DNA from: Stieleria maiorica
GTDB lineage: Bacteria > Planctomycetota > Planctomycetia > Pirellulales > Pirellulaceae
Direction: 5' to 3'
Assembly (NCBI RefSeq): GCF_008035925.1
Contig: NZ_CP036264.1
Span: 1,077,774 to 1,141,773, forward strand
Length of the DNA stretch: 64,000 bases
A program made the position numbers and the translations under genes. This document shows, piece after piece, positions 1 through 64,000 of the stretch (its first letter is position 1; each line of letters begins with the position of its first letter). The notes beneath the pieces were generated by a model. That model made no database searches, had not been told where the DNA came from, and saw only the letters and a program-made list of their open reading frames with translations.

Positions 1-786
1 GTCGTTCAAGCTGAGCTTGGTCAGGGAGGAACTGCCCAGGTCATAGGTCCAGCCGTGGAGCGTTTGACGGCAGGCGATCACGCCGACAAATTCCGCGTTT
101 GCTCCCAGATGCTTGATCGCCGGCGCGTACTCGGCAAGCGCGGAGCAGGGCAGGGCGGTGCCTTCGGTCGAGAGCACCAATTCGGTCGCCGGCACTTCGC
201 GGTCGCGATCGCGGAACAATTCGACATGCAGACGTGGGCCGACATGACGTGTGGCATGGCCGGCCCGAGCGATCATCCGAACGCTGTCGCCCTCCGGCGT
301 GATCTCGGCCGAGACGTCGACCGGCGGCATCGATCCGGTGCGGCTGAGGATGCTGACATCGGTCGCCAGGATCGAGATCGGAACCACCGTCTGGGCCGGA
401 CGGCTGATCAAACGGTCGTGCAGCATCGTCCAGGCGTGACCCAGCCCGGCCGACTGGAATTCCGGCTGGTGCAAGATGATCGCCGCCCGCTCACGCTCGA
501 CAAGGTAATCGATCAGACGCACCGTCACGACGTGCTGGCGGGAATCCGGATCGCTGACCCGGACGTTCTCCAGGATGTACTTACCCGGCGCGACACGCTC
601 GCAACGCCCGATTTCAAACACCAACCCCGTCTGCAGATTCAGATGGTGGGTCAGCTCGGCCAGCTTGTTGGCCTGGTACCACGGCGTCCAGGTGACCAGG
701 ATCGAAAGAAAGACGATCGACGTCGGGACCGCGCAGCAGAAAACGAACAACAATCGAGCGACGGCTCGCTGGGTCCGTTCATGCAT
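1..786 (-). CDS. membrane-anchored protein of unknown function (3' end outside window)
   Basis: An uninterrupted minus-strand frame of 262 codons runs from an ATG at 786 to the window edge, so the C-terminus is missing. Residues about 8-32 form one hydrophobic segment after a short basic N-terminus (MHERTQRAVAR), which looks like a signal anchor. The rest is soluble, probably extracytoplasmic. I recognise no catalytic motif. It lies 231 bases downstream of the M50 protease-like gene on the same strand. That gap holds a heptamer tandem repeat, so the two may be co-transcribed with GspE. The frame was found by translating the reverse complement. Function unknown. Confidence 0.7.
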   Translation of the reverse strand, partial: MHERTQRAVARLLFVFCCAVPTSIVFLSILVTWTPWYQANKLAELTHHLNLQTGLVFEIGRCERVAPGKYILENVRVSDPDSRQHVVTVRLIDYLVERERAAIILHQPEFQSAGLGHAWTMLHDRLISRPAQTVVPISILATDVSILSRTGSMPPVDVSAEITPEGDSVRMIARAGHATRHVGPRLHVELFRDRDREVPATELVLSTEGTALPCSALAEYAPAIKHLGANAEFVGVIACRQTLHGWTYDLGSSSLTKLSLND

Positions 787-909
787 CCATGCAATCCCCT
801 TCGGTGGCGACAGTTCACCCGAGATTCTAGGTGGCCGGCGGGGCAGAAGGGTAGATCGTTTCGGCCGTGGAAGGTGATTCGAGGAAAGAGAGTTTTGCTA
901 GCAAATCGG

Positions 910-963
910 GGGAGTTGGGAGTTGGGAGTTGGGAGTTGGGAGTTGGGAGTTGGGAGTTGGGAG
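910..963 (-). repeat. heptanucleotide tandem repeat (CCCAACT)n
   Basis: About 7.7 head-to-tail copies of GGGAGTT on the plus strand, which read CCCAACT on the coding strand of the flanking minus-strand genes. The array sits between the stop at 1018 and the next start at 786. Just after that stop the coding strand reads GGTTTCAGGTTTG, a degenerate relative of the TTTCAAG heptamers seen after other stops in the window. Confidence 0.9.
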
Positions 964-1017
964 AAAAATGGGGGGCAGGAAAATGCAGGCAGGAGGCCGT
1001 TCGACAAACCTGAAACC

Positions 1018-3804
1018 TCACTCCACCGGCGTGTCGTAGCTCCAGGCGACGGATTCGATGCCATGGTTCTTGAGCCAGGCGTGGACGGTGGCGTAGCCGG
1101 CGGCGGCGTCGCGGGTGGGGGACAGGTGCAGGTAGACGAGTGATCGGCCATCGCGCTGCAAGGGGAAGGACTCGTCGAGCATCACGTCTTCGTCTTCAGG
1201 TTCCAGGCGGTACGCGTCGACGTTGACACTGGTCGGGCGGAGGGGGTGGTCCGGGTGCAGGTAGCCGAGCTCGGGCAGCAGGGGGGCCAGGGCATCGGGA
1301 AGCGTCGGCGGTGGTCCTTTTTGCTCGTGCGGGCGCTCGTCTTGTCGCCAGGCTTGGGATTCGGATTCGAAGTCCAGGTAGGCGGTGTAAAGTCGGCGGG
1401 CGGCGCCTTCGCTGGCTTGGGCTTGCTCGCGGATCCAATCGATTCGATTCTGTTGGATCTGCTCAAAACGCTCCGCAGACCGGCGCATCAGCTTGCGAAA
1501 GTCGACCGGTTCGTTGTCTTCGGCGGCGTCATCCGGATCGGCCGGAGGGGGCTGTTCCCAGGGCAACGGTTCGGTTTTGCCTTGCAGGACGCGCAGTTTG
1601 GATTGCAATTCCAGTTGGTCTTTGCTCGCTTGGATCTTCGGGGTCCAGGGGGAGATCGCAACCGAGTCGCCGATGTTGTACGGCATGCTTTCGGATGCCT
1701 GGATCATTTCTTCGGCGGTGTCGCTGGAGACGGCGACGATCAATTGTGGGAAATCGCCGTCGAACGATCGCCGCCACTGGGCATCGGTTAGTCGATCGAG
1801 TCGTGGGTCATTGGCCGCGAACGCTTCGAAACCCGTGAAGAAATCTTCGTCGTCGAATCGGGCATCGTTGCCGCTGGCGATCGTGCTGGTGAACACGACG
1901 TTGCCGAGTCTTGCGACCGAGTCATCGGTCGATCCGACCAGCGTGTCATAGGCCGCACGAGCTTGGTCGGCATCCGCAAATCGCCACACCAACAAGTCCA
2001 GTTTGGTCGCCATGGGGTCGGGATCGGGAGTCCCCAGTCGGAATTGCCCGTCTTCGGTTTCGACCTGTTCATACTGCGATTCGAAATCGGGCAGATCGTC
2101 AAACAGCCCGCCGCCGACACTGGCCAATGTGATCACGATCATGCCCACGATGCCGGAGACCAGACCGCCGAAATAGAGGGCCCAGATCCCTAGGGTCGCC
2201 GGCCACGAGGGCGGTCGGGTGATCACGCTTTCGTAAACCGACAGTGTCAGTTTGGCCAATGTCGACGTGCCTTGGGTCGGCAGATTGGCACGTTGGATTT
2301 CATCGACGACGACGCGGATCGCAGCGTCGGGCATCCTGTCGTTGCTCGGTTCGGGCAGCTCACGATCTCGAATCGATTCGGTGACCTTCATCGTGCGCCA
2401 GACGGTCGGTAACCCGAGTGCCATTGCGACGCCGATTCCCAGCAGCAGCTTTGCGTCGAGCAACCACGCCACCAGCATCAGCACCGCGATCGTTCCGATG
2501 CGGAACAGCAAGTCGATGACTTTGGATCGCGAAAACAACGTCACGTGCGCGACTTGGCCTCCATCCAGGGGCAGAAACGGCGCCAGGTTCAACAGATTCA
2601 GGATCAACGTGATCAGGGCGCCTTTGACACACCACTCGTTGCCGAGCATCAGGCCCACGCCGCCGAGCACCAGTCCGATCGCGATGCTGGGCAACGGGCC
2701 GGCAAGTGCGACGATCGCCTTTTTCCAACCGCTGACGCGATAGTTGCGACCGCTGACCGCGGCGCCCAACAACGGGATGAAGAACATGTGGATGTTCTTG
2801 TACCCGAACACTTGCATCGCGACGTAGTGTCCCAGTTCATGCACCAACAGGATCGGGACCAGGATCAACACCAGTTCCAGTTCCCATTGCCACGCCCCGA
2901 GCCCGATGAACAGCAGGATGGAAACGGCCAGGATCGCAAGTTTGGTCAGCCATCCCGATTGCTTGGTTTCCTGTTTGCGGACCGCTTCAATGATCGGCTG
3001 CGTTTCGTCGGCGACGACTTCATCGGCCAAAGCGGCCGTTTCTTGGCTGTCTGAATCAGAGGTGATCTCCGCCGAGGCGTCGGCGAGTTCGGCGACCGGG
3101 ACATCATCGTCGGCGACCGCGGCTTGGCTTGGGGCCGGGGGGACGAACACGCCGCGCTCGACTTGGAAGTCGACAAACTCCTTGTGCGTGTGTTCGAGCA
3201 GTTCGAACGCCGACTCGGTGTCGCCGGCGAGCATCGGCCGCGTGTTTCCCAGGACTTTTCGAACGTGAGCTTGGTGCAGATCACGCAACTGGTTTGCGGC
3301 GGCCTTGGGGTGGTACTGGACGTGCCAGTCGGGCGGATCGATCAGGTCCCGAGTCGCGGCGGTCGTCAGGATGATTTCCCCGCCGGGGCCGAGTGAATAG
3401 AGCGCCAGGCGGGCAAACTTATTTCGCCGTTCCAAGTTGGGCCACAGTCGATAGCGGATCCAGGCCACGGTCTCGCCGTCGGGTGATCGGTAGGCCGCAC
3501 CGCCGTAGCGGGTGTTGTTTTGCCGGTCGTTGATTCCGATCAGGTCGATGCGATTGAACCCCAGGTCATGGACTTGCAAATCCAGATCCGTGATCGCTTT
3601 CAATATCTCCGGGTCGACTTTTTCGGCCGGCACGCGAAACGGTTGCAACGAGGCGACCGGGGGAAGGTCGGTGGATCCGGGCAAAGGGATCCGCAGCAGT
3701 TTGACGACGCACGCGATCAGTAGCACGATCGGCATCGTGATCACGTTGCCTTCAAACATGTATTCACGGATCGAGACGTGCGGAGCGCTCAGCTTATAGA
3801 ACAT
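1018..3804 (-). CDS. M50 (site-2 protease type) membrane metallopeptidase-like protein
   Basis: 928 residues. The zinc-binding motif HELGH is at 322-326 inside a hydrophobic segment (about 311-330). The second M50 signature, with LDGG in the context PFLPLDGGQV, is at about 409-418 in a later membrane segment. This spacing fits intramembrane M50 proteases that cleave within or near membranes. About 280 residues precede the protease core, including an N-terminal membrane segment near 24-38 and an acidic linker at 230-275. A large C-terminal region (about 500-928) has one more membrane segment near 540-565 and soluble sequence that I do not recognise. It starts 6 bases after the GspE-like gene ends, so co-translation is likely. 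M50 assignment is firm; the substrate is unknown. Confidence 0.85.
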   Translation of the reverse strand: MFYKLSAPHVSIREYMFEGNVITMPIVLLIACVVKLLRIPLPGSTDLPPVASLQPFRVPAEKVDPEILKAITDLDLQVHDLGFNRIDLIGINDRQNNTRYGGAAYRSPDGETVAWIRYRLWPNLERRNKFARLALYSLGPGGEIILTTAATRDLIDPPDWHVQYHPKAAANQLRDLHQAHVRKVLGNTRPMLAGDTESAFELLEHTHKEFVDFQVERGVFVPPAPSQAAVADDDVPVAELADASAEITSDSDSQETAALADEVVADETQPIIEAVRKQETKQSGWLTKLAILAVSILLFIGLGAWQWELELVLILVPILLVHELGHYVAMQVFGYKNIHMFFIPLLGAAVSGRNYRVSGWKKAIVALAGPLPSIAIGLVLGGVGLMLGNEWCVKGALITLILNLLNLAPFLPLDGGQVAHVTLFSRSKVIDLLFRIGTIAVLMLVAWLLDAKLLLGIGVAMALGLPTVWRTMKVTESIRDRELPEPSNDRMPDAAIRVVVDEIQRANLPTQGTSTLAKLTLSVYESVITRPPSWPATLGIWALYFGGLVSGIVGMIVITLASVGGGLFDDLPDFESQYEQVETEDGQFRLGTPDPDPMATKLDLLVWRFADADQARAAYDTLVGSTDDSVARLGNVVFTSTIASGNDARFDDEDFFTGFEAFAANDPRLDRLTDAQWRRSFDGDFPQLIVAVSSDTAEEMIQASESMPYNIGDSVAISPWTPKIQASKDQLELQSKLRVLQGKTEPLPWEQPPPADPDDAAEDNEPVDFRKLMRRSAERFEQIQQNRIDWIREQAQASEGAARRLYTAYLDFESESQAWRQDERPHEQKGPPPTLPDALAPLLPELGYLHPDHPLRPTSVNVDAYRLEPEDEDVMLDESFPLQRDGRSLVYLHLSPTRDAAAGYATVHAWLKNHGIESVAWSYDTPVE

Positions 3805-3810
3805 GATGCA

Positions 3811-5052
3811 CTAGGCCCGCCCGGAGAACAGGGCGGCTTCTTCCAGCGTGATCAGACCCTGGAACGCTTTGCTGAGCGCGCTGACGCGGAGGGTTCGCAT
3901 GCCTTCCTTGATCGCCTGTTTGCGGAGTGCTTCGACCGACGCGTTTTCAAAGATCATGTCACGAAGCTTCGAAGACAGTGTCAGCATTTCAAAAATCGCG
4001 ACCCGGCCGCGGCAGCCCGATCCGTTGCATTTCGCGCAGCCTCGTCCGCGATGGAAACTCGCCTTGGCCGCTTGTTCTTCGCTGATGCCGAGCGATTTGA
4101 GTTGAGCGGCGGAGATCGTCACGGGGGCTCGACAATGTTGGCAGATGCGTCGCACCAACCGCTGGGCGACGATCACGTTCAATCCCGCGGTGATCAAGAA
4201 CGGTTCGATCTCCATGTCGCGCAATCGCGCGATGGCCGAAACGGTGTCGTTGGTGTGCAACGTCGAGAGCACCATGTGGCCGGTCATCGCGGCTTGAAAC
4301 GACGTCTTGGCGGTTTCGGTGTCACGGATTTCGCCGACCAAGATGACGTCAGGGTCTTGCCGCAACAGCAACCGCAGGACTTGGGCGAAGTCCATGTTCA
4401 GTTCGCGGCGGACATTGATTTGAGTGATGCCGAAGACGTCAAATTCGACCGGGTCTTCGATCGTCGAGATGTTGCGGTCCATCTGGTTCAGCCGGTTGAG
4501 CGCGGAGTAGAGCGTCGTCGTTTTTCCGCTGCCGGTCGGCCCGGTGACCAGACACATGCCGTACTGTTGGCCGGTGGCCTGGGCCATCAATTGGGCTTCC
4601 TTGGGGTTCATGCCCAGTTTGGTCAGGTCGGCTTTCAGCCCGGTCGCATCGACGACCCGCAAGACGATCTTTTCACCGAACCGGGTGGGGACCGACGACA
4701 CCCGATAATCGACGCTGCGGCCGCTGATGACCAGACGCAACCGGCCTTCCTGGGGCCGCCGTCGTTCGGCGATGTCCAATTCCGAGAGCACTTTGACGCG
4801 TGAGGAAATCTGGGGGTAGTCGGCCGCGGGGCCGGCGGCGATTTGGGACAGCACCCCATCGACCCGCATTCGCACCCGAAACGCCTGTTCGAACGGTTCG
4901 AAGTGGATGTCCGACGCGCTGGCCTGGAACGCCTTGGCGAAGATCGAGTCGCAAAACGCAATGTTCTCGCTGCCCGATTTATCGGTTTGCGGGCCGTCTT
5001 TCCCCGACGAGGAGTGGGACACCTGTGGGGTGATTTGAGGGGGCTGGTTCAT
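3811..5052 (-). CDS. type II secretion / type IV pilus assembly ATPase (GspE/PilB family, short form)
   Basis: 413 residues from the ATG at 5052. Walker A is GPTGSGKTTT (171-180). Walker B is DVILVGEIRD (235-244), with the family Asp and His boxes (STIEDP, LHTND). A four-cysteine zinc motif near the C-terminus (CQHC ... CAKC) is typical of GspE/PilB. The ATPase would power pseudopilus or pilus assembly at the cytoplasmic face of the inner membrane. Family members usually exceed 500 residues; this one lacks most of the N1 domain. The frame is open upstream to 5172, but that would overlap the divergent HAD gene at 5117, so I chose 5052. The M50-like gene follows after 6 bases. No other secretion gene is in the window. 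Confidence 0.9.
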   Translation of the reverse strand: MNQPPQITPQVSHSSSGKDGPQTDKSGSENIAFCDSIFAKAFQASASDIHFEPFEQAFRVRMRVDGVLSQIAAGPAADYPQISSRVKVLSELDIAERRRPQEGRLRLVISGRSVDYRVSSVPTRFGEKIVLRVVDATGLKADLTKLGMNPKEAQLMAQATGQQYGMCLVTGPTGSGKTTTLYSALNRLNQMDRNISTIEDPVEFDVFGITQINVRRELNMDFAQVLRLLLRQDPDVILVGEIRDTETAKTSFQAAMTGHMVLSTLHTNDTVSAIARLRDMEIEPFLITAGLNVIVAQRLVRRICQHCRAPVTISAAQLKSLGISEEQAAKASFHRGRGCAKCNGSGCRGRVAIFEMLTLSSKLRDMIFENASVEALRKQAIKEGMRTLRVSALSKAFQGLITLEEAALFSGRA

Positions 5053-5116
5053 ATGACAAGCGTGGTCTGGCGCGGGGCGGGTTCCGAAAAGGGGCGTCGT
5101 GTGCGATTCTTTGGTG

Positions 5117-5689
5117 ATGAACGCAAACGACTTTGAACGATACGACGGCTTGATTTTTGACTGTGACGGCACCTTGGCCGATTCGATGCCCGTGCATTAT
5201 GTCGCCTGGCGCGAAACGATGTCGCGTTATGGGATCGAATTCAAAGAAGATCGATTCTATTCGATGGGAGGGATGCCGAGTGCAAAGATCGTCGCCTTGT
5301 TGTCCGGTGAACATGGCGTCGACGTCGACCCCGAGGCGGTTGCGGCGGAGAAAGAGACACAATTTCAAAGCTTGATCGACCAGGTTCAGCCGATGGCGGC
5401 GGTCTGTGAAATCGCCGCGGCCTTTCACGGGAAAAAGCCGATGGCGGTTGCCAGTGGCAGCGGACGCGTCGTGGTCGAAAAGCAATTGGTCGCACTGGGG
5501 ATCGACCACTGGTTTTCCGTCGTCGTCACGTCCGAAGACACCCAGCGGCACAAGCCCGAACCGGACGTGTTTCTGGAGGCGGCCCGCCGAATCGAGGTGA
5601 AACCGGAAAACTGTGTCGTTTTTGAGGATTCTCCGCTCGGTTTCCAGGCCGCCCAGGCAGCCGGGATGGATTGGGTCGATGTCCGATAG
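5117..5689 (+). CDS. HAD-superfamily phosphatase / beta-phosphoglucomutase-like hydrolase
   Basis: 190 residues. HAD motif I is FDCDGTL (14-20), with D15 as nucleophile and D17 as acid/base. A motif II serine lies in VASGSG, the motif III lysine region is RHKPEPD, and motif IV is FEDSPLG. An alpha-helical cap sits between motifs I and II, as in the phosphoglycolate phosphatase and beta-phosphoglucomutase group. It probably acts on a small sugar phosphate in the cytoplasm. The substrate cannot be named from sequence. The ATG at 5117 is chosen over an in-frame GTG at 5099. It is divergent from the GspE gene, with a 64-base spacer. Confidence 0.85.
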   Translation: MNANDFERYDGLIFDCDGTLADSMPVHYVAWRETMSRYGIEFKEDRFYSMGGMPSAKIVALLSGEHGVDVDPEAVAAEKETQFQSLIDQVQPMAAVCEIAAAFHGKKPMAVASGSGRVVVEKQLVALGIDHWFSVVVTSEDTQRHKPEPDVFLEAARRIEVKPENCVVFEDSPLGFQAAQAAGMDWVDVR

Positions 5690-5885
5690 ACCGCTCTCGG
5701 CGTGCTATCCTTAGCATGTCGCGACGCCGGCGCCTATTTGCCTGGGATTGGCTGGATCGTCGCCGTCCTCTCCGAGGTCGGCGTCGGGCACCGTTTCGCT
5801 CTTCGGACGCCGAGTTCGGAAAACACGGCGACTTAAACTACTGGTACTGCGCCCCGGATCGCCCTGTTTTTACGCCTGAGCCGAG

Positions 5886-7613
5886 ATGACTCGACACGAC
5901 GTCAATCGTTCTGATTTCTCGACGCTTGACGCAGGAAAACTGCTGCCGGGATGCTCGCTGCCGATTCTGGTTGAGGGCGACCCAGGGGAGGGCAACCGGC
6001 CGCTACATGCCTTTCGCCGATTCGAGCCGTTGCCGATCGATGGTCTCCAACCGGGAGCTTTGCGGTCGCTGGCTGATTCCTGGATCGACGTCGCACGATC
6101 GCTCAAGGCGATGCATGATGCCGGGCGATGCTATGGCCGCATCACGTCCGCGTCGTTTCATAATCGCGGGACCCAGACCGAACCGACCGCAACGCTGTGG
6201 ATCGATCCGGCACTTGCCGCTCAAGCCGATGCGGTCCACGGCGGTGACCCCGAATCGATCTACTGGACGACCGCGCGTCTGCAGTCGGGAAAGCCTGCGC
6301 AACCGGCCGATGATTGGTACGCGTTGGGCATCGTGCTGGCCGAAATCGCACTTTCGTCTGCGTCGGTGCACAAGATCTGGGAACTGAGTCGACAGGATGG
6401 GAAGTTCGTCGAAAGTTTGATCAAGAATCTAAAACGCTCTCGCAGCGATCGACGGTTGCGGAAACTCGCCCTCGCGCTGATCCGCGAGGGGGCAACGGGC
6501 AGCGTCGATGACGCCACGATCCGCGAATTGACCACGCGCCCCGCGACCGGCAGCCGGACGGCGACGTCGCTGGTCATCGCCGCATTGGGGATCGCAGTGG
6601 TCGCGATGGGATGGTCGTTGTACCGCAACATCGGCCAATTGCGCGAGCGTGATCAACAATTCGCGGTGCTGGAAAACCGGGTGGACGAATTGCAACGGCG
6701 AGCCGAGTCCATCGAGAACACAATGCCCGCCTCGATCGCGACGCCGGTGGCCGTCGCGGTCCCCGAACCGGCATCGGTGCGTCCCAACGACCGTGACCGC
6801 TGGACCGATGCGATTGCCGGGCGGGCGTTGGAACAAGCGATCGCCACGTCTGCTGATTTTCAGCCCAGCGAGTGGCACGAGCGATTGGCCAAGCTGCAGC
6901 AATTGCCAGGGCAAATGCAATGGCGGATCGCCGACGAACCACTCCGCCGATTGATCCAGCGCTCCGTCGACGCACCTTGGGATGATTCGGTCATCCAGCA
7001 GGCTCAGGACCGCATCGTGGCACTCGGCCAGGCCCATTCCCGCTGGACGCAGTGGGCCCGCAGCGATCGCAGCATCGATGAAATCCGCACGCAGCATGAC
7101 CTGATGCCGTCGGGGTTGGTGAAGGAGTTCTTGGGGCAATGGTTGGCCGAGGCGCTGGAGGTCCGCTCCTTTGATCTTCGTACACGAGTGATCAAGGCCG
7201 CCCAGGAGAACAAGTTCGTGGCACACGTCATCGGTTTCGAAACGCCGTCCGATTCGGAAACGGTTGACTGGGTGTGGGCGTCGGCCGAGGGGACCGATGA
7301 ATCGATCGGCCTGCAGATCGACGGCTATCACGCCGGCGAGACGCTGACGTATTGGGTGCAACAAGACAGCTCGATCCCCTATTGGGACAAAACCGTGATC
7401 GAGCACACGTTCGATAGCCCCCTGTTGATTTGGCAACTGGCCAAAGGGTTGAAGCTGGAGAACAGCGAAAGCGGCTACGCCGTGCTGCTTTCGACCAACG
7501 TCCGCTTCGGGCCTCCGGTGAAACTGGAATCTTCGTCGACGGAGGTGGTCGTCGATGCGGGGGAACGGAAAGTCGTGGACCCGATGGATGATTTGCCGTT
7601 CGGGCTGGATTGA
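5886..7613 (+). CDS. pseudokinase-like membrane protein with coiled coil
   Basis: 575 residues. Residues about 55-155 resemble a protein-kinase C-lobe: GRCYGRITSASF (80-91) sits where HRDLKPxN would be, and DDWYALGIVLAEI (142-154) matches the DxWSLGVxLxEL region. The glycine-rich loop, the VAIK lysine and the DFG motif are not apparent, so catalysis is unlikely. One transmembrane helix spans about 227-246, followed by a coiled coil (about 250-278) and a roughly 300-residue C-terminal region without recognised motifs. It could be a scaffold linking a cytoplasmic pseudokinase to an extracytoplasmic domain. The stop TGA runs directly into the 13-14-mer tandem repeat. Family call is moderate; function is inferred. 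Confidence 0.6.
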   Translation: MTRHDVNRSDFSTLDAGKLLPGCSLPILVEGDPGEGNRPLHAFRRFEPLPIDGLQPGALRSLADSWIDVARSLKAMHDAGRCYGRITSASFHNRGTQTEPTATLWIDPALAAQADAVHGGDPESIYWTTARLQSGKPAQPADDWYALGIVLAEIALSSASVHKIWELSRQDGKFVESLIKNLKRSRSDRRLRKLALALIREGATGSVDDATIRELTTRPATGSRTATSLVIAALGIAVVAMGWSLYRNIGQLRERDQQFAVLENRVDELQRRAESIENTMPASIATPVAVAVPEPASVRPNDRDRWTDAIAGRALEQAIATSADFQPSEWHERLAKLQQLPGQMQWRIADEPLRRLIQRSVDAPWDDSVIQQAQDRIVALGQAHSRWTQWARSDRSIDEIRTQHDLMPSGLVKEFLGQWLAEALEVRSFDLRTRVIKAAQENKFVAHVIGFETPSDSETVDWVWASAEGTDESIGLQIDGYHAGETLTYWVQQDSSIPYWDKTVIEHTFDSPLLIWQLAKGLKLENSESGYAVLLSTNVRFGPPVKLESSSTEVVVDAGERKVVDPMDDLPFGLD

Positions 7614-8021
7614 TGGGGCAAAACGATGAGGCAAAACGATGAGGCAAAACGATGAGGCAAAACGATGGGGGCAAAACGATGGGGGCAAAACGATGGGGCA
7701 GGACGATGGGGCAGGACGATGGGGCAGGACGATGGGGCAAGACGATGGGGCAGGACGATGGGGGCAAGACGATGGGGGCAAGACGATAGAAGGCAGAATG
7801 ATGGAAGGCAGTGTGATGGGGGGCGGAATGATGGAAAACTTTGCGGTCAGAGTTGATGTGATGGCGGGCAGGTGCGGTAAGAACCGGGAGTGGTCGCGTC
7901 TGAAATCGTTTTGCCCCCATCGTTTTGCCCCTTTTTATCTCGCCGCTCCTTGAATCGTTGCCGGTCCACCCACGTTGCCGTCCTGAAACCTGAAACCTGA
8001 TGCCGCTCGGAGAACCCACGC
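7614..8021. repeat. repeat-filled gap: 13-14-mer tandem array plus inverted copies
   Basis: From the stop at 7613 to about 7795 the plus strand repeats a unit of the form GGGGCAAAACGATG or GGGGCAGGACGATG, at least 12 times, with single-base changes and one-base length slips; it then decays to about 7830. Two copies in the opposite orientation (ATCGTTTTGCCCCC) lie at 7905-7931 and could base-pair with the array. Tandem CCTGAAA heptamers are at 7984-7998, just before the next start. Frames reading through the array are translated repeat, not genes. The unit resembles the arms of the inverted repeat at 20411-20477. Confidence 0.85.
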
Positions 8022-9170
8022 ATGCGTTACCTACTTTGTTTCCTCATCACCGTTGCCGTGGCCTGTCCGTCGTCGGCGGTCGATCCGAGCGAGTGGTTGT
8101 CATTGGGCGCCGACAAGTCGTCACCGAAGCGTGCGAAGATCGACACGCGTGAGCTGTTGCAGCGTTACCCGGTCGGGAAGTCTTGGGCGGCATCGAAGGT
8201 GTTGCGGATTCGAGGGTTGGCCGTCAACGAGAACTGGGGCATCGAAGGCCGCACCAACGTGGTTTACACCAATCGCTATTCCAGCAAGACACGCGTGGTG
8301 TCAAGCGAGTTCGGCGACGTGACCTTTGAAATCGAGGTTTTGGAAGCGTCCCAACAACGGATCACAAGTGAGAAACGACTGCGTGTTGCCGATTTCAGCG
8401 AAGCGTCACCGATCCTGAAGATCGGTTTGGAGCAATTGCTCGATGTCACACGCACGGCATTGCCACCGGCCGATGTCGCTTACAAGCTGGTGGTGACGTA
8501 CGGCAAGGTCGACCCGCGATACGAACGGGCGTTGACGCGATTGGCGGAGGTCAGTGGGTTTGACGTGGAGCGATTGACACAAATCGACGAAGCCCAACTT
8601 GTCGAAGACCCCGCGCAGTACTCCGGATGCACATTCGAAGTCGTTTGGTCCAACGGATTGGGCGTGACACGTGTCCGGCAAACCGATGGCCCGGTCACGG
8701 TCAAGCTGGATGACATTCGACGCTGGGCCGAAGCGGCCGATCCGCTGTTGGATTACTACGTGATGGAGAACGTCGACCGTCCGGTGGGCGACAGTTGGGA
8801 CGTCGATGCCAAGGATGCCGGCGGGATGATGGTTCACCAGCAAGGCGGACAGTCCGACGGTTCGCTGAAACTGAAGTACCTGCGTGATGAAACCTACGAC
8901 GGCCAGACTTGTCGACAGTTGGCGATCCAACGTGGCGAGCTGACGATGTCACTGGACCAGAACGCCAAACGCTACGACGCCCGCGTCCGCGGGATTCAAG
9001 GACGCGTGTTTTATGGCAAATCAGACTACCTGGTTCTGCAGGCCAACGGGACCTGCGACATTCAAGCAAACGTTCGCAGCAAGAATCATTTGCTGTTCGG
9101 CACAAAATGGCAACGCGATGTGAAAACGGATTTTCGTTACGAGGCCAAGTTGCTGGGCAAGGGGCAGTGA
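8022..9170 (+). CDS. secreted protein of unknown function
   Basis: 382 residues. The first 19 or so (MRYLLCFLITVAVACPSSA) form a signal peptide ending in a plausible type I cleavage site. The rest is soluble, beta-rich and without recognised catalytic motifs or cysteine pairs. The ATG at 8022 follows CGGAG at a plausible Shine-Dalgarno distance, which is rare in this window. It lies after the repeat block and 82 bases before the ABC-hydrolase fusion on the same strand, so a shared transcript is possible. Function unknown. Confidence 0.75.
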   Translation: MRYLLCFLITVAVACPSSAVDPSEWLSLGADKSSPKRAKIDTRELLQRYPVGKSWAASKVLRIRGLAVNENWGIEGRTNVVYTNRYSSKTRVVSSEFGDVTFEIEVLEASQQRITSEKRLRVADFSEASPILKIGLEQLLDVTRTALPPADVAYKLVVTYGKVDPRYERALTRLAEVSGFDVERLTQIDEAQLVEDPAQYSGCTFEVVWSNGLGVTRVRQTDGPVTVKLDDIRRWAEAADPLLDYYVMENVDRPVGDSWDVDAKDAGGMMVHQQGGQSDGSLKLKYLRDETYDGQTCRQLAIQRGELTMSLDQNAKRYDARVRGIQGRVFYGKSDYLVLQANGTCDIQANVRSKNHLLFGTKWQRDVKTDFRYEAKLLGKGQ

Positions 9171-9252
9171 GTCGCCCGACAGTGATTCGCTGGGCGGTGA
9201 CTCGGTGACGTCGTGGTCGGGGAAATGGGTCAAAAAATTGGGTGGTCAAAAA

Positions 9253-12200
9253 ATGGAGGGGGAACTCGGCGAGACTTGTCCGTGTTGCGCTGCCGTTGTC
9301 GGGGCAGGGCAGGGGAGTTGCTCGCGGTGCGGGTTTCCGTTGACGGCTTATCGAACACTGGACGTCGCGCCCTGTTTGAATCTGGATGGCGGGACAGTCG
9401 CGCGGCCGGCGATTGAATTTCAAAATGCCGGCGCGGTGATTCGGTTGGCCGAGGGTGGAGGAGTGATCGTCGGCCGTGATGACCAGCCGTTTGATGGGTT
9501 CGACGTGCAGACATTTCGTCATCGCGAACTGCAGCAGCGGCACGTCGCCTTCTTGCCGGGCCAGTCCGATTCGATATGGCTGGTCGATCTGTGTCCGGAG
9601 CATCGTGGCGTGTTCGTCGACGGTCGGTCGATGTCGCTGTCGCAGCTGGTGGATGGTGCGGTCGTTCAAATCGGTCCGCTGGGGTGGAAGTTCAACCAGA
9701 GCAAAGGCATCTTGACGCCGGTCACACCGATCGCCGGCTTCGATCTCGCCGTGGACGCGGAAGTGGACGGGCGTTTGACCCCGACCAAGCTGCACCTATC
9801 CCGCGGTGAAATGACGGCGCTGGTCGGCCCCAGCGGTTGTGGGAAGTCGACGTTGTTGGAAACCATCCGCGACGGCAGCGGGTTGGCCGGGGACGTCGAC
9901 ACGGCCGGACGGGTGTTTTTTGTGCCGCAGCGTGATTTAGTACACCATGACTTGAGACTCCGCGATGCTTTGCTCGCGATCGCGGGGCTGTACGGACGCG
10001 AACCGTTGCCCTTTGAAATTGATGCGGCGCTCGATTCAGTCGGGTTGCCCGCGTCGGCCAAGGACAAGTTTCCGGGAGAGCTGAGCGGCGGGCAACTGCG
10101 TCGGTTCCGGATCGCCGGGGCGCTGTTGTCCGGTGCCGGTGTGATCGTGTTGGATGAGCCCGATAGCGGGTTGGATCACGAGACGGCCGGCGAAGTCATC
10201 TTGCTATTGCGCTCGTTGGCCATCCGCGGTGCAACCATCGTCGCGGTGACTCATCACCGCCATGTGCTCGATTCGTTTGATCGCGTGATCACGATGCGTC
10301 CAACGCCTGATGGGGGCGCGGTCGAGGGCACCGGCGACGCGGCGCAGACTTCGGCTGGGCAGTCGGGATTGCCAGACGATCAGGATGATGTGCCGTCGGC
10401 GATGTTTCGTTTTTGCAATCGGATGGCGATTCTGTTTCGTCGCGAACGGCAAAAACTGACCTCACCGAAGTTGTCGCGGTTGTCACTGGGGCCGCTCCGT
10501 GTTCCGCATTTGATGATCGGAATGCTGTTGGTGCCGGTGTTGTTTGCCGTTGCGATTGCGATCAGCGTGCCGACGGACCCGGATCGTGATGTCGCCGATG
10601 GGTTGTACGGCCAGATTGGCCCGATCAATCGGTTGGGATTCTTGGCGGTCGTGTCGGTGATCTGGATGTCGGCCAGCGGAAGCCATCTTTCGATCACGCG
10701 GGATCGTGAACTGTATGATTACGAACGGTCCTATGGTGTGACGTGGGGTCAGTTGCTGTCGGCCAAGTCGGTCGTGCTCGTGATCGCCGGCATGTTACAG
10801 ACGCTGGTGTTTGCGGGTTTGTTGTATGTGATTCGTGATCGCTGGTTGGCTCGCTCGTTTTTTGTCGACGAGCGGGCGATGCAGTTACCCGGTGTCGTGC
10901 TCTGTTTGTTGGGCGTGTCGATCGCCGCGACGATGTTGGGGTTGTTGATTTCGGCGATGGCGGGGCGCGGACCGTTGTTGGCCGCGGCGATCTTGCCGGT
11001 CGTCATGATGTTTCAAATTCTGTTCAGCGCGCCGTTCGCGATCTCGGACCCCGACGGCTACGAGCCCCTGGCGGACTATGAATCGCTGACGGTGTTTTCG
11101 CAGCAGTCGGACGCCGACGGAGAGCAAGCAGATGAAGACGAGTGGGAGGATGATTGGGTGGAAGAACAACGACCGCTGTGGGCCACGTCATTGTTTTCTT
11201 ATGCGACCCTGTCCCGTTACGGGGACAAATGGTTGCGTTCGTTTGCGGTGACGACCGAGCCGCCCGAGCAAGCGCGCACGGTCCAGTGGAGGTCTGCCGG
11301 TGCGCTGGCGGTCATGTCCGGGTTCTGTTTTGTGGCGTCTTGGTTCGTGTTGTGGATTCAGTCGACTCGGTTGGGAATCCGTCGCGTTCGAGCCGCCGGG
11401 GTGATCGCGGCTGCCGTCATCCTGTGCGGCCCGTTGACACCGACGCTCGCCCAGTCGCCGCTCGGACAGACGCCGGCCGAAGTGTCGACCGAAGCATCGG
11501 TCGAACCGGCGTCCAGCACGATCCGGCTGTCGCTGGTCGAGGGACGTTACGACGAAAACAAACTGCGGCGTGCGATGGGGGGCCGGGCCGATGACACGCC
11601 GCGGTGGCGCGAGTTCGGCAATCAAGATCGACTCGGGTTAGTCGCGCTGGAACTGGTCGGAAAGATCGAGTTCAGCCTTAGCGACGATGAGTTGGTGATC
11701 CGCTTGAAGCAGACGCCGAAGTGGGACTTGATGAAGCAACTGGCGCCGCCGCGATTGATCGGGCGGGAGGACGTCGGCGATGTCGATGACGTAGTGGTGT
11801 TCGTGCACGGATTGGAGGGCGGCGAGTCGACGTTTGCCGGGGCCACCGAGGCGTTGGCCGAGCGGGGAATCGCGTCGATGCGATTTGATTACCCCAACGA
11901 CGGGCCGCCGGCGGAGATCGGTCGCCGTCTGGCCGAGCAGCTCGCCGAATTCGGTCGCGAGCATCCCGACGCAAGGGTTCATCTGGTCGCGCATTCGCTG
12001 GGCGGTCTGGTGTCGACCTGGGCGGTGACCGAGAGTGACTTTCCGGCCCGGACGGTCCCGCACGTGGTGACGCTGGGTACCCCCTTTCGCGGTTCCGCGT
12101 TGGCATCGTTTCACGACGAGCTGGAGTTGTTTGACGTCCTGGTGCGGTTGGCCACGGGGACACGCGGGGCGCTCAACACGGTCGCCGACGGGCGGGGGGA

Positions 12201-12600
12201 GGCCGCGGAGGCGCTCCAGCCGGGCAGCGCGTTTTTGCTGCAATTGCATCGCCGGGAGCGACCGGCGGGGATTCAATTCCACCTGGCCGCCGGGACCAAG
12301 AGTTTTCTGACCAAGTCCCGTCGCGACCGCTTGGCCGCCGCGCTGCCGGGCGAACTGGCTCGTCTGGCCGTCTCCAAGGCCTACGCGGCTCGGATCAACC
12401 AGCTGATGGATGCCGAGGAGCTGTTTGACGGCAAGGGCGACGGTGCGGTGACCGTTGAAAGTGCATTGGGTTTGCCGAATCCGGCGAGTAGGAAGACTTT
12501 TCCGCAAACTCACACCGGTTTGGTGTCTGCCGACGGTCCGCTGGAGTGGGTGTTGGAGGTCACCGGGTTGGCCGAACCGGAGAAACCCCTGGCAAAGTAG
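9253..12600 (+). CDS. zinc ribbon-FHA-ABC ATPase-ABC2 permease-alpha/beta hydrolase fusion
   Basis: Positions are numbered from an in-frame GTG at 9205; the ATG at 9253 (residue 17) is my preferred start. In order: a zinc ribbon (CPCC 25-28, CSRC 39-42); an FHA-like domain (about 65-165, with VIVGR, QQRH and GVFVDGR); an ABC ATPase with Walker A GPSGCGKST (208-216), LSGGQ (293-297) and Walker B VIVLDEP (313-319); six membrane segments of ABC-2 type (about 432-720); a further signal-like hydrophobic stretch (731-750); and an alpha/beta-hydrolase with VFVHG (865-869) and nucleophile AHSLGG (S931). With the ATPase inside the cell, seven membrane passes would place the hydrolase outside. FHA-ABC-ABC2 proteins are known (for example mycobacterial Rv1747); the added lipase-like domain is unusual. 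The transported substrate is unknown. Confidence 0.85.
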   Translation: MEGELGETCPCCAAVVGAGQGSCSRCGFPLTAYRTLDVAPCLNLDGGTVARPAIEFQNAGAVIRLAEGGGVIVGRDDQPFDGFDVQTFRHRELQQRHVAFLPGQSDSIWLVDLCPEHRGVFVDGRSMSLSQLVDGAVVQIGPLGWKFNQSKGILTPVTPIAGFDLAVDAEVDGRLTPTKLHLSRGEMTALVGPSGCGKSTLLETIRDGSGLAGDVDTAGRVFFVPQRDLVHHDLRLRDALLAIAGLYGREPLPFEIDAALDSVGLPASAKDKFPGELSGGQLRRFRIAGALLSGAGVIVLDEPDSGLDHETAGEVILLLRSLAIRGATIVAVTHHRHVLDSFDRVITMRPTPDGGAVEGTGDAAQTSAGQSGLPDDQDDVPSAMFRFCNRMAILFRRERQKLTSPKLSRLSLGPLRVPHLMIGMLLVPVLFAVAIAISVPTDPDRDVADGLYGQIGPINRLGFLAVVSVIWMSASGSHLSITRDRELYDYERSYGVTWGQLLSAKSVVLVIAGMLQTLVFAGLLYVIRDRWLARSFFVDERAMQLPGVVLCLLGVSIAATMLGLLISAMAGRGPLLAAAILPVVMMFQILFSAPFAISDPDGYEPLADYESLTVFSQQSDADGEQADEDEWEDDWVEEQRPLWATSLFSYATLSRYGDKWLRSFAVTTEPPEQARTVQWRSAGALAVMSGFCFVASWFVLWIQSTRLGIRRVRAAGVIAAAVILCGPLTPTLAQSPLGQTPAEVSTEASVEPASSTIRLSLVEGRYDENKLRRAMGGRADDTPRWREFGNQDRLGLVALELVGKIEFSLSDDELVIRLKQTPKWDLMKQLAPPRLIGREDVGDVDDVVVFVHGLEGGESTFAGATEALAERGIASMRFDYPNDGPPAEIGRRLAEQLAEFGREHPDARVHLVAHSLGGLVSTWAVTESDFPARTVPHVVTLGTPFRGSALASFHDELELFDVLVRLATGTRGALNTVADGRGEAAEALQPGSAFLLQLHRRERPAGIQFHLAAGTKSFLTKSRRDRLAAALPGELARLAVSKAYAARINQLMDAEELFDGKGDGAVTVESALGLPNPASRKTFPQTHTGLVSADGPLEWVLEVTGLAEPEKPLAK
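9302..9317 (+). repeat. G-rich dispersed 16-mer (two overlapping GGGCAGGG)
   Basis: GGGCAGGGCAGGGGAG, found exactly four times in the window, always on the plus strand. Here it lies within coding sequence and reads G-A-G-Q-G-S. Confidence 0.8.
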
Positions 12601-12734
12601 GGGCTTTCTCCATTTACAAAACGGCCCTGCCCCTCGTACACTGCCGGGCTTTCCCGTGCCCGCTATCGGTGCGCCTGTTGGGTGCTTCGACTGGTGGGGT
12701 TTTGTCTATTGACTCGTGATTCCCTTTTTTCAGC

Positions 12735-14210
12735 GTGTTTGATTCCCTTTCAGACGGTTTGCAGTCGGCGTTCAAGAGCTTGCGTGGCAAAGGCAAGCTG
12801 ACCGAAGGCAATATGCGCGAGGGGCTGGAGATCGTTCAGCGGTCGCTGTTGGAAGCGGACGTCAGTTACCCGGTCGTCCAGGAGTTCATGGGACATGTGT
12901 CCGAGCGGGCGCTCGGCAAGAAGGTACTGCTGAGTCTGCGGCCGGAGCAGGAGCTGGTCCGGATCGTCCATGACGAGTTGGTTTCGATCTTGGGGCCGGT
13001 CGATCCGTCGATTCATCTGAAAAAAGATGGCGCGACGATCATCATGTTGTGCGGGTTGCAGGGGAGCGGAAAGACGACGACCTGCGGCAAGTTGGCGCAG
13101 TTGTTGATCGAGCAAAAGATCAAGCCGACGCTGGTGGCGGCGGACCTGCAGCGGCCTGCGGCGATCGAGCAATTGAAGGTGATCGGCGAGCAATTGGGCG
13201 TGCCGGTCTACAGCGAAACAGACAACAAAAACCCCGTCCAGGTCTGCAAGAACGGCGTCGCGAAGGCCGAAGCGGAAGGCTCGCGGGTCGTGATTTTGGA
13301 CACCGCAGGACGCTTGGCCATCGACGAGGAGTTGATGGCGGAGCTGGCTCGGATCGACAAGAAGGTCGGCCCGGACCAGGTCTACCTGGTGGTCGACGGG
13401 ATGACCGGTCAAGACGCCGTCAACAGCGCCGACGCGTTCAACAAGTCGCTGGAGCTGGACGGCGTCGTGATGACCAAGCTGGATGGTGATGCCCGCGGCG
13501 GGGCGTTGCTGTCGGTCAAACACGTCACCGGCGTGCCGATCAAATTCATCGGGACCGGCGAGCATTTTGATGCACTCGAGCCGTTTCGTCCCGAGGGGAT
13601 GGCCGGCCGGATCTTGCAGATGGGCGACATCGTGGCCGCGGCCGCGGAGGCCCATCGGATCGTCGACGAGAAGGAACGCGAGGAGTTGGAAGCGAAAATG
13701 GCTTCCGGCGACTTCACGTTGGACGATTTTAAGAACATGATGGAGAAGGTCAGCAAGCCGGGGCTGATGGGCCGCATGATGGGCTTGATGCCCGGCATGG
13801 GCCAGTTCAAGGAAGCACTGGAAAGCGAAGAGGCGGCCGGCGGTATCCGGCAAACCATCGGCGCGATCAATGCCATGACCGCGGCCGAACGGCGTAACCC
13901 CAAGGTCATCGACGCCTCGCGTCGGACACGGATTGCCAAGGGGGCCGGGGTGCAAACGCCGGTGATCAGTCAGCTGGTCAAGCAGTTCGAGATCATGAAG
14001 CCGCTGATGCAGGGCATGGCGGGCGGCTCGATGATGGATCGGGCCAAGATGATGCAGCAGTTGCAAGGAGCGATGGCCAGCGGCAACGGCAGCCTGGATG
14101 GCATGCGGGTCAAAAAAGGCACCGGAAAGCGATTGTCCAATGCCGAACGCGCCAAGATGCGAAAGCAACGCGAGAAGCTGAAGCGTCAAAAGAAGCGAAA
14201 CAAGAGATAG
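12735..14210 (+). CDS. ffh: signal recognition particle protein Ffh (SRP54)
   Basis: 491 residues, a little longer than the common 450 or so. Ffh binds signal sequences of nascent membrane and secreted proteins and, with SRP RNA and FtsY, delivers ribosomes to the translocon. The N domain is residues 1-95. The GTPase P-loop is GLQGSGKTTT (107-116), followed by DTAGRL and TKLDGDARGGA. The C-terminal M domain is methionine-rich (MMGLMPGMGQ) and ends in a lysine/arginine tail. The start is GTG at 12735, giving the usual MFDSL beginning. It heads the ffh-rpsP-trmD-rplS cluster. No SRP RNA gene was seen in the upstream gap. Confidence 0.97.
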   Translation: MFDSLSDGLQSAFKSLRGKGKLTEGNMREGLEIVQRSLLEADVSYPVVQEFMGHVSERALGKKVLLSLRPEQELVRIVHDELVSILGPVDPSIHLKKDGATIIMLCGLQGSGKTTTCGKLAQLLIEQKIKPTLVAADLQRPAAIEQLKVIGEQLGVPVYSETDNKNPVQVCKNGVAKAEAEGSRVVILDTAGRLAIDEELMAELARIDKKVGPDQVYLVVDGMTGQDAVNSADAFNKSLELDGVVMTKLDGDARGGALLSVKHVTGVPIKFIGTGEHFDALEPFRPEGMAGRILQMGDIVAAAAEAHRIVDEKEREELEAKMASGDFTLDDFKNMMEKVSKPGLMGRMMGLMPGMGQFKEALESEEAAGGIRQTIGAINAMTAAERRNPKVIDASRRTRIAKGAGVQTPVISQLVKQFEIMKPLMQGMAGGSMMDRAKMMQQLQGAMASGNGSLDGMRVKKGTGKRLSNAERAKMRKQREKLKRQKKRNKR

Positions 14211-14253
14211 CGATTCACCAACACAATTTATTTTTCCCTGGAGTGAGTTTGAA

Positions 14254-14685
14254 ATGTCAGTTCGAATCCGTCTGAAAAAGATGGGTCGTACCCACCGACC
14301 TTTCTTCCGAGTTTGTGCGATGGACCAGCGGTCGCCGCGCGACGGTCGGGTGATCGAAGAGTTGGGATACTACGACCCGATGTGCCCCGAAACCGACGCG
14401 CGTGTTCAGCTGAAAAGTGATCGCGTCGATCACTGGTTGAGCGTCGGTGCACAGCCGAGCGAAAAGGTCGCCGTGTTGATCAAGAAGTACGGCACCGACG
14501 GAACACACTTGGACGCCCAAAAAGAAGCTCTCGAGCGACTCGGCAAGCGAAAGGAATACACCCCCGCGCCCGCCGCACCGCCACAACCGGCTGCCAAAGA
14601 AGAACCGGCCGCCGAAGAAGCTGCTGCGGAAGAACCCGCCGCCGAAGGTGAAGCGGTTGCCGAAGCCGAAGCGACGGCCGAGTGA
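14254..14685 (+). CDS. rpsP: 30S ribosomal protein S16 with acidic Ala/Glu/Pro tail
   Basis: 143 residues. The first 85 or so are canonical S16 (MSVRIRLKKMGRTHRPFFR; DGRVIEELGYYDP), a small-subunit assembly protein. The remaining 50-plus residues are an alanine-, glutamate- and proline-rich low-complexity tail that bacterial S16 proteins, usually 80-90 residues, often lack. GGAG lies upstream of the ATG in a plausible Shine-Dalgarno position. It sits 43 bases after ffh and 59 bases before trmD. In many bacteria rimM lies between rpsP and trmD; here it does not. Confidence 0.96.
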   Translation: MSVRIRLKKMGRTHRPFFRVCAMDQRSPRDGRVIEELGYYDPMCPETDARVQLKSDRVDHWLSVGAQPSEKVAVLIKKYGTDGTHLDAQKEALERLGKRKEYTPAPAAPPQPAAKEEPAAEEAAAEEPAAEGEAVAEAEATAE

Positions 14686-14744
14686 TCCGACGCGGTTGAA
14701 CCGTTCCCTTTTCATCGGCAATCAGGATCGCGGGGGAGAGACGA

Positions 14745-15440
14745 GTGCGATTTGACATCGTCACGCTATTCCCGGCGATCTTCGACGGTTACCTGACGCA
14801 AAGTTTGTTGGAGAAAGCGATCGCCAAAGGGTTGGTCGAAATCCACCGACATAACTTGCGGGATTGGGCCGCCGACACGCCGCACCGAAAAGTGGACGAC
14901 CGACCGTTCGGCGGAGGCCCGGGAATGCTGTTGCAGGTTGATGTCACGGTGCCCTGTGTGGAAGACATCGACCGGATGGCGGCGACCCCGGCCAGGAAAA
15001 TATTGCTGACGCCGCAAGGCAAACGCTTTGACCAACGCATGGCCGAAGACTTGGCGACCAGCGACCGAGTGATGCTGCTGTGCGGGCGGTACGAAGGGTT
15101 CGACCAACGAGTGGTCGACATCGTGAAACCAGAGGAAGTGAGTGTCGGCGACTTTGTCCTGAACGGGGGCGAGGTCGCGGCGATGACGATCATCGACGGC
15201 GTCGTGCGGTTGCTGCCCGGCGTGCTCGGTGACGAAAACAGTCATGTGGATGATTCCTTCAGCCGCGGAAACCGGTTGTTGGAGTTCCCACAGTACACGC
15301 GGCCGCGAGACTTTCGGGGGCACCGCGTTCCCGACGTTTTGTTGGGCGGAAACCACGAGGCGATCGCCGCGTGGCGGGCCGAGCAAAGCCGAATCCGAAC
15401 GAAACAGCGTCGATCAGATTTGTTCGACGAAGAAGAGTAG
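14745..15440 (+). CDS. trmD: tRNA (guanine37-N1)-methyltransferase
   Basis: 231 residues. TrmD methylates G37 of tRNAs from S-adenosylmethionine and prevents +1 frameshifting. The sequence shows the SPOUT knot features: the N-terminus MRFDIVTLFPAIFDGYL, the loop FGGGPGMLL, LCGRYEGFDQRV and the C-terminal signature VLNGGEVAAM with the rest of the fold. The start is GTG at 14745, after GGGGAGAG. Length is typical (about 230-250). It is followed by a 104-base gap and then rplS, the conserved order. Confidence 0.96.
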   Translation: MRFDIVTLFPAIFDGYLTQSLLEKAIAKGLVEIHRHNLRDWAADTPHRKVDDRPFGGGPGMLLQVDVTVPCVEDIDRMAATPARKILLTPQGKRFDQRMAEDLATSDRVMLLCGRYEGFDQRVVDIVKPEEVSVGDFVLNGGEVAAMTIIDGVVRLLPGVLGDENSHVDDSFSRGNRLLEFPQYTRPRDFRGHRVPDVLLGGNHEAIAAWRAEQSRIRTKQRRSDLFDEEE

Positions 15441-15544
15441 ATACACAGCACCATGGTGCCGGACTCGCCAGAGCCCGGGAACTTTGAATTCCACGCCCGA
15501 AGTCTGGCGACTTCGGCGATCAGTCAGACGAAGAGAGTAGAACG

Positions 15545-15898
15545 ATGAGCCAAGCAATTCTGGCCAAGGTCGAACAGACCTCCATCAAAGAGAACCCGCC
15601 GAAGTTCGAAATCGGCGATACCGTTGACGTTCACCTGCGAATTCTGGAAGGCAACAAGGAGCGGATCCAGGTCTTCACCGGTGTCGTGATCGCGATGTCC
15701 GGCAGCGGATCGAAGGAGATGTTCACCGTCCGCCGCATCGTCGCCGGTGAAGGCGTCGAACGTAAGTTCCCGCTGCACAGCCCGCGCATCGAAAAGGTCG
15801 AAGTCAAACGCAGCGGTGTCGTCCGTCGCGCGAAGCTGTACTTCTTGCGTGACCGTGTCGGTAAGGCCGTGCGTCTGAAAGAACGCCGCCGATCGTAG
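15545..15898 (+). CDS. rplS: 50S ribosomal protein L19
   Basis: 117 residues, the usual length. L19 lies at the 30S-50S interface. Recognisable blocks include [45 protein letters not shown] and the C-terminal [19 protein letters not shown]. The ATG at 15545 follows AAGAGAGTAGA. It is the last of the translation cluster, and is followed by a 23-base palindrome at 15919 that may act in termination. Confidence 0.97.
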
Positions 15899-15918
15899 GC
15901 TCCGGCGGGGTCGCCCGT

Positions 15919-15941
15919 GGGACAGGCTGCCAGCTTGTCCC
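15919..15941. repeat. 23-base palindrome after rplS (possible terminator)
   Basis: GGGACAGGCTG/CCAGCTTGTCCC, a near-perfect inverted repeat with almost no loop, 20 bases after the rplS stop. No T-tract follows, so termination is only a possibility. Confidence 0.6.
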
Positions 15942-16005
15942 GTCGGTGTATCGGAAGCCGCCTACGGTTTGTTGAAGCGCCGGACGCGACAGGGGCAACG
16001 CAACG

Positions 16006-16069
16006 ATGCCAGCCCGACACGTGAGCGAGAGGCCACCCGGCGTCCCTCGCTCACGCGTCGGACTGGCAT
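16006..16069. repeat. long hairpin element
   Basis: The left arm ATGCCAGCCCGACACGTGAG (continuing CGAGA) pairs with the right arm, whose reverse complement starts ATGCCAGTCCGACGCGTGAG. The arms are about 25 bases with few mismatches around a loop of about 14. It lies in the 230-base gap before yraN and is likely a dispersed intergenic hairpin. Confidence 0.75.
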
Positions 16070-16128
16070 GACCGTCAAAGGTTCCGAACATTGGATTTGT
16101 CCAACAAGCCGATCGCTGTTTCGCGACC

Positions 16129-16599
16129 ATGAAACGCACCTCGCTGGCAGCCGCGATGCGGCGATGCCGCGACCGCTACACCGATTGGCGTTACGGGCGG
16201 ATCGATCCCGACGCGCCGATCGGCCGTCGGGGTGAGCAGGTGGCGGCCCGACTGCTGCGCCAAAAGGGGTTGGTGGTCGTCGCGGAAAGTGAATCCGATC
16301 GGGCCGGCGAGATCGATGTGATCGCCGCCGACAAACGGTCCCGCCGCGTCATCTTTGTCGAAGTCAAGACGCTGCAGACGACACGTCCGGGGCATCCCGC
16401 CGATCGGGTCGATGAAAACAAGCAAGCCCGAATCACTCGCGCGGCGCTGCGGTTTCTCAAACGCCGCAACCTGCTCGGCACGCCCTGTCGATTCGACGTG
16501 ATCGCCATCTGGTGGCCCAAGGGTGAGCCGTCACCGGTGCGCATCGAGCACTACGAGCACGCCTTCGAAGCGGCCGGCGATTTTCAGATGTGGTCCTGA
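16129..16599 (+). CDS. YraN / UPF0102 family nuclease-fold protein
   Basis: 156 residues. The conserved UPF0102 pattern is present: GRRGEQVAARLLRQKG, then GEIDVIAAD, then VIFVEVKT. These are the E, D and ExK positions of a restriction-endonuclease-like fold. YraN-type genes often follow rplS in bacteria, frequently with rnhB between; rnhB is not in the gap here. The biochemical role is not well settled; a Holliday-junction or DNA-repair role has been proposed for the family. The ATG at 16129 is used. Confidence 0.85.
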   Translation: MKRTSLAAAMRRCRDRYTDWRYGRIDPDAPIGRRGEQVAARLLRQKGLVVVAESESDRAGEIDVIAADKRSRRVIFVEVKTLQTTRPGHPADRVDENKQARITRAALRFLKRRNLLGTPCRFDVIAIWWPKGEPSPVRIEHYEHAFEAAGDFQMWS

Positions 16600-17122
16600 T
16601 CCAAGGCTTGCCGACGCGCACCCCATCAATCGTCCGTTGATGATCGCACTTGTTCGCGGGCCGAGCCTGGGCTGTGCAAAATCTGGATTTTGCGGTCGAT
16701 CAGGATTCCAACGAAATCATTCCGCGGAGGATGGTCGACTCACAGCATCCATCGGGCGACGAAACACGAGTGATATCAGCCGATTCGTGCAAGCGTTCGG
16801 GCCCCAGCTTTGCGGAGGCCCCAGTTATGACGGAAGCCCGTAGGCTGGCGCCAAACGGCTGATCCCAACAGGGTTTCGCGGAATCGAAAACGCCAAATTT
16901 CCATGAACGAAAACGCGAACGAATCGAACGATTTTGCGCAGCCCAGGCGGAGTCTTGTGAACGAGGACCAACCGGGGCGGCGGTCAAAAGCGACCCGGCG
17001 ATCGTTGCCAAGAAACGTGATCGGAACGCGAACAGACGGACAATGTTTTTGCCTGCCTGCTCGATTCGCTAGACTGGGAGTGGGCGAGGGTTGTCGTTCT
17101 GCTTTTCGATGTCTGCAGTTGA
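16600..17122. repeat. intergenic gap with an ATCAGCCG-family hairpin element
   Basis: No gene is seen. An element at 16775-16863 has imperfect inverted ends: ATCAGCCGATTCGTGCAAGC on the left, GGCTGGCGCCAAACGGCTGAT on the right. The surrounding 16640-16970 resembles 58010-58315, including flanks such as GGTCGACTCACAG, CATCGGGCGACGAA and GCAGCCCAGGCGGAG. This makes it a dispersed element of roughly 300 bases rather than just a hairpin. Confidence 0.8.
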
Positions 17123-18385
17123 ATGAAGATGTTTGTCAAAATGCTGGTCGTAATGAGCGTTTTGATCGGCATTGGTACACTCGGTTACAAACCGGCGGTG
17201 ACGTATTGGCAGGAGCGGAACCGAGTGCGCTGGGAGACCGCGGCGATCATCCGTGGGGACGTGACCCGCTATGTCAATTCCACCGGTTCGGTGCGTCCGG
17301 TCCAGTCTGTTTCGGTCGGGTCGGTCGTCTCGGGGCCGATCGAGGCGTTGAACGTCGACTTCAATGACGAAGTCAAGAAGGGCGACGTGCTTGCGACAAT
17401 TGACCCGCGGCTGTTCAAAGCCGACGTCGCCAGAGATGAAGCGACCTTGGCGACGCGACAGGCCGAACGAGAGCGGATTGAGGCGGAGTTGGTACAGGCG
17501 AACAAGAGTTATCAGCGCGGCCGGAAACTGTACGCCAAGAGTGAAGGCTTTTTGTCCGAGACCGAAATGGATGCGTTGGTGTTCGAATTGCAATCGCTGG
17601 AGGCCCAGTTGAAGGTCGCCGAAGCGATGATTCAGCAGGCCGAAGCGTCGTTGGAGAATTCACGGGCGAACTTGAACTATTGCGAGATCACCGCCCCGGT
17701 CGATGGCGTCATCATCGATCGAAAGATCGATCCCGGCCAAACGCTGGCGGCTTCCTTTCAGACGCCGGAGTTGTTCATCGTTGCGCCGGATTTGCGTGAA
17801 AAGGTCCACGTGTTCGCCTCGGTCGACGAGGCGGACATCGGTCTGGTTCAAAAGGCGCAAGCGGAATCCAGGCCGGTGACGTTCACGGTCGACGCGCACC
17901 CCGACGAACTGTTCGCCGGCGAGATCGAACAGATTCGTGTCAGCAGCGTCGCAAACCAAAACGTCGTGACCTATCCGGTCGTCATTGCGACCGGCAATCC
18001 CGATTTGAAGCTGTTGCCGGGGATGACCGCCAGCATCTCCTTCGAGGTCGACTCGATCTCCGGCGTGCCCAAGTTGCCCAACGCCGCGCTGCGTTTCTTT
18101 CCCGCAGACGTCGACTTGGTGCGACCGTCGGATCGGCATCTGATTGATGGCTCGTTGTGGAAGTCCACCGATGGGCGCAGCGATGACCCGGCGCAGTTGC
18201 CGGCGGCCGAGAAAGCGGCGAAACGCAAAGCTCGGAGCAAACGTCATGTCTGGGTCGACGACGGCCGGTGGTTGCGGGCCGTTGAGATTGAAACGGGGTT
18301 GAGCGAAAGCGGGTTCACCGAACTCAAGTCGGGCGATCTATCGGTCGGTGCTTTGTTGGTGACCGGCGAGCAAGTCAAAAAGTAG
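17123..18385 (+). CDS. MacA-like periplasmic adaptor (membrane fusion protein)
   Basis: 420 residues. The protein bridges an inner-membrane ABC transporter and an outer-membrane channel. There is an N-terminal signal anchor (about 5-22), a first lipoyl half (about 50-92, SVSVGSVVSGPIEAL), a long helical hairpin (about 98-180, heptad-rich), a second lipoyl half with EITAPVDGVIIDRKIDPGQT, and beta-barrel and membrane-proximal domains ending in LLPGMTASISF. The next two genes are a MacB-type permease and its ATPase, which supports an efflux or lipoprotein/peptide export operon. No outer-membrane TolC partner is nearby. Cargo unknown. Confidence 0.88.
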   Translation: MKMFVKMLVVMSVLIGIGTLGYKPAVTYWQERNRVRWETAAIIRGDVTRYVNSTGSVRPVQSVSVGSVVSGPIEALNVDFNDEVKKGDVLATIDPRLFKADVARDEATLATRQAERERIEAELVQANKSYQRGRKLYAKSEGFLSETEMDALVFELQSLEAQLKVAEAMIQQAEASLENSRANLNYCEITAPVDGVIIDRKIDPGQTLAASFQTPELFIVAPDLREKVHVFASVDEADIGLVQKAQAESRPVTFTVDAHPDELFAGEIEQIRVSSVANQNVVTYPVVIATGNPDLKLLPGMTASISFEVDSISGVPKLPNAALRFFPADVDLVRPSDRHLIDGSLWKSTDGRSDDPAQLPAAEKAAKRKARSKRHVWVDDGRWLRAVEIETGLSESGFTELKSGDLSVGALLVTGEQVKK

Positions 18386-18409
18386 CCAAGTGATTCAGTA
18401 GCCCCCTCC

Positions 18410-19651
18410 ATGTCTCTGTTGGATACCGTTCGAATCGCGCTGCGGGCCTTGTTGAAGAACAAGATGCGCGCCGTGTTGACGGTGATCGGCGTGGTGATCG
18501 GGATTGCCGCGGTGACCACGATCGTGTCGATCGGTCAGGGGGCGAACCGGTTGGTGCAGGGTGAATTGGCCAACCTGGGGACCAACGTGATCTTTGTGAT
18601 TCCCGGGCAAACCACCGAAGGCGGTGTCCGCCAGAACGACGCACCGTCGTTGACCGCGGGCGACGCCGAAGCGATCGGTTCACAGTGTCCGGCGGTGTTG
18701 GCCGCATCACCCCTGGTGTTCACAGCCGGTCAGGTCATCTACGGCAACGAGAACTGGAGCCCGAAGGAAATGCTGGGCGTCGGCACCGATTTTCTGTTGG
18801 TTCGCAATTGGCGACTGGAGGCCGGTTCGTTTTTCAGCCAGGCCGATCTCGATTCGAATGCCAAGGTGTGTGTGATCGGGCAGACCTTGATTCCGAAACT
18901 GTTTCGCACCACCAACCCGATCGGCCAGACGTTGCGAGTGAACAATCTGCCGGTTCGCGTGATCGGGATCCTGTCCAAGAAAGGGGCCAATATGGTCGGT
19001 GATGATCAGGACAATCTATTGTTGATGCCGCAGACCACGGTGCGCAAGCGATTGCTGGGATCTCCGATGGACAACATCCATGCGATCATGGTGTCGGCAC
19101 GCAGTACGAATCAGACGAGCATGGCGACGCGCCAGATTCGGAATCTGTTGCTCGAACGGCACGAGATCGCTCCGGGAGAAGAAGACGATTTCGATATCAC
19201 CGACATGGAGGAGGTCGCGGGAACCCTGGGGATGATCACCGGGACGTTGACGTTGATGCTATCGGCGATCGCGGGGATTTCGTTGGTTGTCGGAGGCGTC
19301 GGCATCATGAACATCATGCTGGTTTCGGTCACTGAACGGACGCGTGAGATCGGCATCCGAATGGCCATGGGGGCTCGCGGTCGTGACATTTTGAATCAGT
19401 TCTTGATCGAGTCGGTGGTGTTGTCCAGCATCGGCGGCGTGATCGGGTTGGCGCTCGGAACGGCGATGTCGATGGCCGCGACGATGTTGATCAACGTCTA
19501 CAAGCCGGGCACGGATTGGCCGATGGTGGTGTCGTTTCCTGCCGCGATGGTTGCGATGGGGTTTGCCGCGGCGGTCGGCGTGTTTTTCGGGTTTTATCCC
19601 GCCCGCCGCGCCAGCAAGTTAGATCCGATCGACGCGCTTCGGTACGAGTGA
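18410..19651 (+). CDS. MacB/FtsX-type ABC transporter permease
   Basis: 413 residues. One N-terminal membrane segment (about 21-45) is followed by a MacB periplasmic core domain (about 50-260) and three C-terminal segments (about 285-400). These carry the family motif VGGVGIMNIMLVSVTERTRE. This is the mechanotransmission type of permease, which does not pass substrate through the membrane itself. It starts 24 bases after the MacA-like gene. Its stop overlaps the start of the ATPase (GTGA), so the two are translationally coupled. In Escherichia coli MacB, ATPase and permease are fused; here they are separate. Confidence 0.9.
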   Translation: MSLLDTVRIALRALLKNKMRAVLTVIGVVIGIAAVTTIVSIGQGANRLVQGELANLGTNVIFVIPGQTTEGGVRQNDAPSLTAGDAEAIGSQCPAVLAASPLVFTAGQVIYGNENWSPKEMLGVGTDFLLVRNWRLEAGSFFSQADLDSNAKVCVIGQTLIPKLFRTTNPIGQTLRVNNLPVRVIGILSKKGANMVGDDQDNLLLMPQTTVRKRLLGSPMDNIHAIMVSARSTNQTSMATRQIRNLLLERHEIAPGEEDDFDITDMEEVAGTLGMITGTLTLMLSAIAGISLVVGGVGIMNIMLVSVTERTREIGIRMAMGARGRDILNQFLIESVVLSSIGGVIGLALGTAMSMAATMLINVYKPGTDWPMVVSFPAAMVAMGFAAAVGVFFGFYPARRASKLDPIDALRYE

Positions 19652-20385
19652 ATCAGGTGGCATTGATCGAGCTTCGAGACGTTCGACGTGAGTATGACTT
19701 GGGCGAGGTCAAAGTGCATGCGCTGCGCACGGTCAGTTTGGAGATCGAACTGGGCGAATTCATCGCGTTGGTCGGACCCTCCGGCAGCGGCAAGTCCACT
19801 CTGATGAACACGCTGGGATGTCTGGATCGGCCGACGCACGGCAGCTATCGGCTTGACGGTGAAGAGATCGTTTCGATGACTCGCGATCAACGTGCGCGGA
19901 TCCGCAACACACAACTGGGGTTCGTGTTCCAGAACTTTAATCTGCTCAATCGAACCTCGGCGCTGGAAAACGTGGAGTTGCCGCTGATGTATGGCCCGCG
20001 CATGTCCGCTCGCCAGCGGCATGATCGAGCGCGGGAAGTGTTGGACCAGGTCGGGCTGGGTGACCGCTACCATCATCATCCCAGCCAGCTCTCCGGCGGT
20101 CAGCAGCAGCGCGTCGCGATCGCCCGGGCTCTGGTCAATCGTCCGTCGATCCTGATGGGGGACGAACCGACCGGCAACTTGGACTCGAGGACCAGTCGCG
20201 AGGTGATCGCGTTGTTTCGCGAGCTGAATGAACAGCAGCAGATCACGGTGATCCTGGTCACCCATGATCCCAACATTGCACGCAACGCCAAGCGGACGAT
20301 CGTGCTCCGCGACGGCCGGGTCGTCGAAGACACCACCGATTTTGACAAGGCCAAAGCCGCCCTCGAATTTGACCCGGACGCCTGA
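19648..20385 (+). CDS. MacB/LolD-type ABC transporter ATP-binding protein
   Basis: 245 residues. Walker A is GPSGSGKST, the Q-loop lies in FVFQNFNLLNRTSALENVEL, the signature is LSGGQQQR, Walker B is LMGDEPTGNLD and the switch histidine is in VTHDP. The Q-loop to LPLMY region is typical of LolD/MacB ATPases. The GTG at 19648 overlaps the permease stop by four bases, so I prefer it to upstream starts inside the permease gene. It would energise the permease encoded just upstream. Confidence 0.92.
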   Translation: MNQVALIELRDVRREYDLGEVKVHALRTVSLEIELGEFIALVGPSGSGKSTLMNTLGCLDRPTHGSYRLDGEEIVSMTRDQRARIRNTQLGFVFQNFNLLNRTSALENVELPLMYGPRMSARQRHDRAREVLDQVGLGDRYHHHPSQLSGGQQQRVAIARALVNRPSILMGDEPTGNLDSRTSREVIALFRELNEQQQITVILVTHDPNIARNAKRTIVLRDGRVVEDTTDFDKAKAALEFDPDA

Positions 20386-20410
20386 CAAGCTACCTGCGCA
20401 AACGATCCAT

Positions 20411-20477
20411 CTGCCCCGCATCATTCTGCCGATTCTCGACAGCAAGACAGGCAAATGGGCAGAATGATGCGGGGCAG
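20411..20477. repeat. perfect 20-base inverted repeat
   Basis: CTGCCCCGCATCATTCTGCC at 20411-20430 is exactly reverse-complemented at 20458-20477, with a 27-base loop. It follows the ATPase gene by 25 bases and may serve as a terminator, though no T-tract is present. The right arm continues into another GGGGCAGAATGATG unit, resembling the array at 7614-7830. Confidence 0.85.
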
Positions 20478-20555
20478 AATGATGTCGGGCCGGTGAGCTG
20501 TTAAACTGTCGCGTCTTAGGCCAATCAGTTGTCTCTCAATCCATCTACCCCTCCG

Positions 20556-22574
20556 ATGCCACGCTCCTTCGTCACGATTGCCGCCGTTTTCGCGGCCCTG
20601 TTCGCCTCGACCGCCCCGTCCCAAGTGAGCGGCGCCCCATCCAAACCCAACGTGATCTTTATCCTGCTCGATGACATGGGCTGGGGGGACTTTGGGGTCC
20701 TCTATCAGAACAATTCGGTGCATTCCAAGCGGCATCAAACACCGATGTTGGATCGGATGGCCGCCGAAGGGATGCAGTTGCGTGATCATTATTGTCCGGC
20801 GCCGGTTTGTGCCCCCAGCCGGTCGTCGCTGTTGACGGGCGTGCATCAAGGCCACGCGGAGGTGCGCGACAATCAGTTCGACAAGGCGCTGGCGGACAAC
20901 CACACGCTTGCCACGGTGATGAAGGCGGCCGGCTACAAGACCTGGCTGGTCGGCAAATATGGCTTGCAAGGTGCGACCAACGGCAAGGACGACGATTGGA
21001 CCCCGGCAGATTGGCCGGCCTATCCGACCAAACGCGGGTTCGACGATTTCTACGGATACGTCCGTCACCGCGACGGGCATGTTCATTATCCGGCCGAGCA
21101 TTGGGATCGGGGTGACAACGAATTGCATCGCACGCCCAAGCAGATTTGGCACAACGATCGAGAGGTCAGCAAGGATTTGGCCAAGTGTTACACGACGGAT
21201 CTGTTCGCCGCCCGCAGCAAAGATTGGATCACCAAGCACGTCCACGGCGGTTCGGAGCAACCGTTTTTCTTGTACCTGGCCTACGACACGCCGCACGCGG
21301 CGCTGCAGTTGCCGTCGACCCCGTTCCCCGAAGGCTACGGTCTGGGCGGAGGATTAAAGTGGCTCGGCAAGCCGGGGACGATGATCAACACGGCGGTCGG
21401 AACGGTCGACGGCTATCGGCACCCCGATTACACCGGCAAGGGCTGGTCGGATGCCGAAGAGCGGTTTGCGACGATGGTCCGCCGGATCGATCATTCGATC
21501 GGCGACTTGTTGCAAACGCTGCGTGATCTAAAGATCGACGACAATACGTTGGTGGTGCTCAGTTGTGACAACGGACCGCACCACGAGTCGTACTTGCGTG
21601 ACGGGAAAGGCAAACCCGTCAATTACACGCCCCAGTCCTTTCAGTCCTACGGTCCGTTCGACGGCACCAAGCGGGATGTCTGGGAAGGCGGGATTCGCGT
21701 CGGCACGTTGGCGTGGTGGCCGGGGCAGATCACGCCGGGATCGATCAGCCGCTGGCCTTCGCAGTTTCAGGACTGGATGCCGACGTTTGCCCGCGCCGGT
21801 GGCGTCGCACCGCCGGCACGCACCGACGGCGTTTCGTTGTTGCCGACACTGACGGGTAAGGGCACGCAGCGCCCGGGGCAGGTCTACATCGAGTATTTCA
21901 ACGGCGGCAAGACACCTGCCTACACCGATTTCCAGGCATCCAAACGGAACCAGCGACGCCGGCAAATGCAGGTCGTGTTCGTCGACGGATACAAGGGCGT
22001 GCGGGTCGACATTCAAGATCACAGCCGACCATTCGCGATCTACGATCTGAAAAACGATCCGAAAGAGCTGCAAGATTTGGCCGGCAGCGGTGAAAAGTTC
22101 GCCAAGCTGCAGCAGAAGATGCACGACCGTGTGTTGCAGCTGCGTCGGCCCAACCCGTCGGCGCCGCGTCCTTATGACGACGTTCCGATTCCGGCAGTGA
22201 TGGTTGATCAGCAAGCCGGCTGGGCGTACGACGTTTACCGAGGTCCGTTTCCCTATGTGCCCGACGTCGACGAATTGCAACCGGCCGCGTCGGGGCGTTC
22301 GGATGACTTGTCGGTGAAAGATGCCGCGGGGGCCGTTCGGTTTCGGGGCGTTTTTGTGGCCCCCGAAACCGGGCTTTATGAGGTCACGCTTTCGACCGGA
22401 TCGCCGACGTTCGCGCGGATTCATGACGCCACGTTGATCGATGCCGATTTCGGGTTCGATCGCGGCAAGACTTATTCGACCGAGATTCGACTCGAAAAAG
22501 GCATGCACCCGGTGACCGTCACGACACTCGCTGATGGCGACGTGTCGGTGCAACTCAATTGGCAGCGGAAGTGA
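20556..22574 (+). CDS. secreted sulfatase (formylglycine-dependent, Cys type)
   Basis: 672 residues with a signal peptide (1-27 or so, ending VSGA). The type I sulfatase start NVIFILLDDMGWGD (metal ligands D39, D40) is followed by C85-A-P-S-R, the site converted to formylglycine. Downstream metal and substrate motifs include VGKYG and LSCDNGPH. Such enzymes hydrolyse sulfate esters, in marine planctomycetes often of algal polysaccharides. After about residue 540 a C-terminal beta-rich module (TGLYEVTLSTGS onwards) resembles PA14-like add-on domains. An in-frame TTG at 20529 is the alternative start; the ATG at 20556 places the signal peptide correctly. The exact substrate is unknown. Confidence 0.92.
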   Translation: MPRSFVTIAAVFAALFASTAPSQVSGAPSKPNVIFILLDDMGWGDFGVLYQNNSVHSKRHQTPMLDRMAAEGMQLRDHYCPAPVCAPSRSSLLTGVHQGHAEVRDNQFDKALADNHTLATVMKAAGYKTWLVGKYGLQGATNGKDDDWTPADWPAYPTKRGFDDFYGYVRHRDGHVHYPAEHWDRGDNELHRTPKQIWHNDREVSKDLAKCYTTDLFAARSKDWITKHVHGGSEQPFFLYLAYDTPHAALQLPSTPFPEGYGLGGGLKWLGKPGTMINTAVGTVDGYRHPDYTGKGWSDAEERFATMVRRIDHSIGDLLQTLRDLKIDDNTLVVLSCDNGPHHESYLRDGKGKPVNYTPQSFQSYGPFDGTKRDVWEGGIRVGTLAWWPGQITPGSISRWPSQFQDWMPTFARAGGVAPPARTDGVSLLPTLTGKGTQRPGQVYIEYFNGGKTPAYTDFQASKRNQRRRQMQVVFVDGYKGVRVDIQDHSRPFAIYDLKNDPKELQDLAGSGEKFAKLQQKMHDRVLQLRRPNPSAPRPYDDVPIPAVMVDQQAGWAYDVYRGPFPYVPDVDELQPAASGRSDDLSVKDAAGAVRFRGVFVAPETGLYEVTLSTGSPTFARIHDATLIDADFGFDRGKTYSTEIRLEKGMHPVTVTTLADGDVSVQLNWQRK

Positions 22575-22638
22575 TCCCGTCACGCCACGGATTGCCCCGT
22601 CAGACTGACTTCCCATCACCTTGCTGCCGGTACCGTTT

Positions 22639-22766
22639 CGGCCTGTTGGTTTAATCCGATCCCACGTTGGATCAGCCGTTTCACGCGAGCGTACGGGCAT
22701 CGACCATTGTGAAAACGCGCCGGGCCCGCAGGCTCGCGCCAAACGGCTGATTAAATCGACAGGCCG
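22639..22766. repeat. nested long inverted repeat between convergent genes
   Basis: The outer arms CGGCCTGTTGGTTTAATC (22639-22656) and GATTAAATCGACAGGCCG (22749-22766) match at 16 of 18 positions. Inside lies an ATCAGCCG-family element (22671-22751). It ends 2 bases before the beta-barrel gene and 64 bases after the sulfatase, so it probably terminates both convergent transcripts. Confidence 0.8.
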
Positions 22767-22768
22767 GT

Positions 22769-23467
22769 TTAGCGGCGGAAGACTCGCAGGGTCAGCATCA
22801 GTTGATCCGAGTCGAGGTCGACGTTCAGGTTCCCTGCCGGGGCACCGCCGACGTTTGTCACCAGATTCGTGTTGGCGTTGCCAAGATCCAAGCGGCGGTA
22901 ACCGAAATCCAGTTCGACGTTGGACAGCAGTTTGCAGGTCAGCCCGATCCCGAACTGGTAGGCGATGTCATCATCGTCTTTGACGCTGGAGACGACGCCG
23001 TCGTTGGCCGCGAATTCGAAGTGCGACCAGCCGATACCTCCGCCGGCATAGACCTCCAGGTTCTCACTGATCGGTTTGTCGATCCACAGGTTCGACAGCC
23101 CGGCAAAGCGGTCGGTGAACGCGCCGCGATAAAAGAACGTGTAGGGCCCCGGCGGTCCGGGAAAACTGTTCAGCGTGAACTGCGAGTCTTCCAGAAACAT
23201 GTACTCAGATTCCAGGCGGATCTGGTAATCGCAGTAATCGAACTCGCGTCCGTAAGAGAACGCATAGGCTTCGTTCGTTTCGTGCTCTTTGCCCGAAGCG
23301 TCGAAGTTGCCGTTGGTGTTGCGGCCGGACCCTTCCATGGTCAGGAAGTCACCGGCGAAGGAACCTGCGACGTAGCAGTTCTTGAAGTCAAAAAGCTGGG
23401 CCGAGGCAGTGCTCATTCCCGCAATCGAGATCACGAGGGCGAGGAAGAGTTGCTGTCCGAGACGCAT
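22769..23467 (-). CDS. outer-membrane beta-barrel protein (OmpA-like/porin-like barrel)
   Basis: 232 residues with a clear signal peptide (MRLGQQLFLALVISIAGMSTASA). The rest shows alternating hydrophobic strands with aromatic girdles, for example YQIRLESEYMF, LEVYAGGGIGWSHFEF, AYQFGIGLTCKL and VELDFGYRRLDL. It ends in a strand LMLTLRVFRR, as in 8-stranded barrels of the OMP_b-brl group. AAAGGA precedes the ATG at a good distance. No OmpA peptidoglycan domain is present. It is convergent with the sulfatase across the nested inverted repeat. Role in the outer membrane unknown. Confidence 0.82.
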   Translation of the reverse strand: MRLGQQLFLALVISIAGMSTASAQLFDFKNCYVAGSFAGDFLTMEGSGRNTNGNFDASGKEHETNEAYAFSYGREFDYCDYQIRLESEYMFLEDSQFTLNSFPGPPGPYTFFYRGAFTDRFAGLSNLWIDKPISENLEVYAGGGIGWSHFEFAANDGVVSSVKDDDDIAYQFGIGLTCKLLSNVELDFGYRRLDLGNANTNLVTNVGGAPAGNLNVDLDSDQLMLTLRVFRR

Positions 23468-24021
23468 CGTCGAATCCTTTCGGTTGGGGAAACAGCGGTC
23501 ACTTATTCAAGCAGCAGGTCGAAAGCATCCAGCTTCCCCGCTGTAAGGGTTTTCGGGCCGCGCCGCCGGCACGGATGGGGAAAACATCGATTCCCCTCGC
23601 GACGCGAATGACCCGACCCGATTGACCAATCGCTACGGTCTGCCAAAGGGTCGTGCACGGCAAATTGAGCAGACAAGCACGGAGCGATTCAGCGTTAAAG
23701 CACCAAAGACATCAGCCGAATCGCGCAAGCGTTCGGGCTCCGGCTTTCGATCACAAACTGAGCCGTAGGCGCTAGCCTCGGGCCTTGCAGGTCTCGAAGG
23801 GCAATCCAAGGCCCGCGGCTAGCGCCGTCGGCTCATAAAGTAGGTGGCATTGGGCTCGCGCCAAACGGCTGATTCCACGGGGAATCGGAGGAATTCAATC
23901 CGTGGACCGGCGGTGCGGCTGATTTCCGGGGGGAGGGCGGTCTGTGGGTTTGCCCCCAGACGGTTTGGGTTACACTAGCTCGATTCGAATTTCACGCCCC
24001 GAGCATCGTCGTCTGAGGTCT
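23468..24021. repeat. intergenic gap with nested hairpin elements
   Basis: No gene is seen. An ATCAGCCG-family element spans 23711-23873. Between its arms, at 23759-23835, sits a different hairpin: TGAGCCGTAGGCGCTAGCCT pairs with its near-complement ending GCTAGCGCCGTCGGCTCA, through about 29 bases with four mismatches. The 3' part of the gap may hold the moxR promoter. Confidence 0.8.
23949..23976 (+). promoter_or_regulatory. possible moxR operon promoter
   Basis: TTTGCC and TACACT separated by 16 bases, ending 45 bases before the moxR ATG. It fits a sigma-70 type promoter loosely; this rests on spacing and partial consensus only. Confidence 0.3.
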
Positions 24022-25071
24022 ATGTCTGGACAAGTTGAAGCATCGCAGGTTCAAGCAACACAGGCTCAAACCGCACAGACGGGATCGGCGCAGAGAGATC
24101 TTTCCGGTGATGATGTCAACGCGATCGATCGGCTGCAGCAGGCGTATGCGGATTTGCGGGCCGAATTGTCACGTGTGATCGTCGGTCAATCCGAAGCGAT
24201 CGAGCAATTGGCGATCTGTTTTTTTGCCCGCCGTAATGCGCTCTTGGTGGGGGTGCCGGGACTAGCCAAGACGTTGCTGGTGGCCAAGTTCGCCGAGACG
24301 TTGTCGCTGAGTTTTAGCCGGATTCAATTCACGCCGGACCTGATGCCGATGGACATCACCGGGACGGACATTTTGCAGGACACCCCCGAGGGGCGGCGGG
24401 AATTCCAGTTCGTCCGCGGCCCGATCTTTGCCAACGTCGTGCTGGCCGACGAAATCAATCGCGCCCCGCCGAAGACTCAGGCCGCGCTATTGGAGGCGAT
24501 GCAGGAAGGCAACGTGACGGTGCTGGGTAAAGAATTCGCCTTGCCGTCGCCCTTCATGGTGTTGGCGACCCAGAACCCGGTGGAGCAGGAGGGGACGTAC
24601 CCGTTGCCCGAAGCTCAGCTGGATCGATTCATGTCGCTGATCGAACTGGGGTATCCCAGCGAGGCGGAGGAGATCGAGATCGCGCGGATGACGACCGGCG
24701 AGCGACAGCCGGTGTTGGAGTCGCTGTTGTCGGTCGAGCAAATCTTGAGTCACCAAGACGTCGTGCGGCGGGTCCCGGTGCCCGATCACCTGTACGAATT
24801 TGCCGCCAAACTGGTCCGTCAAACCCGTCCCGACGGTGGCACCGCGCCGGACTGGTTGATCCCCCTGGTCGCCTGGGGCGCCGGGCCACGGGCCGTGCAA
24901 AGTCTGATCCTGGGGGCCAAAAGCCGAGCGGCCCTGTACGGCAGCTACATGGTTCGCCAAGAAGACATCCTGGCCGTCGCGCCGGCCGTGCTGTCGCATC
25001 GCCTGGTATTAACCTTCGCCGCGCAAGCCGAACGGATTTCGGCACGCGAGATTGTTGCGCGGTTGGTTTAG
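24022..25071 (+). CDS. MoxR-family AAA+ ATPase
   Basis: 349 residues. Walker A is GVPGLAKT (77-84), Walker B is VVLADEIN, and the MoxR signature RAPPKTQAALLEAMQE is followed by ATQNPVEQEGTYPLPEAQLDRF. MoxR ATPases act as chaperones that assemble or activate partner proteins with von Willebrand A domains. The first 30 residues are a glutamine/alanine/threonine-rich tail. The ATG at 24022 is chosen; the frame is open to 23944 but that part has no family match. It heads the operon with DUF58, BatA-like and vWA-like genes, the usual MoxR partners. Confidence 0.95.
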   Translation: MSGQVEASQVQATQAQTAQTGSAQRDLSGDDVNAIDRLQQAYADLRAELSRVIVGQSEAIEQLAICFFARRNALLVGVPGLAKTLLVAKFAETLSLSFSRIQFTPDLMPMDITGTDILQDTPEGRREFQFVRGPIFANVVLADEINRAPPKTQAALLEAMQEGNVTVLGKEFALPSPFMVLATQNPVEQEGTYPLPEAQLDRFMSLIELGYPSEAEEIEIARMTTGERQPVLESLLSVEQILSHQDVVRRVPVPDHLYEFAAKLVRQTRPDGGTAPDWLIPLVAWGAGPRAVQSLILGAKSRAALYGSYMVRQEDILAVAPAVLSHRLVLTFAAQAERISAREIVARLV

Positions 25072-25142
25072 GTTTCAAGTTTCAAGTTTTTCGTACAGCC
25101 ACCTCCCACCTCCCAACTCACCCCTTCCCCTCTCTCACCCAC
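25072..25142 (+). repeat. TTTCAAG then CCCACCT heptamers between moxR stop and next start
   Basis: Two TTTCAAG units follow the stop immediately. CCCACCT/CCCAACT units (about 25101-25118) and a C/T-rich stretch then lead into the next ATG. Order and orientation match those at 30208-30320. Confidence 0.8.
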
Positions 25143-26054
25143 ATGCCCGAGCCTGGTTCTCAGCCCAACACCGTGACGGAATCGTTTTTCGATCCGGTGC
25201 TTGCGGAGCGTTTGTCGGCGATCCCGTTGACAGCACGGCAGTCGATGTTGGGGACGGTTTCGGGGCGACATCAAAGTCCTCATCGTGGATCGAGTGTCGA
25301 ATTCGCCGAGTATCGACGCTATCAACCGGGCGACGACTTACGGCGATTGGATTGGCGTGCTTACGGGCGGAGTGATCGTTATTACGTCAAAGAGTTCGAA
25401 GCCGACACCAACCTGAGACTGGTGTTGGTGGTCGACGGCAGCGGATCGATGGGGTTTGGTGACAAGTTGCACGCCGCTCGCCAGATCGCGTCCACGTTGG
25501 CTTACATTGCCATCGGGCAAGGTGACGCGGCGGGCATGATCGGTGCCAGTGATTCCGACAGTCAGTTATTGCCGCCACGACGAATCGCCGGCCAGGTCTC
25601 CCTGTTGTTTGATCGCCTGAAACGGATCGAAGCCGCCGGGGTGACGACGCTGGAGCAGACGCTGCATCGGCTTGCGGAGATGATTCGCCAGAGAGCGTTG
25701 ATCGTCGTGATCTCCGACTTGTTGTTCGAACCATCGGCGCTGCGGAGTGCGGTCGAGCATCTGGCGTTTTGTAAACATGATGTCGCACTGTTTCATTTGA
25801 TGGATCCCGCGGAGTTGCAACCGAATTGGGATCGGCCGATTCGATTGGAGGACATGGAGGGGGACGAATCGATTTTGGTGGATCCGGACGAAATCGCCGC
25901 CGGTTATGACGAAGCGGTCCGGGAGTTTTTGCAGGAGGTGGAACGGATCAGTCGTGAGACATCGGTCGACTACCACCGCGTGATGCTGGACCGGCCGATC
26001 GAGGAATCGCTGATGCGGTTTTTGGCGGGACGGGCAAGAGAATCGGCGGGATGA
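25143..26054 (+). CDS. DUF58 (vWA-related) protein
   Basis: 303 residues. The DUF58 hallmark is the block YRRYQPGDDLRRLDWRAYGR near residues 58-77, followed by a vWA-like fold with VVDGSGSMGFG (a DxSxS-type metal site, D-G-S-G-S). No membrane segment is seen, so it is likely cytoplasmic. DUF58 proteins are regular partners of MoxR ATPases. The gene follows moxR after a repeat-filled 71-base gap and overlaps the next gene by four bases (ATGA), so translation of the two is coupled. Confidence 0.92.
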   Translation: MPEPGSQPNTVTESFFDPVLAERLSAIPLTARQSMLGTVSGRHQSPHRGSSVEFAEYRRYQPGDDLRRLDWRAYGRSDRYYVKEFEADTNLRLVLVVDGSGSMGFGDKLHAARQIASTLAYIAIGQGDAAGMIGASDSDSQLLPPRRIAGQVSLLFDRLKRIEAAGVTTLEQTLHRLAEMIRQRALIVVISDLLFEPSALRSAVEHLAFCKHDVALFHLMDPAELQPNWDRPIRLEDMEGDESILVDPDEIAAGYDEAVREFLQEVERISRETSVDYHRVMLDRPIEESLMRFLAGRARESAG

Positions 26055-28057
26055 GTTTTCTGAGACTCGGTGCCCTGTGGGCGCTTCCATTGGTATTGAT
26101 CCCGATCGTGATTCATTTGATTCACCGTCGCCGGCACCCCAGTGCGCCCTGGGCGGCGATGATGTTTCTGCGCCGTGCCAGCCAATCGCGTCGCGGTCCG
26201 GCAAAGCTGAGACGATGGTTGATCCTGGCGGTTCGAACGCTTGTGGTCACCGCCGTCATCGTTGCACTCTCGCGCCCCCTTTCCAGCAACCGTTTCGGCA
26301 TCGCGGCCAGTCGAGTCGTATCCGGGGCACCGTCGATCGTGGTTTTGGATCGATCCCCCAGCATGCAGCGACGGGGGCCGTCCGGATTGACTCACCAACA
26401 GGCCGCGCTGCGTCGTCTGGCCGAGACCCTGCGTACGCTTGGGACGCAACATGTCGTACTGATCGACAGCGTGAGCCTGACTCCGGTCCAGCTGGCGGAC
26501 GTCAACGCGTTGACGGATCCTTCCGTGACAAGCGGTGCAGCCTCCGCCGCCGACATTGCCCAGATGTTGCATGTCGCGATGCAGACCATCCGCGACAACG
26601 ATCATGCGGTCGCCGACGTTTGGGTCTGCAGCGATCGTCAGGGGAGTGATTGGCGCGTCGACGCCCCGTTATGGACTCAAATCGCCGCAGCGGCTGAAGG
26701 GATGGGGGCCGGGGTTCGGTTTCACTTGCTGGACGTCGCGAATGATCAACGCGTCAATTCGTCCGTCACGGTGACCCGCCAGCGTTTAGTCGACCACGAC
26801 CAAGGGCAGGAGCTGATGCTTTCGATCGTCGTCCAGCGCGACGACGAGGCTGCGTTTCAGATTCCTGTGCGGGTCACGGTCGGCGGAGTGACCTCCCGCT
26901 ATGACGTGCAGGTCGATGGTGGTCGGGGCGAGCTGGCCGAGGTGCGTGTGCCATTGCCACAAAACGCGGGGGCGGTGTTCGGTCAGGTTTCGATTCCGGC
27001 GGACGTGAACGTCGCCGACGACGATTGGTTTTTCGTCGCCAGGGCGGATCAGGATCGTCCGATCGGCCTGATCACCGAGTCACCGTGTCTGGCCTTGGAA
27101 GTCACCGCCGACGTGTTGGGCAAGATCGTCGCAGGCGGCAGCGGTGTTCCCAACGGGGCAGGGCAGGGGAGTGGGCGGACGGGCGACGAAGATTCGTTGC
27201 GTGATGCGGCATGCTGGCTGTGGCAGGGTCAGCTGCCGACCGGCGACGATGCAAGTGCCGTCCAGCGGTTTCTTCGCAGCGGCGGCAGCGTCGTTTTCTT
27301 TCCGCCGATGGATGTCGATCGCGAGAATGAATTCCAGTCGATCCGCTGGGGCCAGTGGTCGCGTGATGACGTTCAACAGGCGACGTTCGATCAATGGGAA
27401 TTGCCGATCGCCGCGTCGTGTTCCATCGACGGCCAGCTGGTTCGCGTGGCGACGATCGGCCAAGACCAGCTGTGGATCGGAAAGATCCGGGTCGGTGACG
27501 GAGCGGCCTGGTTTTGTGGCGCCGACGTGATCGACGGTGACAGCTTGTTCGTCAAAGACGGATTGGTCTTGTATGGACTGGTGTCCGAAGCACTCGGCGC
27601 GAGCACCTTGCATGTCGGCGGTGATCAAGGCTTGGTCGCCGGGATCGGTGACCAGCGATTGAAACAGCAATCGGGACAGGATCGAGCACCCTCCGACGCG
27701 ATCGTCGAACCACTGCTCGTCGAACCACTGCTCGTCCGAAGCGACGCGGCCGATGCCGTTCCCTTCGGGCATGCCGCGGGAGTGTTTTCCCTGCGGGTTT
27801 CCGTCGAGAGTCCTGCCGACGTGGTGGCGATCAACCGTCCGGCCGCGGAATCGGACGGGCAACCGATCACCGAGTCACAGCTGCAATCGCTACTGGGGGA
27901 CGTCCGTTGGAATCGCGTCAGCCTGGACGACCGACAAGATGAATCCGGCGGCGGTCTGGTGCAAGAAATCTGGGGCGCGATCTGGGTGATGATGATCCTG
28001 GGGATGTTGTGCGAAGCCTGGTTGACGTTGCCGACGCGGACGCGGGGGCAATCGTGA
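26051..28057 (+). CDS. BatA-like membrane protein
   Basis: 668 residues. The N-terminus matches the BatA/aerotolerance N-terminal region: a membrane segment (4-24), then HLIHRRRHPSAPWAAMMFLRRA, then a second segment (about 57-76). A vWA-like core begins IVVLDRSPSMQRRG (D-R-S-P-S metal-site pattern). The long middle part is extracytoplasmic in character, and a C-terminal membrane segment lies near 637-660. It overlaps both neighbours by one to four bases. In other bacteria such proteins form membrane complexes activated by MoxR. Physiological role in planctomycetes unknown. Confidence 0.85.
   Translation: MSFLRLGALWALPLVLIPIVIHLIHRRRHPSAPWAAMMFLRRASQSRRGPAKLRRWLILAVRTLVVTAVIVALSRPLSSNRFGIAASRVVSGAPSIVVLDRSPSMQRRGPSGLTHQQAALRRLAETLRTLGTQHVVLIDSVSLTPVQLADVNALTDPSVTSGAASAADIAQMLHVAMQTIRDNDHAVADVWVCSDRQGSDWRVDAPLWTQIAAAAEGMGAGVRFHLLDVANDQRVNSSVTVTRQRLVDHDQGQELMLSIVVQRDDEAAFQIPVRVTVGGVTSRYDVQVDGGRGELAEVRVPLPQNAGAVFGQVSIPADVNVADDDWFFVARADQDRPIGLITESPCLALEVTADVLGKIVAGGSGVPNGAGQGSGRTGDEDSLRDAACWLWQGQLPTGDDASAVQRFLRSGGSVVFFPPMDVDRENEFQSIRWGQWSRDDVQQATFDQWELPIAASCSIDGQLVRVATIGQDQLWIGKIRVGDGAAWFCGADVIDGDSLFVKDGLVLYGLVSEALGASTLHVGGDQGLVAGIGDQRLKQQSGQDRAPSDAIVEPLLVEPLLVRSDAADAVPFGHAAGVFSLRVSVESPADVVAINRPAAESDGQPITESQLQSLLGDVRWNRVSLDDRQDESGGGLVQEIWGAIWVMMILGMLCEAWLTLPTRTRGQS
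27156..27171 (+). repeat. G-rich dispersed 16-mer (two overlapping GGGCAGGG)
   Basis: Exact copy of GGGCAGGGCAGGGGAG inside the BatA-like gene; same reading phase as the copy at 9302 (G-A-G-Q-G-S). Confidence 0.8.
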
Positions 28058-30207
28058 TGGTTGTGATTTCCGGTGCGGCGATCCTGGCGGTGGTTTGGTT
28101 TGCATGGCTCGCCTGGCAACGGAGCGGGCGTCGCGGGCGGGTGGCGGTGGTCGAAGCATTGCGCGTCGGATTGGTGACAGCCGCAATCATCTTGCTGTGG
28201 CAACCCGAGACGACGTATCGCGTCGATTCCGGCCGCAAGGGTGAAGTCGTCGTGCTGGTCGACCGCACGGGGAGCATGCGAACGGCGGACGTAAATATCG
28301 GAGGCGAGGCGGTCGGTCGGCAACAGCTCGCCGACTCCATTGCCGACGATCCGGCGTGGGAGCAGTTGGACCGCCGATTAGAGAAAGTGGACATCGCGGT
28401 GGTCGAGGCGAGTGGCGGCGGCAGTGACTTGGGCGGCGCACTCGATCGCGCCGCAGAGCGTTATGAATCCGCCGTCGCTTTGGTGCTGGTGTCCGACGGC
28501 GATTTCAATCGTGGGCCATCCCCGGTGCAGGCGGCGGCACAACTGGCCACACGCAGCGGCGGTCGGGCTCGCGTCCACACCGTCCCCCTCGGCAGTCCCG
28601 ATCGCTTACCCGATATCGAACTTGTTAGCGCCGACGTTCCGACCTTCGGTGTCGTCGGCAAGCCCGTGCGGATTCCGTTTACGCTTCGAAATTGGTACGA
28701 CCAGATGCGCGACGTCAGCGTGTCGCTGCGTGAAGACGATTCCCAGGTTGACTCGCAACCAGTGACCCTCGACCAAGGCGGCCGGTTTGACGGTGCGTTC
28801 GTGTGGCAATCGGAGCAGGCGGGCACGTTTGCGATCACCGTCGAAACGCCCGTGCAGGAATCGGAGACCAATCGGGAGAACAACCGCCTGACCAAGACGA
28901 TCGAGATTCGCGAAGAGAAGCTGCGTGTGTTGATCGTCGACGGTGAACCACGCTGGGAGTACCGTTATCTGCGCAATGCACTGTTACGTGATCCGGGAAT
29001 CGACGTTTCCTGTTTGCTGTTTCATCCCCAGTTGCCGGGTGTCGGTGGTGGCGGCGAAGACTACTTGGCGTCCTGGCCGGAAGATCCCGCCGAACTGGCT
29101 TCTTACGACGTGATCTTCCTGGGCGACGTCGGTGTCGTCGAGGGACAGCTGACGGTCCAGCAGTGCGGTCAGATTCGTGGGCTGGTCGAGCAGCAAGCGG
29201 TGGGACTGGTTCTGATGCCCGGCATGCGGGGCCGACAGTCGTCGTTGGTGCCCAGTGAGTTGGGCGATCTCTTTCCCGTCCTGTTGGATGCGTCCGTGCC
29301 GCGGGGAGTCGGCAACGTCGCACCGGGGGCATTCGCACTGACCGGCCCAGGGCGACGCAGTCTTCTGACGGCACTGGACGATGACCCGCAATCCAACTGG
29401 GCGGTTTGGGAATCGTTGCCCGGGTTCTACTGGCACGCCCCGGTGACGCGGGCCAAAGCGGGCAGCGAAGTGTTGGCGGTCCATGCCGATTCAAGCAACC
29501 AATACGGACGTCTGCCGTTGTTGGTCACTCGCCCGGCCGGAGCCGGCAAGGTGCTGTTCATGGGCAGCGATGCCGTTTGGCGTTGGCGGATGGGGGTCGA
29601 AGACAAGTATCACTATCGATTTTGGGGACAAGTGATTCGTTGGATGGCGTATCAACGCAACATGGCGGTCGGCCAGACGATGCGGCTGTCGTATCGACCC
29701 GACCAACCACAGCTGGGTGAAACCGTCACGCTGCGGGCCAGTGTGATGACCAGCAACGGGGCGCCGTCGCAAGCCGACGTTGCGACCGTCGAATTCGTGT
29801 CCCCGTCTGGCGTCAGTGAATTGGTGAAGTTGGAACGCCAGGATTCGCAGTGGGGCGTCTTCGTCGCGCAAACCCAACTGGACCAGTCCGGCGTCTACAC
29901 TGCCACACTCCGGCACCCCACCGAAGCGTCCACCGTCGCCGCCCGGATCGCGGTGCAGGGCAGGGCAGGGGAGCAGCTGGGGCGACCGGCGCGCTGGGAT
30001 ATAATGCGTGAAGTCGCCCGGGTCGGCCGCGGTCAGACGTTCATGTCCAACCAAATCCCGAAGCTCGTCGACCGACTCAACCGCCTGCCTCCCGACCCCT
30101 CGACGACCCGCCGGATCCAGTGGTGGAATCATCCCGCCGTGTTGTCCGCGATGATCGCCGGTTTGACCCTGTTTTGGATCGCAAGGAAATGGGCCGGAGG
30201 GGTTTGA
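28057..30207 (+). CDS. membrane protein with vWA-like and amidotransferase-like domains
   Basis: 716 residues from the ATG at 28057, which shares one base with the upstream TGA. Two N-terminal membrane segments (about 4-21 and 38-55) precede a vWA-like domain with VVVLVDRTGSM and LVLVSDGDFN. A beta-sandwich region follows, then about residues 300-540 resemble a class I glutamine-amidotransferase-like fold (KLRVLIVDGEPRWEYRYL ... DVIFLGDVG). A C-terminal membrane segment follows (about 690-712). This combination is common beside DUF58 and BatA genes in planctomycetes. Enzymatic activity is doubtful because no clear Cys-His-Glu triad is seen. It probably works with the MoxR ATPase. Confidence 0.8.
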   Translation: MVVISGAAILAVVWFAWLAWQRSGRRGRVAVVEALRVGLVTAAIILLWQPETTYRVDSGRKGEVVVLVDRTGSMRTADVNIGGEAVGRQQLADSIADDPAWEQLDRRLEKVDIAVVEASGGGSDLGGALDRAAERYESAVALVLVSDGDFNRGPSPVQAAAQLATRSGGRARVHTVPLGSPDRLPDIELVSADVPTFGVVGKPVRIPFTLRNWYDQMRDVSVSLREDDSQVDSQPVTLDQGGRFDGAFVWQSEQAGTFAITVETPVQESETNRENNRLTKTIEIREEKLRVLIVDGEPRWEYRYLRNALLRDPGIDVSCLLFHPQLPGVGGGGEDYLASWPEDPAELASYDVIFLGDVGVVEGQLTVQQCGQIRGLVEQQAVGLVLMPGMRGRQSSLVPSELGDLFPVLLDASVPRGVGNVAPGAFALTGPGRRSLLTALDDDPQSNWAVWESLPGFYWHAPVTRAKAGSEVLAVHADSSNQYGRLPLLVTRPAGAGKVLFMGSDAVWRWRMGVEDKYHYRFWGQVIRWMAYQRNMAVGQTMRLSYRPDQPQLGETVTLRASVMTSNGAPSQADVATVEFVSPSGVSELVKLERQDSQWGVFVAQTQLDQSGVYTATLRHPTEASTVAARIAVQGRAGEQLGRPARWDIMREVARVGRGQTFMSNQIPKLVDRLNRLPPDPSTTRRIQWWNHPAVLSAMIAGLTLFWIARKWAGGV
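29958..29973 (+). repeat. G-rich dispersed 16-mer (two overlapping GGGCAGGG)
   Basis: Exact copy of GGGCAGGGCAGGGGAG, here in a different reading phase (Q-G-R-A-G-E), which points to conservation at the DNA level. Confidence 0.8.
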
Positions 30208-30320
30208 GTTTCAAGTTTCAAGTTTCAAGTTTCAAGTTCCTCTTACTCCCAACTCCCAACTCCCAACTCCCAACTCCCAACTCCCAACTCCCACCTCCCA
30301 CCTCCCACCTCCCACCTCCC
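30208..30320 (+). repeat. compound heptamer array: TTTCAAG, CCCAACT, CCCACCT
   Basis: Four TTTCAAG units (30208-30238) begin at the stop codon, followed by about six CCCAACT units and about four CCCACCT units. The array ends a few bases before the ATG at 30328. No Shine-Dalgarno sequence is present, so this C/T-rich leader is the translation-initiation region of the next gene. Confidence 0.9.
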
Positions 30321-30327
30321 CACCCCC

Positions 30328-33300
30328 ATGCCCCGTCCCCAGCAGCATCACATCGCGATCCCCGCCCGTTTGCTCGGCAAGCTGGCTGCGTTTCGGCGAG
30401 CGCTGTTGTGGCAGGTTGCCCGTGACCACGCGGTACGATGTTTGTTGGTCGTGATGCTGGTGTTTTGGGTGTTGCTGCTTGCCGATCGGTTCATCGAGAC
30501 GCCTGGCCCGGTTCGATTGATCTTGTTCGCCGTCATCGGCGCGACGTCGGGGATCGCTTTGTTAAGTCTGTGGAAGGTCGTTTGGGATTGTCGATCGCCG
30601 CTGGGTGTTGCGGCAGTGATCCGGCGGCGAGACCCCGTGTACGGCGATCATTTGGTCGGTGCGTTGGAGTTGGCGGACTGTGAGGCGGAGCAGGCTCGTT
30701 CGGTGACCTTGTGTGTCGCGGCGCTTGAGCAGGTGGCCGATGAAGCCACAGCGCGAGACTTTCATCAGGCACTTCCCGAGTCACGTGCGGGCGTGATGGT
30801 TCGCGGGTTGATCGCGTTATTGGCTCCCGCCGTCGTGGTGTTGGCGGTTGCGCCGGCGATGGTTTGGAATACGGCGTCGCGTTTGGGCGCGCCGCTGGCG
30901 ACGATCGAGCGTTTTACGTTCGTGAAATTTACGTCGCTTCCGGAGGAAAAGATCGTGCCGCGCGACGAGCCGGCGGATTGGATGGTGGCATTGGACCCCG
31001 ACAGCCGCTGGGTTCCGCGCGACGCGACACTTCGGATCGGTGACCGGCGAATCACGGCCCGCTTGATCCGATCCGACCCGACCGAAGCGGCACGCTATGC
31101 ATTCTTGCTTCCGAGGATGTTCGAGCCTGCGTCGGCACAGCTGAGGATCGGGGATGCCAGGGGGCAGGTCCGATTGCTTCCCAAGTTGCGGCCGGAACTG
31201 ACGGACGTTGTCGCGACGGTCCGGTTGCCGGAGTACCTTTCCCACCGCAGTGACGGTGGCACGGTGCAGACCGATTTCAGTGACGGGGTGATCACGATCG
31301 TCGAAGGTGCGGCGGCGACGCTCCGTTTGACCGTCTCGTCGGTTCTGGCGTCGGCATCGGTCGACGCAGCGCCGGTCGAAGTCCAGGGGAACCGGTTTGC
31401 GGCGGAGCTTGGGCCCGACGCCGAGAGCATTCGGTTGGACTGGACCGATCAAGACGGACTGACGGCTGCCGAGCCGATGGTCGTCGCGGCAGATCGTGTC
31501 GCGGATCAGCGTCCGACGTTGATGGTCGACAACGATGGGATTCCGCCACGCGTGCTGGACAGCCAAGCGTTGCGGTTTACCGTGACCGCACGCGATGATT
31601 TTGGGATTCGTCGGGTCGGGATGCAGTGGTCGACCGCCAATGGAGATGATCTCGCGGAATCAGGAGAACGCGTCTTGGGATCCGGCGACGATTCCGGCTC
31701 GTTTGCGGCCGTGTTCCAAGCGACCTCACTGGACGCTCCGCCGGGCGAAGTCCGTGTGGTGTTTTGGGCCGAAGATGATTTCCCGGGACGCGAACGCGTG
31801 TATTCGGATCCGGTTGCGATCAACGTTCTGACCGCCGACGAGCATGCCGTATGGATCGCCGGACAATTCGCGCGGTGGCGTCAATCGGCGATGGATGTTC
31901 GCGATCGAGAACTGAATCTGTTCTCACGCAATCGCGAACTGGCTCAAGTCGGCGACGCACAGCGCGATGACGATTGGCGCGCCGCGGTGGCCGAACAGGC
32001 CCGCGCCGAAGCGTTTAACGGTCGCCAATTGGAATCGTTGACCGCCGAGGGGGAATCGTTATTGCGACAGGCGGCCGGGAACGATGAGGTCGCGGTCGAC
32101 TATGTCGAAAAACTTGCCGCGACGATCAAGACGCTGCAGCAATTGTCCGACCAGCGGATGCCCCGAGTCGCCGATCTGCTGGACAAAGCTTCCAAGCAGA
32201 ATGCGTCCAAACAGGACGACGAAGATTCCAAATTCGCGGACCTGGCGGGGCAGGAAAGTTCACAGGGGACGCTGGCTGAACAGCCCGGTGACGAAACCGC
32301 GGAAGATTCCCCGCAAAGCGATGATGAACAGTCGACACAGCAAATCGGTTTGGCGGGAACGACGATCATCGACACTTCCAAACGGTCGGACAAAGAGGAG
32401 ACCGAGGACGCCGAGGAAGACGCGCTGCAGATCGCGATCGAAGATCAAACCGATCTGGTCGCGGAGTTTGATGCGGTCGCCGAAGAGTTGAAGGAACTGA
32501 TGGGAAACATGGAAGGCAGCACGTTGGTCAAACGCTTGAAGTCGGTCAGCCGGTTGCAAGATCGGATCGCGATGCAATTGGGACGCGGAATCGAATCCAC
32601 GTTCGGTGGGGCTGCCGACGCGAACGGCGATCGTTTGGAATCGGTCGTTGCCGACGCAAACGAATCTGCATCGCGGGTCCGAACCGTCCTGGACGACTTG
32701 GAAGCGTTTTGCGAGCGACGTGAGATCAAGCACTTTCAGTCGGTGCTGGATGAAATGAAAAAGGCGCAAGTGTTGGAACAACTGAACGCGTCGAAAGACC
32801 GCGTCGTGCGGCGCCCGGGCGTTTCGATCAGCGTGGCCGAGTACTGGGCAGATAACTTGGACCGCTGGGCCGACGACTTGGTGGATCCAGGGTCGGAGCA
32901 GGCTGAATCGGGACCACAAAACAAAAAGTCGCTTTCACCGGCATTGGTCGTGGAAGTGTTGCGGATCTTGGAGGCCGAAGTGACCTTGCGCGAACAGACT
33001 CGGGTCGCCGAGCAGGGACGCACGGCGATGGCGAGCTCGGATTATTTCAGCGAAGCGATCCGGTTGAGTGAATCACAGGATGTGGTGCGTGACCGATTGG
33101 ACGCCGTGGTGGACACGATCGAAGCACTGCCCGATGGGGCCTTGAACTTTGGAGAAGAGATCGAAGTGCTGTCGTTGGCAATCGCAGCGATGGTCGACGC
33201 ATCCAAGACGTTGGTCACACCGGAAACCGGACCGGTCGCCGTGGCGGCGCAAACCGAGGCGATCGAGTTGTTGCTGCGGAGCAACAAGGTCAGCCCTGAA

Positions 33301-33540
33301 GGCGGCGGCGGTGGCGGAGGAAGCGCCGGGGGAGGGCAGGGCGGTGAGACCGATCAGGCGGCGATCGCGTTGCTGGGCGAAGGGCTGAATCAACTCGCCC
33401 TTACGCGCCAGTCGGCAACCGCACTGTCGGTCGGACGCGACCGTCGCGAAGTCCCCGAACGCTGGCGGTCAGGATTGGATCTGTATTTCGACCGCTTGGA
33501 ACAGCGCCGGAGTGCTGCGAATGGGGAGGCGGGACGATGA
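30328..33540 (+). CDS. large membrane protein of the MoxR operon, unknown function
   Basis: 1070 residues. Three membrane segments near the N-terminus (about 37-54, 62-82, 154-178) are followed by a long extracytoplasmic-type region. This has beta-rich sequence to about 500, then predominantly charged helical, probably coiled-coil sequence (about 500-950) with acidic runs. A glycine-rich patch lies near 995-1010. The large helical part suggests a structural or scaffold role. The stop overlaps an ATG at 33537 (ATGA). I recognise no enzyme motif; similar very large proteins commonly accompany MoxR/BatA genes in planctomycetes. Confidence 0.8.
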
Positions 33541-33639
33541 GTGGTTGGATGGTTCGGACGCGAGCAATATACCTGCGGGGACGACCGACCCGCGATTCGA
33601 TTCGACCAGGGGACGGATGCTACACAACCTACCATGGCT

Positions 33640-33671
33640 CCCTTCTCCCCCGGCATTGCGGGGGAGAAGGG
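33640..33671. repeat. perfect 13-base hairpin
   Basis: CCCTTCTCCCCCG (33640-33652) and CGGGGGAGAAGGG (33659-33671) with a six-base loop. It lies between the end of the 1070-residue gene and the likely start of the next gene. Confidence 0.85.
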
Positions 33672-33736
33672 CCGGGGATGAGGGGGCCCTGTCTTCGATG
33701 CCGCGCCGACTTGTGTAGACCCCAACGCCTGGCAAA

Positions 33737-33800
33737 CGTAGCTACCTTCGCCAGAAGGTGGATCCCCCGAGCTTTCCACGCTCTGGCGAGCGTAGCTACG
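33737..33800. repeat. CGTAGCTAC-family hairpin element
   Basis: CGTAGCTACCTTCGCCAGA and its near-complement TCTGGCGAGCGTAGCTACG (17 of 19 paired) enclose AGGTGGATCCCCC-like sequence. Closely matching copies are at 50658-50721 and, degenerate, at 61973-62038. Confidence 0.88.
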
Positions 33801-34859
33801 TTGCGGACCTTGCGGTGTCTGGTCTGGGCAGCGATGCTGATGTTGGCGAGTTCGGCAGATGCCCAGACACCCGCGGAGACTGCGGTGGAATCATCGTCGG
33901 CGAACATCGGCGAGACGGTCTCGCGGGACGTTCATGAGATCTATGCCAAGGGGTTGGGCTTCCTGGCGCAGACCCAGAATGAACGGGGCACCTGGCCGGC
34001 GGGGGAGGGTACCGGACCGGGAACGACGGGGTTGGCCGTGTTGGCGTTCCTGGCGTCCGGTGAAGACCCCAACTTTGGTCCGCATCGCGATGTGATCCGG
34101 AAAGGGTTGCGGCACATCATCGCCGGCCAGTCGGCGGTGACCGGATACATTTCGCCGAGCATGTATCACCACGGATTCGGCATGTTGGCCCTGTGCGAGG
34201 CCTATGGGGTGGTGGATGATTCGGACCTGTATTCGGCCGACGAATCGGAAGCCCGGCGCAGTCTGGCCGAGGCGACCGAGTTGGCGGTTCGCGCGGCATT
34301 GACGGCACAAAAGAACAATCGCAGGGGCGGATGGCGGTACGCACCCAACGCCAGCGACGCCGACACGTCCGTCTCTGGCGCCGTCGTGATGGGATTGCTG
34401 GCCGCCCGCAATGCGGGGATCGAGGTGCCGGATGAATCGATCGACAAAGCCATCGACTACTTCGTCAGCATGACGGCCGAGGACGGCACGGTCGGCTACG
34501 CCAGCGTCAGCGAAGGCGGCGGCGAGTCGGTCGCCCGCAGCAGCATCGTCAACCTGGTGCTCGCCATCGCCAGACGCAAGGACTTGCCGGCCTATCCATC
34601 GACACTGCGGTACATCGTCGGCAATCGTGATGCCCAGCCGACCTGGCCCGAATACGCGCGCTACTATCAAGCCCAGGCCTACTTTCAATCCGACGTCGCG
34701 GTTTGGAAGCAGTGGAACGATCGCTTGGTGCAGCAACTGAAACGCGACCAAAAGTCCGACGGAAGTTTTGATGGAGATCTCGGAGTGACCAACAGCACCT
34801 CGATGTCCTTGCTGGCGATCGCATTGAACTACCGATTTCTACCGATCTATGAACGATAA
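33801..34859 (+). CDS. secreted prenyltransferase/squalene-cyclase-fold repeat protein
   Basis: 352 residues if translation starts at TTG 33801. That start gives a good signal peptide (MRTLRCLVWAAMLMLASSADAQ). The mature part has terpene-cyclase/prenyltransferase-type alpha-toroid repeats (GTTGLAVLAFLASGEDPNFG, YHHGFGMLALCEAYG, SGAVVMGLLAARNAG). Members of this fold in planctomycete MoxR operons are usually not assigned a reaction. The frame is open back to an ATG at 33537 that overlaps the previous stop, but those 88 extra codons are hairpin-repeat sequence and would bury the signal peptide. The last 11 bases overlap an ATG at 34849. Confidence 0.82.
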   Translation: MRTLRCLVWAAMLMLASSADAQTPAETAVESSSANIGETVSRDVHEIYAKGLGFLAQTQNERGTWPAGEGTGPGTTGLAVLAFLASGEDPNFGPHRDVIRKGLRHIIAGQSAVTGYISPSMYHHGFGMLALCEAYGVVDDSDLYSADESEARRSLAEATELAVRAALTAQKNNRRGGWRYAPNASDADTSVSGAVVMGLLAARNAGIEVPDESIDKAIDYFVSMTAEDGTVGYASVSEGGGESVARSSIVNLVLAIARRKDLPAYPSTLRYIVGNRDAQPTWPEYARYYQAQAYFQSDVAVWKQWNDRLVQQLKRDQKSDGSFDGDLGVTNSTSMSLLAIALNYRFLPIYER

Positions 34860-34882
34860 ATTGAACGCGGTCGTGGGGGATG

Positions 34883-34951
34883 TGCCCGTAGGCTTGCGCC
34901 ATACGGCTGATGATCGATTGGCATCAACCGGTTCGCGCCAGCGTCCGGGCG
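34883..34951. repeat. ATCAGCCG-family hairpin element inside a gene start region
   Basis: Arms GCCCGTAGGCTTGCGCCATA (continuing CGGCTGATG) and CATCAACCGGTTCGCGCCAG (continuing CGTCCGGGC) pair at roughly two thirds of positions. The arm order is reversed relative to the copies at 16775 and 58113. Confidence 0.7.
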
Positions 34952-34959
34952 CTCCGGCG

Positions 34960-37089
34960 GTGTTGGACTTCATATACGCACTGGTCTGCTGGATTTGCTG
35001 CGCCGTCCTCTGTCACGCCGACGAACCGACGATGCGTTTTTCGTTGGCGGATGGGAGTACGGCCGAAGGCAGCCTGACGGCGGCAGAGGCGGCGGGGACG
35101 GTCCGGATCAGCAACCCACGGTTCGCCCAGCCGATCGCGTTGTCGACCGACCATCTGTTGGAAGCTCGTCGCCAATCCATGGAGTCCGACATCGCAACCG
35201 ATTCGGAGCGTGATCAGCGAGCGAAGAGGTTTGCGATTGAGCTAAATGACCGCAGCCGGTACGTCGGAGTGCTCGTCTCCTGGCAGGACGATTTGATCAC
35301 GATGGAAACCGAGGCGGTCGGACGCGTGTCGTTTGCGGCCGAACGCGTGGTCCGCATCATGGACGTCGACACGATGCCGGATCAGATCGCTTCGCTCGCC
35401 GATTCGCGGTATCGGTATCGGCGCGAAGCCGGTTGGGAGTTCACCGATCGGGGATTATCGGGAACGACACCCGACGCGGCGACGGTTGCCGATCTGGAGT
35501 TGCCCGATCGATTCCGAATTCGCATCGACGTGACGTGTCAGGGGATCGCCGATTTTGAACTCATTCTCGGTGATCGTTCGACCGGCGGGGCAGGGCAGGG
35601 CGGTGGTCGGATCGATCGACGCGGCGGGTCGCTTTCACGATTGCCCACCGAAACGTTCGTCACACGCCTGGAGTGGTTCGACAACAGCGTCTCGCTGGTC
35701 CGCAGCAATGCCAGTGTTTCAGATGCCGCTGTGTTCGATGTGACCGATGCGAGCGATCGGTTGACACTGGACCTGTATGTCGACCAGGCGTCGGGACGGT
35801 TGCTGGCTTATCACCAGGGGGTGAAACGCGGCCAGGTGTCGCTTGTCGATGACCAGCCCGTGTTGCGTCGCGAGTTGACGTTGATCAATCGTGGCGATCC
35901 GGTCCAGTTGACGCAATTTGAATTGTTGCAGTGGGATGGCCGAGTTCCCGAGTCGCGGCTGCTGCCGGATCGATACACGTTGCTGGACGATGGGGCGATC
36001 GTGCAGCAGGTCGTCCGGGAATGGGACGCCGATCGGTTTCGTGTTGGTGACACCTGGCATCCGATGGAGGACCTTGCTTGGATGGAGTTCGGCGTGGCGA
36101 CCGTTGCGGCGGTCGGTAGTGAATTCGTTCTGCGTGATGGTTGCCGCTTGCGGGGCGAGGTCCAGGGGCGAGACTCCGCGGGAGCGATCGTGTTGCGAGA
36201 TTCGACGGGAGTCCGTTTGGCCGTTGATCCGTCTTTTGTGGTCCGCTGCGTCGGGCGAGCCGACGACGTCATCAAGCCGGCTGAAGATGCGTCACGGTTG
36301 CTGGCCGATGGTTCTGGTTTATGGGGCAGGCTGATCGACGGCGCCGGCGTCGCTGCCACGTTCGGTTGGCGAGTTGCGTTGGCCGAAAATGACGTCGGCA
36401 TCGCGGCAGACGAGGGTGTCACGATTGAGTTTGCGTCGCCTTCGGAAGTCACTGCGGATGTCGAATTACCGACGAAATCGAAGACCGGCATGCTGCAGCT
36501 GCGCAGCGGGGATCGATTGCCAGGACAGTTGATCTCGATTCAAAGCGATGGAGTCCGTTTTCGAAGTGCAGTGTGTGATGAGATCCGTGTACCACTGAAT
36601 GCTGTCAGCCGCGTCGACGCGGGGCCGGCGGTGGAACTCGATCCGTCGGATTTGCCATGGCTAACGAGTCTGCCCCGGCGAATGGTCGATGCGCCACCGA
36701 CGCACGTGCTGGTGTCTCCGGATGGTGATGCGCTGCGGGGGCGGTTGCTCTCACTGGATCAACAGGACGTGCGGATCGAAGTTCGCGACCGAACACGTCT
36801 GATCGATCGCGCCAGCGTGGCGGCGGTGATTTGGTTGGACCAAGCGGAGAACGGCGCGGAGCAGAAGACGCCGTCGTGCCGTTACGTGGTCACCACCCGC
36901 GACGGTGCAAGGTTGGGGCTGCAGACGGCATCGTTTGACGGGCACGTCTTGCAGGGGACGCATCCACAATTCGGGAATTGCCGGATCCCCGTCGGGTCAT
37001 TGGAACGTTTGAGCTTTGGATCCAAAGAAACGTCGTGGCGCGAATCGTTGGAGCTGGTACCGGTGAAGCAGCCGAAGACGTTCCAGTGA
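34960..37089 (+). CDS. secreted protein with repeated beta modules, MoxR operon end
   Basis: 709 residues from GTG 34960, which gives a signal peptide (MLDFIYALVCWICCAVLCHA). The mature protein contains several similar beta modules built around the pattern hydrophobic-DG-x-x-L-x-G-x-L (for example LADGSTAEGSL, LRDGCRLRGEV, LRSGDRLPGQL, SPDGDALRGRL), each followed by a V-x-I or V-R-F strand. Such small-barrel repeats may bind surface components. An ATG at 34849 overlaps the previous stop, but the 37 extra codons are largely an ATCAGCCG-family element. Function unknown. Confidence 0.75.
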   Translation: MLDFIYALVCWICCAVLCHADEPTMRFSLADGSTAEGSLTAAEAAGTVRISNPRFAQPIALSTDHLLEARRQSMESDIATDSERDQRAKRFAIELNDRSRYVGVLVSWQDDLITMETEAVGRVSFAAERVVRIMDVDTMPDQIASLADSRYRYRREAGWEFTDRGLSGTTPDAATVADLELPDRFRIRIDVTCQGIADFELILGDRSTGGAGQGGGRIDRRGGSLSRLPTETFVTRLEWFDNSVSLVRSNASVSDAAVFDVTDASDRLTLDLYVDQASGRLLAYHQGVKRGQVSLVDDQPVLRRELTLINRGDPVQLTQFELLQWDGRVPESRLLPDRYTLLDDGAIVQQVVREWDADRFRVGDTWHPMEDLAWMEFGVATVAAVGSEFVLRDGCRLRGEVQGRDSAGAIVLRDSTGVRLAVDPSFVVRCVGRADDVIKPAEDASRLLADGSGLWGRLIDGAGVAATFGWRVALAENDVGIAADEGVTIEFASPSEVTADVELPTKSKTGMLQLRSGDRLPGQLISIQSDGVRFRSAVCDEIRVPLNAVSRVDAGPAVELDPSDLPWLTSLPRRMVDAPPTHVLVSPDGDALRGRLLSLDQQDVRIEVRDRTRLIDRASVAAVIWLDQAENGAEQKTPSCRYVVTTRDGARLGLQTASFDGHVLQGTHPQFGNCRIPVGSLERLSFGSKETSWRESLELVPVKQPKTFQ

Positions 37090-37262
37090 GAGCAGGGAAA
37101 TGGGATAGGCTATTAGGCTTTGTCCCTCAATCCGCAGCGGAAGCCGCCAAGGCTTTCGATTCGCAGCAGTCCACACGGGAAAAGTCGAAATCCTTGGCGA
37201 ATTCCGCTACCACATACGACCCTTGCCGGGGTTAGGGTGTTCCGCCGCAGCTTGGTTTTCGG

Positions 37263-37328
37263 GTAGTGGACGAGGCGACGAGTCCATTCGGATTGCGAAC
37301 TGCGAGGACTCCTCGCGTTGTCCACTAC
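37263..37328. repeat. hairpin element after the MoxR operon
   Basis: GTAGTGGACGAGGCGACGAG and CTCCTCGCGTTGTCCACTAC form an imperfect stem in the 287-base gap between convergent genes. It may terminate the MoxR operon and queC transcripts. No gene is seen in the gap. Confidence 0.7.
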
Positions 37329-37376
37329 GACTTGCCCGAAGGTTAAGGCGAGGCGGAAACCTCTCCCAATCATCGC

Positions 37377-38066
37377 TCACCCGGCGGGGTCTTGCAGGTG
37401 GTTTTCGTTGAAGCCTTTTTGCCGCAGCAGGCAGGCGTCGCAGTGGCCGCAGGGTTTTCCGCCTGGGCCAGGGTCATAGCAGGACAGGGTCATCGAATAG
37501 TCGACGCCCAATCGGAGACCGGTTTGAATGATCTCGCCTTTGGTCAGATTGATCAGCGGCGTGTGGATCGTCAGCTTTCGTCCGCTGGTTCCGCTTTGGG
37601 TCGCCAGATTGGCCATCGTTTGGAACGCGGCAATGTACTCCGGACGGCAATCGGGATAGCCGCTGTAGTCCAGTGAGTTGACGCCGATGAACAGATCAAC
37701 CGACCCGATGGTTTCGGCAAAGGCCAACGCCAGCGACAGGAAAACGGTGTTCCGCGCCGGGACATAGGTCACGGGAATTTCGTTGCCGATTTGTTCGACC
37801 GAGTCGGCTTTGGGAACGACGATCGACTGATCGGTCAGTGCCGATCCACCGAATTGGGACAGATTGATCTCGACGATGCGGTGCGAGACGGCATCGAAGT
37901 GTTTCGCCAGGGCGACGGCGCGATCGAGTTCGTATTCGTGACGTTGCCCGTAGCGAAAGCTGAGCGCGTGGATGGCAAAGTCTTGCTCGCGGGCGATCGC
38001 CATGCAGGTGGCGCTGTCGAGTCCGCCGGAGAGCAGGACGACGGCGGGAGGGCGTTTTTCGGTCAC
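37377..38066 (-). CDS. queC: 7-cyano-7-deazaguanine synthase
   Basis: 229 residues. QueC converts 7-carboxy-7-deazaguanine to preQ0 with ammonia and ATP, on the queuosine pathway. The PP-loop SGGLDS lies near residues 13-18, and the fold continues with [11 protein letters not shown] and [15 protein letters not shown]-terminal zinc site has the pattern C-x9-C-x2-C-x2-C ([18 protein letters not shown]). The GTG at 38066 overlaps the upstream stop as GTGA; another GTG at 38078 is possible. No other queuosine genes are in the window. Confidence 0.94.
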
Positions 38067-39025
38067 TGCTTTTTCCACAGCTTGCGTCCGATCGATGGAT
38101 GGTAGACCGTCCAGTGTTCGCTGTTGGTCAAATCCGATTCGATCAGACTGGTAAAGGAAGTGATTTTGGCATCCAGGTTGTCGATGTGATGCAGCGCGAT
38201 CGCTTCCAACGTGGCCGGCAGGCGTGGGCTACCGAATTCCAGTTGGCCGTGGTGGGAAACGATCAGGTGTTCCAGTTGCAGCCGCAGATCGTTGGGGAAC
38301 GCTTCGCCGCTGTCTCCTTCATACCGGGTGATCGCGTCGCCCAACATTTGCACGCCGATCACAACGTGTCCGACCAATTGGCCGCGGTCGGTGTAGCTGA
38401 GTTCGCCGCTGGCGGAGATCTCTTCGATCTTGCCCAGGTCATGCAGGAAGGCGCCGAACATCAACAGTTCGGTGTCCACGCCGGGGTAGCGGGGGCCCAG
38501 AAACTGACAGATTTCCATCAGGTCCACGGTGTGACGCAGCAGGCCGCCGGGGTAGGCGTGGTGGTTGGAAACCGCGGCGGTGGCCAGGCGGAATCTGGCG
38601 ACAAAGTCTTCATCGGACAGGAATGTGTTTCCCAGTCCGCGCAAGTGAACGTTGCGCAAGTTGCCGACCAGCTCGCGAAGGGTCGCCAAGGCTTGGTCGG
38701 AAGCGGCGGCATCGAACTGGTCAAAGTCGCTCGGGTCGACCTCGGTATCGGCCAGATCGTCGATCGCGGTCAGGATGATTTGCAACGCACCCTGATGGAC
38801 TTGGGTGCGGCCGACGCAATGCACATAGCCGCCACGGTGGATCTTTTCGTAGTCCGAATCATCGGCGTTCCACATCATCGCGACGATCGTCCCACTGCGG
38901 TCGGCCAGTTTCAGCAACAGGTACTTGCCGCCTTGGCGATTGACGCGGATTTGTTTGTCAGCCAGACGAAAGGGCTGGTCGAGTGATTGGCCGTCGGACA
39001 GGTCGGTGACAAGCGTTCGAGGCAC
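38063..39025 (-). CDS. YhaM-type 3'-5' exoribonuclease (OB-fold plus HD domain)
   Basis: 320 residues. The N-terminal OB-fold (about 15-90) contains [20 protein letters not shown]. The HD phosphohydrolase domain shows [13 protein letters not shown] (154-166), HDLGK (195-199) and later [12 protein letters not shown]. This arrangement is that of YhaM/Cbf1 family nucleases, which degrade RNA from the 3' end and have also been linked to DNA replication control. It overlaps queC by four bases, suggesting co-transcription without an obvious functional link. Confidence 0.88.
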
Positions 39026-39161
39026 GGCAGATTCCCTTTGGCGGGGCAGAAAGTGATGAGATGATGCAAAGGATGCGTGCGATGGGCGTCGCTGGCAAGG
39101 TGTGATGGCAGTGGGGCGGTGTCACCGCACTCCCTCAACGGCACGAATTCTCGCAAAGTGC

Positions 39162-39189
39162 TTCGTTTGTGGTGGCGGAATGTTATACT
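39162..39189 (+). promoter_or_regulatory. sigma-70-like promoter giving a nearly leaderless transcript
   Basis: An extended -10, TGTTATACT (TATACT at 39184-39189), lies 16 bases after TTCGTT (39162-39167). The expected transcription start, about seven bases further, coincides with or just precedes the ATG at 39197. The -10 match is good, the -35 weak. Confidence 0.5.
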
Positions 39190-39196
39190 GGGCCCC

Positions 39197-39889
39197 ATGT
39201 CGACTCAGATCTCTTCTTCTGGCAAAACACGTTCCTCGGTCAACTTGGTTCGGTCGTCGCATTCGTGGACCGAAGCCGAGAGTGCGGCGGGGTTTGTGTT
39301 GCGTTACTTGTCACCGATGCGAAAGCAGTTGACCGTCGTGATGGGGTCGACCGAAGAGGCGGACCAGGCGTTGCGGATTCTGCTGACCCACCTGGTCTCG
39401 GCCGGATTCGGCGAACACCGCAAGGGGCGATTGAGAGACTTTTTGGCGCGGGCGGTGAAATCCTGTGCCAGAGCCCGTCTGACCGAACGCGGGGAGACGT
39501 CGGCGGACCAGGAAAAGGATGCGGGGGTGAATCTGGACCCCAAGCAATGGCTGGTGATGTGGCGGGATTGCTTGCTCGAGCGGGCGTGGCGGGCGTTGGA
39601 ACGGATGCAGCACCAGGACCCCAGCCGTCCGTTGTATTCCGTGCTTTGGACCAGCACGATCCACCCCAAAGCCAGCTTGGATGAGATCGCCGCCGAGGTC
39701 GAAAAGGCTTGTTCGGTGAAATTGGATCAGGTCAGGCTGCAGCATTTGAAATTGGAAGCGAAAGCGGCGTTCGCCCAACTGTTGGCCGACGAAGTCGTCG
39801 AAACGCTGGAAAATCCCGACAAAGCGGCCGTCAAAAAGGAAATCCAGTCGCTCGGAATCGGCAGCGCTTTCAGCGGATTGACGGTCTGA
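39197..39889 (+). CDS. divergent ECF sigma factor-like protein
   Basis: 230 residues. The layout resembles planctomycete ECF sigma factors: region 2-like RYLSPMRKQLTVVMGSTEEADQ, the linker block KGRLRDFLARAVKSCARARL (similar to GRFRSFLL in such sigmas), then WLVMWRDCLLERAWRALERM. A region 4-like part includes SLDEIAAEVEKACSVKLDQV and a tail LLADEVVETLENP. The helix-turn-helix is atypical, so it may be a degenerate sigma or a regulator derived from one. No anti-sigma or kinase gene is adjacent. The ATG at 39197 is supported by the -10 just upstream. The call is by pattern resemblance only. Confidence 0.5.
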   Translation: MSTQISSSGKTRSSVNLVRSSHSWTEAESAAGFVLRYLSPMRKQLTVVMGSTEEADQALRILLTHLVSAGFGEHRKGRLRDFLARAVKSCARARLTERGETSADQEKDAGVNLDPKQWLVMWRDCLLERAWRALERMQHQDPSRPLYSVLWTSTIHPKASLDEIAAEVEKACSVKLDQVRLQHLKLEAKAAFAQLLADEVVETLENPDKAAVKKEIQSLGIGSAFSGLTV

Positions 39890-40227
39890 TCGGCTCTCAG
39901 GGGTTCGTCAATTGAACAGCAACTCGTCCTTGAACTGCAACTTGTCATTGAATTGGGCCCCTGTTCCATCATAATGGTGGGGTGTTCAAGATTGTCGCAC
40001 CCGGCAATTTTTGAATGCACCGGTCGGTCCGGCCGGTCCCACCTCCCCCCCTACCAGCCGTTTTATCAGGCAACGACCACTGTTTCGCCGCTGTATTTTG
40101 AAGTCTAAATTCTGCAGTCGTCGGAAACTTGACACCCCTTGCATCACACCGATGTGTTTTGGGCGTGCGGGTGTTCGGCCGGCTGCCCAGGCGTCCGGTG
40201 CCGTGCTCGATTGGAGAAACTAACGCG
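39890..40227. other. intergenic gap, no gene recognised
   Basis: This 338-base gap contains loosely repeated AACTCGTCCTTGAACTGCAA-like segments (about 39918-39955) and an AT-richer stretch near 39966-40012. I see no gene, hairpin family or tandem array. The next start at 40228 is preceded by TTGGAGAAAC. Confidence 0.5.
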
Positions 40228-41280
40228 ATGTCCATGTTCTTGCGTTGTCCCGTCCGCTTTGTTTTTGCCGCGTGCGCGCTGGCAATCTTGCTCGGCAGCA
40301 CGTCATTGAAGGCACAGGAACGAACCGCCGTGGATGACGAAGGGCGGATCGTCGATTTCCAACGCGACATCGTTCCCATCTTGCGGGTGCGTTGTCTGGA
40401 GTGTCATAACGAGCAGGAAGCCAAGGGCGACTTTCGTGTCGACGACGCCGAGACGTTTTTGTCGTATGTCGAACCCGAGGACGCCGAGTACAGCACGGTG
40501 TTGGCCGACTACATGCTTTCGGACGATCCCGACATGCTGATGCCGCCTCCTTCCAAAGGCGGGCCGCTTTCACCCCAAGAGTTGGCGCTGGTTCGGGTTT
40601 GGATCGACGAGGGTGCTCACTGGCCCGAGGACGCGTTGGTCGATCCGTTGTCGGACCAAGCGTCGGAGGACGCGTTGGCCGCACCGGTTGTGGCGGCTCC
40701 CAAGTCACTGCTGGATCGCGTCTGGGCGTTCCAGGGGTTCTTGCACCCGGCGACCGTCCATTTCCCGATCGCGCTGTTGTTGTTCGGCGCGATGTTTGTG
40801 GTCTTGGGTTGGAAATGGCCCAGCTTGGGCCAGCAGGTCCCGTTGGCGTGTCTGTTGTTGGGGGCGCTGATGGCGATCGCGTCGACCGCGATGGGATGGT
40901 CGTTCGCGATGGAGAAAGGCTATGGCTCGTGGACCAAGGTCGACATGGACAGCGAAGTGTTCTGGCATCGTTGGAGCGGCGTGATCGTGACGGTCACCTC
41001 GGCCGTGTTGGCTTTGGTCGCGTTGCGGGCATGGTCGACAAACAACGTCAAGTTGGAACGCACCTGGAAAATCGGCTTGTTGGTCGTCGCGGGCATGGTC
41101 GGCGCGGTCGGACACCAGGGCGGCGAGATGACGTATGGCAAGGATTTTTATCCCAAGGCGTTCCGAATCCTGTTGGGCACCGAGGGGCAACCGACCGACG
41201 TCGAGTTCGCCGAGGAACCCGCGGCCCTGGCCGACGATGAAGTCGTCGCCGCGACCGTCGCACACGCTTCATCGAACTGA
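40228..41280 (+). CDS. planctomycete cytochrome c (PSCyt1-like) fused to DUF2231 membrane domain
   Basis: 350 residues. A signal peptide (about 1-30, ending SLKAQ) precedes a c-type haem site C-L-E-C-H (56-60) within a planctomycete cytochrome C region (PSCyt1 style: VPILRVRCLECH, GDFRVDDAETF, MPPPSKGGPLSP). After residue 150, HPATVHFPIALLLFGAMF marks a DUF2231 domain with four membrane segments. The haem domain would lie outside the cytoplasmic membrane, with possible electron transfer to or from the membrane part. The ATG at 40228 follows GGAGAAAC. Confidence 0.85.
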   Translation: MSMFLRCPVRFVFAACALAILLGSTSLKAQERTAVDDEGRIVDFQRDIVPILRVRCLECHNEQEAKGDFRVDDAETFLSYVEPEDAEYSTVLADYMLSDDPDMLMPPPSKGGPLSPQELALVRVWIDEGAHWPEDALVDPLSDQASEDALAAPVVAAPKSLLDRVWAFQGFLHPATVHFPIALLLFGAMFVVLGWKWPSLGQQVPLACLLLGALMAIASTAMGWSFAMEKGYGSWTKVDMDSEVFWHRWSGVIVTVTSAVLALVALRAWSTNNVKLERTWKIGLLVVAGMVGAVGHQGGEMTYGKDFYPKAFRILLGTEGQPTDVEFAEEPAALADDEVVAATVAHASSN

Positions 41281-41488
41281 TGGTTTCTCCCACGCCGGTC
41301 TGCACCTTCTCGCCGGGATAACCACACTCCCGGCTCAGACCACACGTTCGCGTTGGGCTCATGCCGCGACATCTTTGGCATGGCAATTGCTTTTGGCCCA
41401 CTCGCTTGCCTCCCGCCGCTTTGCGGACGGGAGAGGATCGGAGTGCAAGTGATGGAGACAAGGAGGAAAACCTTGAATCGCGGCAACA

Positions 41489-42370
41489 GTGAGAGTGAGC
41501 AACGTGGAAACAATCGATCCTGCGGAAGTAGCGTTATACAATCAACCGAGTTCCAGTCAGAGGAATTCAAATCCTTCTTCCAGATCGATTCTTCCACCTG
41601 AATCAAATCGCGTCACGCCGTCGCAGCGTTTCGCAATCGGACGGGTTCCCTTGGTTTCGGCCTTGGAAGCTTCGCATCAACTGCGACTCGCCGTCCGCGG
41701 GGTCATCACCGTCCAGTGTTTGGCGGCGGTGTTCCTGTTTCTGTTTTTCCCACAGTATGCGGGGTACGCGACGTTCTCGTTACCGATGCTGGTGGTGGCC
41801 TTTGCCGGGTTGCGTCTGGTGGGCAAGGTCACGGGGGCTCTGTGCATTCCACCCCGGCGATCGAAACGCGTCCGTCGTGGACGCTGGGCGGTCGCAGTGG
41901 TCAATTCCGGGTCAGGCTTTGGTGTGTCGGGGATGGTCGGCTTTTCTTTGGCAAGCGTGGCTGTGGTCGGTGCCACCTATGAACTTCCCTATGTGGGTTT
42001 TGCCGCGGCTGTCTTGCTGATGTTGGCGGTGTTGGATAATCGTCCCGGGCGCGGTTTGTTTCCCGGGATCACGTCCGACGAGCGCCGTGGTCGGCTCCGG
42101 CGACAGACGCTCGAAACACTGGCGCGGGCAACATCATGCGTTCAATTGGGGCCGGCGGGATCGTATGTTCGTATTGATCGGGAGCAACCGCGTCCGGTCG
42201 GTGCTGCAGCGACGCGTCCGGCGGGGTTAGAGGTGCGTCACGGCAGCTTCGGTTTGCCGTCCGCAGAGATTGAAATCGAAGACGATGAATTGCACTGCTA
42301 CTTCGTCGGCGATGATCTTCCAACACAGTGGACTCCAACGCAGTGGTGTGTCGCCGAGCAAGCGAGCTGA
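41489..42370 (+). CDS. membrane protein of unknown function
   Basis: 293 residues from GTG 41489 (GTG 41504 is equally possible). A serine/asparagine-rich N-terminal tail of about 60 residues is followed by two pairs of membrane segments (about 70-110 and 150-190) and a soluble C-terminal region of about 100 residues with no recognised motif. A purine-rich AAGGAGGA lies about 28 bases upstream, too far for the GTG. It may be co-transcribed with ppk, 125 bases downstream. Function unknown. Confidence 0.65.
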   Translation: MRVSNVETIDPAEVALYNQPSSSQRNSNPSSRSILPPESNRVTPSQRFAIGRVPLVSALEASHQLRLAVRGVITVQCLAAVFLFLFFPQYAGYATFSLPMLVVAFAGLRLVGKVTGALCIPPRRSKRVRRGRWAVAVVNSGSGFGVSGMVGFSLASVAVVGATYELPYVGFAAAVLLMLAVLDNRPGRGLFPGITSDERRGRLRRQTLETLARATSCVQLGPAGSYVRIDREQPRPVGAAATRPAGLEVRHGSFGLPSAEIEIEDDELHCYFVGDDLPTQWTPTQWCVAEQAS

Positions 42371-42495
42371 CGACGTCGGTCACTCGTCACAGGTGTCTGC
42401 CGCTCCCCACGCGTTTTCCGCACGGGTGATTTCTGCTGATCCTTCGATCGCGTATTCTGTGCTGTGGGTTGTTCCGGAGCACGAATCGCGTATCG

Positions 42496-44733
42496 ATGGA
42501 CACGGGGAAACGAGTGGCGAAAACCGCAAAGAAAAAGAAGCAGGGATCGAGACTCTCGGCGCGTCAAGCTCGAATCGATCGGCCGCTGCCGACGGATCGG
42601 TTTCTCAACCGCGAACTGAGTTGGCTGGCGTTCAATCAACGCGTCTTGGCCCAGGCGGCCGACAGCACGTTGCCAATTCTCGAACGCGCCAAATTCCTGG
42701 CCATCACCAGTTCTAACCTGGACGAATTCATGATGGTCCGGGTCGGGGGACTGAAAATCTTGCACCAACGCAACCCCACCCAGCGGGACCCGGCCGGGAT
42801 GGTGGCATTGGAACAATTGCAGGCGGTCGCCGAAAAGGGACACGAGATCGTGTCGCGGCAGTACCAGCTGTTGCGCGACGAAGTGCAGCCGAAGTTGGAG
42901 GCGGCGGGAATCGCACATGTCGATTTGGCGCACGCCAGCGAGGCCGAACACGTCGCCGCGACCGCCCGCTTCTGGCGCGACGTGTTTCCCGTGCTGTCGC
43001 CCCAAGCCGTTTCGGCGGACAGCTTTCCACTCCTGCAGGGACTGGGGCTGCACCTGTTTGTCCGCCTGAAACGGGATCCCGAGACGCGATTGGGAAAGGC
43101 CAGCGACAACTCGGATTCGGACAACGATTCACCGGCGGAGGAAACGTCCGAGTACGCGCTGATTCCGATGGGCCGATCGCTGCCGCGGGTGTTGCCGATC
43201 TCCGGCGACAAACGCCACGGGTATGTTTTGCTGGAACGTTTGACCGCACATTTTGTCGACGAATTCTTCCCCGGTCGCGAAGTCATCGAGTGTGTCCCGT
43301 TTCGGCTGACGCGCAACGCCGACATCGAATTCCGCGAGGACGCCGCCAGTGACTTGTTGGGCGGGATGGAGGAGATTCTTGAGAACCGGCGCTATGCCAG
43401 GCCCGTCCGGCTGGAATACGGCGCGTCGGCCAGCGCGGAGGCGGTGGAGTTCTTGCAGAAGGTCCATCAACTGCACGCCGAAGACTTGTATGCGATCGAC
43501 GGACCGATCGATTTGAGTTTCCTGTTCACGCTGCACGGCGAAGAGGGGTTCGATCAACATCGCGACGAGGTTTGGCCGGCCAAGCCGCACCCGCGGATCG
43601 ATCCCGAAGAGCCGATGTTCACGACGATCGCGGCGGGCGACCTGTTGTTGGTGCATCCCTACGATCGGTTCGATTCCGTCGTCCGGCTGATCGAAGAGGC
43701 GGCGGCCGATCCGGACGTGCTGGCGATCAAGCAGGTGTTGTACCGGACCAGCAAAAACAGTCCCGTCGTTGCGGCGCTCGAACGCGCCGCCGAACGTGGA
43801 AAGTACGTCACGGCGATCGTCGAGTTGAAGGCTCGATTCGACGAGGCGCGGAACATCGAGTGGGCCAAGGAAATGGAACGCGCCGGGGTTCAAGTCATCT
43901 ACGGAATCCACGGGTTAAAAACGCACGCCAAGGTGTGCATCATCGTACGCCGCGAACCCCAAGGGATCGTCCGTTACATGCACTTCGGGACCGGCAACTA
44001 CAACGAGGCCACGTCAAAACTGTACAGCGACATTTCGCTGTTGACCTGTGACGAGGTGTTGGGACGCGACGCGACGAACTTCTTCAACGCGATCACCGGC
44101 GCCAGCCAGCCCCGGGCTCTGGAAGAACTCGCCGCCGCACCGACGACGATGCGCCGCCGTTTCCTGGATTTGATCGAAGAGGAAACGCAGCGCAGTCTGC
44201 AGGGGGGACGCGGGCAAATCACCGCCAAACTGAACGCGTTGGTCGATCCCGAGGTGATCGACACGCTCTATCGCGCCAGTCGGGCGGGCGTGAAGATCCG
44301 GTTGAACGTGCGTGGCCAGTGCTGTCTGCGGCCCGGCGTGAAAGGGTTAAGCGAGTCGATCGAAGTGATCTCGATCATCGATCGGTTCTTGGAGCACGCG
44401 CGGATCTTTTGTTTCCATCAGGACGGTGATGAAAAGCTGTTGATCGGCAGCGCAGACTGGATGACCCGCAACTTGGATCGCCGCGTCGAACTGTTGGTGC
44501 CCGTGGCCGACCGCAAATGCTGTGATCGGTTGAAGGAAGTGTTGGAAACCTATTTCCAGGACAACACCAACTGCTGGCAGATGATGCACGACGGCGAGTA
44601 CCGTCAAAAGGACCGCGGCGACGAACCGCCGCTGCGATCCCAGCGGGTGCTGTACGACCGTGTCGTCAACACCTGGAAGAAGGCCGAATCGAGTCGCCGT
44701 GCGACGTTCCGCCCGATCAGCGCGGGCAGCTGA
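42496..44733 (+). CDS. ppk: polyphosphate kinase 1
   Basis: 745 residues. PPK1 reversibly polymerises the terminal phosphate of ATP into polyphosphate. The N domain has NRELSWLAFNQRVL and SSNLDEFMMVRVGGL. The two phospholipase-D-like C domains carry the family histidines: H477 in GLKTHAKVC (the phosphorylated residue by family comparison), H496 in YMHFGTGNYNEA and H641 in FCFHQDGDEKLLIGSADWM. The basic N-terminal tail (KTAKKKKQGSR) is an addition. The ATG at 42496 is preferred to a GTG at 42469. Length is typical (about 690-740). Confidence 0.96.
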   Translation: MDTGKRVAKTAKKKKQGSRLSARQARIDRPLPTDRFLNRELSWLAFNQRVLAQAADSTLPILERAKFLAITSSNLDEFMMVRVGGLKILHQRNPTQRDPAGMVALEQLQAVAEKGHEIVSRQYQLLRDEVQPKLEAAGIAHVDLAHASEAEHVAATARFWRDVFPVLSPQAVSADSFPLLQGLGLHLFVRLKRDPETRLGKASDNSDSDNDSPAEETSEYALIPMGRSLPRVLPISGDKRHGYVLLERLTAHFVDEFFPGREVIECVPFRLTRNADIEFREDAASDLLGGMEEILENRRYARPVRLEYGASASAEAVEFLQKVHQLHAEDLYAIDGPIDLSFLFTLHGEEGFDQHRDEVWPAKPHPRIDPEEPMFTTIAAGDLLLVHPYDRFDSVVRLIEEAAADPDVLAIKQVLYRTSKNSPVVAALERAAERGKYVTAIVELKARFDEARNIEWAKEMERAGVQVIYGIHGLKTHAKVCIIVRREPQGIVRYMHFGTGNYNEATSKLYSDISLLTCDEVLGRDATNFFNAITGASQPRALEELAAAPTTMRRRFLDLIEEETQRSLQGGRGQITAKLNALVDPEVIDTLYRASRAGVKIRLNVRGQCCLRPGVKGLSESIEVISIIDRFLEHARIFCFHQDGDEKLLIGSADWMTRNLDRRVELLVPVADRKCCDRLKEVLETYFQDNTNCWQMMHDGEYRQKDRGDEPPLRSQRVLYDRVVNTWKKAESSRRATFRPISAGS

Positions 44734-44876
44734 GGTGAATAGGCTTGGGTGACTCGTACCCGGGCTCCGCCTGGGGGTGGGCTGGCGAAAATCAATAGAA
44801 CTTGGAACCTTGGGTAGGTTCGGGGCGTTCAGCGATTCTGCTGGATCACTCGATTGCAATTTGCAATCGTTGCCGG

Positions 44877-46325
44877 CTACACCGTGACTTCGACGCTAAG
44901 CGAATCTTGATCGGCGTAGCGCTGGCGGATCGGTTGGATCTCTTGGGCGATGAACTCGTCGACTTGCTCGGGGGCGCGGCCGACGAAGTCCAGCGGGTTG
45001 ATTTCGGTGTCGAAGGAGACGGCGGAGAAGGCGTCGTCGTTCTTCAGTCGTTCGATCATGTCGTTGGGCTTGCCTTCGGCGTTGACTCGCTGGGCGACTT
45101 CGCGGCTGTGGATACGGATCCGTTCGTGCAGGTCTTGTCGATCGCCACCGGCTTCGACGGCCCGCATCATGATGTTTTCCGTTTCCATGTACGGCAGTTC
45201 CTTGGCCAGGTTGTGTTCGATGGTTTTCGGATAGACGACGAAACCGCTGGCGATGTTTTGCATCAGCACCAACGAGGCGTCGATGGCCAGGAAGGCTTGC
45301 GGGATCACCAGTCGGCGGTTGGCGCTGTCGTCCAACGTGCGTTCCATCCACTGCGTCGCAGCGGTCATCGCCGGGCTGCTTTGCAGACTCATCACGAATC
45401 GCGTCAGCGCACAGATCCGTTCGCTCCGCATCGGGTTGCGTTTGTAGGGCATCGCCGACGAACCGATTTGGTGTTTTTCGATCGGTTCTTCGATCTCTTT
45501 GCGGTTGGCCAACAGGCGGATGTCGGTGGCGGTCTTGTGCAGACTTTGCGCGATCCCGCTGAGCGCGTCGAGCAGTTGGGCGTCGACCTTGCGGGGATAG
45601 GTTTGCCCGGTCACGGCGTAGGTCTTGTCGAAGCCGATTTTTTCGGCGATGCGGCGTTCCAGCTGGCGGACCTTGTCGTGGTCACCGCCGAACAGCTGCA
45701 GGAAGCTGGCCTGTGTCCCGGTAGTGCCTTTGGCACTGCGGGCGCACAGCGTTTCCAGCCGGTGTTCGATTTCGTGCAGGTCCAACACCAGGTCATAGGT
45801 CCACAGGCAGCATCGTTTGCCGATCGTCGTCGGCTGAGCCGGTTGCAGGTGGGTGAACCCCAGGCAGGGCAGGTCGCGATACTGTGCGGCGAAGGTGGCC
45901 ATCGTGTCGATGGTGGCGGCCAGACGCCGGGCGACCAAACGCAATGCGTCGCGAATCAAAATGACGTCGGCGTTGTCGGTGATGAAACAGCTGGTGGCGC
46001 CCAGGTGGATGATTTTTTTGGCATCGGGGCACTGGTCGCCGTAGGCTTCGACGTGGGCCATCACGTCGTGGCGCCGAATCCGCTCGTATTCCCTGGCCAC
46101 GTCCAGATTTAGATTGGACTCGAACGCACGGAGTTGTTCCAATTGCGTGTCAGAAATATCGATTCCGAGCTCTTTTTCACTCTCGGCCAGGGCAATCCAG
46201 AGGCGTCGCCACGTCTGGAAACGTCGATTCGGACCCCACAGCGTCGCCATTTCTCGAGACGAATAGCGTTCGATCAGGGGGTTTTGGTACGTTGATTCGG
46301 CGGATTTGGACGAGGATTGGGTCAT
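44877..46325 (-). CDS. purB: adenylosuccinate lyase
   Basis: 482 residues, the longer form of the enzyme. PurB cleaves SAICAR and adenylosuccinate, releasing fumarate, in purine synthesis. Motifs are [26 protein letters not shown] with the conserved His, and the fumarase/aspartase superfamily signature [10 protein letters not shown] near residue 290. The ATG at 46325 starts the family-like region; the frame is open to 46469 but has no family match there. It is divergent from the secreted-protein gene at 46599, so the 273-base gap between them probably holds both promoters. Confidence 0.95.
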
Positions 46326-46598
46326 TTCAGCAGTTTCGGGACGTCGGAAGCGAAGGCGTTTCGTGGTTAAATCGAGTGCGATAACATACTGGGCTCGCGA
46401 TGGGTGACAATTCGTCGATTCGATCGACCGCCACTCGTTGCGAGTAAGTCTCGCTCCCCCGAGATTCACATGCCGCTGGGTTCAAACATGCATTTGAGCA
46501 ATTTTGCGCTTTTCCCCTCCCTGGCGTTTTTTCGAATCAGCGGTTTTTTTCCAAACATCATGGCAGCTCGTTGTCAGCGTTTGCCGAAAGATATTTTT

Positions 46599-48614
46599 AT
46601 GAGAATTGGTCTTCATTTGATTCGTTCGTCGGCGACATTCCTGTGCGGATTCGCCCTTTTGTCCCTCGGCCATTTGTCGATTGCTGCCAAACCGGTGCAG
46701 CAGGAGCAAGCGGCCGACGCCGCCCCGGCTGCGGGGCAACCGAGTGCACCGGCGGCGCCGCAGGCCGCCGCGGGCGCGTATGTTCCGGCGGTGGATGTGT
46801 TGCCCGAGTCGACCGCCGGGGTCGTTCGGATCCCGGAACTGCCGTCGTTTTGCGACGCCTGGGAGCGGACCCAGATCGGTCTGCTGTTGGCCTCGGCCGA
46901 AATGCAGCCGTTTTTGGATGACCAGCGCGAACGCGCCCGGACGTACTTCGACTCGCTGGACCGCAAGATCGGATTGAAGCCCGATGATCTGTACGAGATC
47001 GCGTCGGGTGAGGTCGTGGTGGCTTGGATGGCATTCCCCGATGACAAGCGTCGACCGTATGCATTGAGCGTGATCGCGGACGTTCGAGACCGGAAAGCGG
47101 AAGCGGATGCGGCCGCCGATAAAATTGATGCCGAGTTAAAGGCCGGAGGAGCGACGCGCAAGGATGTCACCCACGGCGGTGAAACGATTCGCGTGTACCG
47201 CACCAAACCGAAGCCGGGGCAGTTGAAAATCGAAGAGATCGCGTTGACTTGGAATGACCAGCGATTCATCGCTGCCGACCGCGCCAGCGTGATCCAGGAT
47301 GCGTTGGATGTGCTGGCGGAAAAGTCGCCCGCCAAGGCGTTCTCCGCTCGCCCGTCTTTCCAGCAAGTGCTCGCGGAGTCGTCCACGGCGATCGAATCGG
47401 CCAGCGACCAGGGCGCGACGTTGTGTTGGCAATGGTATGCCGAGCCGTTCGCGATGGGGCGAATTTTGCGCGAGGTGTTCGAGTACGATCGCCGTGACGA
47501 TTTGGACGTGATCGAGTTGCTCGAACGTCAGGGATTCGGCGTGATCGAAGCTGTCGGCGGAGTCGGCGTGGTCGCCGGGCAACGGTTCGACATCCTGCAC
47601 TCGGGCATCGTGCTCGCGCCCGGAAAGCTGACCAAAGCCGCCCGCATGTTGCAGGCCAAAAACTCGATCCGGTTGCCGATCCCCGCTTGGCCCACCGACG
47701 ACTCCGGAGCGTTCTTTCGGTTCAATTGGGAACTGGAGTCTGCCTTCTGGGCGGCCGAGTCGCTGGTCAACGATGCACTGGGGGAAGACCTGTTTCGTCC
47801 GATGATCGAAGGGATCCGCGATGACCCCGAGGGGCCGCAGATCGATATCGCCAAAGACTTTCTGCCCAACTTGGAAAACGAGGTGATTCTGATCACCGAC
47901 AACACGCTGCCGGCCGGACCGGAGTCGGATCGGATGTTGGTCGCGCTGCGGATCAAGAACGCCGACGTGGTTGCCAAAGTCGTTCAAAAGGCGATGGAGG
48001 TCGAACCCGATGCGATCAAGTTGGAGGTCGCCGAGTTTGATGTTTGGCGGGTCGAACGCGGCAAGAACGACAGCGACGATATCGATGCCCAATTGGCCGC
48101 ACTCGGATTTGACGAGGACATCGAGGACGAGGAAAGCGCGCCGCTGTTGAACCATTGGGCCATCGCCGTCGTCAAAGGTCCGCAACCCGACGGAGCGGAT
48201 TACCTGATGTTTTCCAGCCATAGCGAACTGCTGGTCAAACTGGGACAACGTGTCCGCTCGGGTGCTTTGGGGAACGATTTGGCGTCGACCGAAGCCACGC
48301 GAACGATCGTCGCGGCAATCGATGACCTGAACGCCGGAAACCTGGTGACCTATGACAGTGTCTTTCACCCCAGCATCGCGTTGCGGGCACGTTACGAATT
48401 GCTGCGGAAAGGCGAGTTGAAGGACAGCGATTCGTTGATCGCCAATCTGTTGCGACGGATCGTGGAGAATGGCGAAGAGGGAGAGCCGGACCCGATCCAG
48501 GCCGGCAAGCTGCCGCCGTTTGAATCGATCAAACAATTCTTCACCAGCGGCGGAGCGTTCTGGCAAAAGACCGACAGCGGCTGGACGATGACCGGGTTCC
48601 TGATGGCCAAGTAG
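46599..48614 (+). CDS. secreted protein of unknown function
   Basis: 671 residues. The signal peptide covers about the first 30 residues (RSSATFLCGFALLSLG, ending SIAA). An alanine/proline-rich linker follows (about 32-60), then a large soluble region with a repeated alternating hydrophobic pattern and acidic stretches (for example DEDIEDEESA). No catalytic motif or membrane segment is evident. The ATG at 46599 places the signal peptide at the N-terminus; the frame is open upstream to 46404. Its stop is 3 bases from the convergent nrnA-like gene. Proteins of this kind are common in planctomycetes, but their role is unknown. Confidence 0.75.
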   Translation: MRIGLHLIRSSATFLCGFALLSLGHLSIAAKPVQQEQAADAAPAAGQPSAPAAPQAAAGAYVPAVDVLPESTAGVVRIPELPSFCDAWERTQIGLLLASAEMQPFLDDQRERARTYFDSLDRKIGLKPDDLYEIASGEVVVAWMAFPDDKRRPYALSVIADVRDRKAEADAAADKIDAELKAGGATRKDVTHGGETIRVYRTKPKPGQLKIEEIALTWNDQRFIAADRASVIQDALDVLAEKSPAKAFSARPSFQQVLAESSTAIESASDQGATLCWQWYAEPFAMGRILREVFEYDRRDDLDVIELLERQGFGVIEAVGGVGVVAGQRFDILHSGIVLAPGKLTKAARMLQAKNSIRLPIPAWPTDDSGAFFRFNWELESAFWAAESLVNDALGEDLFRPMIEGIRDDPEGPQIDIAKDFLPNLENEVILITDNTLPAGPESDRMLVALRIKNADVVAKVVQKAMEVEPDAIKLEVAEFDVWRVERGKNDSDDIDAQLAALGFDEDIEDEESAPLLNHWAIAVVKGPQPDGADYLMFSSHSELLVKLGQRVRSGALGNDLASTEATRTIVAAIDDLNAGNLVTYDSVFHPSIALRARYELLRKGELKDSDSLIANLLRRIVENGEEGEPDPIQAGKLPPFESIKQFFTSGGAFWQKTDSGWTMTGFLMAK

Positions 48615-48627
48615 GTGCTAAAGCACC
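48614..48627. terminator. short hairpin shared by two convergent stops
   Basis: GGTGC-TAAA-GCACC overlaps the last base of the plus-strand gene and the stop of the minus-strand gene. It is a small stem that could help terminate both transcripts; no clear T-tract. Confidence 0.4.
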
Positions 48628-49607
48628 TTCTGAAGTTCCTCGATCACGACGGGCAGCACGCGAGCTTTGACGTCGCTGAGTGTGCCTTCTTGGAACGCGC
48701 CGGCGGCCGCCTTGTGTCCGCCGCCGCCGAACCGTTGGGCGATCTCGTTGACGGCAAGGTCGCAGCGGCTGCGGAATGAGATTTTAAATCCGCCCATGCG
48801 TTGGCCGACGAAGATCACGGCGGCCTTGGTGTTTTCCACCGCCAGCGTCAGATTGACCGAATCCTCGGTGTCGCTCGGCAGGGCGCCCACCGCTTCGAAG
48901 TCGCGGGTTTCGACATACGTGTGCATCAGCGCCCCGTCGAGTTCGCTCTCGGTCCGCGAGAGGATTAAACCGCGCAGTTTCAGCCGTGCCAGCGTGTCGC
49001 GTTCATACAGGTCGCTGTAGACCTCTGCCGGAACCACGCCGGTGTCCACCAGCCGGGCGATCACGCGGTACGTGTCTGCGTTGACGCTGCCGAAACGGAA
49101 CCAGCCGGTGTCGGTGGCGATCGCCGCGAACAACGGCACGGCCATCGGCCGGACCAGCGGGACGCCCAACGCATCGGCCGCTTGCACGACCAAGGTTCCG
49201 CAGGCTTCGGCCTGGTAATCCTTGTACATCGTCGCCCCCAAGTCGTCTTCGCCGACGTGGTGGTCCAGCACCATCTTGTCGCACGGCGCGGCGCGGACGA
49301 CATCGGCCATGTCGCCCAGTTGGACCCAAGCACTGGTGTCCAGGATCATGATGCAATCGGCCGAGATGTCTTCGGCTTCGACGTCCTCACCCAGGATTTC
49401 GATGTTGCCGGCCGGATCGAGAAACTGCAGCGATGGCGGGACGCGGTGGGCGTTGATGATCCGCACCTGTTTACCCAGTTTGCGAAGGATGTACGCCATC
49501 CCGAGTTCGCTGCCCAAGGCGTCGCAATCCGGTCGCACGTGGCTGACCAGGACGAAGGATTGGTAGTGGCTGATCTGGTCGGCAAAGCGTTTCCAGTTGA
49601 CGGTCAT
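48618..49607 (-). CDS. DHH-DHHA1 phosphoesterase (NrnA-type oligoribonuclease/pAp phosphatase)
   Basis: 329 residues. DHH family motifs: SHVRPDCDALGSE (metal site), MILDTSAW, DHH in VLDHHVGEDDLG, and the DHHA1 signature FGGGGHKAAAGA near the C-terminus. NrnA enzymes degrade short RNA oligonucleotides and dephosphorylate 3'-phosphoadenosine 5'-phosphate. The metal site has Cys in the usual HxxPDxDA (HVRPDCDA), a conservative variant. The upstream ribF gene is 15 bases away on the same strand and probably co-transcribed. Confidence 0.9.
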   Translation of the reverse strand: MTVNWKRFADQISHYQSFVLVSHVRPDCDALGSELGMAYILRKLGKQVRIINAHRVPPSLQFLDPAGNIEILGEDVEAEDISADCIMILDTSAWVQLGDMADVVRAAPCDKMVLDHHVGEDDLGATMYKDYQAEACGTLVVQAADALGVPLVRPMAVPLFAAIATDTGWFRFGSVNADTYRVIARLVDTGVVPAEVYSDLYERDTLARLKLRGLILSRTESELDGALMHTYVETRDFEAVGALPSDTEDSVNLTLAVENTKAAVIFVGQRMGGFKISFRSRCDLAVNEIAQRFGGGGHKAAAGAFQEGTLSDVKARVLPVVIEELQKVL

Positions 49608-49622
49608 CGGGAATGGATCGCG

Positions 49623-50579
49623 TTAGTGGGTAACCAGCAACTGCTGGGCGAATCGGATGTCGTTGCGAAGCTGATCGGTCAGTGCGTCGATGGAGTCAAA
49701 TCGGACGACGCCGCGAACGCGGTCGATCAATTCGACATCGAGCGTTCGGTCGTACAGGTCGCCGTCGAAACCGATCAGGTGGACTTCGACTTTCGTCGCG
49801 TCGCCTGACTGGAATGTCGGGCTTTCGCCGATGTGGATCGCCGCGGGGTGGCGGGTGTCGTCGACCGAGGCGTATCCGGCATAGACGCCGGCAGCGGGAA
49901 TGACCACGTCGATCTGTTCCAGGTTGGCGGTGGGAAAACCGAGCGTGCGTCCGCGGCGGTCGCCGTGTCCGACCCGTCCGCGGATCAGATGCGGTGTGGC
50001 CATCATCGCAGCCGCGCCGCGGACGTCTCCTTCGGCCAGCAAGTCTCGGATTCGCGTGCTGCTGATCATCGCTCCGTCGGCAGATTCCATTTCCGCGACC
50101 CGGAATTGGATGCCGTGTTCGCCGCACCACCGGCGCAGCACATCCACGTCGCCTTGGCGGTCTTTTCCGAAGCAAAAGTTCTCGCCTTCGACCACCCCGC
50201 GGCAGTCCAACGTGTCACAGACCAGGGCGTCGAAGAATGCCTTGGCCGACAGGTTCAACAGGGCAGGGGAGGTCTGGCAAACGAGCAGGAAATCGATGCC
50301 CAGTTCGGTCATCCGTCGCGCCCGCAGGTCGATGGAGGTCAATCGTTTGGGCGCCAATTCGGGGCGCAGGATCGCAATCGGGTGAGGGTCGAACAGGCAG
50401 GCGATGGCGGGGCCGCCCAGCCGATCGGCCAGTTGACGCGTTTGCCCGAGCAAGCGGGCGTGGCCCAGATGGACGCCGTCGAAGTTTCCGATGCTCAGCA
50501 CCCCCCGTCGGACCGCCCGCGGGAGCGCAGCATCGACCGCCGAGTCGGTGATATCGGGAAGCGAGACGATTTCGGTCAC
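49623..50579 (-). CDS. ribF: bifunctional riboflavin kinase / FAD synthetase
   Basis: 318 residues. RibF phosphorylates riboflavin to FMN and adenylates FMN to FAD. The N-terminal nucleotidyltransferase domain has SIGNFDGVHLGHARLL and FDPHP, plus the ISSTRIRDLL motif. The C-terminal flavokinase domain has GRVGHGDRRGRTLGFPTANL and the EVHLIGFDGDLYDR region. Length is typical (about 310). A GGGCAGGG site lies within the gene on the opposite strand. The gene upstream (in transcription direction) is not on this strand, so a promoter should lie in 50580-50787. Confidence 0.95.
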   Translation of the reverse strand: MTEIVSLPDITDSAVDAALPRAVRRGVLSIGNFDGVHLGHARLLGQTRQLADRLGGPAIACLFDPHPIAILRPELAPKRLTSIDLRARRMTELGIDFLLVCQTSPALLNLSAKAFFDALVCDTLDCRGVVEGENFCFGKDRQGDVDVLRRWCGEHGIQFRVAEMESADGAMISSTRIRDLLAEGDVRGAAAMMATPHLIRGRVGHGDRRGRTLGFPTANLEQIDVVIPAAGVYAGYASVDDTRHPAAIHIGESPTFQSGDATKVEVHLIGFDGDLYDRTLDVELIDRVRGVVRFDSIDALTDQLRNDIRFAQQLLVTH

Positions 50580-50657
50580 GAGATTCGAGAGGGCAGGGGA
50601 GGGTGGTTCGCGGAAACAGGGTCAGGAGCACATGACAGTGGCGAATCGCCGTGCAAA

Positions 50658-50721
50658 CGTAGCTACCTTCGCCAAAAGGTGGATCCCCGGCGCTTTCCAC
50701 GCTCTGGCGAGCGTAGCTACG
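50658..50721. repeat. CGTAGCTAC-family hairpin element
   Basis: Nearly identical to the copy at 33737-33800, including the AAGGTGGATCCCC-like interior. It occupies the gap between ribF and the permease gene. Confidence 0.88.
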
Positions 50722-50787
50722 TCAAAGTGTTGACAAAGCACCAGTTTGGCCGATTCGCCGCGATCGGGCGAGGTGGGGACGAATATG

Positions 50788-51855
50788 TCACCGCAGCCGA
50801 TCGAACAGCCATTTCGGGGCTCCGTTTCGCAGCCCGTCGATCAGCACCGCGATGATGATGATCACGCCGATGATGATGTGGGTGTAGGTGTTGGGGATCG
50901 ACAGCATGGTGCAACCGCTGCTGATCGTTTTGATGATCAACGCCCCGATGATCGTCCCGAGGACGGATCCGCGTCCACCGCTCAAGCTGCCTCCGCCCAA
51001 AACCACCGCGGCGATGATCTCCAGTTCCTTGCCCGTGCCGTCGGACGGATTCCCGTTTTTCACGTTGGCGAAATAGAGCAGGGCACCCACGGCGACAAAC
51101 ACGCCGGCCAGCGCGTAAACCACCGCCGTTGTCAAACCGACGCGGATCCCGCACAGCCGCGCCGTCGAAACGTTCGAACCGATCGCGACAACATTGCGAC
51201 CGAAGACGGTGAAGTGCATCAGCGCGGCGACGAACAAACCCAACACGATTGCGATCAACGCACTGGCCGGGATGTGCAAAAAACCGAGCCAGTAGTGATC
51301 GGAGTTGCTGCCGGTGTAGCACAGGTAACGCAACCAATCGGGCAGGTGTGCCGTTTCGGGATACACGGTCGATTCATCGGCGATCACCTGGCCGAGTCCC
51401 AGGAAGATCGTCATCGTGCCCAGGGTGACGATGAACGGCACCATTTCGGTCAGGCTGATGATCAGCCCGTTGAGCAAGCCGCACAGGACGCCGACGGCCA
51501 GCCCCAGAGCGAGTGCGGCTGCGATCCACGTTGCTGCGCCGGCCTGGTCGGCCGGGAGCGTGTAATCACGAAAGGCGATTGCCAGCGCGGTCCCGCTAAG
51601 GGTGAGTGCCGTTCCGGCGGACAGGTCGATCCCACCGGCGATGATGATCATCGTCATGCCCAGCGCCGGGACGGCGATCAGGGCGGCCGAGTTGACGATC
51701 ACCCGCGCATTTCGCGGTGAAAAAAAACGGCCGCTGCCGAATTGCCAGTCCAGGATGGCAAACAGGGCGATGATCGCCAACAGCGCCAGCGTGGGGCCGT
51801 GCCGAAACGAGGTCAGCCAATGAAACTTGCCGGGTCGTGCTTGGTTTTCAGTCAT
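50788..51855 (-). CDS. ribose-type ABC transporter permease (RbsC family)
   Basis: 355 residues with about nine to ten membrane segments. The family signature GGIDLSAGTALTLSGT (periplasm-to-membrane region) and VLGGGSLSGGRGSVLGT are present, as in RbsC/XylH-like permeases. It forms the membrane channel for a sugar bound by the lipoprotein encoded two genes upstream and is driven by the RbsA-type ATPase. Its ATG overlaps the ATPase stop by 8 bases. The sugar is not determinable by eye; ribose, xylose, inositol and autoinducer-2 importers share this family. Confidence 0.92.
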   Translation of the reverse strand: MTENQARPGKFHWLTSFRHGPTLALLAIIALFAILDWQFGSGRFFSPRNARVIVNSAALIAVPALGMTMIIIAGGIDLSAGTALTLSGTALAIAFRDYTLPADQAGAATWIAAALALGLAVGVLCGLLNGLIISLTEMVPFIVTLGTMTIFLGLGQVIADESTVYPETAHLPDWLRYLCYTGSNSDHYWLGFLHIPASALIAIVLGLFVAALMHFTVFGRNVVAIGSNVSTARLCGIRVGLTTAVVYALAGVFVAVGALLYFANVKNGNPSDGTGKELEIIAAVVLGGGSLSGGRGSVLGTIIGALIIKTISSGCTMLSIPNTYTHIIIGVIIIIAVLIDGLRNGAPKWLFDRLR

Positions 51856-53344
51856 GTTCTTCCACTGCGGCCAACGCCGCGACCATCAATTCCTCTTCGT
51901 CCCACTCGCTCGCATCGCGAGACTCGGCAAGCCGTCCTCGGGTCATCACGCCGACCCGATCACAAACCGCCAACAATTCCGGCAGGTACGAACTGACGAA
52001 CACCACCGTTTTTCCGGCGGCCGCCAATTCACCCATCATGCGATAGATTTCCGCTTTCGTTCCGACGTCGATTCCTTTGGTCGGTTCGTCCAACAGATAG
52101 ATCTCGGCGTCCTGCGCCAACAGCCGGGCGATGGCGACTTTCTGTTGATTGCCGCCGGACAGTTCCGCTACCGGCTGCGTCGGATCCTGGGCTTTGATCT
52201 CGACCTTCTTGATCCATTCTCGGGCGTCGCGAAGCCGGGCATTCAAATGGATCCATCCGGCTCGGCTGTAGCGATCGTGATTGCCCATGGCCAGGTTCTC
52301 GACGATCGACAGGTTTTGTGCCAAACCTTCGCTCTTGCGGTCTTCGCTGAGCAGCCCGAACCCGGCCCGGCGTCGTCCCCGCACGTTGTGTGGCAGGCGA
52401 CGGCCGTCCAGTCGGACGTGACCCGCGTACGTCGGTTCCAAAGCGTACAGGCAACGCAGCAGTTCGGTGCGGCCGGCGCCGACCAGCCCGGCGACGCCGA
52501 AAATCTCTCCACGCCGCAGTGCCAGCGAAACGTCCTTGGGCATCGGTGCGGCCCCCAAGTCCTCGACTTCCAACCGGACGTCGCCGATTTCGTGGGGCAC
52601 GTGGGGGAACAGGTCATCGACGTCTCGGCCGACCATCAACGAGATGATCTGGTCGTCGGTGATCGATGCCAATTCTCCGCTGCCGACGGAGTTGCCGTCG
52701 CGCAGAACCGCGTAATCGTCGGCGACGCGGCGGACTTCTTCCAAGAAGTGACTGATGTAAATGATCGCCAGCCCGCGGCTGCGCAGGTTGTCGATGATCT
52801 CGAACAAACGGTCCACGTCGGCCGCCGGCAGCGAGCTGGTCGGTTCGTCAAACAGGATGATCTTGGCGTCGCTGATCAGGGCTCTGGCGACTTCGATCAA
52901 TTGTTGTGTGGCGACCGACTGATCGCCGGTCCGCGCCTTGGGGGACAGGTGCATCAGCCCGACGCGGTGCAACGCTTCGCTGACCGCGGCACGTTGCTTG
53001 GATCGCATCAGCGTTCCCGCACCGGTGCCGGCGCGGCCCAGCATCACGTTGTCTTCGACGCTCAGATCCGGCGCCAAGGTGAGTTCTTGGTAGACGATCG
53101 CAACACCGTGATTGCGCGCGTCGATGGGGCTGGACGGGCGAAAGGGTTGACCCTCAAGCGACATCGTTCCCGCGTCGGCACGATGGGCGCCGCTGAGTGT
53201 TTTCAGCAGCGTGCTCTTGCCCGCGCCGTTCTCGCCGATCAATGCCAGCACGCGGCCCGCCTGGGCGACAAGCGAGACCTTGTCCAGGGCGACCGTGGGG
53301 CCGAACCGCTTGCTGATTCCGGAGACTTCGAGCAACGGTTTCAC
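51848..53344 (-). CDS. ribose-type ABC transporter ATP-binding protein, double domain (RbsA family)
   Basis: 498 residues with two ABC domains. The N-terminal one has GENGAGKST, a variant signature and LFDEPTSSLP. The C-terminal one has GLVGAGRTE as a degenerate Walker A, LSGGNQQKVAIAR as signature and LLDEPTKGID. That asymmetry is typical of RbsA/MglA-like ATPases. The GTG at 53344 overlaps the binding-protein stop (GTGA), so I prefer it over the open frame reaching 53524. The three genes form one operon in the order binding protein, ATPase, permease. Confidence 0.93.
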   Translation of the reverse strand: MKPLLEVSGISKRFGPTVALDKVSLVAQAGRVLALIGENGAGKSTLLKTLSGAHRADAGTMSLEGQPFRPSSPIDARNHGVAIVYQELTLAPDLSVEDNVMLGRAGTGAGTLMRSKQRAAVSEALHRVGLMHLSPKARTGDQSVATQQLIEVARALISDAKIILFDEPTSSLPAADVDRLFEIIDNLRSRGLAIIYISHFLEEVRRVADDYAVLRDGNSVGSGELASITDDQIISLMVGRDVDDLFPHVPHEIGDVRLEVEDLGAAPMPKDVSLALRRGEIFGVAGLVGAGRTELLRCLYALEPTYAGHVRLDGRRLPHNVRGRRRAGFGLLSEDRKSEGLAQNLSIVENLAMGNHDRYSRAGWIHLNARLRDAREWIKKVEIKAQDPTQPVAELSGGNQQKVAIARLLAQDAEIYLLDEPTKGIDVGTKAEIYRMMGELAAAGKTVVFVSSYLPELLAVCDRVGVMTRGRLAESRDASEWDEEELMVAALAAVEEHD

Positions 53345-54351
53345 TGCACCGTTTCTGGTTTGAGCAGTTTCTGATACTTCGGTTCGTCCATGTTCTCCGG
53401 GGTCGCCAGATACTCGCCGGTGCTCTGGAAATCGTCCGAGGTTTCGCCGTTGATGAAGTCGACCAACGTGATGACGGACTGGTAACCCATCTGCACGGGA
53501 TCCTGCAGCACGATGCCGTGGCAATGGTCGTCACGCATGGCTTGGATCAAGGCGTCGCTGGGGTCAAAGGCGATGAATTTGACCTTGCCCGCCATCCCCG
53601 CGTTCTTGATCGCTTCCAGAGTTCCGTTGGCGTTGGGTTCGCAAACGGCAAAGATCCCCGCCAGCGATTCGCCGTGCAGTTGCAGCAACTGGTCCGCCTT
53701 TTCTTTCGCGCTCGTCGCGTTATCGCCGGCGTACTGGTCCGACGAAACGACGTTGATGTCGGGGTATTTCTTCAAGGCTTCCAGGAACCCCTCTTCGCGT
53801 TGTTCGGTGCTTTCGCTGCCGGCGATGTAACGCAACAGGATCACGTTTCCTTTTTCGCCGATCGCTTCGGCCATCGCGTCGCCGGCCATTTGACCGCCCT
53901 TGAAATTGTCCGTCGCGACGTAGCTGACGATCTCCGGACCATCGTCCAGCCCGCTGTCGAAAATCACGACCGGGATGCCTTCGCCGATCGATTCGTCGAC
54001 CGCGTCGACTAGGCCGCCTTTTTGGTTCGGTGCCAACACGATGCCGTCGACGCCCATCGTGATCATGGATTTGACAACTTCGATTTGGCTGCCGGTATCA
54101 CTTTCGACCACCGGGCCACGCCAGATGATTTCGACGTTGCCGATCTCTTGGGCTGCCTTTTCGGCGCCGAAGTGTACCGAACGCCAGAATTCGTGGCTGG
54201 TGCCTTTGGGGATGACTGCGATGCGGAGCTGTTTGCCGCCGCCGGCGGAGCCCGTGTTGGATGCGGAAGAGTTGTCGGACGATGATTTGCAGCCAGCCAC
54301 GATCAAGGTGACGGCCAGCAACGCGACCAAGGGGAGGATGAAACGTTTCAT
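53341..54351 (-). CDS. sugar-binding lipoprotein (RbsB-like, periplasmic-binding protein type 1)
   Basis: 336 residues. The lipoprotein signal peptide ends in LIVAGC, with C21 for lipid attachment, followed by a serine/glycine linker. The core begins LRIAVIPKGTSHEFWRSVHFG and shows ITMGVDGIVLAPNQ, PVVIFDSGLDD, YVATDNFKGGQMAGDAMAEA and VLQDPVQMGYQSV, as in RbsB/XylF-like proteins. It delivers a sugar or related small molecule to the permease. The ATG at 54351 is supported by the signal peptide; upstream in-frame sequence is palindromic repeat. Confidence 0.93.
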   Translation of the reverse strand: MKRFILPLVALLAVTLIVAGCKSSSDNSSASNTGSAGGGKQLRIAVIPKGTSHEFWRSVHFGAEKAAQEIGNVEIIWRGPVVESDTGSQIEVVKSMITMGVDGIVLAPNQKGGLVDAVDESIGEGIPVVIFDSGLDDGPEIVSYVATDNFKGGQMAGDAMAEAIGEKGNVILLRYIAGSESTEQREEGFLEALKKYPDINVVSSDQYAGDNATSAKEKADQLLQLHGESLAGIFAVCEPNANGTLEAIKNAGMAGKVKFIAFDPSDALIQAMRDDHCHGIVLQDPVQMGYQSVITLVDFINGETSDDFQSTGEYLATPENMDEPKYQKLLKPETVQ

Positions 54352-54725
54352 GAGCGAGCTTGTGAAGCGATCAGGAGAAGGAGGGTGGGAAGTCGCAATG
54401 ATAGCCGATGCCGGCACGTGGTGTGGGGCGGTAGCGGGGCCGATTGCCGACACGCTTTCCTCGTTCCCAGGCGGAGCCTGGGAACACACTGTCTCGGAGG
54501 CTCCGCCTCTGGGCGGCAAACCGCGTGTGGCAAGAGCCACACCCGCAGCGCGTTCCCAGGCGGAGCCTGGGAACGAGGGGGGCGCCTTGTTCCCAGGCTC
54601 CGGCCTGGGAACACACTGTCTCGGAGGCTCCGCCTCTGGGCGGCAAACCGCGTGTGGCAGAGCCACACCCGCAGCGCGTTCCCAGGCGGAGCCTGGGAAC
54701 GAGGGATTGACGCGTCCCGCTGGCA
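54352..54725. repeat. duplicated 116-base repeat with four palindromes
   Basis: Copies at about 54464-54579 and 54590-54705 are nearly identical, apart from the start of each and one base. Each copy is bounded by GTTCCCAGGCGGAGCCTGGG-type palindromes (54463-54485, 54552-54574, 54589-54612, 54679-54700) and contains further short stems (GGAGGCTCCGCCTC; GTGTGGCAAGAGCCACAC). It fills most of the gap upstream of the binding-protein gene; no gene is seen. Confidence 0.9.
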
Positions 54726-55604
54726 TTAGAGGGAATGGATCACGTCGGGCAGGGATTGCAGCAGTTCCGCGCAGGTCATGCCGGGCTGAGAGTGCTTGGC
54801 GGCCGCGGCGTCACCGGCCAAGCCGTGAACAAACACGCCCAATCGTGCGGCGTCCCAAGGGGAAAGACCTTGTCCCAGCAGCGACGTGATGATGCCGGTC
54901 AAGACGTCCCCGCTGCCGGCGGTGGCCATCCCCGGGTTCCCGCTGTTGTTGACATGCTCAATGACGTTGCGGTTGTCTGCGGCGCTTTCCAACCCGACCA
55001 CAACCGTCGGGCCGCCTTTGACGACGATCGTCAGGCCGTGTTTCTCGACCAAGGTCTTCGCGGCGGCGATCTGTCCCGGTCGGTCGCCGGCCGACACGCC
55101 GGTCAGCCGTGCCAGTTCACCAGGATGCGGTGTCAGGACCAACGTGGACTGGTCGCGGGGCAGGGCAGGGCGGTCGAGCAATTGGTGCTCGGACAACAGG
55201 TTGATAGCGTCGGCGTCCATCAGTCGCATGCAGTCGTTCTGTTGCAACAGTGCTTCGACGATCCGCAACGAGCCGGCGCCGGTCCGCATGCCCGGCCCAC
55301 AGCCGACGGCATTGAGCGATTGCGTCGAAGGCAGCGTCGCAGAGGATGCGAATTGACCGTCGTCGGTATCCGGCAAGGGGAGGGTCATGATCCCGGGATG
55401 AAAGCTCGCAACCGTTTCCAGGCAACGGTCCGGAACGGCGGCCGAAACCAGTCCGGAACCCGTTTTCAATGCGGCCATGGATGACAGCGCGATCGATCCG
55501 GCCATGCCGCGAGATCCGCCGATCAACAACACGCTTCCGAAGTCGCCTTTGTGGGCATCCGACGCGCGGGTGGGGAAGGGCAGGGGAGGTGTGGGGTGTG
55601 CCAT
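54726..55604 (-). CDS. nnrD: ADP-dependent NAD(P)H-hydrate dehydratase
   Basis: 292 residues. NnrD repairs hydrated NADH and NADPH. The carbohydrate-kinase-like fold shows GDFGSVLLIGGSRGMAG, AVGCGPGM, LTPHPGELARLTG and the catalytic ATAGSGDVLTGIIT. It lacks the N-terminal epimerase (NnrE) domain that is fused in many bacteria. The ATG at 55604 shares a base with the larB stop (TAATG), so the pair is translationally coupled. The frame is open to 55700, but that lies inside larB. Confidence 0.93.
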   Translation of the reverse strand: MAHPTPPLPFPTRASDAHKGDFGSVLLIGGSRGMAGSIALSSMAALKTGSGLVSAAVPDRCLETVASFHPGIMTLPLPDTDDGQFASSATLPSTQSLNAVGCGPGMRTGAGSLRIVEALLQQNDCMRLMDADAINLLSEHQLLDRPALPRDQSTLVLTPHPGELARLTGVSAGDRPGQIAAAKTLVEKHGLTIVVKGGPTVVVGLESAADNRNVIEHVNNSGNPGMATAGSGDVLTGIITSLLGQGLSPWDAARLGVFVHGLAGDAAAAKHSQPGMTCAELLQSLPDVIHSL

Positions 55605-56461
55605 TACGTTGATCGTTCCAGTTGTCGCACGACCAACCCGGCCAGGTAGGCGGCTTTGAAACCGGCGTCGATGTTGACGACCGCGACATTGGATGCGCAC
55701 GAGCTGAGCATCCCCAGCATCGCGGTCAGCCCGCCGAGCGTCGCGCCATAACCGACGCTGGTCGGGACGGCGAACACGGGGACGCTCAAGTGCCCGCCGA
55801 CGGCGGCCGGCAGGGCGCCCTCCATCCCGGCGATCACGACCACGGCGGCGGCCTGACGCAGGTGCGGAACCGCGGCCAGCAACCGCGCCGGTCCGGCCAC
55901 GCCGATGTCGTCGAATTGGCGAAAGCGGATTCCCATCCAGTGCAGCGTTTCAATCGCTTCTTCGGCCACCGGCGCATCGGTGCTGCCGGCGGTGACGACG
56001 GCGACGTGTTTGATCAAACCGGCATCGGGAGACACTGCATCTTGGGTTTTCGGAATCGGGCTCGGCGGCGCCGCGTCGGCGACGCCGGCGGTCAGCGTGC
56101 GGGCGACCGGGTTGTAGCGCGCCGTGGGGATCTGCGTCTGAACCTGCTCGGCGACCTCCGGGGCGACCCGGGTGGCCAGCGACGGTTGCCCGGCGGCCTG
56201 CTGGGACTGGATGATCGCCGCGATCATTTGGGCCGGTTTCCCATCGCCGTAGATGACTTCGGGGAACCCGCAGCGGCGCTGGCGGTCCAGGTCCAGCGTG
56301 ACCCGCTCGGTCGCGGCGATGTCGGGGGAGGGTGGTGCATCGGCGGGGCCGTCCGCCAACGCCGCCAGGGCGTCGGCGACGCTCCGCCGTCCGGTCGCGA
56401 CCTCGGTCAGCAGGCGGGCGAGCGGTTCGTGGTTTGATTTGGGGGGCGGATGGGGAGGCAA
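55604..56461 (-). CDS. larB: pyridinium-3,5-biscarboxylic acid mononucleotide synthase (LarB)
   Basis: 285 residues. LarB carboxylates nicotinic acid adenine dinucleotide in the first step of the nickel-pincer cofactor of lactate racemase. The C-terminal two thirds are AIR carboxylase-like (PurE fold): HVAVVTAGSTDAPVAEEA, VVVIAGMEGALPAAVGG, VPVFAVPTSVGYG. The N-terminal block has LDLDRQRRCGFPEVIYGDGK, a LarB feature that separates it from PurE. Start is TTG at 56461. No larC, larE or larA is in the window, so the pathway must be completed elsewhere if functional. Confidence 0.9.
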   Translation of the reverse strand: MPPHPPPKSNHEPLARLLTEVATGRRSVADALAALADGPADAPPSPDIAATERVTLDLDRQRRCGFPEVIYGDGKPAQMIAAIIQSQQAAGQPSLATRVAPEVAEQVQTQIPTARYNPVARTLTAGVADAAPPSPIPKTQDAVSPDAGLIKHVAVVTAGSTDAPVAEEAIETLHWMGIRFRQFDDIGVAGPARLLAAVPHLRQAAAVVVIAGMEGALPAAVGGHLSVPVFAVPTSVGYGATLGGLTAMLGMLSSCASNVAVVNIDAGFKAAYLAGLVVRQLERST

Positions 56462-56499
56462 GGATGGGCCGTGGCGGAAATGGGGAGCGGTCAGTGACG

Positions 56500-56515
56500 G
56501 GGCAGGGCAGGGGAG
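56500..56515 (+). repeat. G-rich dispersed 16-mer (two overlapping GGGCAGGG)
   Basis: Exact copy of GGGCAGGGCAGGGGAG in the divergent gap between larB and argG. Confidence 0.8.
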
Positions 56516-56709
56516 TCTTGGTCAACGCGGGTTTGCAACTCGGCGCCGCGCTGGTCCAATGGGCTGCAGTTCCATGTTATCCAAACAGGGTGGTCCGGGC
56601 GAAGCCGACGTGGCTGGGTGTTCGCGGCCCCCAGTCCCGGTGGGCCGGTAGCGGCGTGCCCGGCGACCCGACACTTCCACTTGAACAGCATCAGCAAAGG
56701 CCTTGGTTC

Positions 56710-57930
56710 ATGTCGACTAAGAAATGCGTTTTGGCTTACTCCGGCGGTCTGGATACCTCCGTCATCTTGGGATGGTTGCAGGACCAGGGTTACGAAGTCC
56801 ACGCCGTGTATGTCGATCTGGGGCAGCCCTGTGAGGATCGCGACGCGATCATGAAAAAGGCGCGTGATTGCGGTGCCGCCTCGGCGCGATTGATCGACGT
56901 CCGCGAAGAACTGTGCCGTGACTTTGCCTTTCCCGTGCTGGCGTGGCAGGCCAAGTACGAGCAGATCTATCTGTTGGGGACTTCGATCGCGCGGCCGTTG
57001 ATCAGCAAAATCTGTTTGCAGGTCGCTCGCGAGGTCGGCGCCGTCGCTTATGCCCACGGTGCAACCGGCAAGGGCAACGATCAGTGCCGATTCCAATTGG
57101 CCGCCGAAGCGTTGGATCCGAAGGTCGAGATGATCGCGCCGTGGCGGATCAAAGAGTTCCGTGAGGCATTCCCGGGACGAACCGAATTGATCGCCTACTG
57201 TGCCGAAAAGAACATCCCGGTCAAAGCTTCCACAGCCAAGCCGTACAGCAGCGACGAAAACGTGCTGCACATCAGCTACGAAGCGGGCGAGTTGGAGGAG
57301 CTGGACGTCAACGGTGTGGAATTGGTCGAGTTCGGCATGGGCGTCAGCCCGCAAGAGGCTCCCGATGAGAGCGAGTCGGTGACGATCGGTTTCGAATCCG
57401 GTGTCCCGACGACGCTGAACGGACAAGCCGCGAGCGCGCTGGAAATGGTCGAGCGACTCAATGACATCGGTGGCCGCAACGGCATCGGTCGCATCGACAT
57501 GATCGAAAACCGATTCGTCGGGATGAAAAGCCGTGGTGTCTATGAGTCGCCCGGTATGACGATCCTGTATGACGCGTTGATGTACGTCGAACAATTGACC
57601 ATGGACCGCGACCTGATGCACCTCCGCGATCGCTTGGCCCCCGAAGTCGCCGAAATGGTTTACTACGGGTTCTGGTACACGCCCAAGATGGACGCGCTGA
57701 TGTCGTTCATCAAACAAGCTCAATCGGTCGTGACCGGCGAAGTCACGTTGAAGTTGTACAAAGGAAACATCTCGGTCGATTCGCGGAGCAGCCCGAACAG
57801 CCTGTACGACGCCGAAATCGCCACGATGGAAGGGGGCGGGTCCTACAACCAAGATGACGCCGAAGGTTTCTTGAGGATCCAAGGCTTGCCCAGCCGCGTC
57901 CAAGGCACCGTGACGCCTCGCAAGTATTAA
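56710..57930 (+). CDS. argG: argininosuccinate synthase
   Basis: 406 residues. ArgG joins citrulline and aspartate with ATP in arginine synthesis. Motifs: the PP-loop LAYSGGLDTSV (8-18), VDLGQPCED, YAHGATGKGNDQCRFQL and GRIDMIENRFVGMKSRG. Length is typical (about 400). The ATG at 56710 begins the family alignment; the upstream open frame to 56332 overlaps the larB region and is not coding. Divergent from larB; the 248-base gap likely holds both promoters. No other arginine genes are nearby. Confidence 0.96.
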   Translation: MSTKKCVLAYSGGLDTSVILGWLQDQGYEVHAVYVDLGQPCEDRDAIMKKARDCGAASARLIDVREELCRDFAFPVLAWQAKYEQIYLLGTSIARPLISKICLQVAREVGAVAYAHGATGKGNDQCRFQLAAEALDPKVEMIAPWRIKEFREAFPGRTELIAYCAEKNIPVKASTAKPYSSDENVLHISYEAGELEELDVNGVELVEFGMGVSPQEAPDESESVTIGFESGVPTTLNGQAASALEMVERLNDIGGRNGIGRIDMIENRFVGMKSRGVYESPGMTILYDALMYVEQLTMDRDLMHLRDRLAPEVAEMVYYGFWYTPKMDALMSFIKQAQSVVTGEVTLKLYKGNISVDSRSSPNSLYDAEIATMEGGGSYNQDDAEGFLRIQGLPSRVQGTVTPRKY

Positions 57931-58551
57931 GGCGGTGGGGGGAGTGGTTTTTTGGGGGCGTCCTAAGACTTGAGGAAAGTCTCACTTTCTCGTTCCATGG
58001 CTCCGCCATGGAACGAGCTGCAGGTTTGGCTCCCGCCTGTGCAGTGCAATCTCTGGATTCCGCGGTGAATGGTCGACTCACAGTCGCCATCGGGCGACGA
58101 ACTACCAGTGACATCAGCCGATTCACGCAAGCGTTCGGGCAACCGCGTCTCTGGAAGCCCGTAGGCTGGCGCCAAACGGCTGATCCCAAGAGGGTTTGGC
58201 AGAATCGAAAACTCCAGAATCCTACGAACGAAAACACGAACGGATCAAATGGTCTTTCGCAGCCCAGGCGGAGCCTGGGGAAAAGTCCGTTCCCAGGCGG
58301 AGCCCGGGAACGAGGCGGGGGCAATCATCGTTGTGGGGGTATCGCGTAGCCTGGAATGACTGCTTCGCCCGCGTTCTGATTGACCCCGCCGCCGGTTTGG
58401 CTTAGCCTTCTTGGCGCGAATGTGGCGATTATTCTGAAAATACTGGATCAGATGTCGCCGTTCGCACTGCCCGAGCGTTTGTCAACGCAATGGGGTCTTT
58501 TCCAATCGGCTCGCGAATTGGCTGGGCCGAATCCTTTTCAAGGTGAGAGCG
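57931..58551. repeat. intergenic gap with palindromes and an ATCAGCCG-family element
   Basis: The element at 58113-58184 has arms ATCAGCCGATTCACGCAAGC and GGCTGGCGCCAAACGGCTGAT. A wider stretch (about 58010-58315) matches 16640-16970. Palindromes CTCGTTCCATGGCTCCGCCA (from 57991) and CCCAGGCGGAGCCTGGGG (58263 region) and CCCAGGCGGAGCCCGGGAAC (58293 region) flank it. No gene is seen. Confidence 0.85.
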
Positions 58552-60426
58552 ATGCCGTTGCGGACGATTGCTTGGATGGGAGTGTTGGTTTGCCTGTTTG
58601 GTGTCGGCTTGTCGGGCACCGCAGTGGATGCGGGCACCTTTGAAGCCAACACGCGTCGTGAGATCTCGATGACGAAGCGCAAGATCCGCGCCGCGCAGTT
58701 TCTTTCTCGCGCGACCTTCGGACCGAACCTGCAGCAGATCGAGGCGCTTGCCGAGCGGATGGGCCAGATCGGGACGCGGCGTGCCTGTGAGGAATGGATC
58801 GATCAACAGATGGCGCTGCCGGCCGCGTACCACCATCCCTTGGCGTTGGACATGATCGCCCGTGACGGGCTCACTTCGACCCAGGGTGACGTTTGGATTC
58901 AACGGTATCGCTACCATGCGTGGTGGCACTGTGCGTTGGCCGGCGAAGATCAGCTTCGACAGCGAGTGGCATGGGCGCTGATTCAGATTCTTGTGACCAG
59001 CCAAGACGGTGCGGGGTTCAATGATCAGAACCCCGGACACTACAGCGGGGAAGGGCGGTGGCTTGGGCCGACACATTATTATGACTTGATGGTCCGTCAT
59101 GCGTTCGGCAACTATCGCGAGTTGCTCGAGGACGTGACCTATCACCCGATCATGGGTGTCTACTTAAGTCATATGCGGAACCGCAAAACCGACCAGGCCA
59201 GCAATCGGTTTCCCGACGAGAACTACGCCCGCGAGATCATGCAGTTGTTCACGATCGGGTTGTACGAACTGCATCAGGACGGTCGGCTGAAGACCGATGA
59301 GTCGGGCAACTTGATCCCGACCTATGACAACGAAACGATCAAGGAGTTTGCCAAGGTCTTCACGGGGTTGGCGTTCAAGCCTCATCCCAATGCGACGGGG
59401 ACGGGCCAGTTTTGGTGGGGCAACGAATTCGAAGCACCGATGCAGATGTTCGATTTTGAACATGAGCCCGGATTGAAAACCTTGCTCGGCGGAGAAGTGA
59501 TCGGCAGTGAGACGAACGTCGATGGAGAAGCGGATATCACCGCGGCGCTGGACAATCTGATCGCCCATGACAATGTCGCTCCCTTCATCTCGCGCCGCCT
59601 GATTCAGCGGTTGGTCAAAAGCAACCCCTCGCGCGGTTACATTCGTCGCGTTGCCCGCAAGTTCAATGACAACGGGCAAGGTGTCAAAGGCGATCTGGCC
59701 GCTGTCGTCAAAGCCGTGTTGTTGGACCCCGAGGCTTGGAGTGGACAGCGATTGCTCGGCCGCCGCCGACCGAATCGGGTGGACGTGATTCCTCGGGGAA
59801 CGGATTACTCGACGTTGACCGAGCCGGTGATTCGATACACGCGTTTGCTTCGTGGAGTCAACGCGACGAGCAACCATCACAGCGGACGGGCGATGTTGAT
59901 GTCCCAGAATTACAGCTGGACACAAGAGCCCTACTTGTCCCCGACGGTGTTCAATTTTTACCTGCCCGACTACCAGCCGCCGGGTGATTTGCTCGGCTAT
60001 ACGCCGTCTCGCCGGATCCCGAACGGATTCCTGGCATCGCCGGAGTTCCAGATCAAGACGCCGGTCACGTCCAATCGCTTGGCCGGTCGATACATTTGGG
60101 ACATCTCCAATCAGATGTCGCAACAACGCTGGTCCAACGGCACCAGCGGGTTCTCTCACAACAGCGACATGGTCTTTCATTTGGAAGACGAAGAAACGCT
60201 GTGCACCGAGGACGAGGACATGCATGAGCTGATGGATCGATTCGACTTGCTGTTTTGCTACGGATCGATGCCGCAGGATTACAAGGACCGGGTGGTCGAG
60301 GTCACGACGGCGGAAACGCAGTGGATGAAAAACAACGCTGAGTATCGTCCCCGGCTGGAAGAGTTTCGGGTCAACGCGGCGCTGATGGCGACCGTGTTGT
60401 CTCCGTTCGCCGCCATTACCGAATAG
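58552..60426 (+). CDS. secreted DUF1800 family protein
   Basis: 624 residues. The signal peptide covers about residues 1-27. DUF1800 features include AAQFLSRATFGPNLQQIEAL, a WWHCAL-type region, VAWALIQILVTS, the MGVYLSHMRNRK block and NYAREIMQLFTIGLYEL, plus VFTGLAF. The biochemical function of DUF1800 is not established; the family is usually encoded directly upstream of a DUF1501 protein, as here (80-base gap). ATG 58552 follows GGTGAGAGCG; a GTG three codons upstream is also possible. Confidence 0.92.
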   Translation: MPLRTIAWMGVLVCLFGVGLSGTAVDAGTFEANTRREISMTKRKIRAAQFLSRATFGPNLQQIEALAERMGQIGTRRACEEWIDQQMALPAAYHHPLALDMIARDGLTSTQGDVWIQRYRYHAWWHCALAGEDQLRQRVAWALIQILVTSQDGAGFNDQNPGHYSGEGRWLGPTHYYDLMVRHAFGNYRELLEDVTYHPIMGVYLSHMRNRKTDQASNRFPDENYAREIMQLFTIGLYELHQDGRLKTDESGNLIPTYDNETIKEFAKVFTGLAFKPHPNATGTGQFWWGNEFEAPMQMFDFEHEPGLKTLLGGEVIGSETNVDGEADITAALDNLIAHDNVAPFISRRLIQRLVKSNPSRGYIRRVARKFNDNGQGVKGDLAAVVKAVLLDPEAWSGQRLLGRRRPNRVDVIPRGTDYSTLTEPVIRYTRLLRGVNATSNHHSGRAMLMSQNYSWTQEPYLSPTVFNFYLPDYQPPGDLLGYTPSRRIPNGFLASPEFQIKTPVTSNRLAGRYIWDISNQMSQQRWSNGTSGFSHNSDMVFHLEDEETLCTEDEDMHELMDRFDLLFCYGSMPQDYKDRVVEVTTAETQWMKNNAEYRPRLEEFRVNAALMATVLSPFAAITE

Positions 60427-60506
60427 CGCGGCTCGGAATCGAATGCCGTGGATCTTGTCGCTGGCAACTGCCACCCCAACACTTTTCTCCAACCGGACCG
60501 ATTGCC

Positions 60507-61946
60507 ATGAACCCCACGCATCGCATTCACCGCGAGCCACTTCGTCGCGATATTTTGAAGCTAGCCGGAGGCTGTGCGGCGCTGACGAACACGTCGCTGC
60601 TGTCGACGCTGTTCAGTCTGTCGGCCACCAACGCCGCCGTCGCCGCGAATGACTTGAGCGGTTACAAGGCGCTGGTCTGCGTGTTCTTGTACGGGGGCAA
60701 CGATTCCTTCAACATGCTCTCGCCACTCGAGCCCACCGAACGGGCGGACTATCTGAATGCGCGGGGAGGCGTGTACGAGGCGGGCAACGGCGCATTGGGG
60801 TTGCCCGAGAACGAATTGCATCCGATCACCGACAACGCCACCGGTCGTCGCTTCGGGGTCCATCCCGGCATGGGCGATGTGCAGCAGATCTATCAAAGCG
60901 GTGACCTGACGTTTATTTGCAATATCGGCAGTTTGGTCGAACCGACGACGATGGCGCAGTACCAAGCGCGAACCAACCTGCCGCTGGGATTGTTTTCGCA
61001 CGCCGACTTGCAACGGCACTGGATGACGTCGGTCCCACAGACGCGTTCGCAAGTCACCGGTTGGGCCGGCAGGATGGCGGACCTGATCACCAGTCAGGTC
61101 AATTCGAACGACAGCATTTCGATGAACATCGCGCTCAATTCGGTCAACATGATGCAGACCGGCGGTTCGGTGATTCCCTACATCGTCACCAACTCCGGCG
61201 CCAGCGAAGTCGGCTGGTACGGACAGACCTGGACCCAGGCAAAGATTTACACACAACTGACCGACGATGTGCTCTCGCGGTCTTACGGAAATCTGGTCGA
61301 AAAGACGTTCGCCAATGCGAACCGCAACGCGCTCGATTCGGCAATCGCGTTTAACGAAGCGGCAAACGCGGTCAATTTGAACACGACCTTTCGGACCAAC
61401 AACAACAATCTGTCCAGCCAATTGCAGATGGTGGCCAAAACCATCGGCGCTCGCGCGACGATCGGCCATACTCGGCAGATCTTCTTTGTCAACATCGGCG
61501 GCTGGGACAACCATGATGAATTGATCAACAACCAGCAAACCAATCTGACCCGCGTCAGCGAAGCGTTGAAAGACTTTTACGACGCGATGACGGAGTTGGG
61601 AGTTCAGAACGATGTCGTGACCTTTACCGCAAGCGACTTTGCACGGACGCTCAATAGCAATGGTCGCGGCAGCGATCATGCCTGGGGCGGCAATCAGATC
61701 ATCATGGGCGGGGCGGTCAAAGGCAATCAGTTGTGCGGAACCTATCCCGATTCGCTGGCCCCGGGCAACCCGCTGGATCTCGGCCGCGGGCGTTTGCTGC
61801 CCACCACATCGGTCGACGAAATGTGGTGTGAACTGGCGATGTGGTACGGATTGGAGAATGACAACCAGATGGAAAGCATTCTGCCGAACATCCGCAACTT
61901 CGTCGGCAGCGGCCAGGCGGCTTATCCGCTCGGGTTCTTGGCGTAA
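60507..61946 (+). CDS. DUF1501 family protein with Tat-type signal
   Basis: 479 residues. The N-terminus has a twin-arginine-like signal (PLRRDILKLAGGCAAL), suggesting export in folded form. DUF1501 blocks are present: LVCVFLYGGNDSFNMLSPL, FGVHPGMGDVQQIYQSGDL, ARTNLPLGLFSHADLQ, FFVNIGGWDNHDEL and SDHAWGGNQIIMGGAVKG. Some family members resemble alkaline-phosphatase-superfamily folds with metal sites (GGWDNH, SDHAWG), but the substrate is unknown. It is the second gene of the DUF1800/DUF1501 pair; the two presumably act together. Confidence 0.93.
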   Translation: MNPTHRIHREPLRRDILKLAGGCAALTNTSLLSTLFSLSATNAAVAANDLSGYKALVCVFLYGGNDSFNMLSPLEPTERADYLNARGGVYEAGNGALGLPENELHPITDNATGRRFGVHPGMGDVQQIYQSGDLTFICNIGSLVEPTTMAQYQARTNLPLGLFSHADLQRHWMTSVPQTRSQVTGWAGRMADLITSQVNSNDSISMNIALNSVNMMQTGGSVIPYIVTNSGASEVGWYGQTWTQAKIYTQLTDDVLSRSYGNLVEKTFANANRNALDSAIAFNEAANAVNLNTTFRTNNNNLSSQLQMVAKTIGARATIGHTRQIFFVNIGGWDNHDELINNQQTNLTRVSEALKDFYDAMTELGVQNDVVTFTASDFARTLNSNGRGSDHAWGGNQIIMGGAVKGNQLCGTYPDSLAPGNPLDLGRGRLLPTTSVDEMWCELAMWYGLENDNQMESILPNIRNFVGSGQAAYPLGFLA

Positions 61947-61972
61947 CGCTCCACGACGCGACCGCAGTTCAG

Positions 61973-62038
61973 CCGTAGCTGCCTTCGCCAGAAGGTGGTT
62001 CCCCGGCTTTCTCCATGCTCGCATCGAGCGTCGCGACG
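61973..62038. repeat. degenerate CGTAGCTAC-family element
   Basis: CCGTAGCTGCCTTCGCCAGA is the left arm, with the same AAGGTGG interior as the copies at 33737 and 50658. The right arm (CATCGAGCGTCGCGACG) is heavily changed. Confidence 0.7.
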
Positions 62039-62095
62039 CCGACGTGGTGTTGTCCAGCGAGGCCGTGGCGATCCGGGAATCTCTCCGACAGGGGT

Positions 62096-63001
62096 TCAGT
62101 CCAGCGTGTCATCCGGCAATGGCTCGTTGCCGTTGGGCGTGACCAGCGCGGCGAAGGTCCTGGGCGGGAGGTCGTTGGGCAGGAAGTGGCCGCGGCCGTC
62201 GACGGTGGCCATGGTGGCGCCGCTGGACATTCTGCCCCCCGGTTCAATCCCGACGGTTCCGTTGATCACGCCTTGCATCGCCGTGTAGTCCAGGTCGACC
62301 GGTTCGGCCCAGCCGCCGATCGCGCGGTTGATCGGTGGCGCGCCCGCGATCACCAGAATGGTCTGCGACGCATTGTCTTGGATCTTGTCGGGCGCGAGCG
62401 GGCCGGTCGGAGGAAAGAGCGTTCCCGGCCCGGTGATCAAATAGTATCCCGATTGGGTTCCGGCGCGATTGGTATCGTTGGGGTGAATGTACACGGACGG
62501 CATCGCGTAACTCGCTTGCAGGTTCAGTTCGTGATCCCAAGGCTTGCTGAGGTCGAACTGGTCGTACAGATCCTGTTCGCCAAGGTAGGGCAAGATCAGG
62601 ACACGCCAGGAATGCATCGGCAGGCCGGCGCTGTCGCGAAGGGTTGCCGGCGGATAGGTCCCGTAATCTGCCGCGTACGCGTTCAGTGCCGTGGCGATGC
62701 TTTCCAAGTTTTTGATCGACGCGTTCTGTAGACGGATTTCGGCCAGCCGTGACACGCTGGCACCGCCGAACCGGATGGCGGCAAACGCGATGCAGACCAG
62801 CATGGTCAGCACTACGCCGGCGGCAATCATTACCCCCAGCGGTCGTTTGCGTTCGCCCAGGTTCTTGGTCGGCGTTGAGGCGGCGAAGTCGGGCAGATGG
62901 ATGGGGGCGCCGCACGAAAAGCATTCGCCGGACTTTCCACTGTATTGGTCTTCAACCTGAGTTTGCGCGTGGCAATGCGGGCAGGTAAACAGGTAGGGCA
63001 T
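62096..63001 (-). CDS. zinc-ribbon, single-pass pseudopilin-like protein (DUF1559-related)
   Basis: 301 residues. A zinc ribbon (C7-P-H-C10, C27-F-S-C30) precedes a single membrane segment (about 55-76). After it, [24 protein letters not shown] has the pseudopilin-like helix seen in planctomycete DUF1559 proteins, followed by [19 protein letters not shown] and a C-terminal block [20 protein letters not shown]. The canonical prepilin cleavage motif (GFTLVE) is absent. It is likely surface or periplasmic. Function unknown. Confidence 0.8.
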
Positions 63002-63115
63002 GAATGGTCAAACGCCTTGCGAGACGTGGAGTGCATGGTGATGATTGGCAGCGTGTCCGGGAAGCGAACGTTCGAAGCTCAGGGGCACGAGCGATTCATT
63101 TTAGAGGACAAGACA

Positions 63116-63553
63116 TTGAAAGTGGTGTTGCAGCGGGTCAGCGAGGCAAGCGTTTCGGTCGCCGGGGAGGTCGTGGGCGAAATCGGGACCGGTTTTTTGG
63201 CTTTGGTCGGGATCGGCCACGGAGACGATGAAACGGTCGTCCGCTGGATGGCGGAGAAGACGGCGGTGCTGCGTGTCTTTGAAGACGAAGCGGGCAAGAT
63301 GAATCGATCCGTGATCGACGTCGGCGGCAGCGTCTTGGCCGTCAGCCAATTCACGCTGTACGGAGATTGCCGCAAGGGACGTCGGCCTGCGTTCACGGAC
63401 GCCGCCCCGCCGGAGGTCGCTGAGCGGTTGTACGAGTTGTATGTCGAGGAATTGAAAGGGCAGGGGATCGGCGTCGAAACCGGCGTCTTCGCAGCCGACA
63501 TGAAGGTGGCGTTGGTCAACGACGGCCCGGTGACGATGCTGTTGCAGCGGTGA
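63116..63553 (+). CDS. dtd: D-aminoacyl-tRNA deacylase
   Basis: 145 residues, the same length as the Escherichia coli enzyme. DTD hydrolyses D-aminoacyl-tRNAs (and glycyl-tRNA(Ala)) to protect translation. The family motifs SQFTLY (77-82) and NDGPVT (135-140), which form the active site between two subunits, are intact, as is the Gly-Met-Asn segment DEAGKMNRS. The start is TTG at 63116, supported by AGAGGA about eight bases upstream and by homology; upstream in-frame sequence has no family match. The stop TGA is the first base triplet of an octamer tandem array. Confidence 0.95.
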
Positions 63554-63740
63554 AGGAGTGAAGGAGTGAAGGAGTGGAGGAGTGGAGGAGTGGAGGAGTG
63601 GAGGAGTGGAGGAGTGGAGGAGTGGAGGAGTGGAGGAGTGGAGGAGTGGAGGAGTGGAGGAGTGGAGGAGTGGAGGAGTGAAGGAGTGAAGGAGTGAAGG
63701 AGTGAAGGAGTGAAGGAGTGAAGGAGTGAAGGAGTGAAGG
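63551..63740 (+). repeat. octanucleotide tandem array beginning at the dtd stop
   Basis: About 24 copies of an 8-base unit, GAAGGAGT at both ends and GGAGGAGT in the middle. The first unit contains the dtd stop codon. Confidence 0.95.
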
Positions 63741-63756
63741 CCCGACGCTCAATTGC

Positions 63757-63868
63757 TCCCGACTCCCGACTCCCGACTCCCGACTCCCGACTCCCAACTC
63801 CCAACTCCCAACTCCCAACTCCCAACTCCCAACTCCCAACTCCCAACTCCCAACTCCCAACTCCCAAC
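63757..63868 (+). repeat. heptanucleotide tandem array, TCCCGAC x5 then TCCCAAC x11
   Basis: Sixteen heptamers in perfect register; the change of monomer from CCCGACT to CCCAACT is abrupt. It ends 4 bases before the next ATG, like the arrays before 25143 and 30328. Confidence 0.95.
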
Positions 63869-63872
63869 TGCA

Positions 63873-64000
63873 ATGCCCCCCCTCCCGTTCCCTTTCCCCG
63901 CAGTGCTCCTCCTGGGCGTCGTTCTATTAACACTCCCCGCGGCGGTCGCAGAGGAGCCGTACCGGCCCGAGGTGGGTCGGTTTCCTGCGTTGGAAAAGGC
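63873..64000 (+). CDS. secreted protein, N-terminus only (3' end outside window)
   Basis: The 42 complete codons in the window start at ATG 63873 and encode a signal peptide ([20 protein letters not shown], then LPAAVAEE). The beginning of the mature sequence, [15 protein letters not shown], follows. It starts 4 bases after the heptamer array and has no Shine-Dalgarno sequence. Too little is visible to name a family. Confidence 0.65.

What the first reader, a model, noticed from the sequence alone, without database searches (positions are those of the whole stretch)
148..63465. GGGNAGGG octamers lie almost entirely on the plus strand: candidate KOPS
Counting by eye, GGGCAGGG occurs 18 times on the plus strand (148; 9302, 9307; 27156, 27161; 29958, 29963; 33334; 35588, 35593; 50261; 50591; 55158, 55163; 55578; 56500, 56505; 63458) and once on the minus strand (12625). 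With other GGGNAGGG matches (5985, 23930, 33329, 34002, 50596, 55377, 55573, 56325, 59048) the ratio is about 27 to 2. Several plus-strand copies fall inside minus-strand genes (ribF, nnrD, larB), so coding bias does not explain it. GGGNAGGG is the published FtsK-orienting (KOPS) consensus of Escherichia coli. If it works the same way here, the plus strand is leading and dif lies to the right. This matters because most planctomycetes lack FtsZ yet must still resolve chromosomes.
Basis: partly seen in the sequence, partly recalled or inferred. Interest (0 to 1): 0.72.

Follow-up and report, generated by a model that had tools for sequence, protein, structure and literature searches.

The report
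Signposts guiding DNA pump to dif
A short DNA word repeated on one strand here is very probably the signpost that tells the chromosome pump FtsK which way to go to the chromosome's separation point, in a group of bacteria that divide without the usual division protein and for which I found no description of either the signpost or that point.

Summary
In detail: GGGCAGGG 19+/1- in the window, GGGNAGGG 28+/2-. It is not a chromosome-wide bias (198+/152-). The word is piled up around one point and reverses strand there; that point carries a single dif-like XerCD site, AACGTCCGATAA-TCACTC-TTATGTTGTAT in this genus. In 68 planctomycete-type loci fetched by the dif pattern alone, GGGCAGGG converges on dif 135:15 (48 loci for, 0 against, 20 tied or empty), first of 13,092 octamers. 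Sites are conserved beyond composition-matched octamers. GC skew mostly does not flip at dif, so composition is not the cause. FtsK gamma, XerC and XerD are encoded. KOPS is the best reading, in a terminus-focused, often overlapping form. FtsK binding is untested.

The window is the right-hand half of this zone. In eight of eight relatives compared it adjoins dif; in this assembly it lies 2.2 Mb away, inverted. A 100-N run and a duplicated linker at the break suggest misassembly rather than a real inversion. With the relatives' join, dif lies about 2.1 kb beyond the window's right-end arrays.

The parts
148..155 (+). KOPS-like octamer GGGCAGGG
   Evidence: exact match
5985..5992 (+). GGGGAGGG
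9302..9314 (+). overlapping pair GGGCAGGGCAGGG
12625..12632 (-). the one GGGCAGGG of opposite polarity
23930..23937 (+). GGGGAGGG
25122..25129 (-). GGGAAGGG of opposite polarity
27156..27168 (+). overlapping pair GGGCAGGGCAGGG
29958..29970 (+). overlapping pair GGGCAGGGCAGGG
33329..33341 (+). overlapping GGGGAGGG and GGGCAGGG
34002..34009 (+). GGGGAGGG
35588..35600 (+). overlapping pair GGGCAGGGCAGGG
50261..50268 (+). GGGCAGGG inside ribF, a minus-strand gene
50591..50603 (+). overlapping GGGCAGGG and GGGGAGGG just upstream of the ribF reading frame
54747..54754 (+).
55158..55170 (+). overlapping pair GGGCAGGGCAGGG inside nnrD (minus strand)
55377..55384 (+). GGGGAGGG inside nnrD (minus strand)
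55573..55585 (+). overlapping GGGAAGGG and GGGCAGGG in the first part of the nnrD reading frame (minus strand)
56325..56332 (+). GGGGAGGG inside larB (minus strand)
56500..56512 (+). overlapping pair GGGCAGGGCAGGG between larB and the argininosuccinate synthase domain
59048..59055 (+). GGGAAGGG
63458..63465 (+). GGGCAGGG nearest to dif within the window in the relatives' arrangement, near the 3' end of the D-Tyr-tRNA deacylase gene
63550..63740 (+). 8-bp tandem array (GTGGAGGA)n at the break
   Evidence: TRF; same kind of array at this place in relative G013
63741..63755 (+). linker CCCGACGCTCAATTG, also present, inverted, at the other broken end (L013:8998-9012, record 8,808,997)
63756..63869 (+). 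7-bp tandem array (CTCCCAA)n; the break in synteny with the eight relatives lies in this stretch of arrays

Best explanation
GGGCAGGG in this genome is a KOPS: a polar loading and orienting signal for the FtsK translocase. Shown by computation: the word is concentrated around dif, points at dif from both sides, is often doubled by overlap (GGGCAGGGCAGGG), is conserved between species, and the genome encodes FtsK with a gamma (KOPS-reading) domain, XerC and XerD. Inferred: FtsK gamma binds GGGCAGGG, the motor loads facing dif and pumps DNA until it meets XerCD at dif, so dimers are resolved and the terminus is cleared at division. The window is the half of the zone that lies to the right of dif; in the relatives' arrangement its motifs point back at dif. 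That it appears 2.2 Mb from dif and reversed in this record is most likely a mis-oriented 2.23-Mb segment in the assembly, less likely a real inversion.
For: The dif-like site (23-bp query, 0 mismatches) is found once in G000 and once in each of its 13 same-genus relatives. In all 13 switch regions fetched, over 6 genera, it lies between the last plus and the first minus 13-mer, in G056 with 8 of 27 mismatches. On dif-bearing contigs of 11 same-genus genomes 87 of 90 GGGCAGGGCAGGG converge on dif read linearly; the 3 exceptions, all in G011, fit if its arms meet opposite dif. Among octamers with at least 15 copies, rank 1 of 6232 in 8 same-genus genomes (118:4), 1 of 169 in 4 other genera (69:2), and 1 of 13,092 in the set chosen by dif alone (68 loci, 135:15; 48 loci for, 0 against, 20 tied or empty; sign test 7e-15). 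In G012 density on the right falls from 5.5 to 0.5 per 10 kb by 120 kb. Conservation above composition-matched octamers in 4 of 4 relatives. GC skew negative on both sides of dif in G012, G013 and the re-joined own map, so left of dif the G-rich word lies on the G-poor strand. FtsK gamma over the Pfam cut-off in 55 of 60 genomes, own included; XerC and XerD over their NCBIfam cut-offs. The same script on E. coli K-12 gives GGGNAGGG 13:0 within about 40 kb of its dif.
Against: No binding or translocation data. Of the residues that E. coli and V. cholerae work names as KOPS contacts (N1296, R1300, E1303, also E1306), N is G and E1303 is D in 27 of 27 gamma domains read, E1306 is A in 22 of 27, and R1300 is kept in 26 of 27 but is K in this genome. 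The genome-wide polarity is weak (198:152), unlike the even density described for E. coli. Single octamers lie on the wrong side of dif in 7 of the 13 switch regions. Twenty of 68 dif-selected loci show no bias, 16 of them for lack of any copy; three of three titled Phycisphaerae have none. In G003 GC skew does change sign at dif. In the deposited order the window's motifs do not point at dif by the short way. An immunogold study of Gemmata obscuriglobus found FtsK over the nucleoid and not at a septum (PMC3954628, passages), so its cell-level role may differ from E. coli.
Confidence: 0.85

Rival explanations
1. The motif is a terminus-directed polar signal read by something other than FtsK (another architecture-imparting octamer, a fork barrier, a recombination or SMC-unloading signal), and dif sits at its junction because both mark the terminus.
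For: Octamers that rise towards the terminus with strand bias are a broader class (AIMS), of which KOPS are a part (PMC5993296, passages). The gamma contacts differ from E. coli at N1296 and E1303 and mostly at E1306.
Against: The octamer is the one tested as KOPS in E. coli and V. cholerae; the switch is at dif itself, where FtsK must stop; FtsK gamma, XerC and XerD are all present.
Confidence: 0.1
2. The skew is a by-product of strand composition or of coding strand.
For: GC skew is positive in all sixteen 4-kb bins of the window. In G003 the skew changes sign at dif.
Against: GC skew is negative on both sides of dif in G012, G013, all but one bin of G001 and the re-joined own map, while the motif reverses, so on one side the motif lies on the G-poor strand. 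Composition-matched octamers that do not overlap the motif follow weakly or not at all. Copies lie inside minus-strand genes.
Confidence: 0.03
3. Concerning position only: the 2.2-Mb displacement of the window from dif is a real inversion in this strain, made by recombination between inverted tandem arrays, leaving dif outside the convergence of its signposts.
For: The arrays are inverted relative to each other (132 bp, 97%), and gene order is plastic in the genus: the probe from 8.81 Mb lies at 10.37 Mb in G001 and 6.27 Mb in G012. The segment is centred within about 30 kb of dnaA, the start of the record. G012 motifs are kept less often in the displaced half (17/29) than on the dif side (13/15), a hint of decay (p 0.09).
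Against: A run of exactly 100 N abuts the break (the only N run longer than one base in 909 kb of own sequence read; one such run was also met in G012, at no known break), and the same linker between the 8-bp and 7-bp arrays occurs at both broken ends, as expected if reads over one true junction ended up on both sides. In the closest relative motifs are kept equally (G013 22/26 and 18/23; G001 11/16 and 13/16). Inversions starting at the polarity junction impair division in E. coli (PMC2585057, passages). The second junction that a single inversion would predict was not found in relatives, which counts against either version of a simple flip.
Confidence: 0.2
4. The word is a G-quadruplex or a low-complexity CAGGG expansion with no segregation role.
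For: Overlapping copies read GGGGCAGGGCAGGGG and could in principle form G-rich structures (inference, not folded).
Against: Does not predict reversal at dif nor conservation of the exact octamer; most convergent octamers of the dif-selected loci are not in doubled form (135 octamers, 21 doubled places).
Confidence: 0.02

Closest known systems
KOPS of Escherichia coli / Vibrio cholerae (GGGNAGGG, FtsK-orienting polar sequences)
   Same: Same octamer, convergent on dif, FtsK gamma and XerCD present; in E. coli K-12 the same script gives GGGNAGGG 13:0 within about 40 kb of dif.
   Different: Strong preference for C at the fourth base; concentrated within about 100-150 kb of dif instead of evenly along both arms; natural overlapping pairs, of which none occurs within about 40 kb of E. 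coli dif and which in E. coli work were built as test substrates; gamma recognition helix IGYGRAARLID (IGYGRAAKLID here) instead of IGYNRAARIIE.
dif site of XerCD
   Same: Two arms around a 6-bp centre, one copy per genome in this genus, arm TTATGTT shared with E. coli dif (E. coli dif letters recalled, found in K-12).
   Different: Other arm is AACGTCCGATAA; the survey PMC3025954 tried 1 Planctomycetes organism and predicted 0 (passages).
AIMS (architecture-imparting sequences)
   Same: Strand-biased octamer that becomes denser towards the terminus (PMC5993296, passages).
   Different: AIMS are a statistical class, most without an assigned reader; here the octamer is the known FtsK word.

Membership tests
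KOPS | Octamer fits GGGNAGGG | tested here: met
KOPS | Polarity converges on, and switches at, dif | tested here: met
   87 of 90 13-mers on dif-bearing contigs; 135:15 octamers in 68 dif-selected loci
KOPS | Polarity not explained by base composition or coding strand | tested here: met
KOPS | Genome encodes FtsK with the gamma winged-helix domain | tested here: met
   PF09397 84.2 bits against cut-off 30.6; aligns with P. aeruginosa and E. coli FtsK gamma chains
KOPS | Gamma residues known to read KOPS (N1296, R1300, E1303 in E. coli) | tested here: inconclusive
   G / R (K in this genome) / D in 27 gamma domains read, own included; 4 of 31 loci gave no hit to the search expression
KOPS | FtsK binds the octamer and is oriented by it | not testable with these tools
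   needs protein
KOPS | Even density and bias along both arms (a trait of the E. coli map, not of the definition) | tested here: not met
   genome-wide 198:152; density peaks at dif; far arms mixed
dif | About 28 bp, two arms around a 6-bp centre, one copy per chromosome | tested here: met
   one match (23-bp query, up to 3 mismatches allowed) in G000 and in each of 13 same-genus relatives
dif | XerC and XerD encoded | tested here: met
   TIGR02225 368.8 bits (cut-off 329.6) and TIGR02224 351.6 bits (cut-off 335.15)
dif | XerCD recombine at the site | not testable with these tools
   needs protein

The most novel reading that the evidence does not exclude
In these FtsZ-less budding bacteria the FtsK-guided terminus is a dedicated zone of about 200-300 kb, marked by dense, overlapping KOPS around dif and laid down independently of strand asymmetry (GC skew mostly does not turn at dif). 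FtsK steering would then be defined by the signposts alone rather than by replichores, and the same zone can be used to find dif and to detect mis-oriented segments in planctomycete assemblies.
Probability: 0.4. Interest if true: 0.75.

Novelty: new variant of a known kind. Interest (0 to 1): 0.63.

Why it matters
ftsK is reported as the only essential gene of the division cluster in the planctomycete Planctopirus limnophila (PMC12283558, passages), and a published survey predicted no dif in its one Planctomycetes genome (PMC3025954, passages). A defined dif and a defined signpost make chromosome-dimer resolution in FtsZ-less budding cells directly testable. Five searches of the held library listed no paper whose title or abstract start describes KOPS or dif in planctomycetes. 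Passages of four listed papers were read on this point (PMC3025954, PMC12283558, PMC10591338, PMC3954628); the last has no occurrence of KOPS or dif, PMC12283558 likewise. Most subscription papers are not in that library.

Tried and rejected
Rejected: chromosome-wide KOPS polarity; a mobile or inserted element (the first thought when the 13-mer proved clustered), dropped when relatives showed convergent clusters; coding or compositional bias. TGGAGGAG, another skewed octamer of the window, is mostly an 8-bp array at the break.

Led nowhere or against: the second junction of a single inversion was not found in relatives; in G013 both probes lie on contig C204 but about 240 kb apart and in the same orientation. 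The subset GGGCAGGGG in the own record (58+/40-) is 14+/2- in the displaced segment outside the clusters and 2+/12- at 1.18-2.53 Mb, as expected if the segment is flipped, but the full octamer list is weaker there (18+/13- below 1.0 Mb, 9+/17- at 1.14-1.97 Mb), and the far arms are mixed, so I could not place an origin. GC skew in 20-kb samples did not give one either. The loss of motifs in the displaced half was tested: G012 leans to loss there (17/29 against 13/15, p 0.09), G013 and G001 do not. The paper on co-evolution of KOPS and FtsK (PMC3384302) is not held. The organism's name was not obtained; I recall that the record size fits Stieleria maiorica, but no call confirms it.

Limits of the counts: the 13 switch regions were chosen because the motif switches there, so and the four-genus part are selected; G056 was left out of those counts because its site matched poorly. 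In one search octamers of dif itself rank high by construction. 33 of the 123 13-mers lie on contigs without dif and could not be scored. '60 genomes' includes the own genome. Overlapping copies are not independent, so the p-values are optimistic. One search's output was cut; one search repeats the comparison in shorter form.
Full report
OBSERVATION. None of 100 dinucleotide shuffles reaches the totals. Six places are overlapping pairs, GGGCAGGGCAGGG.

NOT CHROMOSOME-WIDE. The window is C1:1077774-1141773 of a 9,894,293-base record. Over the whole record GGGCAGGG is 198+/152-, so the window, with 20 of 350 in 0.65% of the sequence, is a local cluster. The 13-mer GGGCAGGGCAGGG occurs 17 times (16+/1-): six in the window, nine at 8.645-8.794 Mb, and two others; the word read backwards occurs 0 times.

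CONVERGENCE IN RELATIVES. Of 60 genomes searched, the own included, 54 hold the 13-mer. In the single-contig relatives G001, G003 and G012 it forms one main cluster, plus strand on the left and minus on the right, with one far outlier in G001; G011 is looser. k-mers shared by 13 switch regions gave a second sequence, which is dif-like: AACGTCCGATAA-TCACTC-TTATGTTGTAT in this genus, AACGTCCGATAATGTTTCTTATGTTCGGTT as the commonest form among 80 named loci. It occurs once in G000 and once in each of the 13 same-genus relatives. It lies between the last plus and the first minus 13-mer in all 13 switch regions, though in 7 of them single octamers lie on the wrong side. On dif-bearing contigs of 11 same-genus genomes 87 of 90 13-mers converge on it read linearly. 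The three exceptions are all in G011 and far away; they fit if the arms meet opposite dif. Another 33 of the 123 matches lie on contigs without dif.

UNBIASED TEST. In the 68 planctomycete-type loci (504 kb) GGGCAGGG is 135 convergent to 15 divergent; 48 loci lean to convergence, 0 to divergence, 4 are tied and 16 empty; it is first of 13,092 octamers with at least 15 copies. In the 12 loci of other phyla it is 3:3. Among 56 octamers of the same composition the others sum to 868:496, and the four strongest of these overlap the motif. E. coli K-12 run through the same script gives GGGNAGGG 13:0 within about 40 kb of dif and no 13-mer.

SHAPE. In G012 the convergent density on the right of dif is 5.5 per 10 kb in the first 20 kb and 0.5 by 120 kb; the left side is patchier (3.5 falling to 0, with a rise to 2.0 at 160-180 kb). 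Within 100 kb on either side 48 converge and 2 diverge. Binned counts elsewhere: G013 53:2 over 212 kb, G001 34:6 over about 138 kb, G003 16:1 over 100 kb. E. coli is described as even inside and outside its terminal region (PMC3140498, passages).

SELECTION. Own plus-strand sites are unchanged in relatives more often than composition-matched octamers: G012 30/51 against 52/355, G013 40/47 against 168/365, G001 24/39 against 39/197, G003 4/9 against 2/57 (seven octamers with the CA core, the motif among them, were left out of the comparison group; with the other six included it is 78/426, 206/431, 56/247 and 3/67).

NOT COMPOSITION. GC skew is negative on both sides of dif in G012 and G013 and in all but one bin of G001, where that bin is near zero; G003 is +0.029 in the one full bin to the left and negative to the right, which is a change of sign. 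In the own map with the relatives' order it is negative throughout. The left half therefore has its G-rich word on the G-poor strand. Plus-strand copies also lie inside minus-strand ribF and nnrD, and a GGGGAGGG in larB.

MACHINERY. FtsK with a gamma domain (84.2 bits, record 7,375,344), XerD and XerC. The gamma domain is found in 55 of 60 genomes, own included. Its recognition helix reads IGYGRAARLID in most and IGYGRAAKLID here, in place of E. coli IGYNRAARIIE. Of the contacts named for E. coli and V. cholerae (PMC2533119 and PMC2680272, passages), N1296 is G in 27 of 27 read, R1300 is kept in 26 of 27 (K here), E1303 is D in 27 of 27, E1306 is A in 22 of 27; 4 of 31 loci were not read. So the word is kept while part of its reader has changed. 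That is a reason for a binding test, not a disproof.

WHERE THE WINDOW BELONGS. In 8 of 8 same-genus relatives compared, the DNA to one side of dif runs 1.6 to 3.6 kb and then into the window's right end, read backwards from dif. In the record, dif is at 8,806,884 and the window at 1.08-1.14 Mb. The break lies in tandem arrays at window 63,550-63,869. At the other broken end, record 8,809,021-8,809,120, there are exactly 100 N, the only N run longer than one base in 909 kb of own sequence read (a run of 100 N was also met once in G012, at no known break), and the linker CCCGACGCTCAATTG between the two arrays is present at both ends. G013 has the same architecture at one place (8-bp array, a linker of other letters, 7-bp array, dif flank). 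I read this as a mis-oriented 2.23-Mb segment; whether the N run is an assembly gap or an operator mask I cannot tell, though 100 is the customary gap length (recalled). A real inversion through the arrays remains possible, and the second junction that a simple flip predicts was not found in relatives. Joined as in relatives, the own zone is 28:2 left of dif (107 kb) and 27:4 right of it (126 kb), and dif lies about 2.1 kb beyond the linker. As deposited, the 33 kb right of dif hold 1:1.

MECHANISM. Shown: position, polarity, density, conservation, presence of the genes. Inferred: FtsK gamma loads on GGGCAGGG, overlapping copies raise loading or its fidelity, the motor runs to dif and triggers XerCD. 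Cell-level detail may differ from E. coli: in Gemmata obscuriglobus FtsK was seen over the nucleoid and not at a septum (PMC3954628, passages).

NOVELTY. The kind is known (KOPS/dif). The variant is its concentration at the terminus, natural overlap, altered reading helix, and uncoupling from GC skew, in a phylum where a survey failed to predict dif in the one genome tried (PMC3025954, passages) and where ftsK is the essential member of the division cluster in P. limnophila (PMC12283558, passages).

Noticed in passing
L013:9022-9121 (record 8,809,021-8,809,120) and window 63741-63755: Exactly 100 N beside the break and a duplicated array linker: probable mis-orientation of a 2.23-Mb segment in this assembly.
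   Followed up: partly
dif regions of G012, G013, G001 and own genome: GC skew keeps the same sign across dif for at least 40 kb on either side (200 kb to the left in G012), so strand asymmetry does not mark this terminus; G003 is an exception.
   Followed up: partly
L013:15837-16027: A stretch of about 190 bp that recurs many times in each relative (33 to 92 matches to the whole 6-kb probe in six genomes, listing capped): an abundant dispersed repeat of unknown nature.
   Followed up: no
window 54476-54705: 127-bp unit repeated 1.8 times, 99% alike, at the 5' end of the periplasmic-binding-protein reading frame 53341-54726.
   Followed up: no
L002:16291, L015:17210, L016:18557: A repeated sequence GGGCCCGTAGGCTCGCGCCAAACGGCTGAT at three places of the own genome, seen around GGGNAGGG matches.
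   Followed up: no
L069, L080, L086: Three Phycisphaerae loci carry the dif pattern but no GGGCAGGG within the fetched DNA; a review contrasts this class with the budding class Planctomycetia (PMC10591338, passage).
   Followed up: no
G034 contig C6: Two FtsK gamma matches of equal score on one contig.
   Followed up: no
PMC12283558: The paper calls PF17854 the gamma domain and reports it missing in P. limnophila; in Pfam as used here FtsK_gamma is PF09397, present in 55 of 60 genomes.
   Followed up: partly
L065, L070, L072, L074, L079, L091, L092, L100, L121, L127, L128, L134: The planctomycete dif pattern also occurs in 12 of 80 records titled as other phyla (for example Alicyclobacillus), without GGGCAGGG convergence (3:3).
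   Followed up: no
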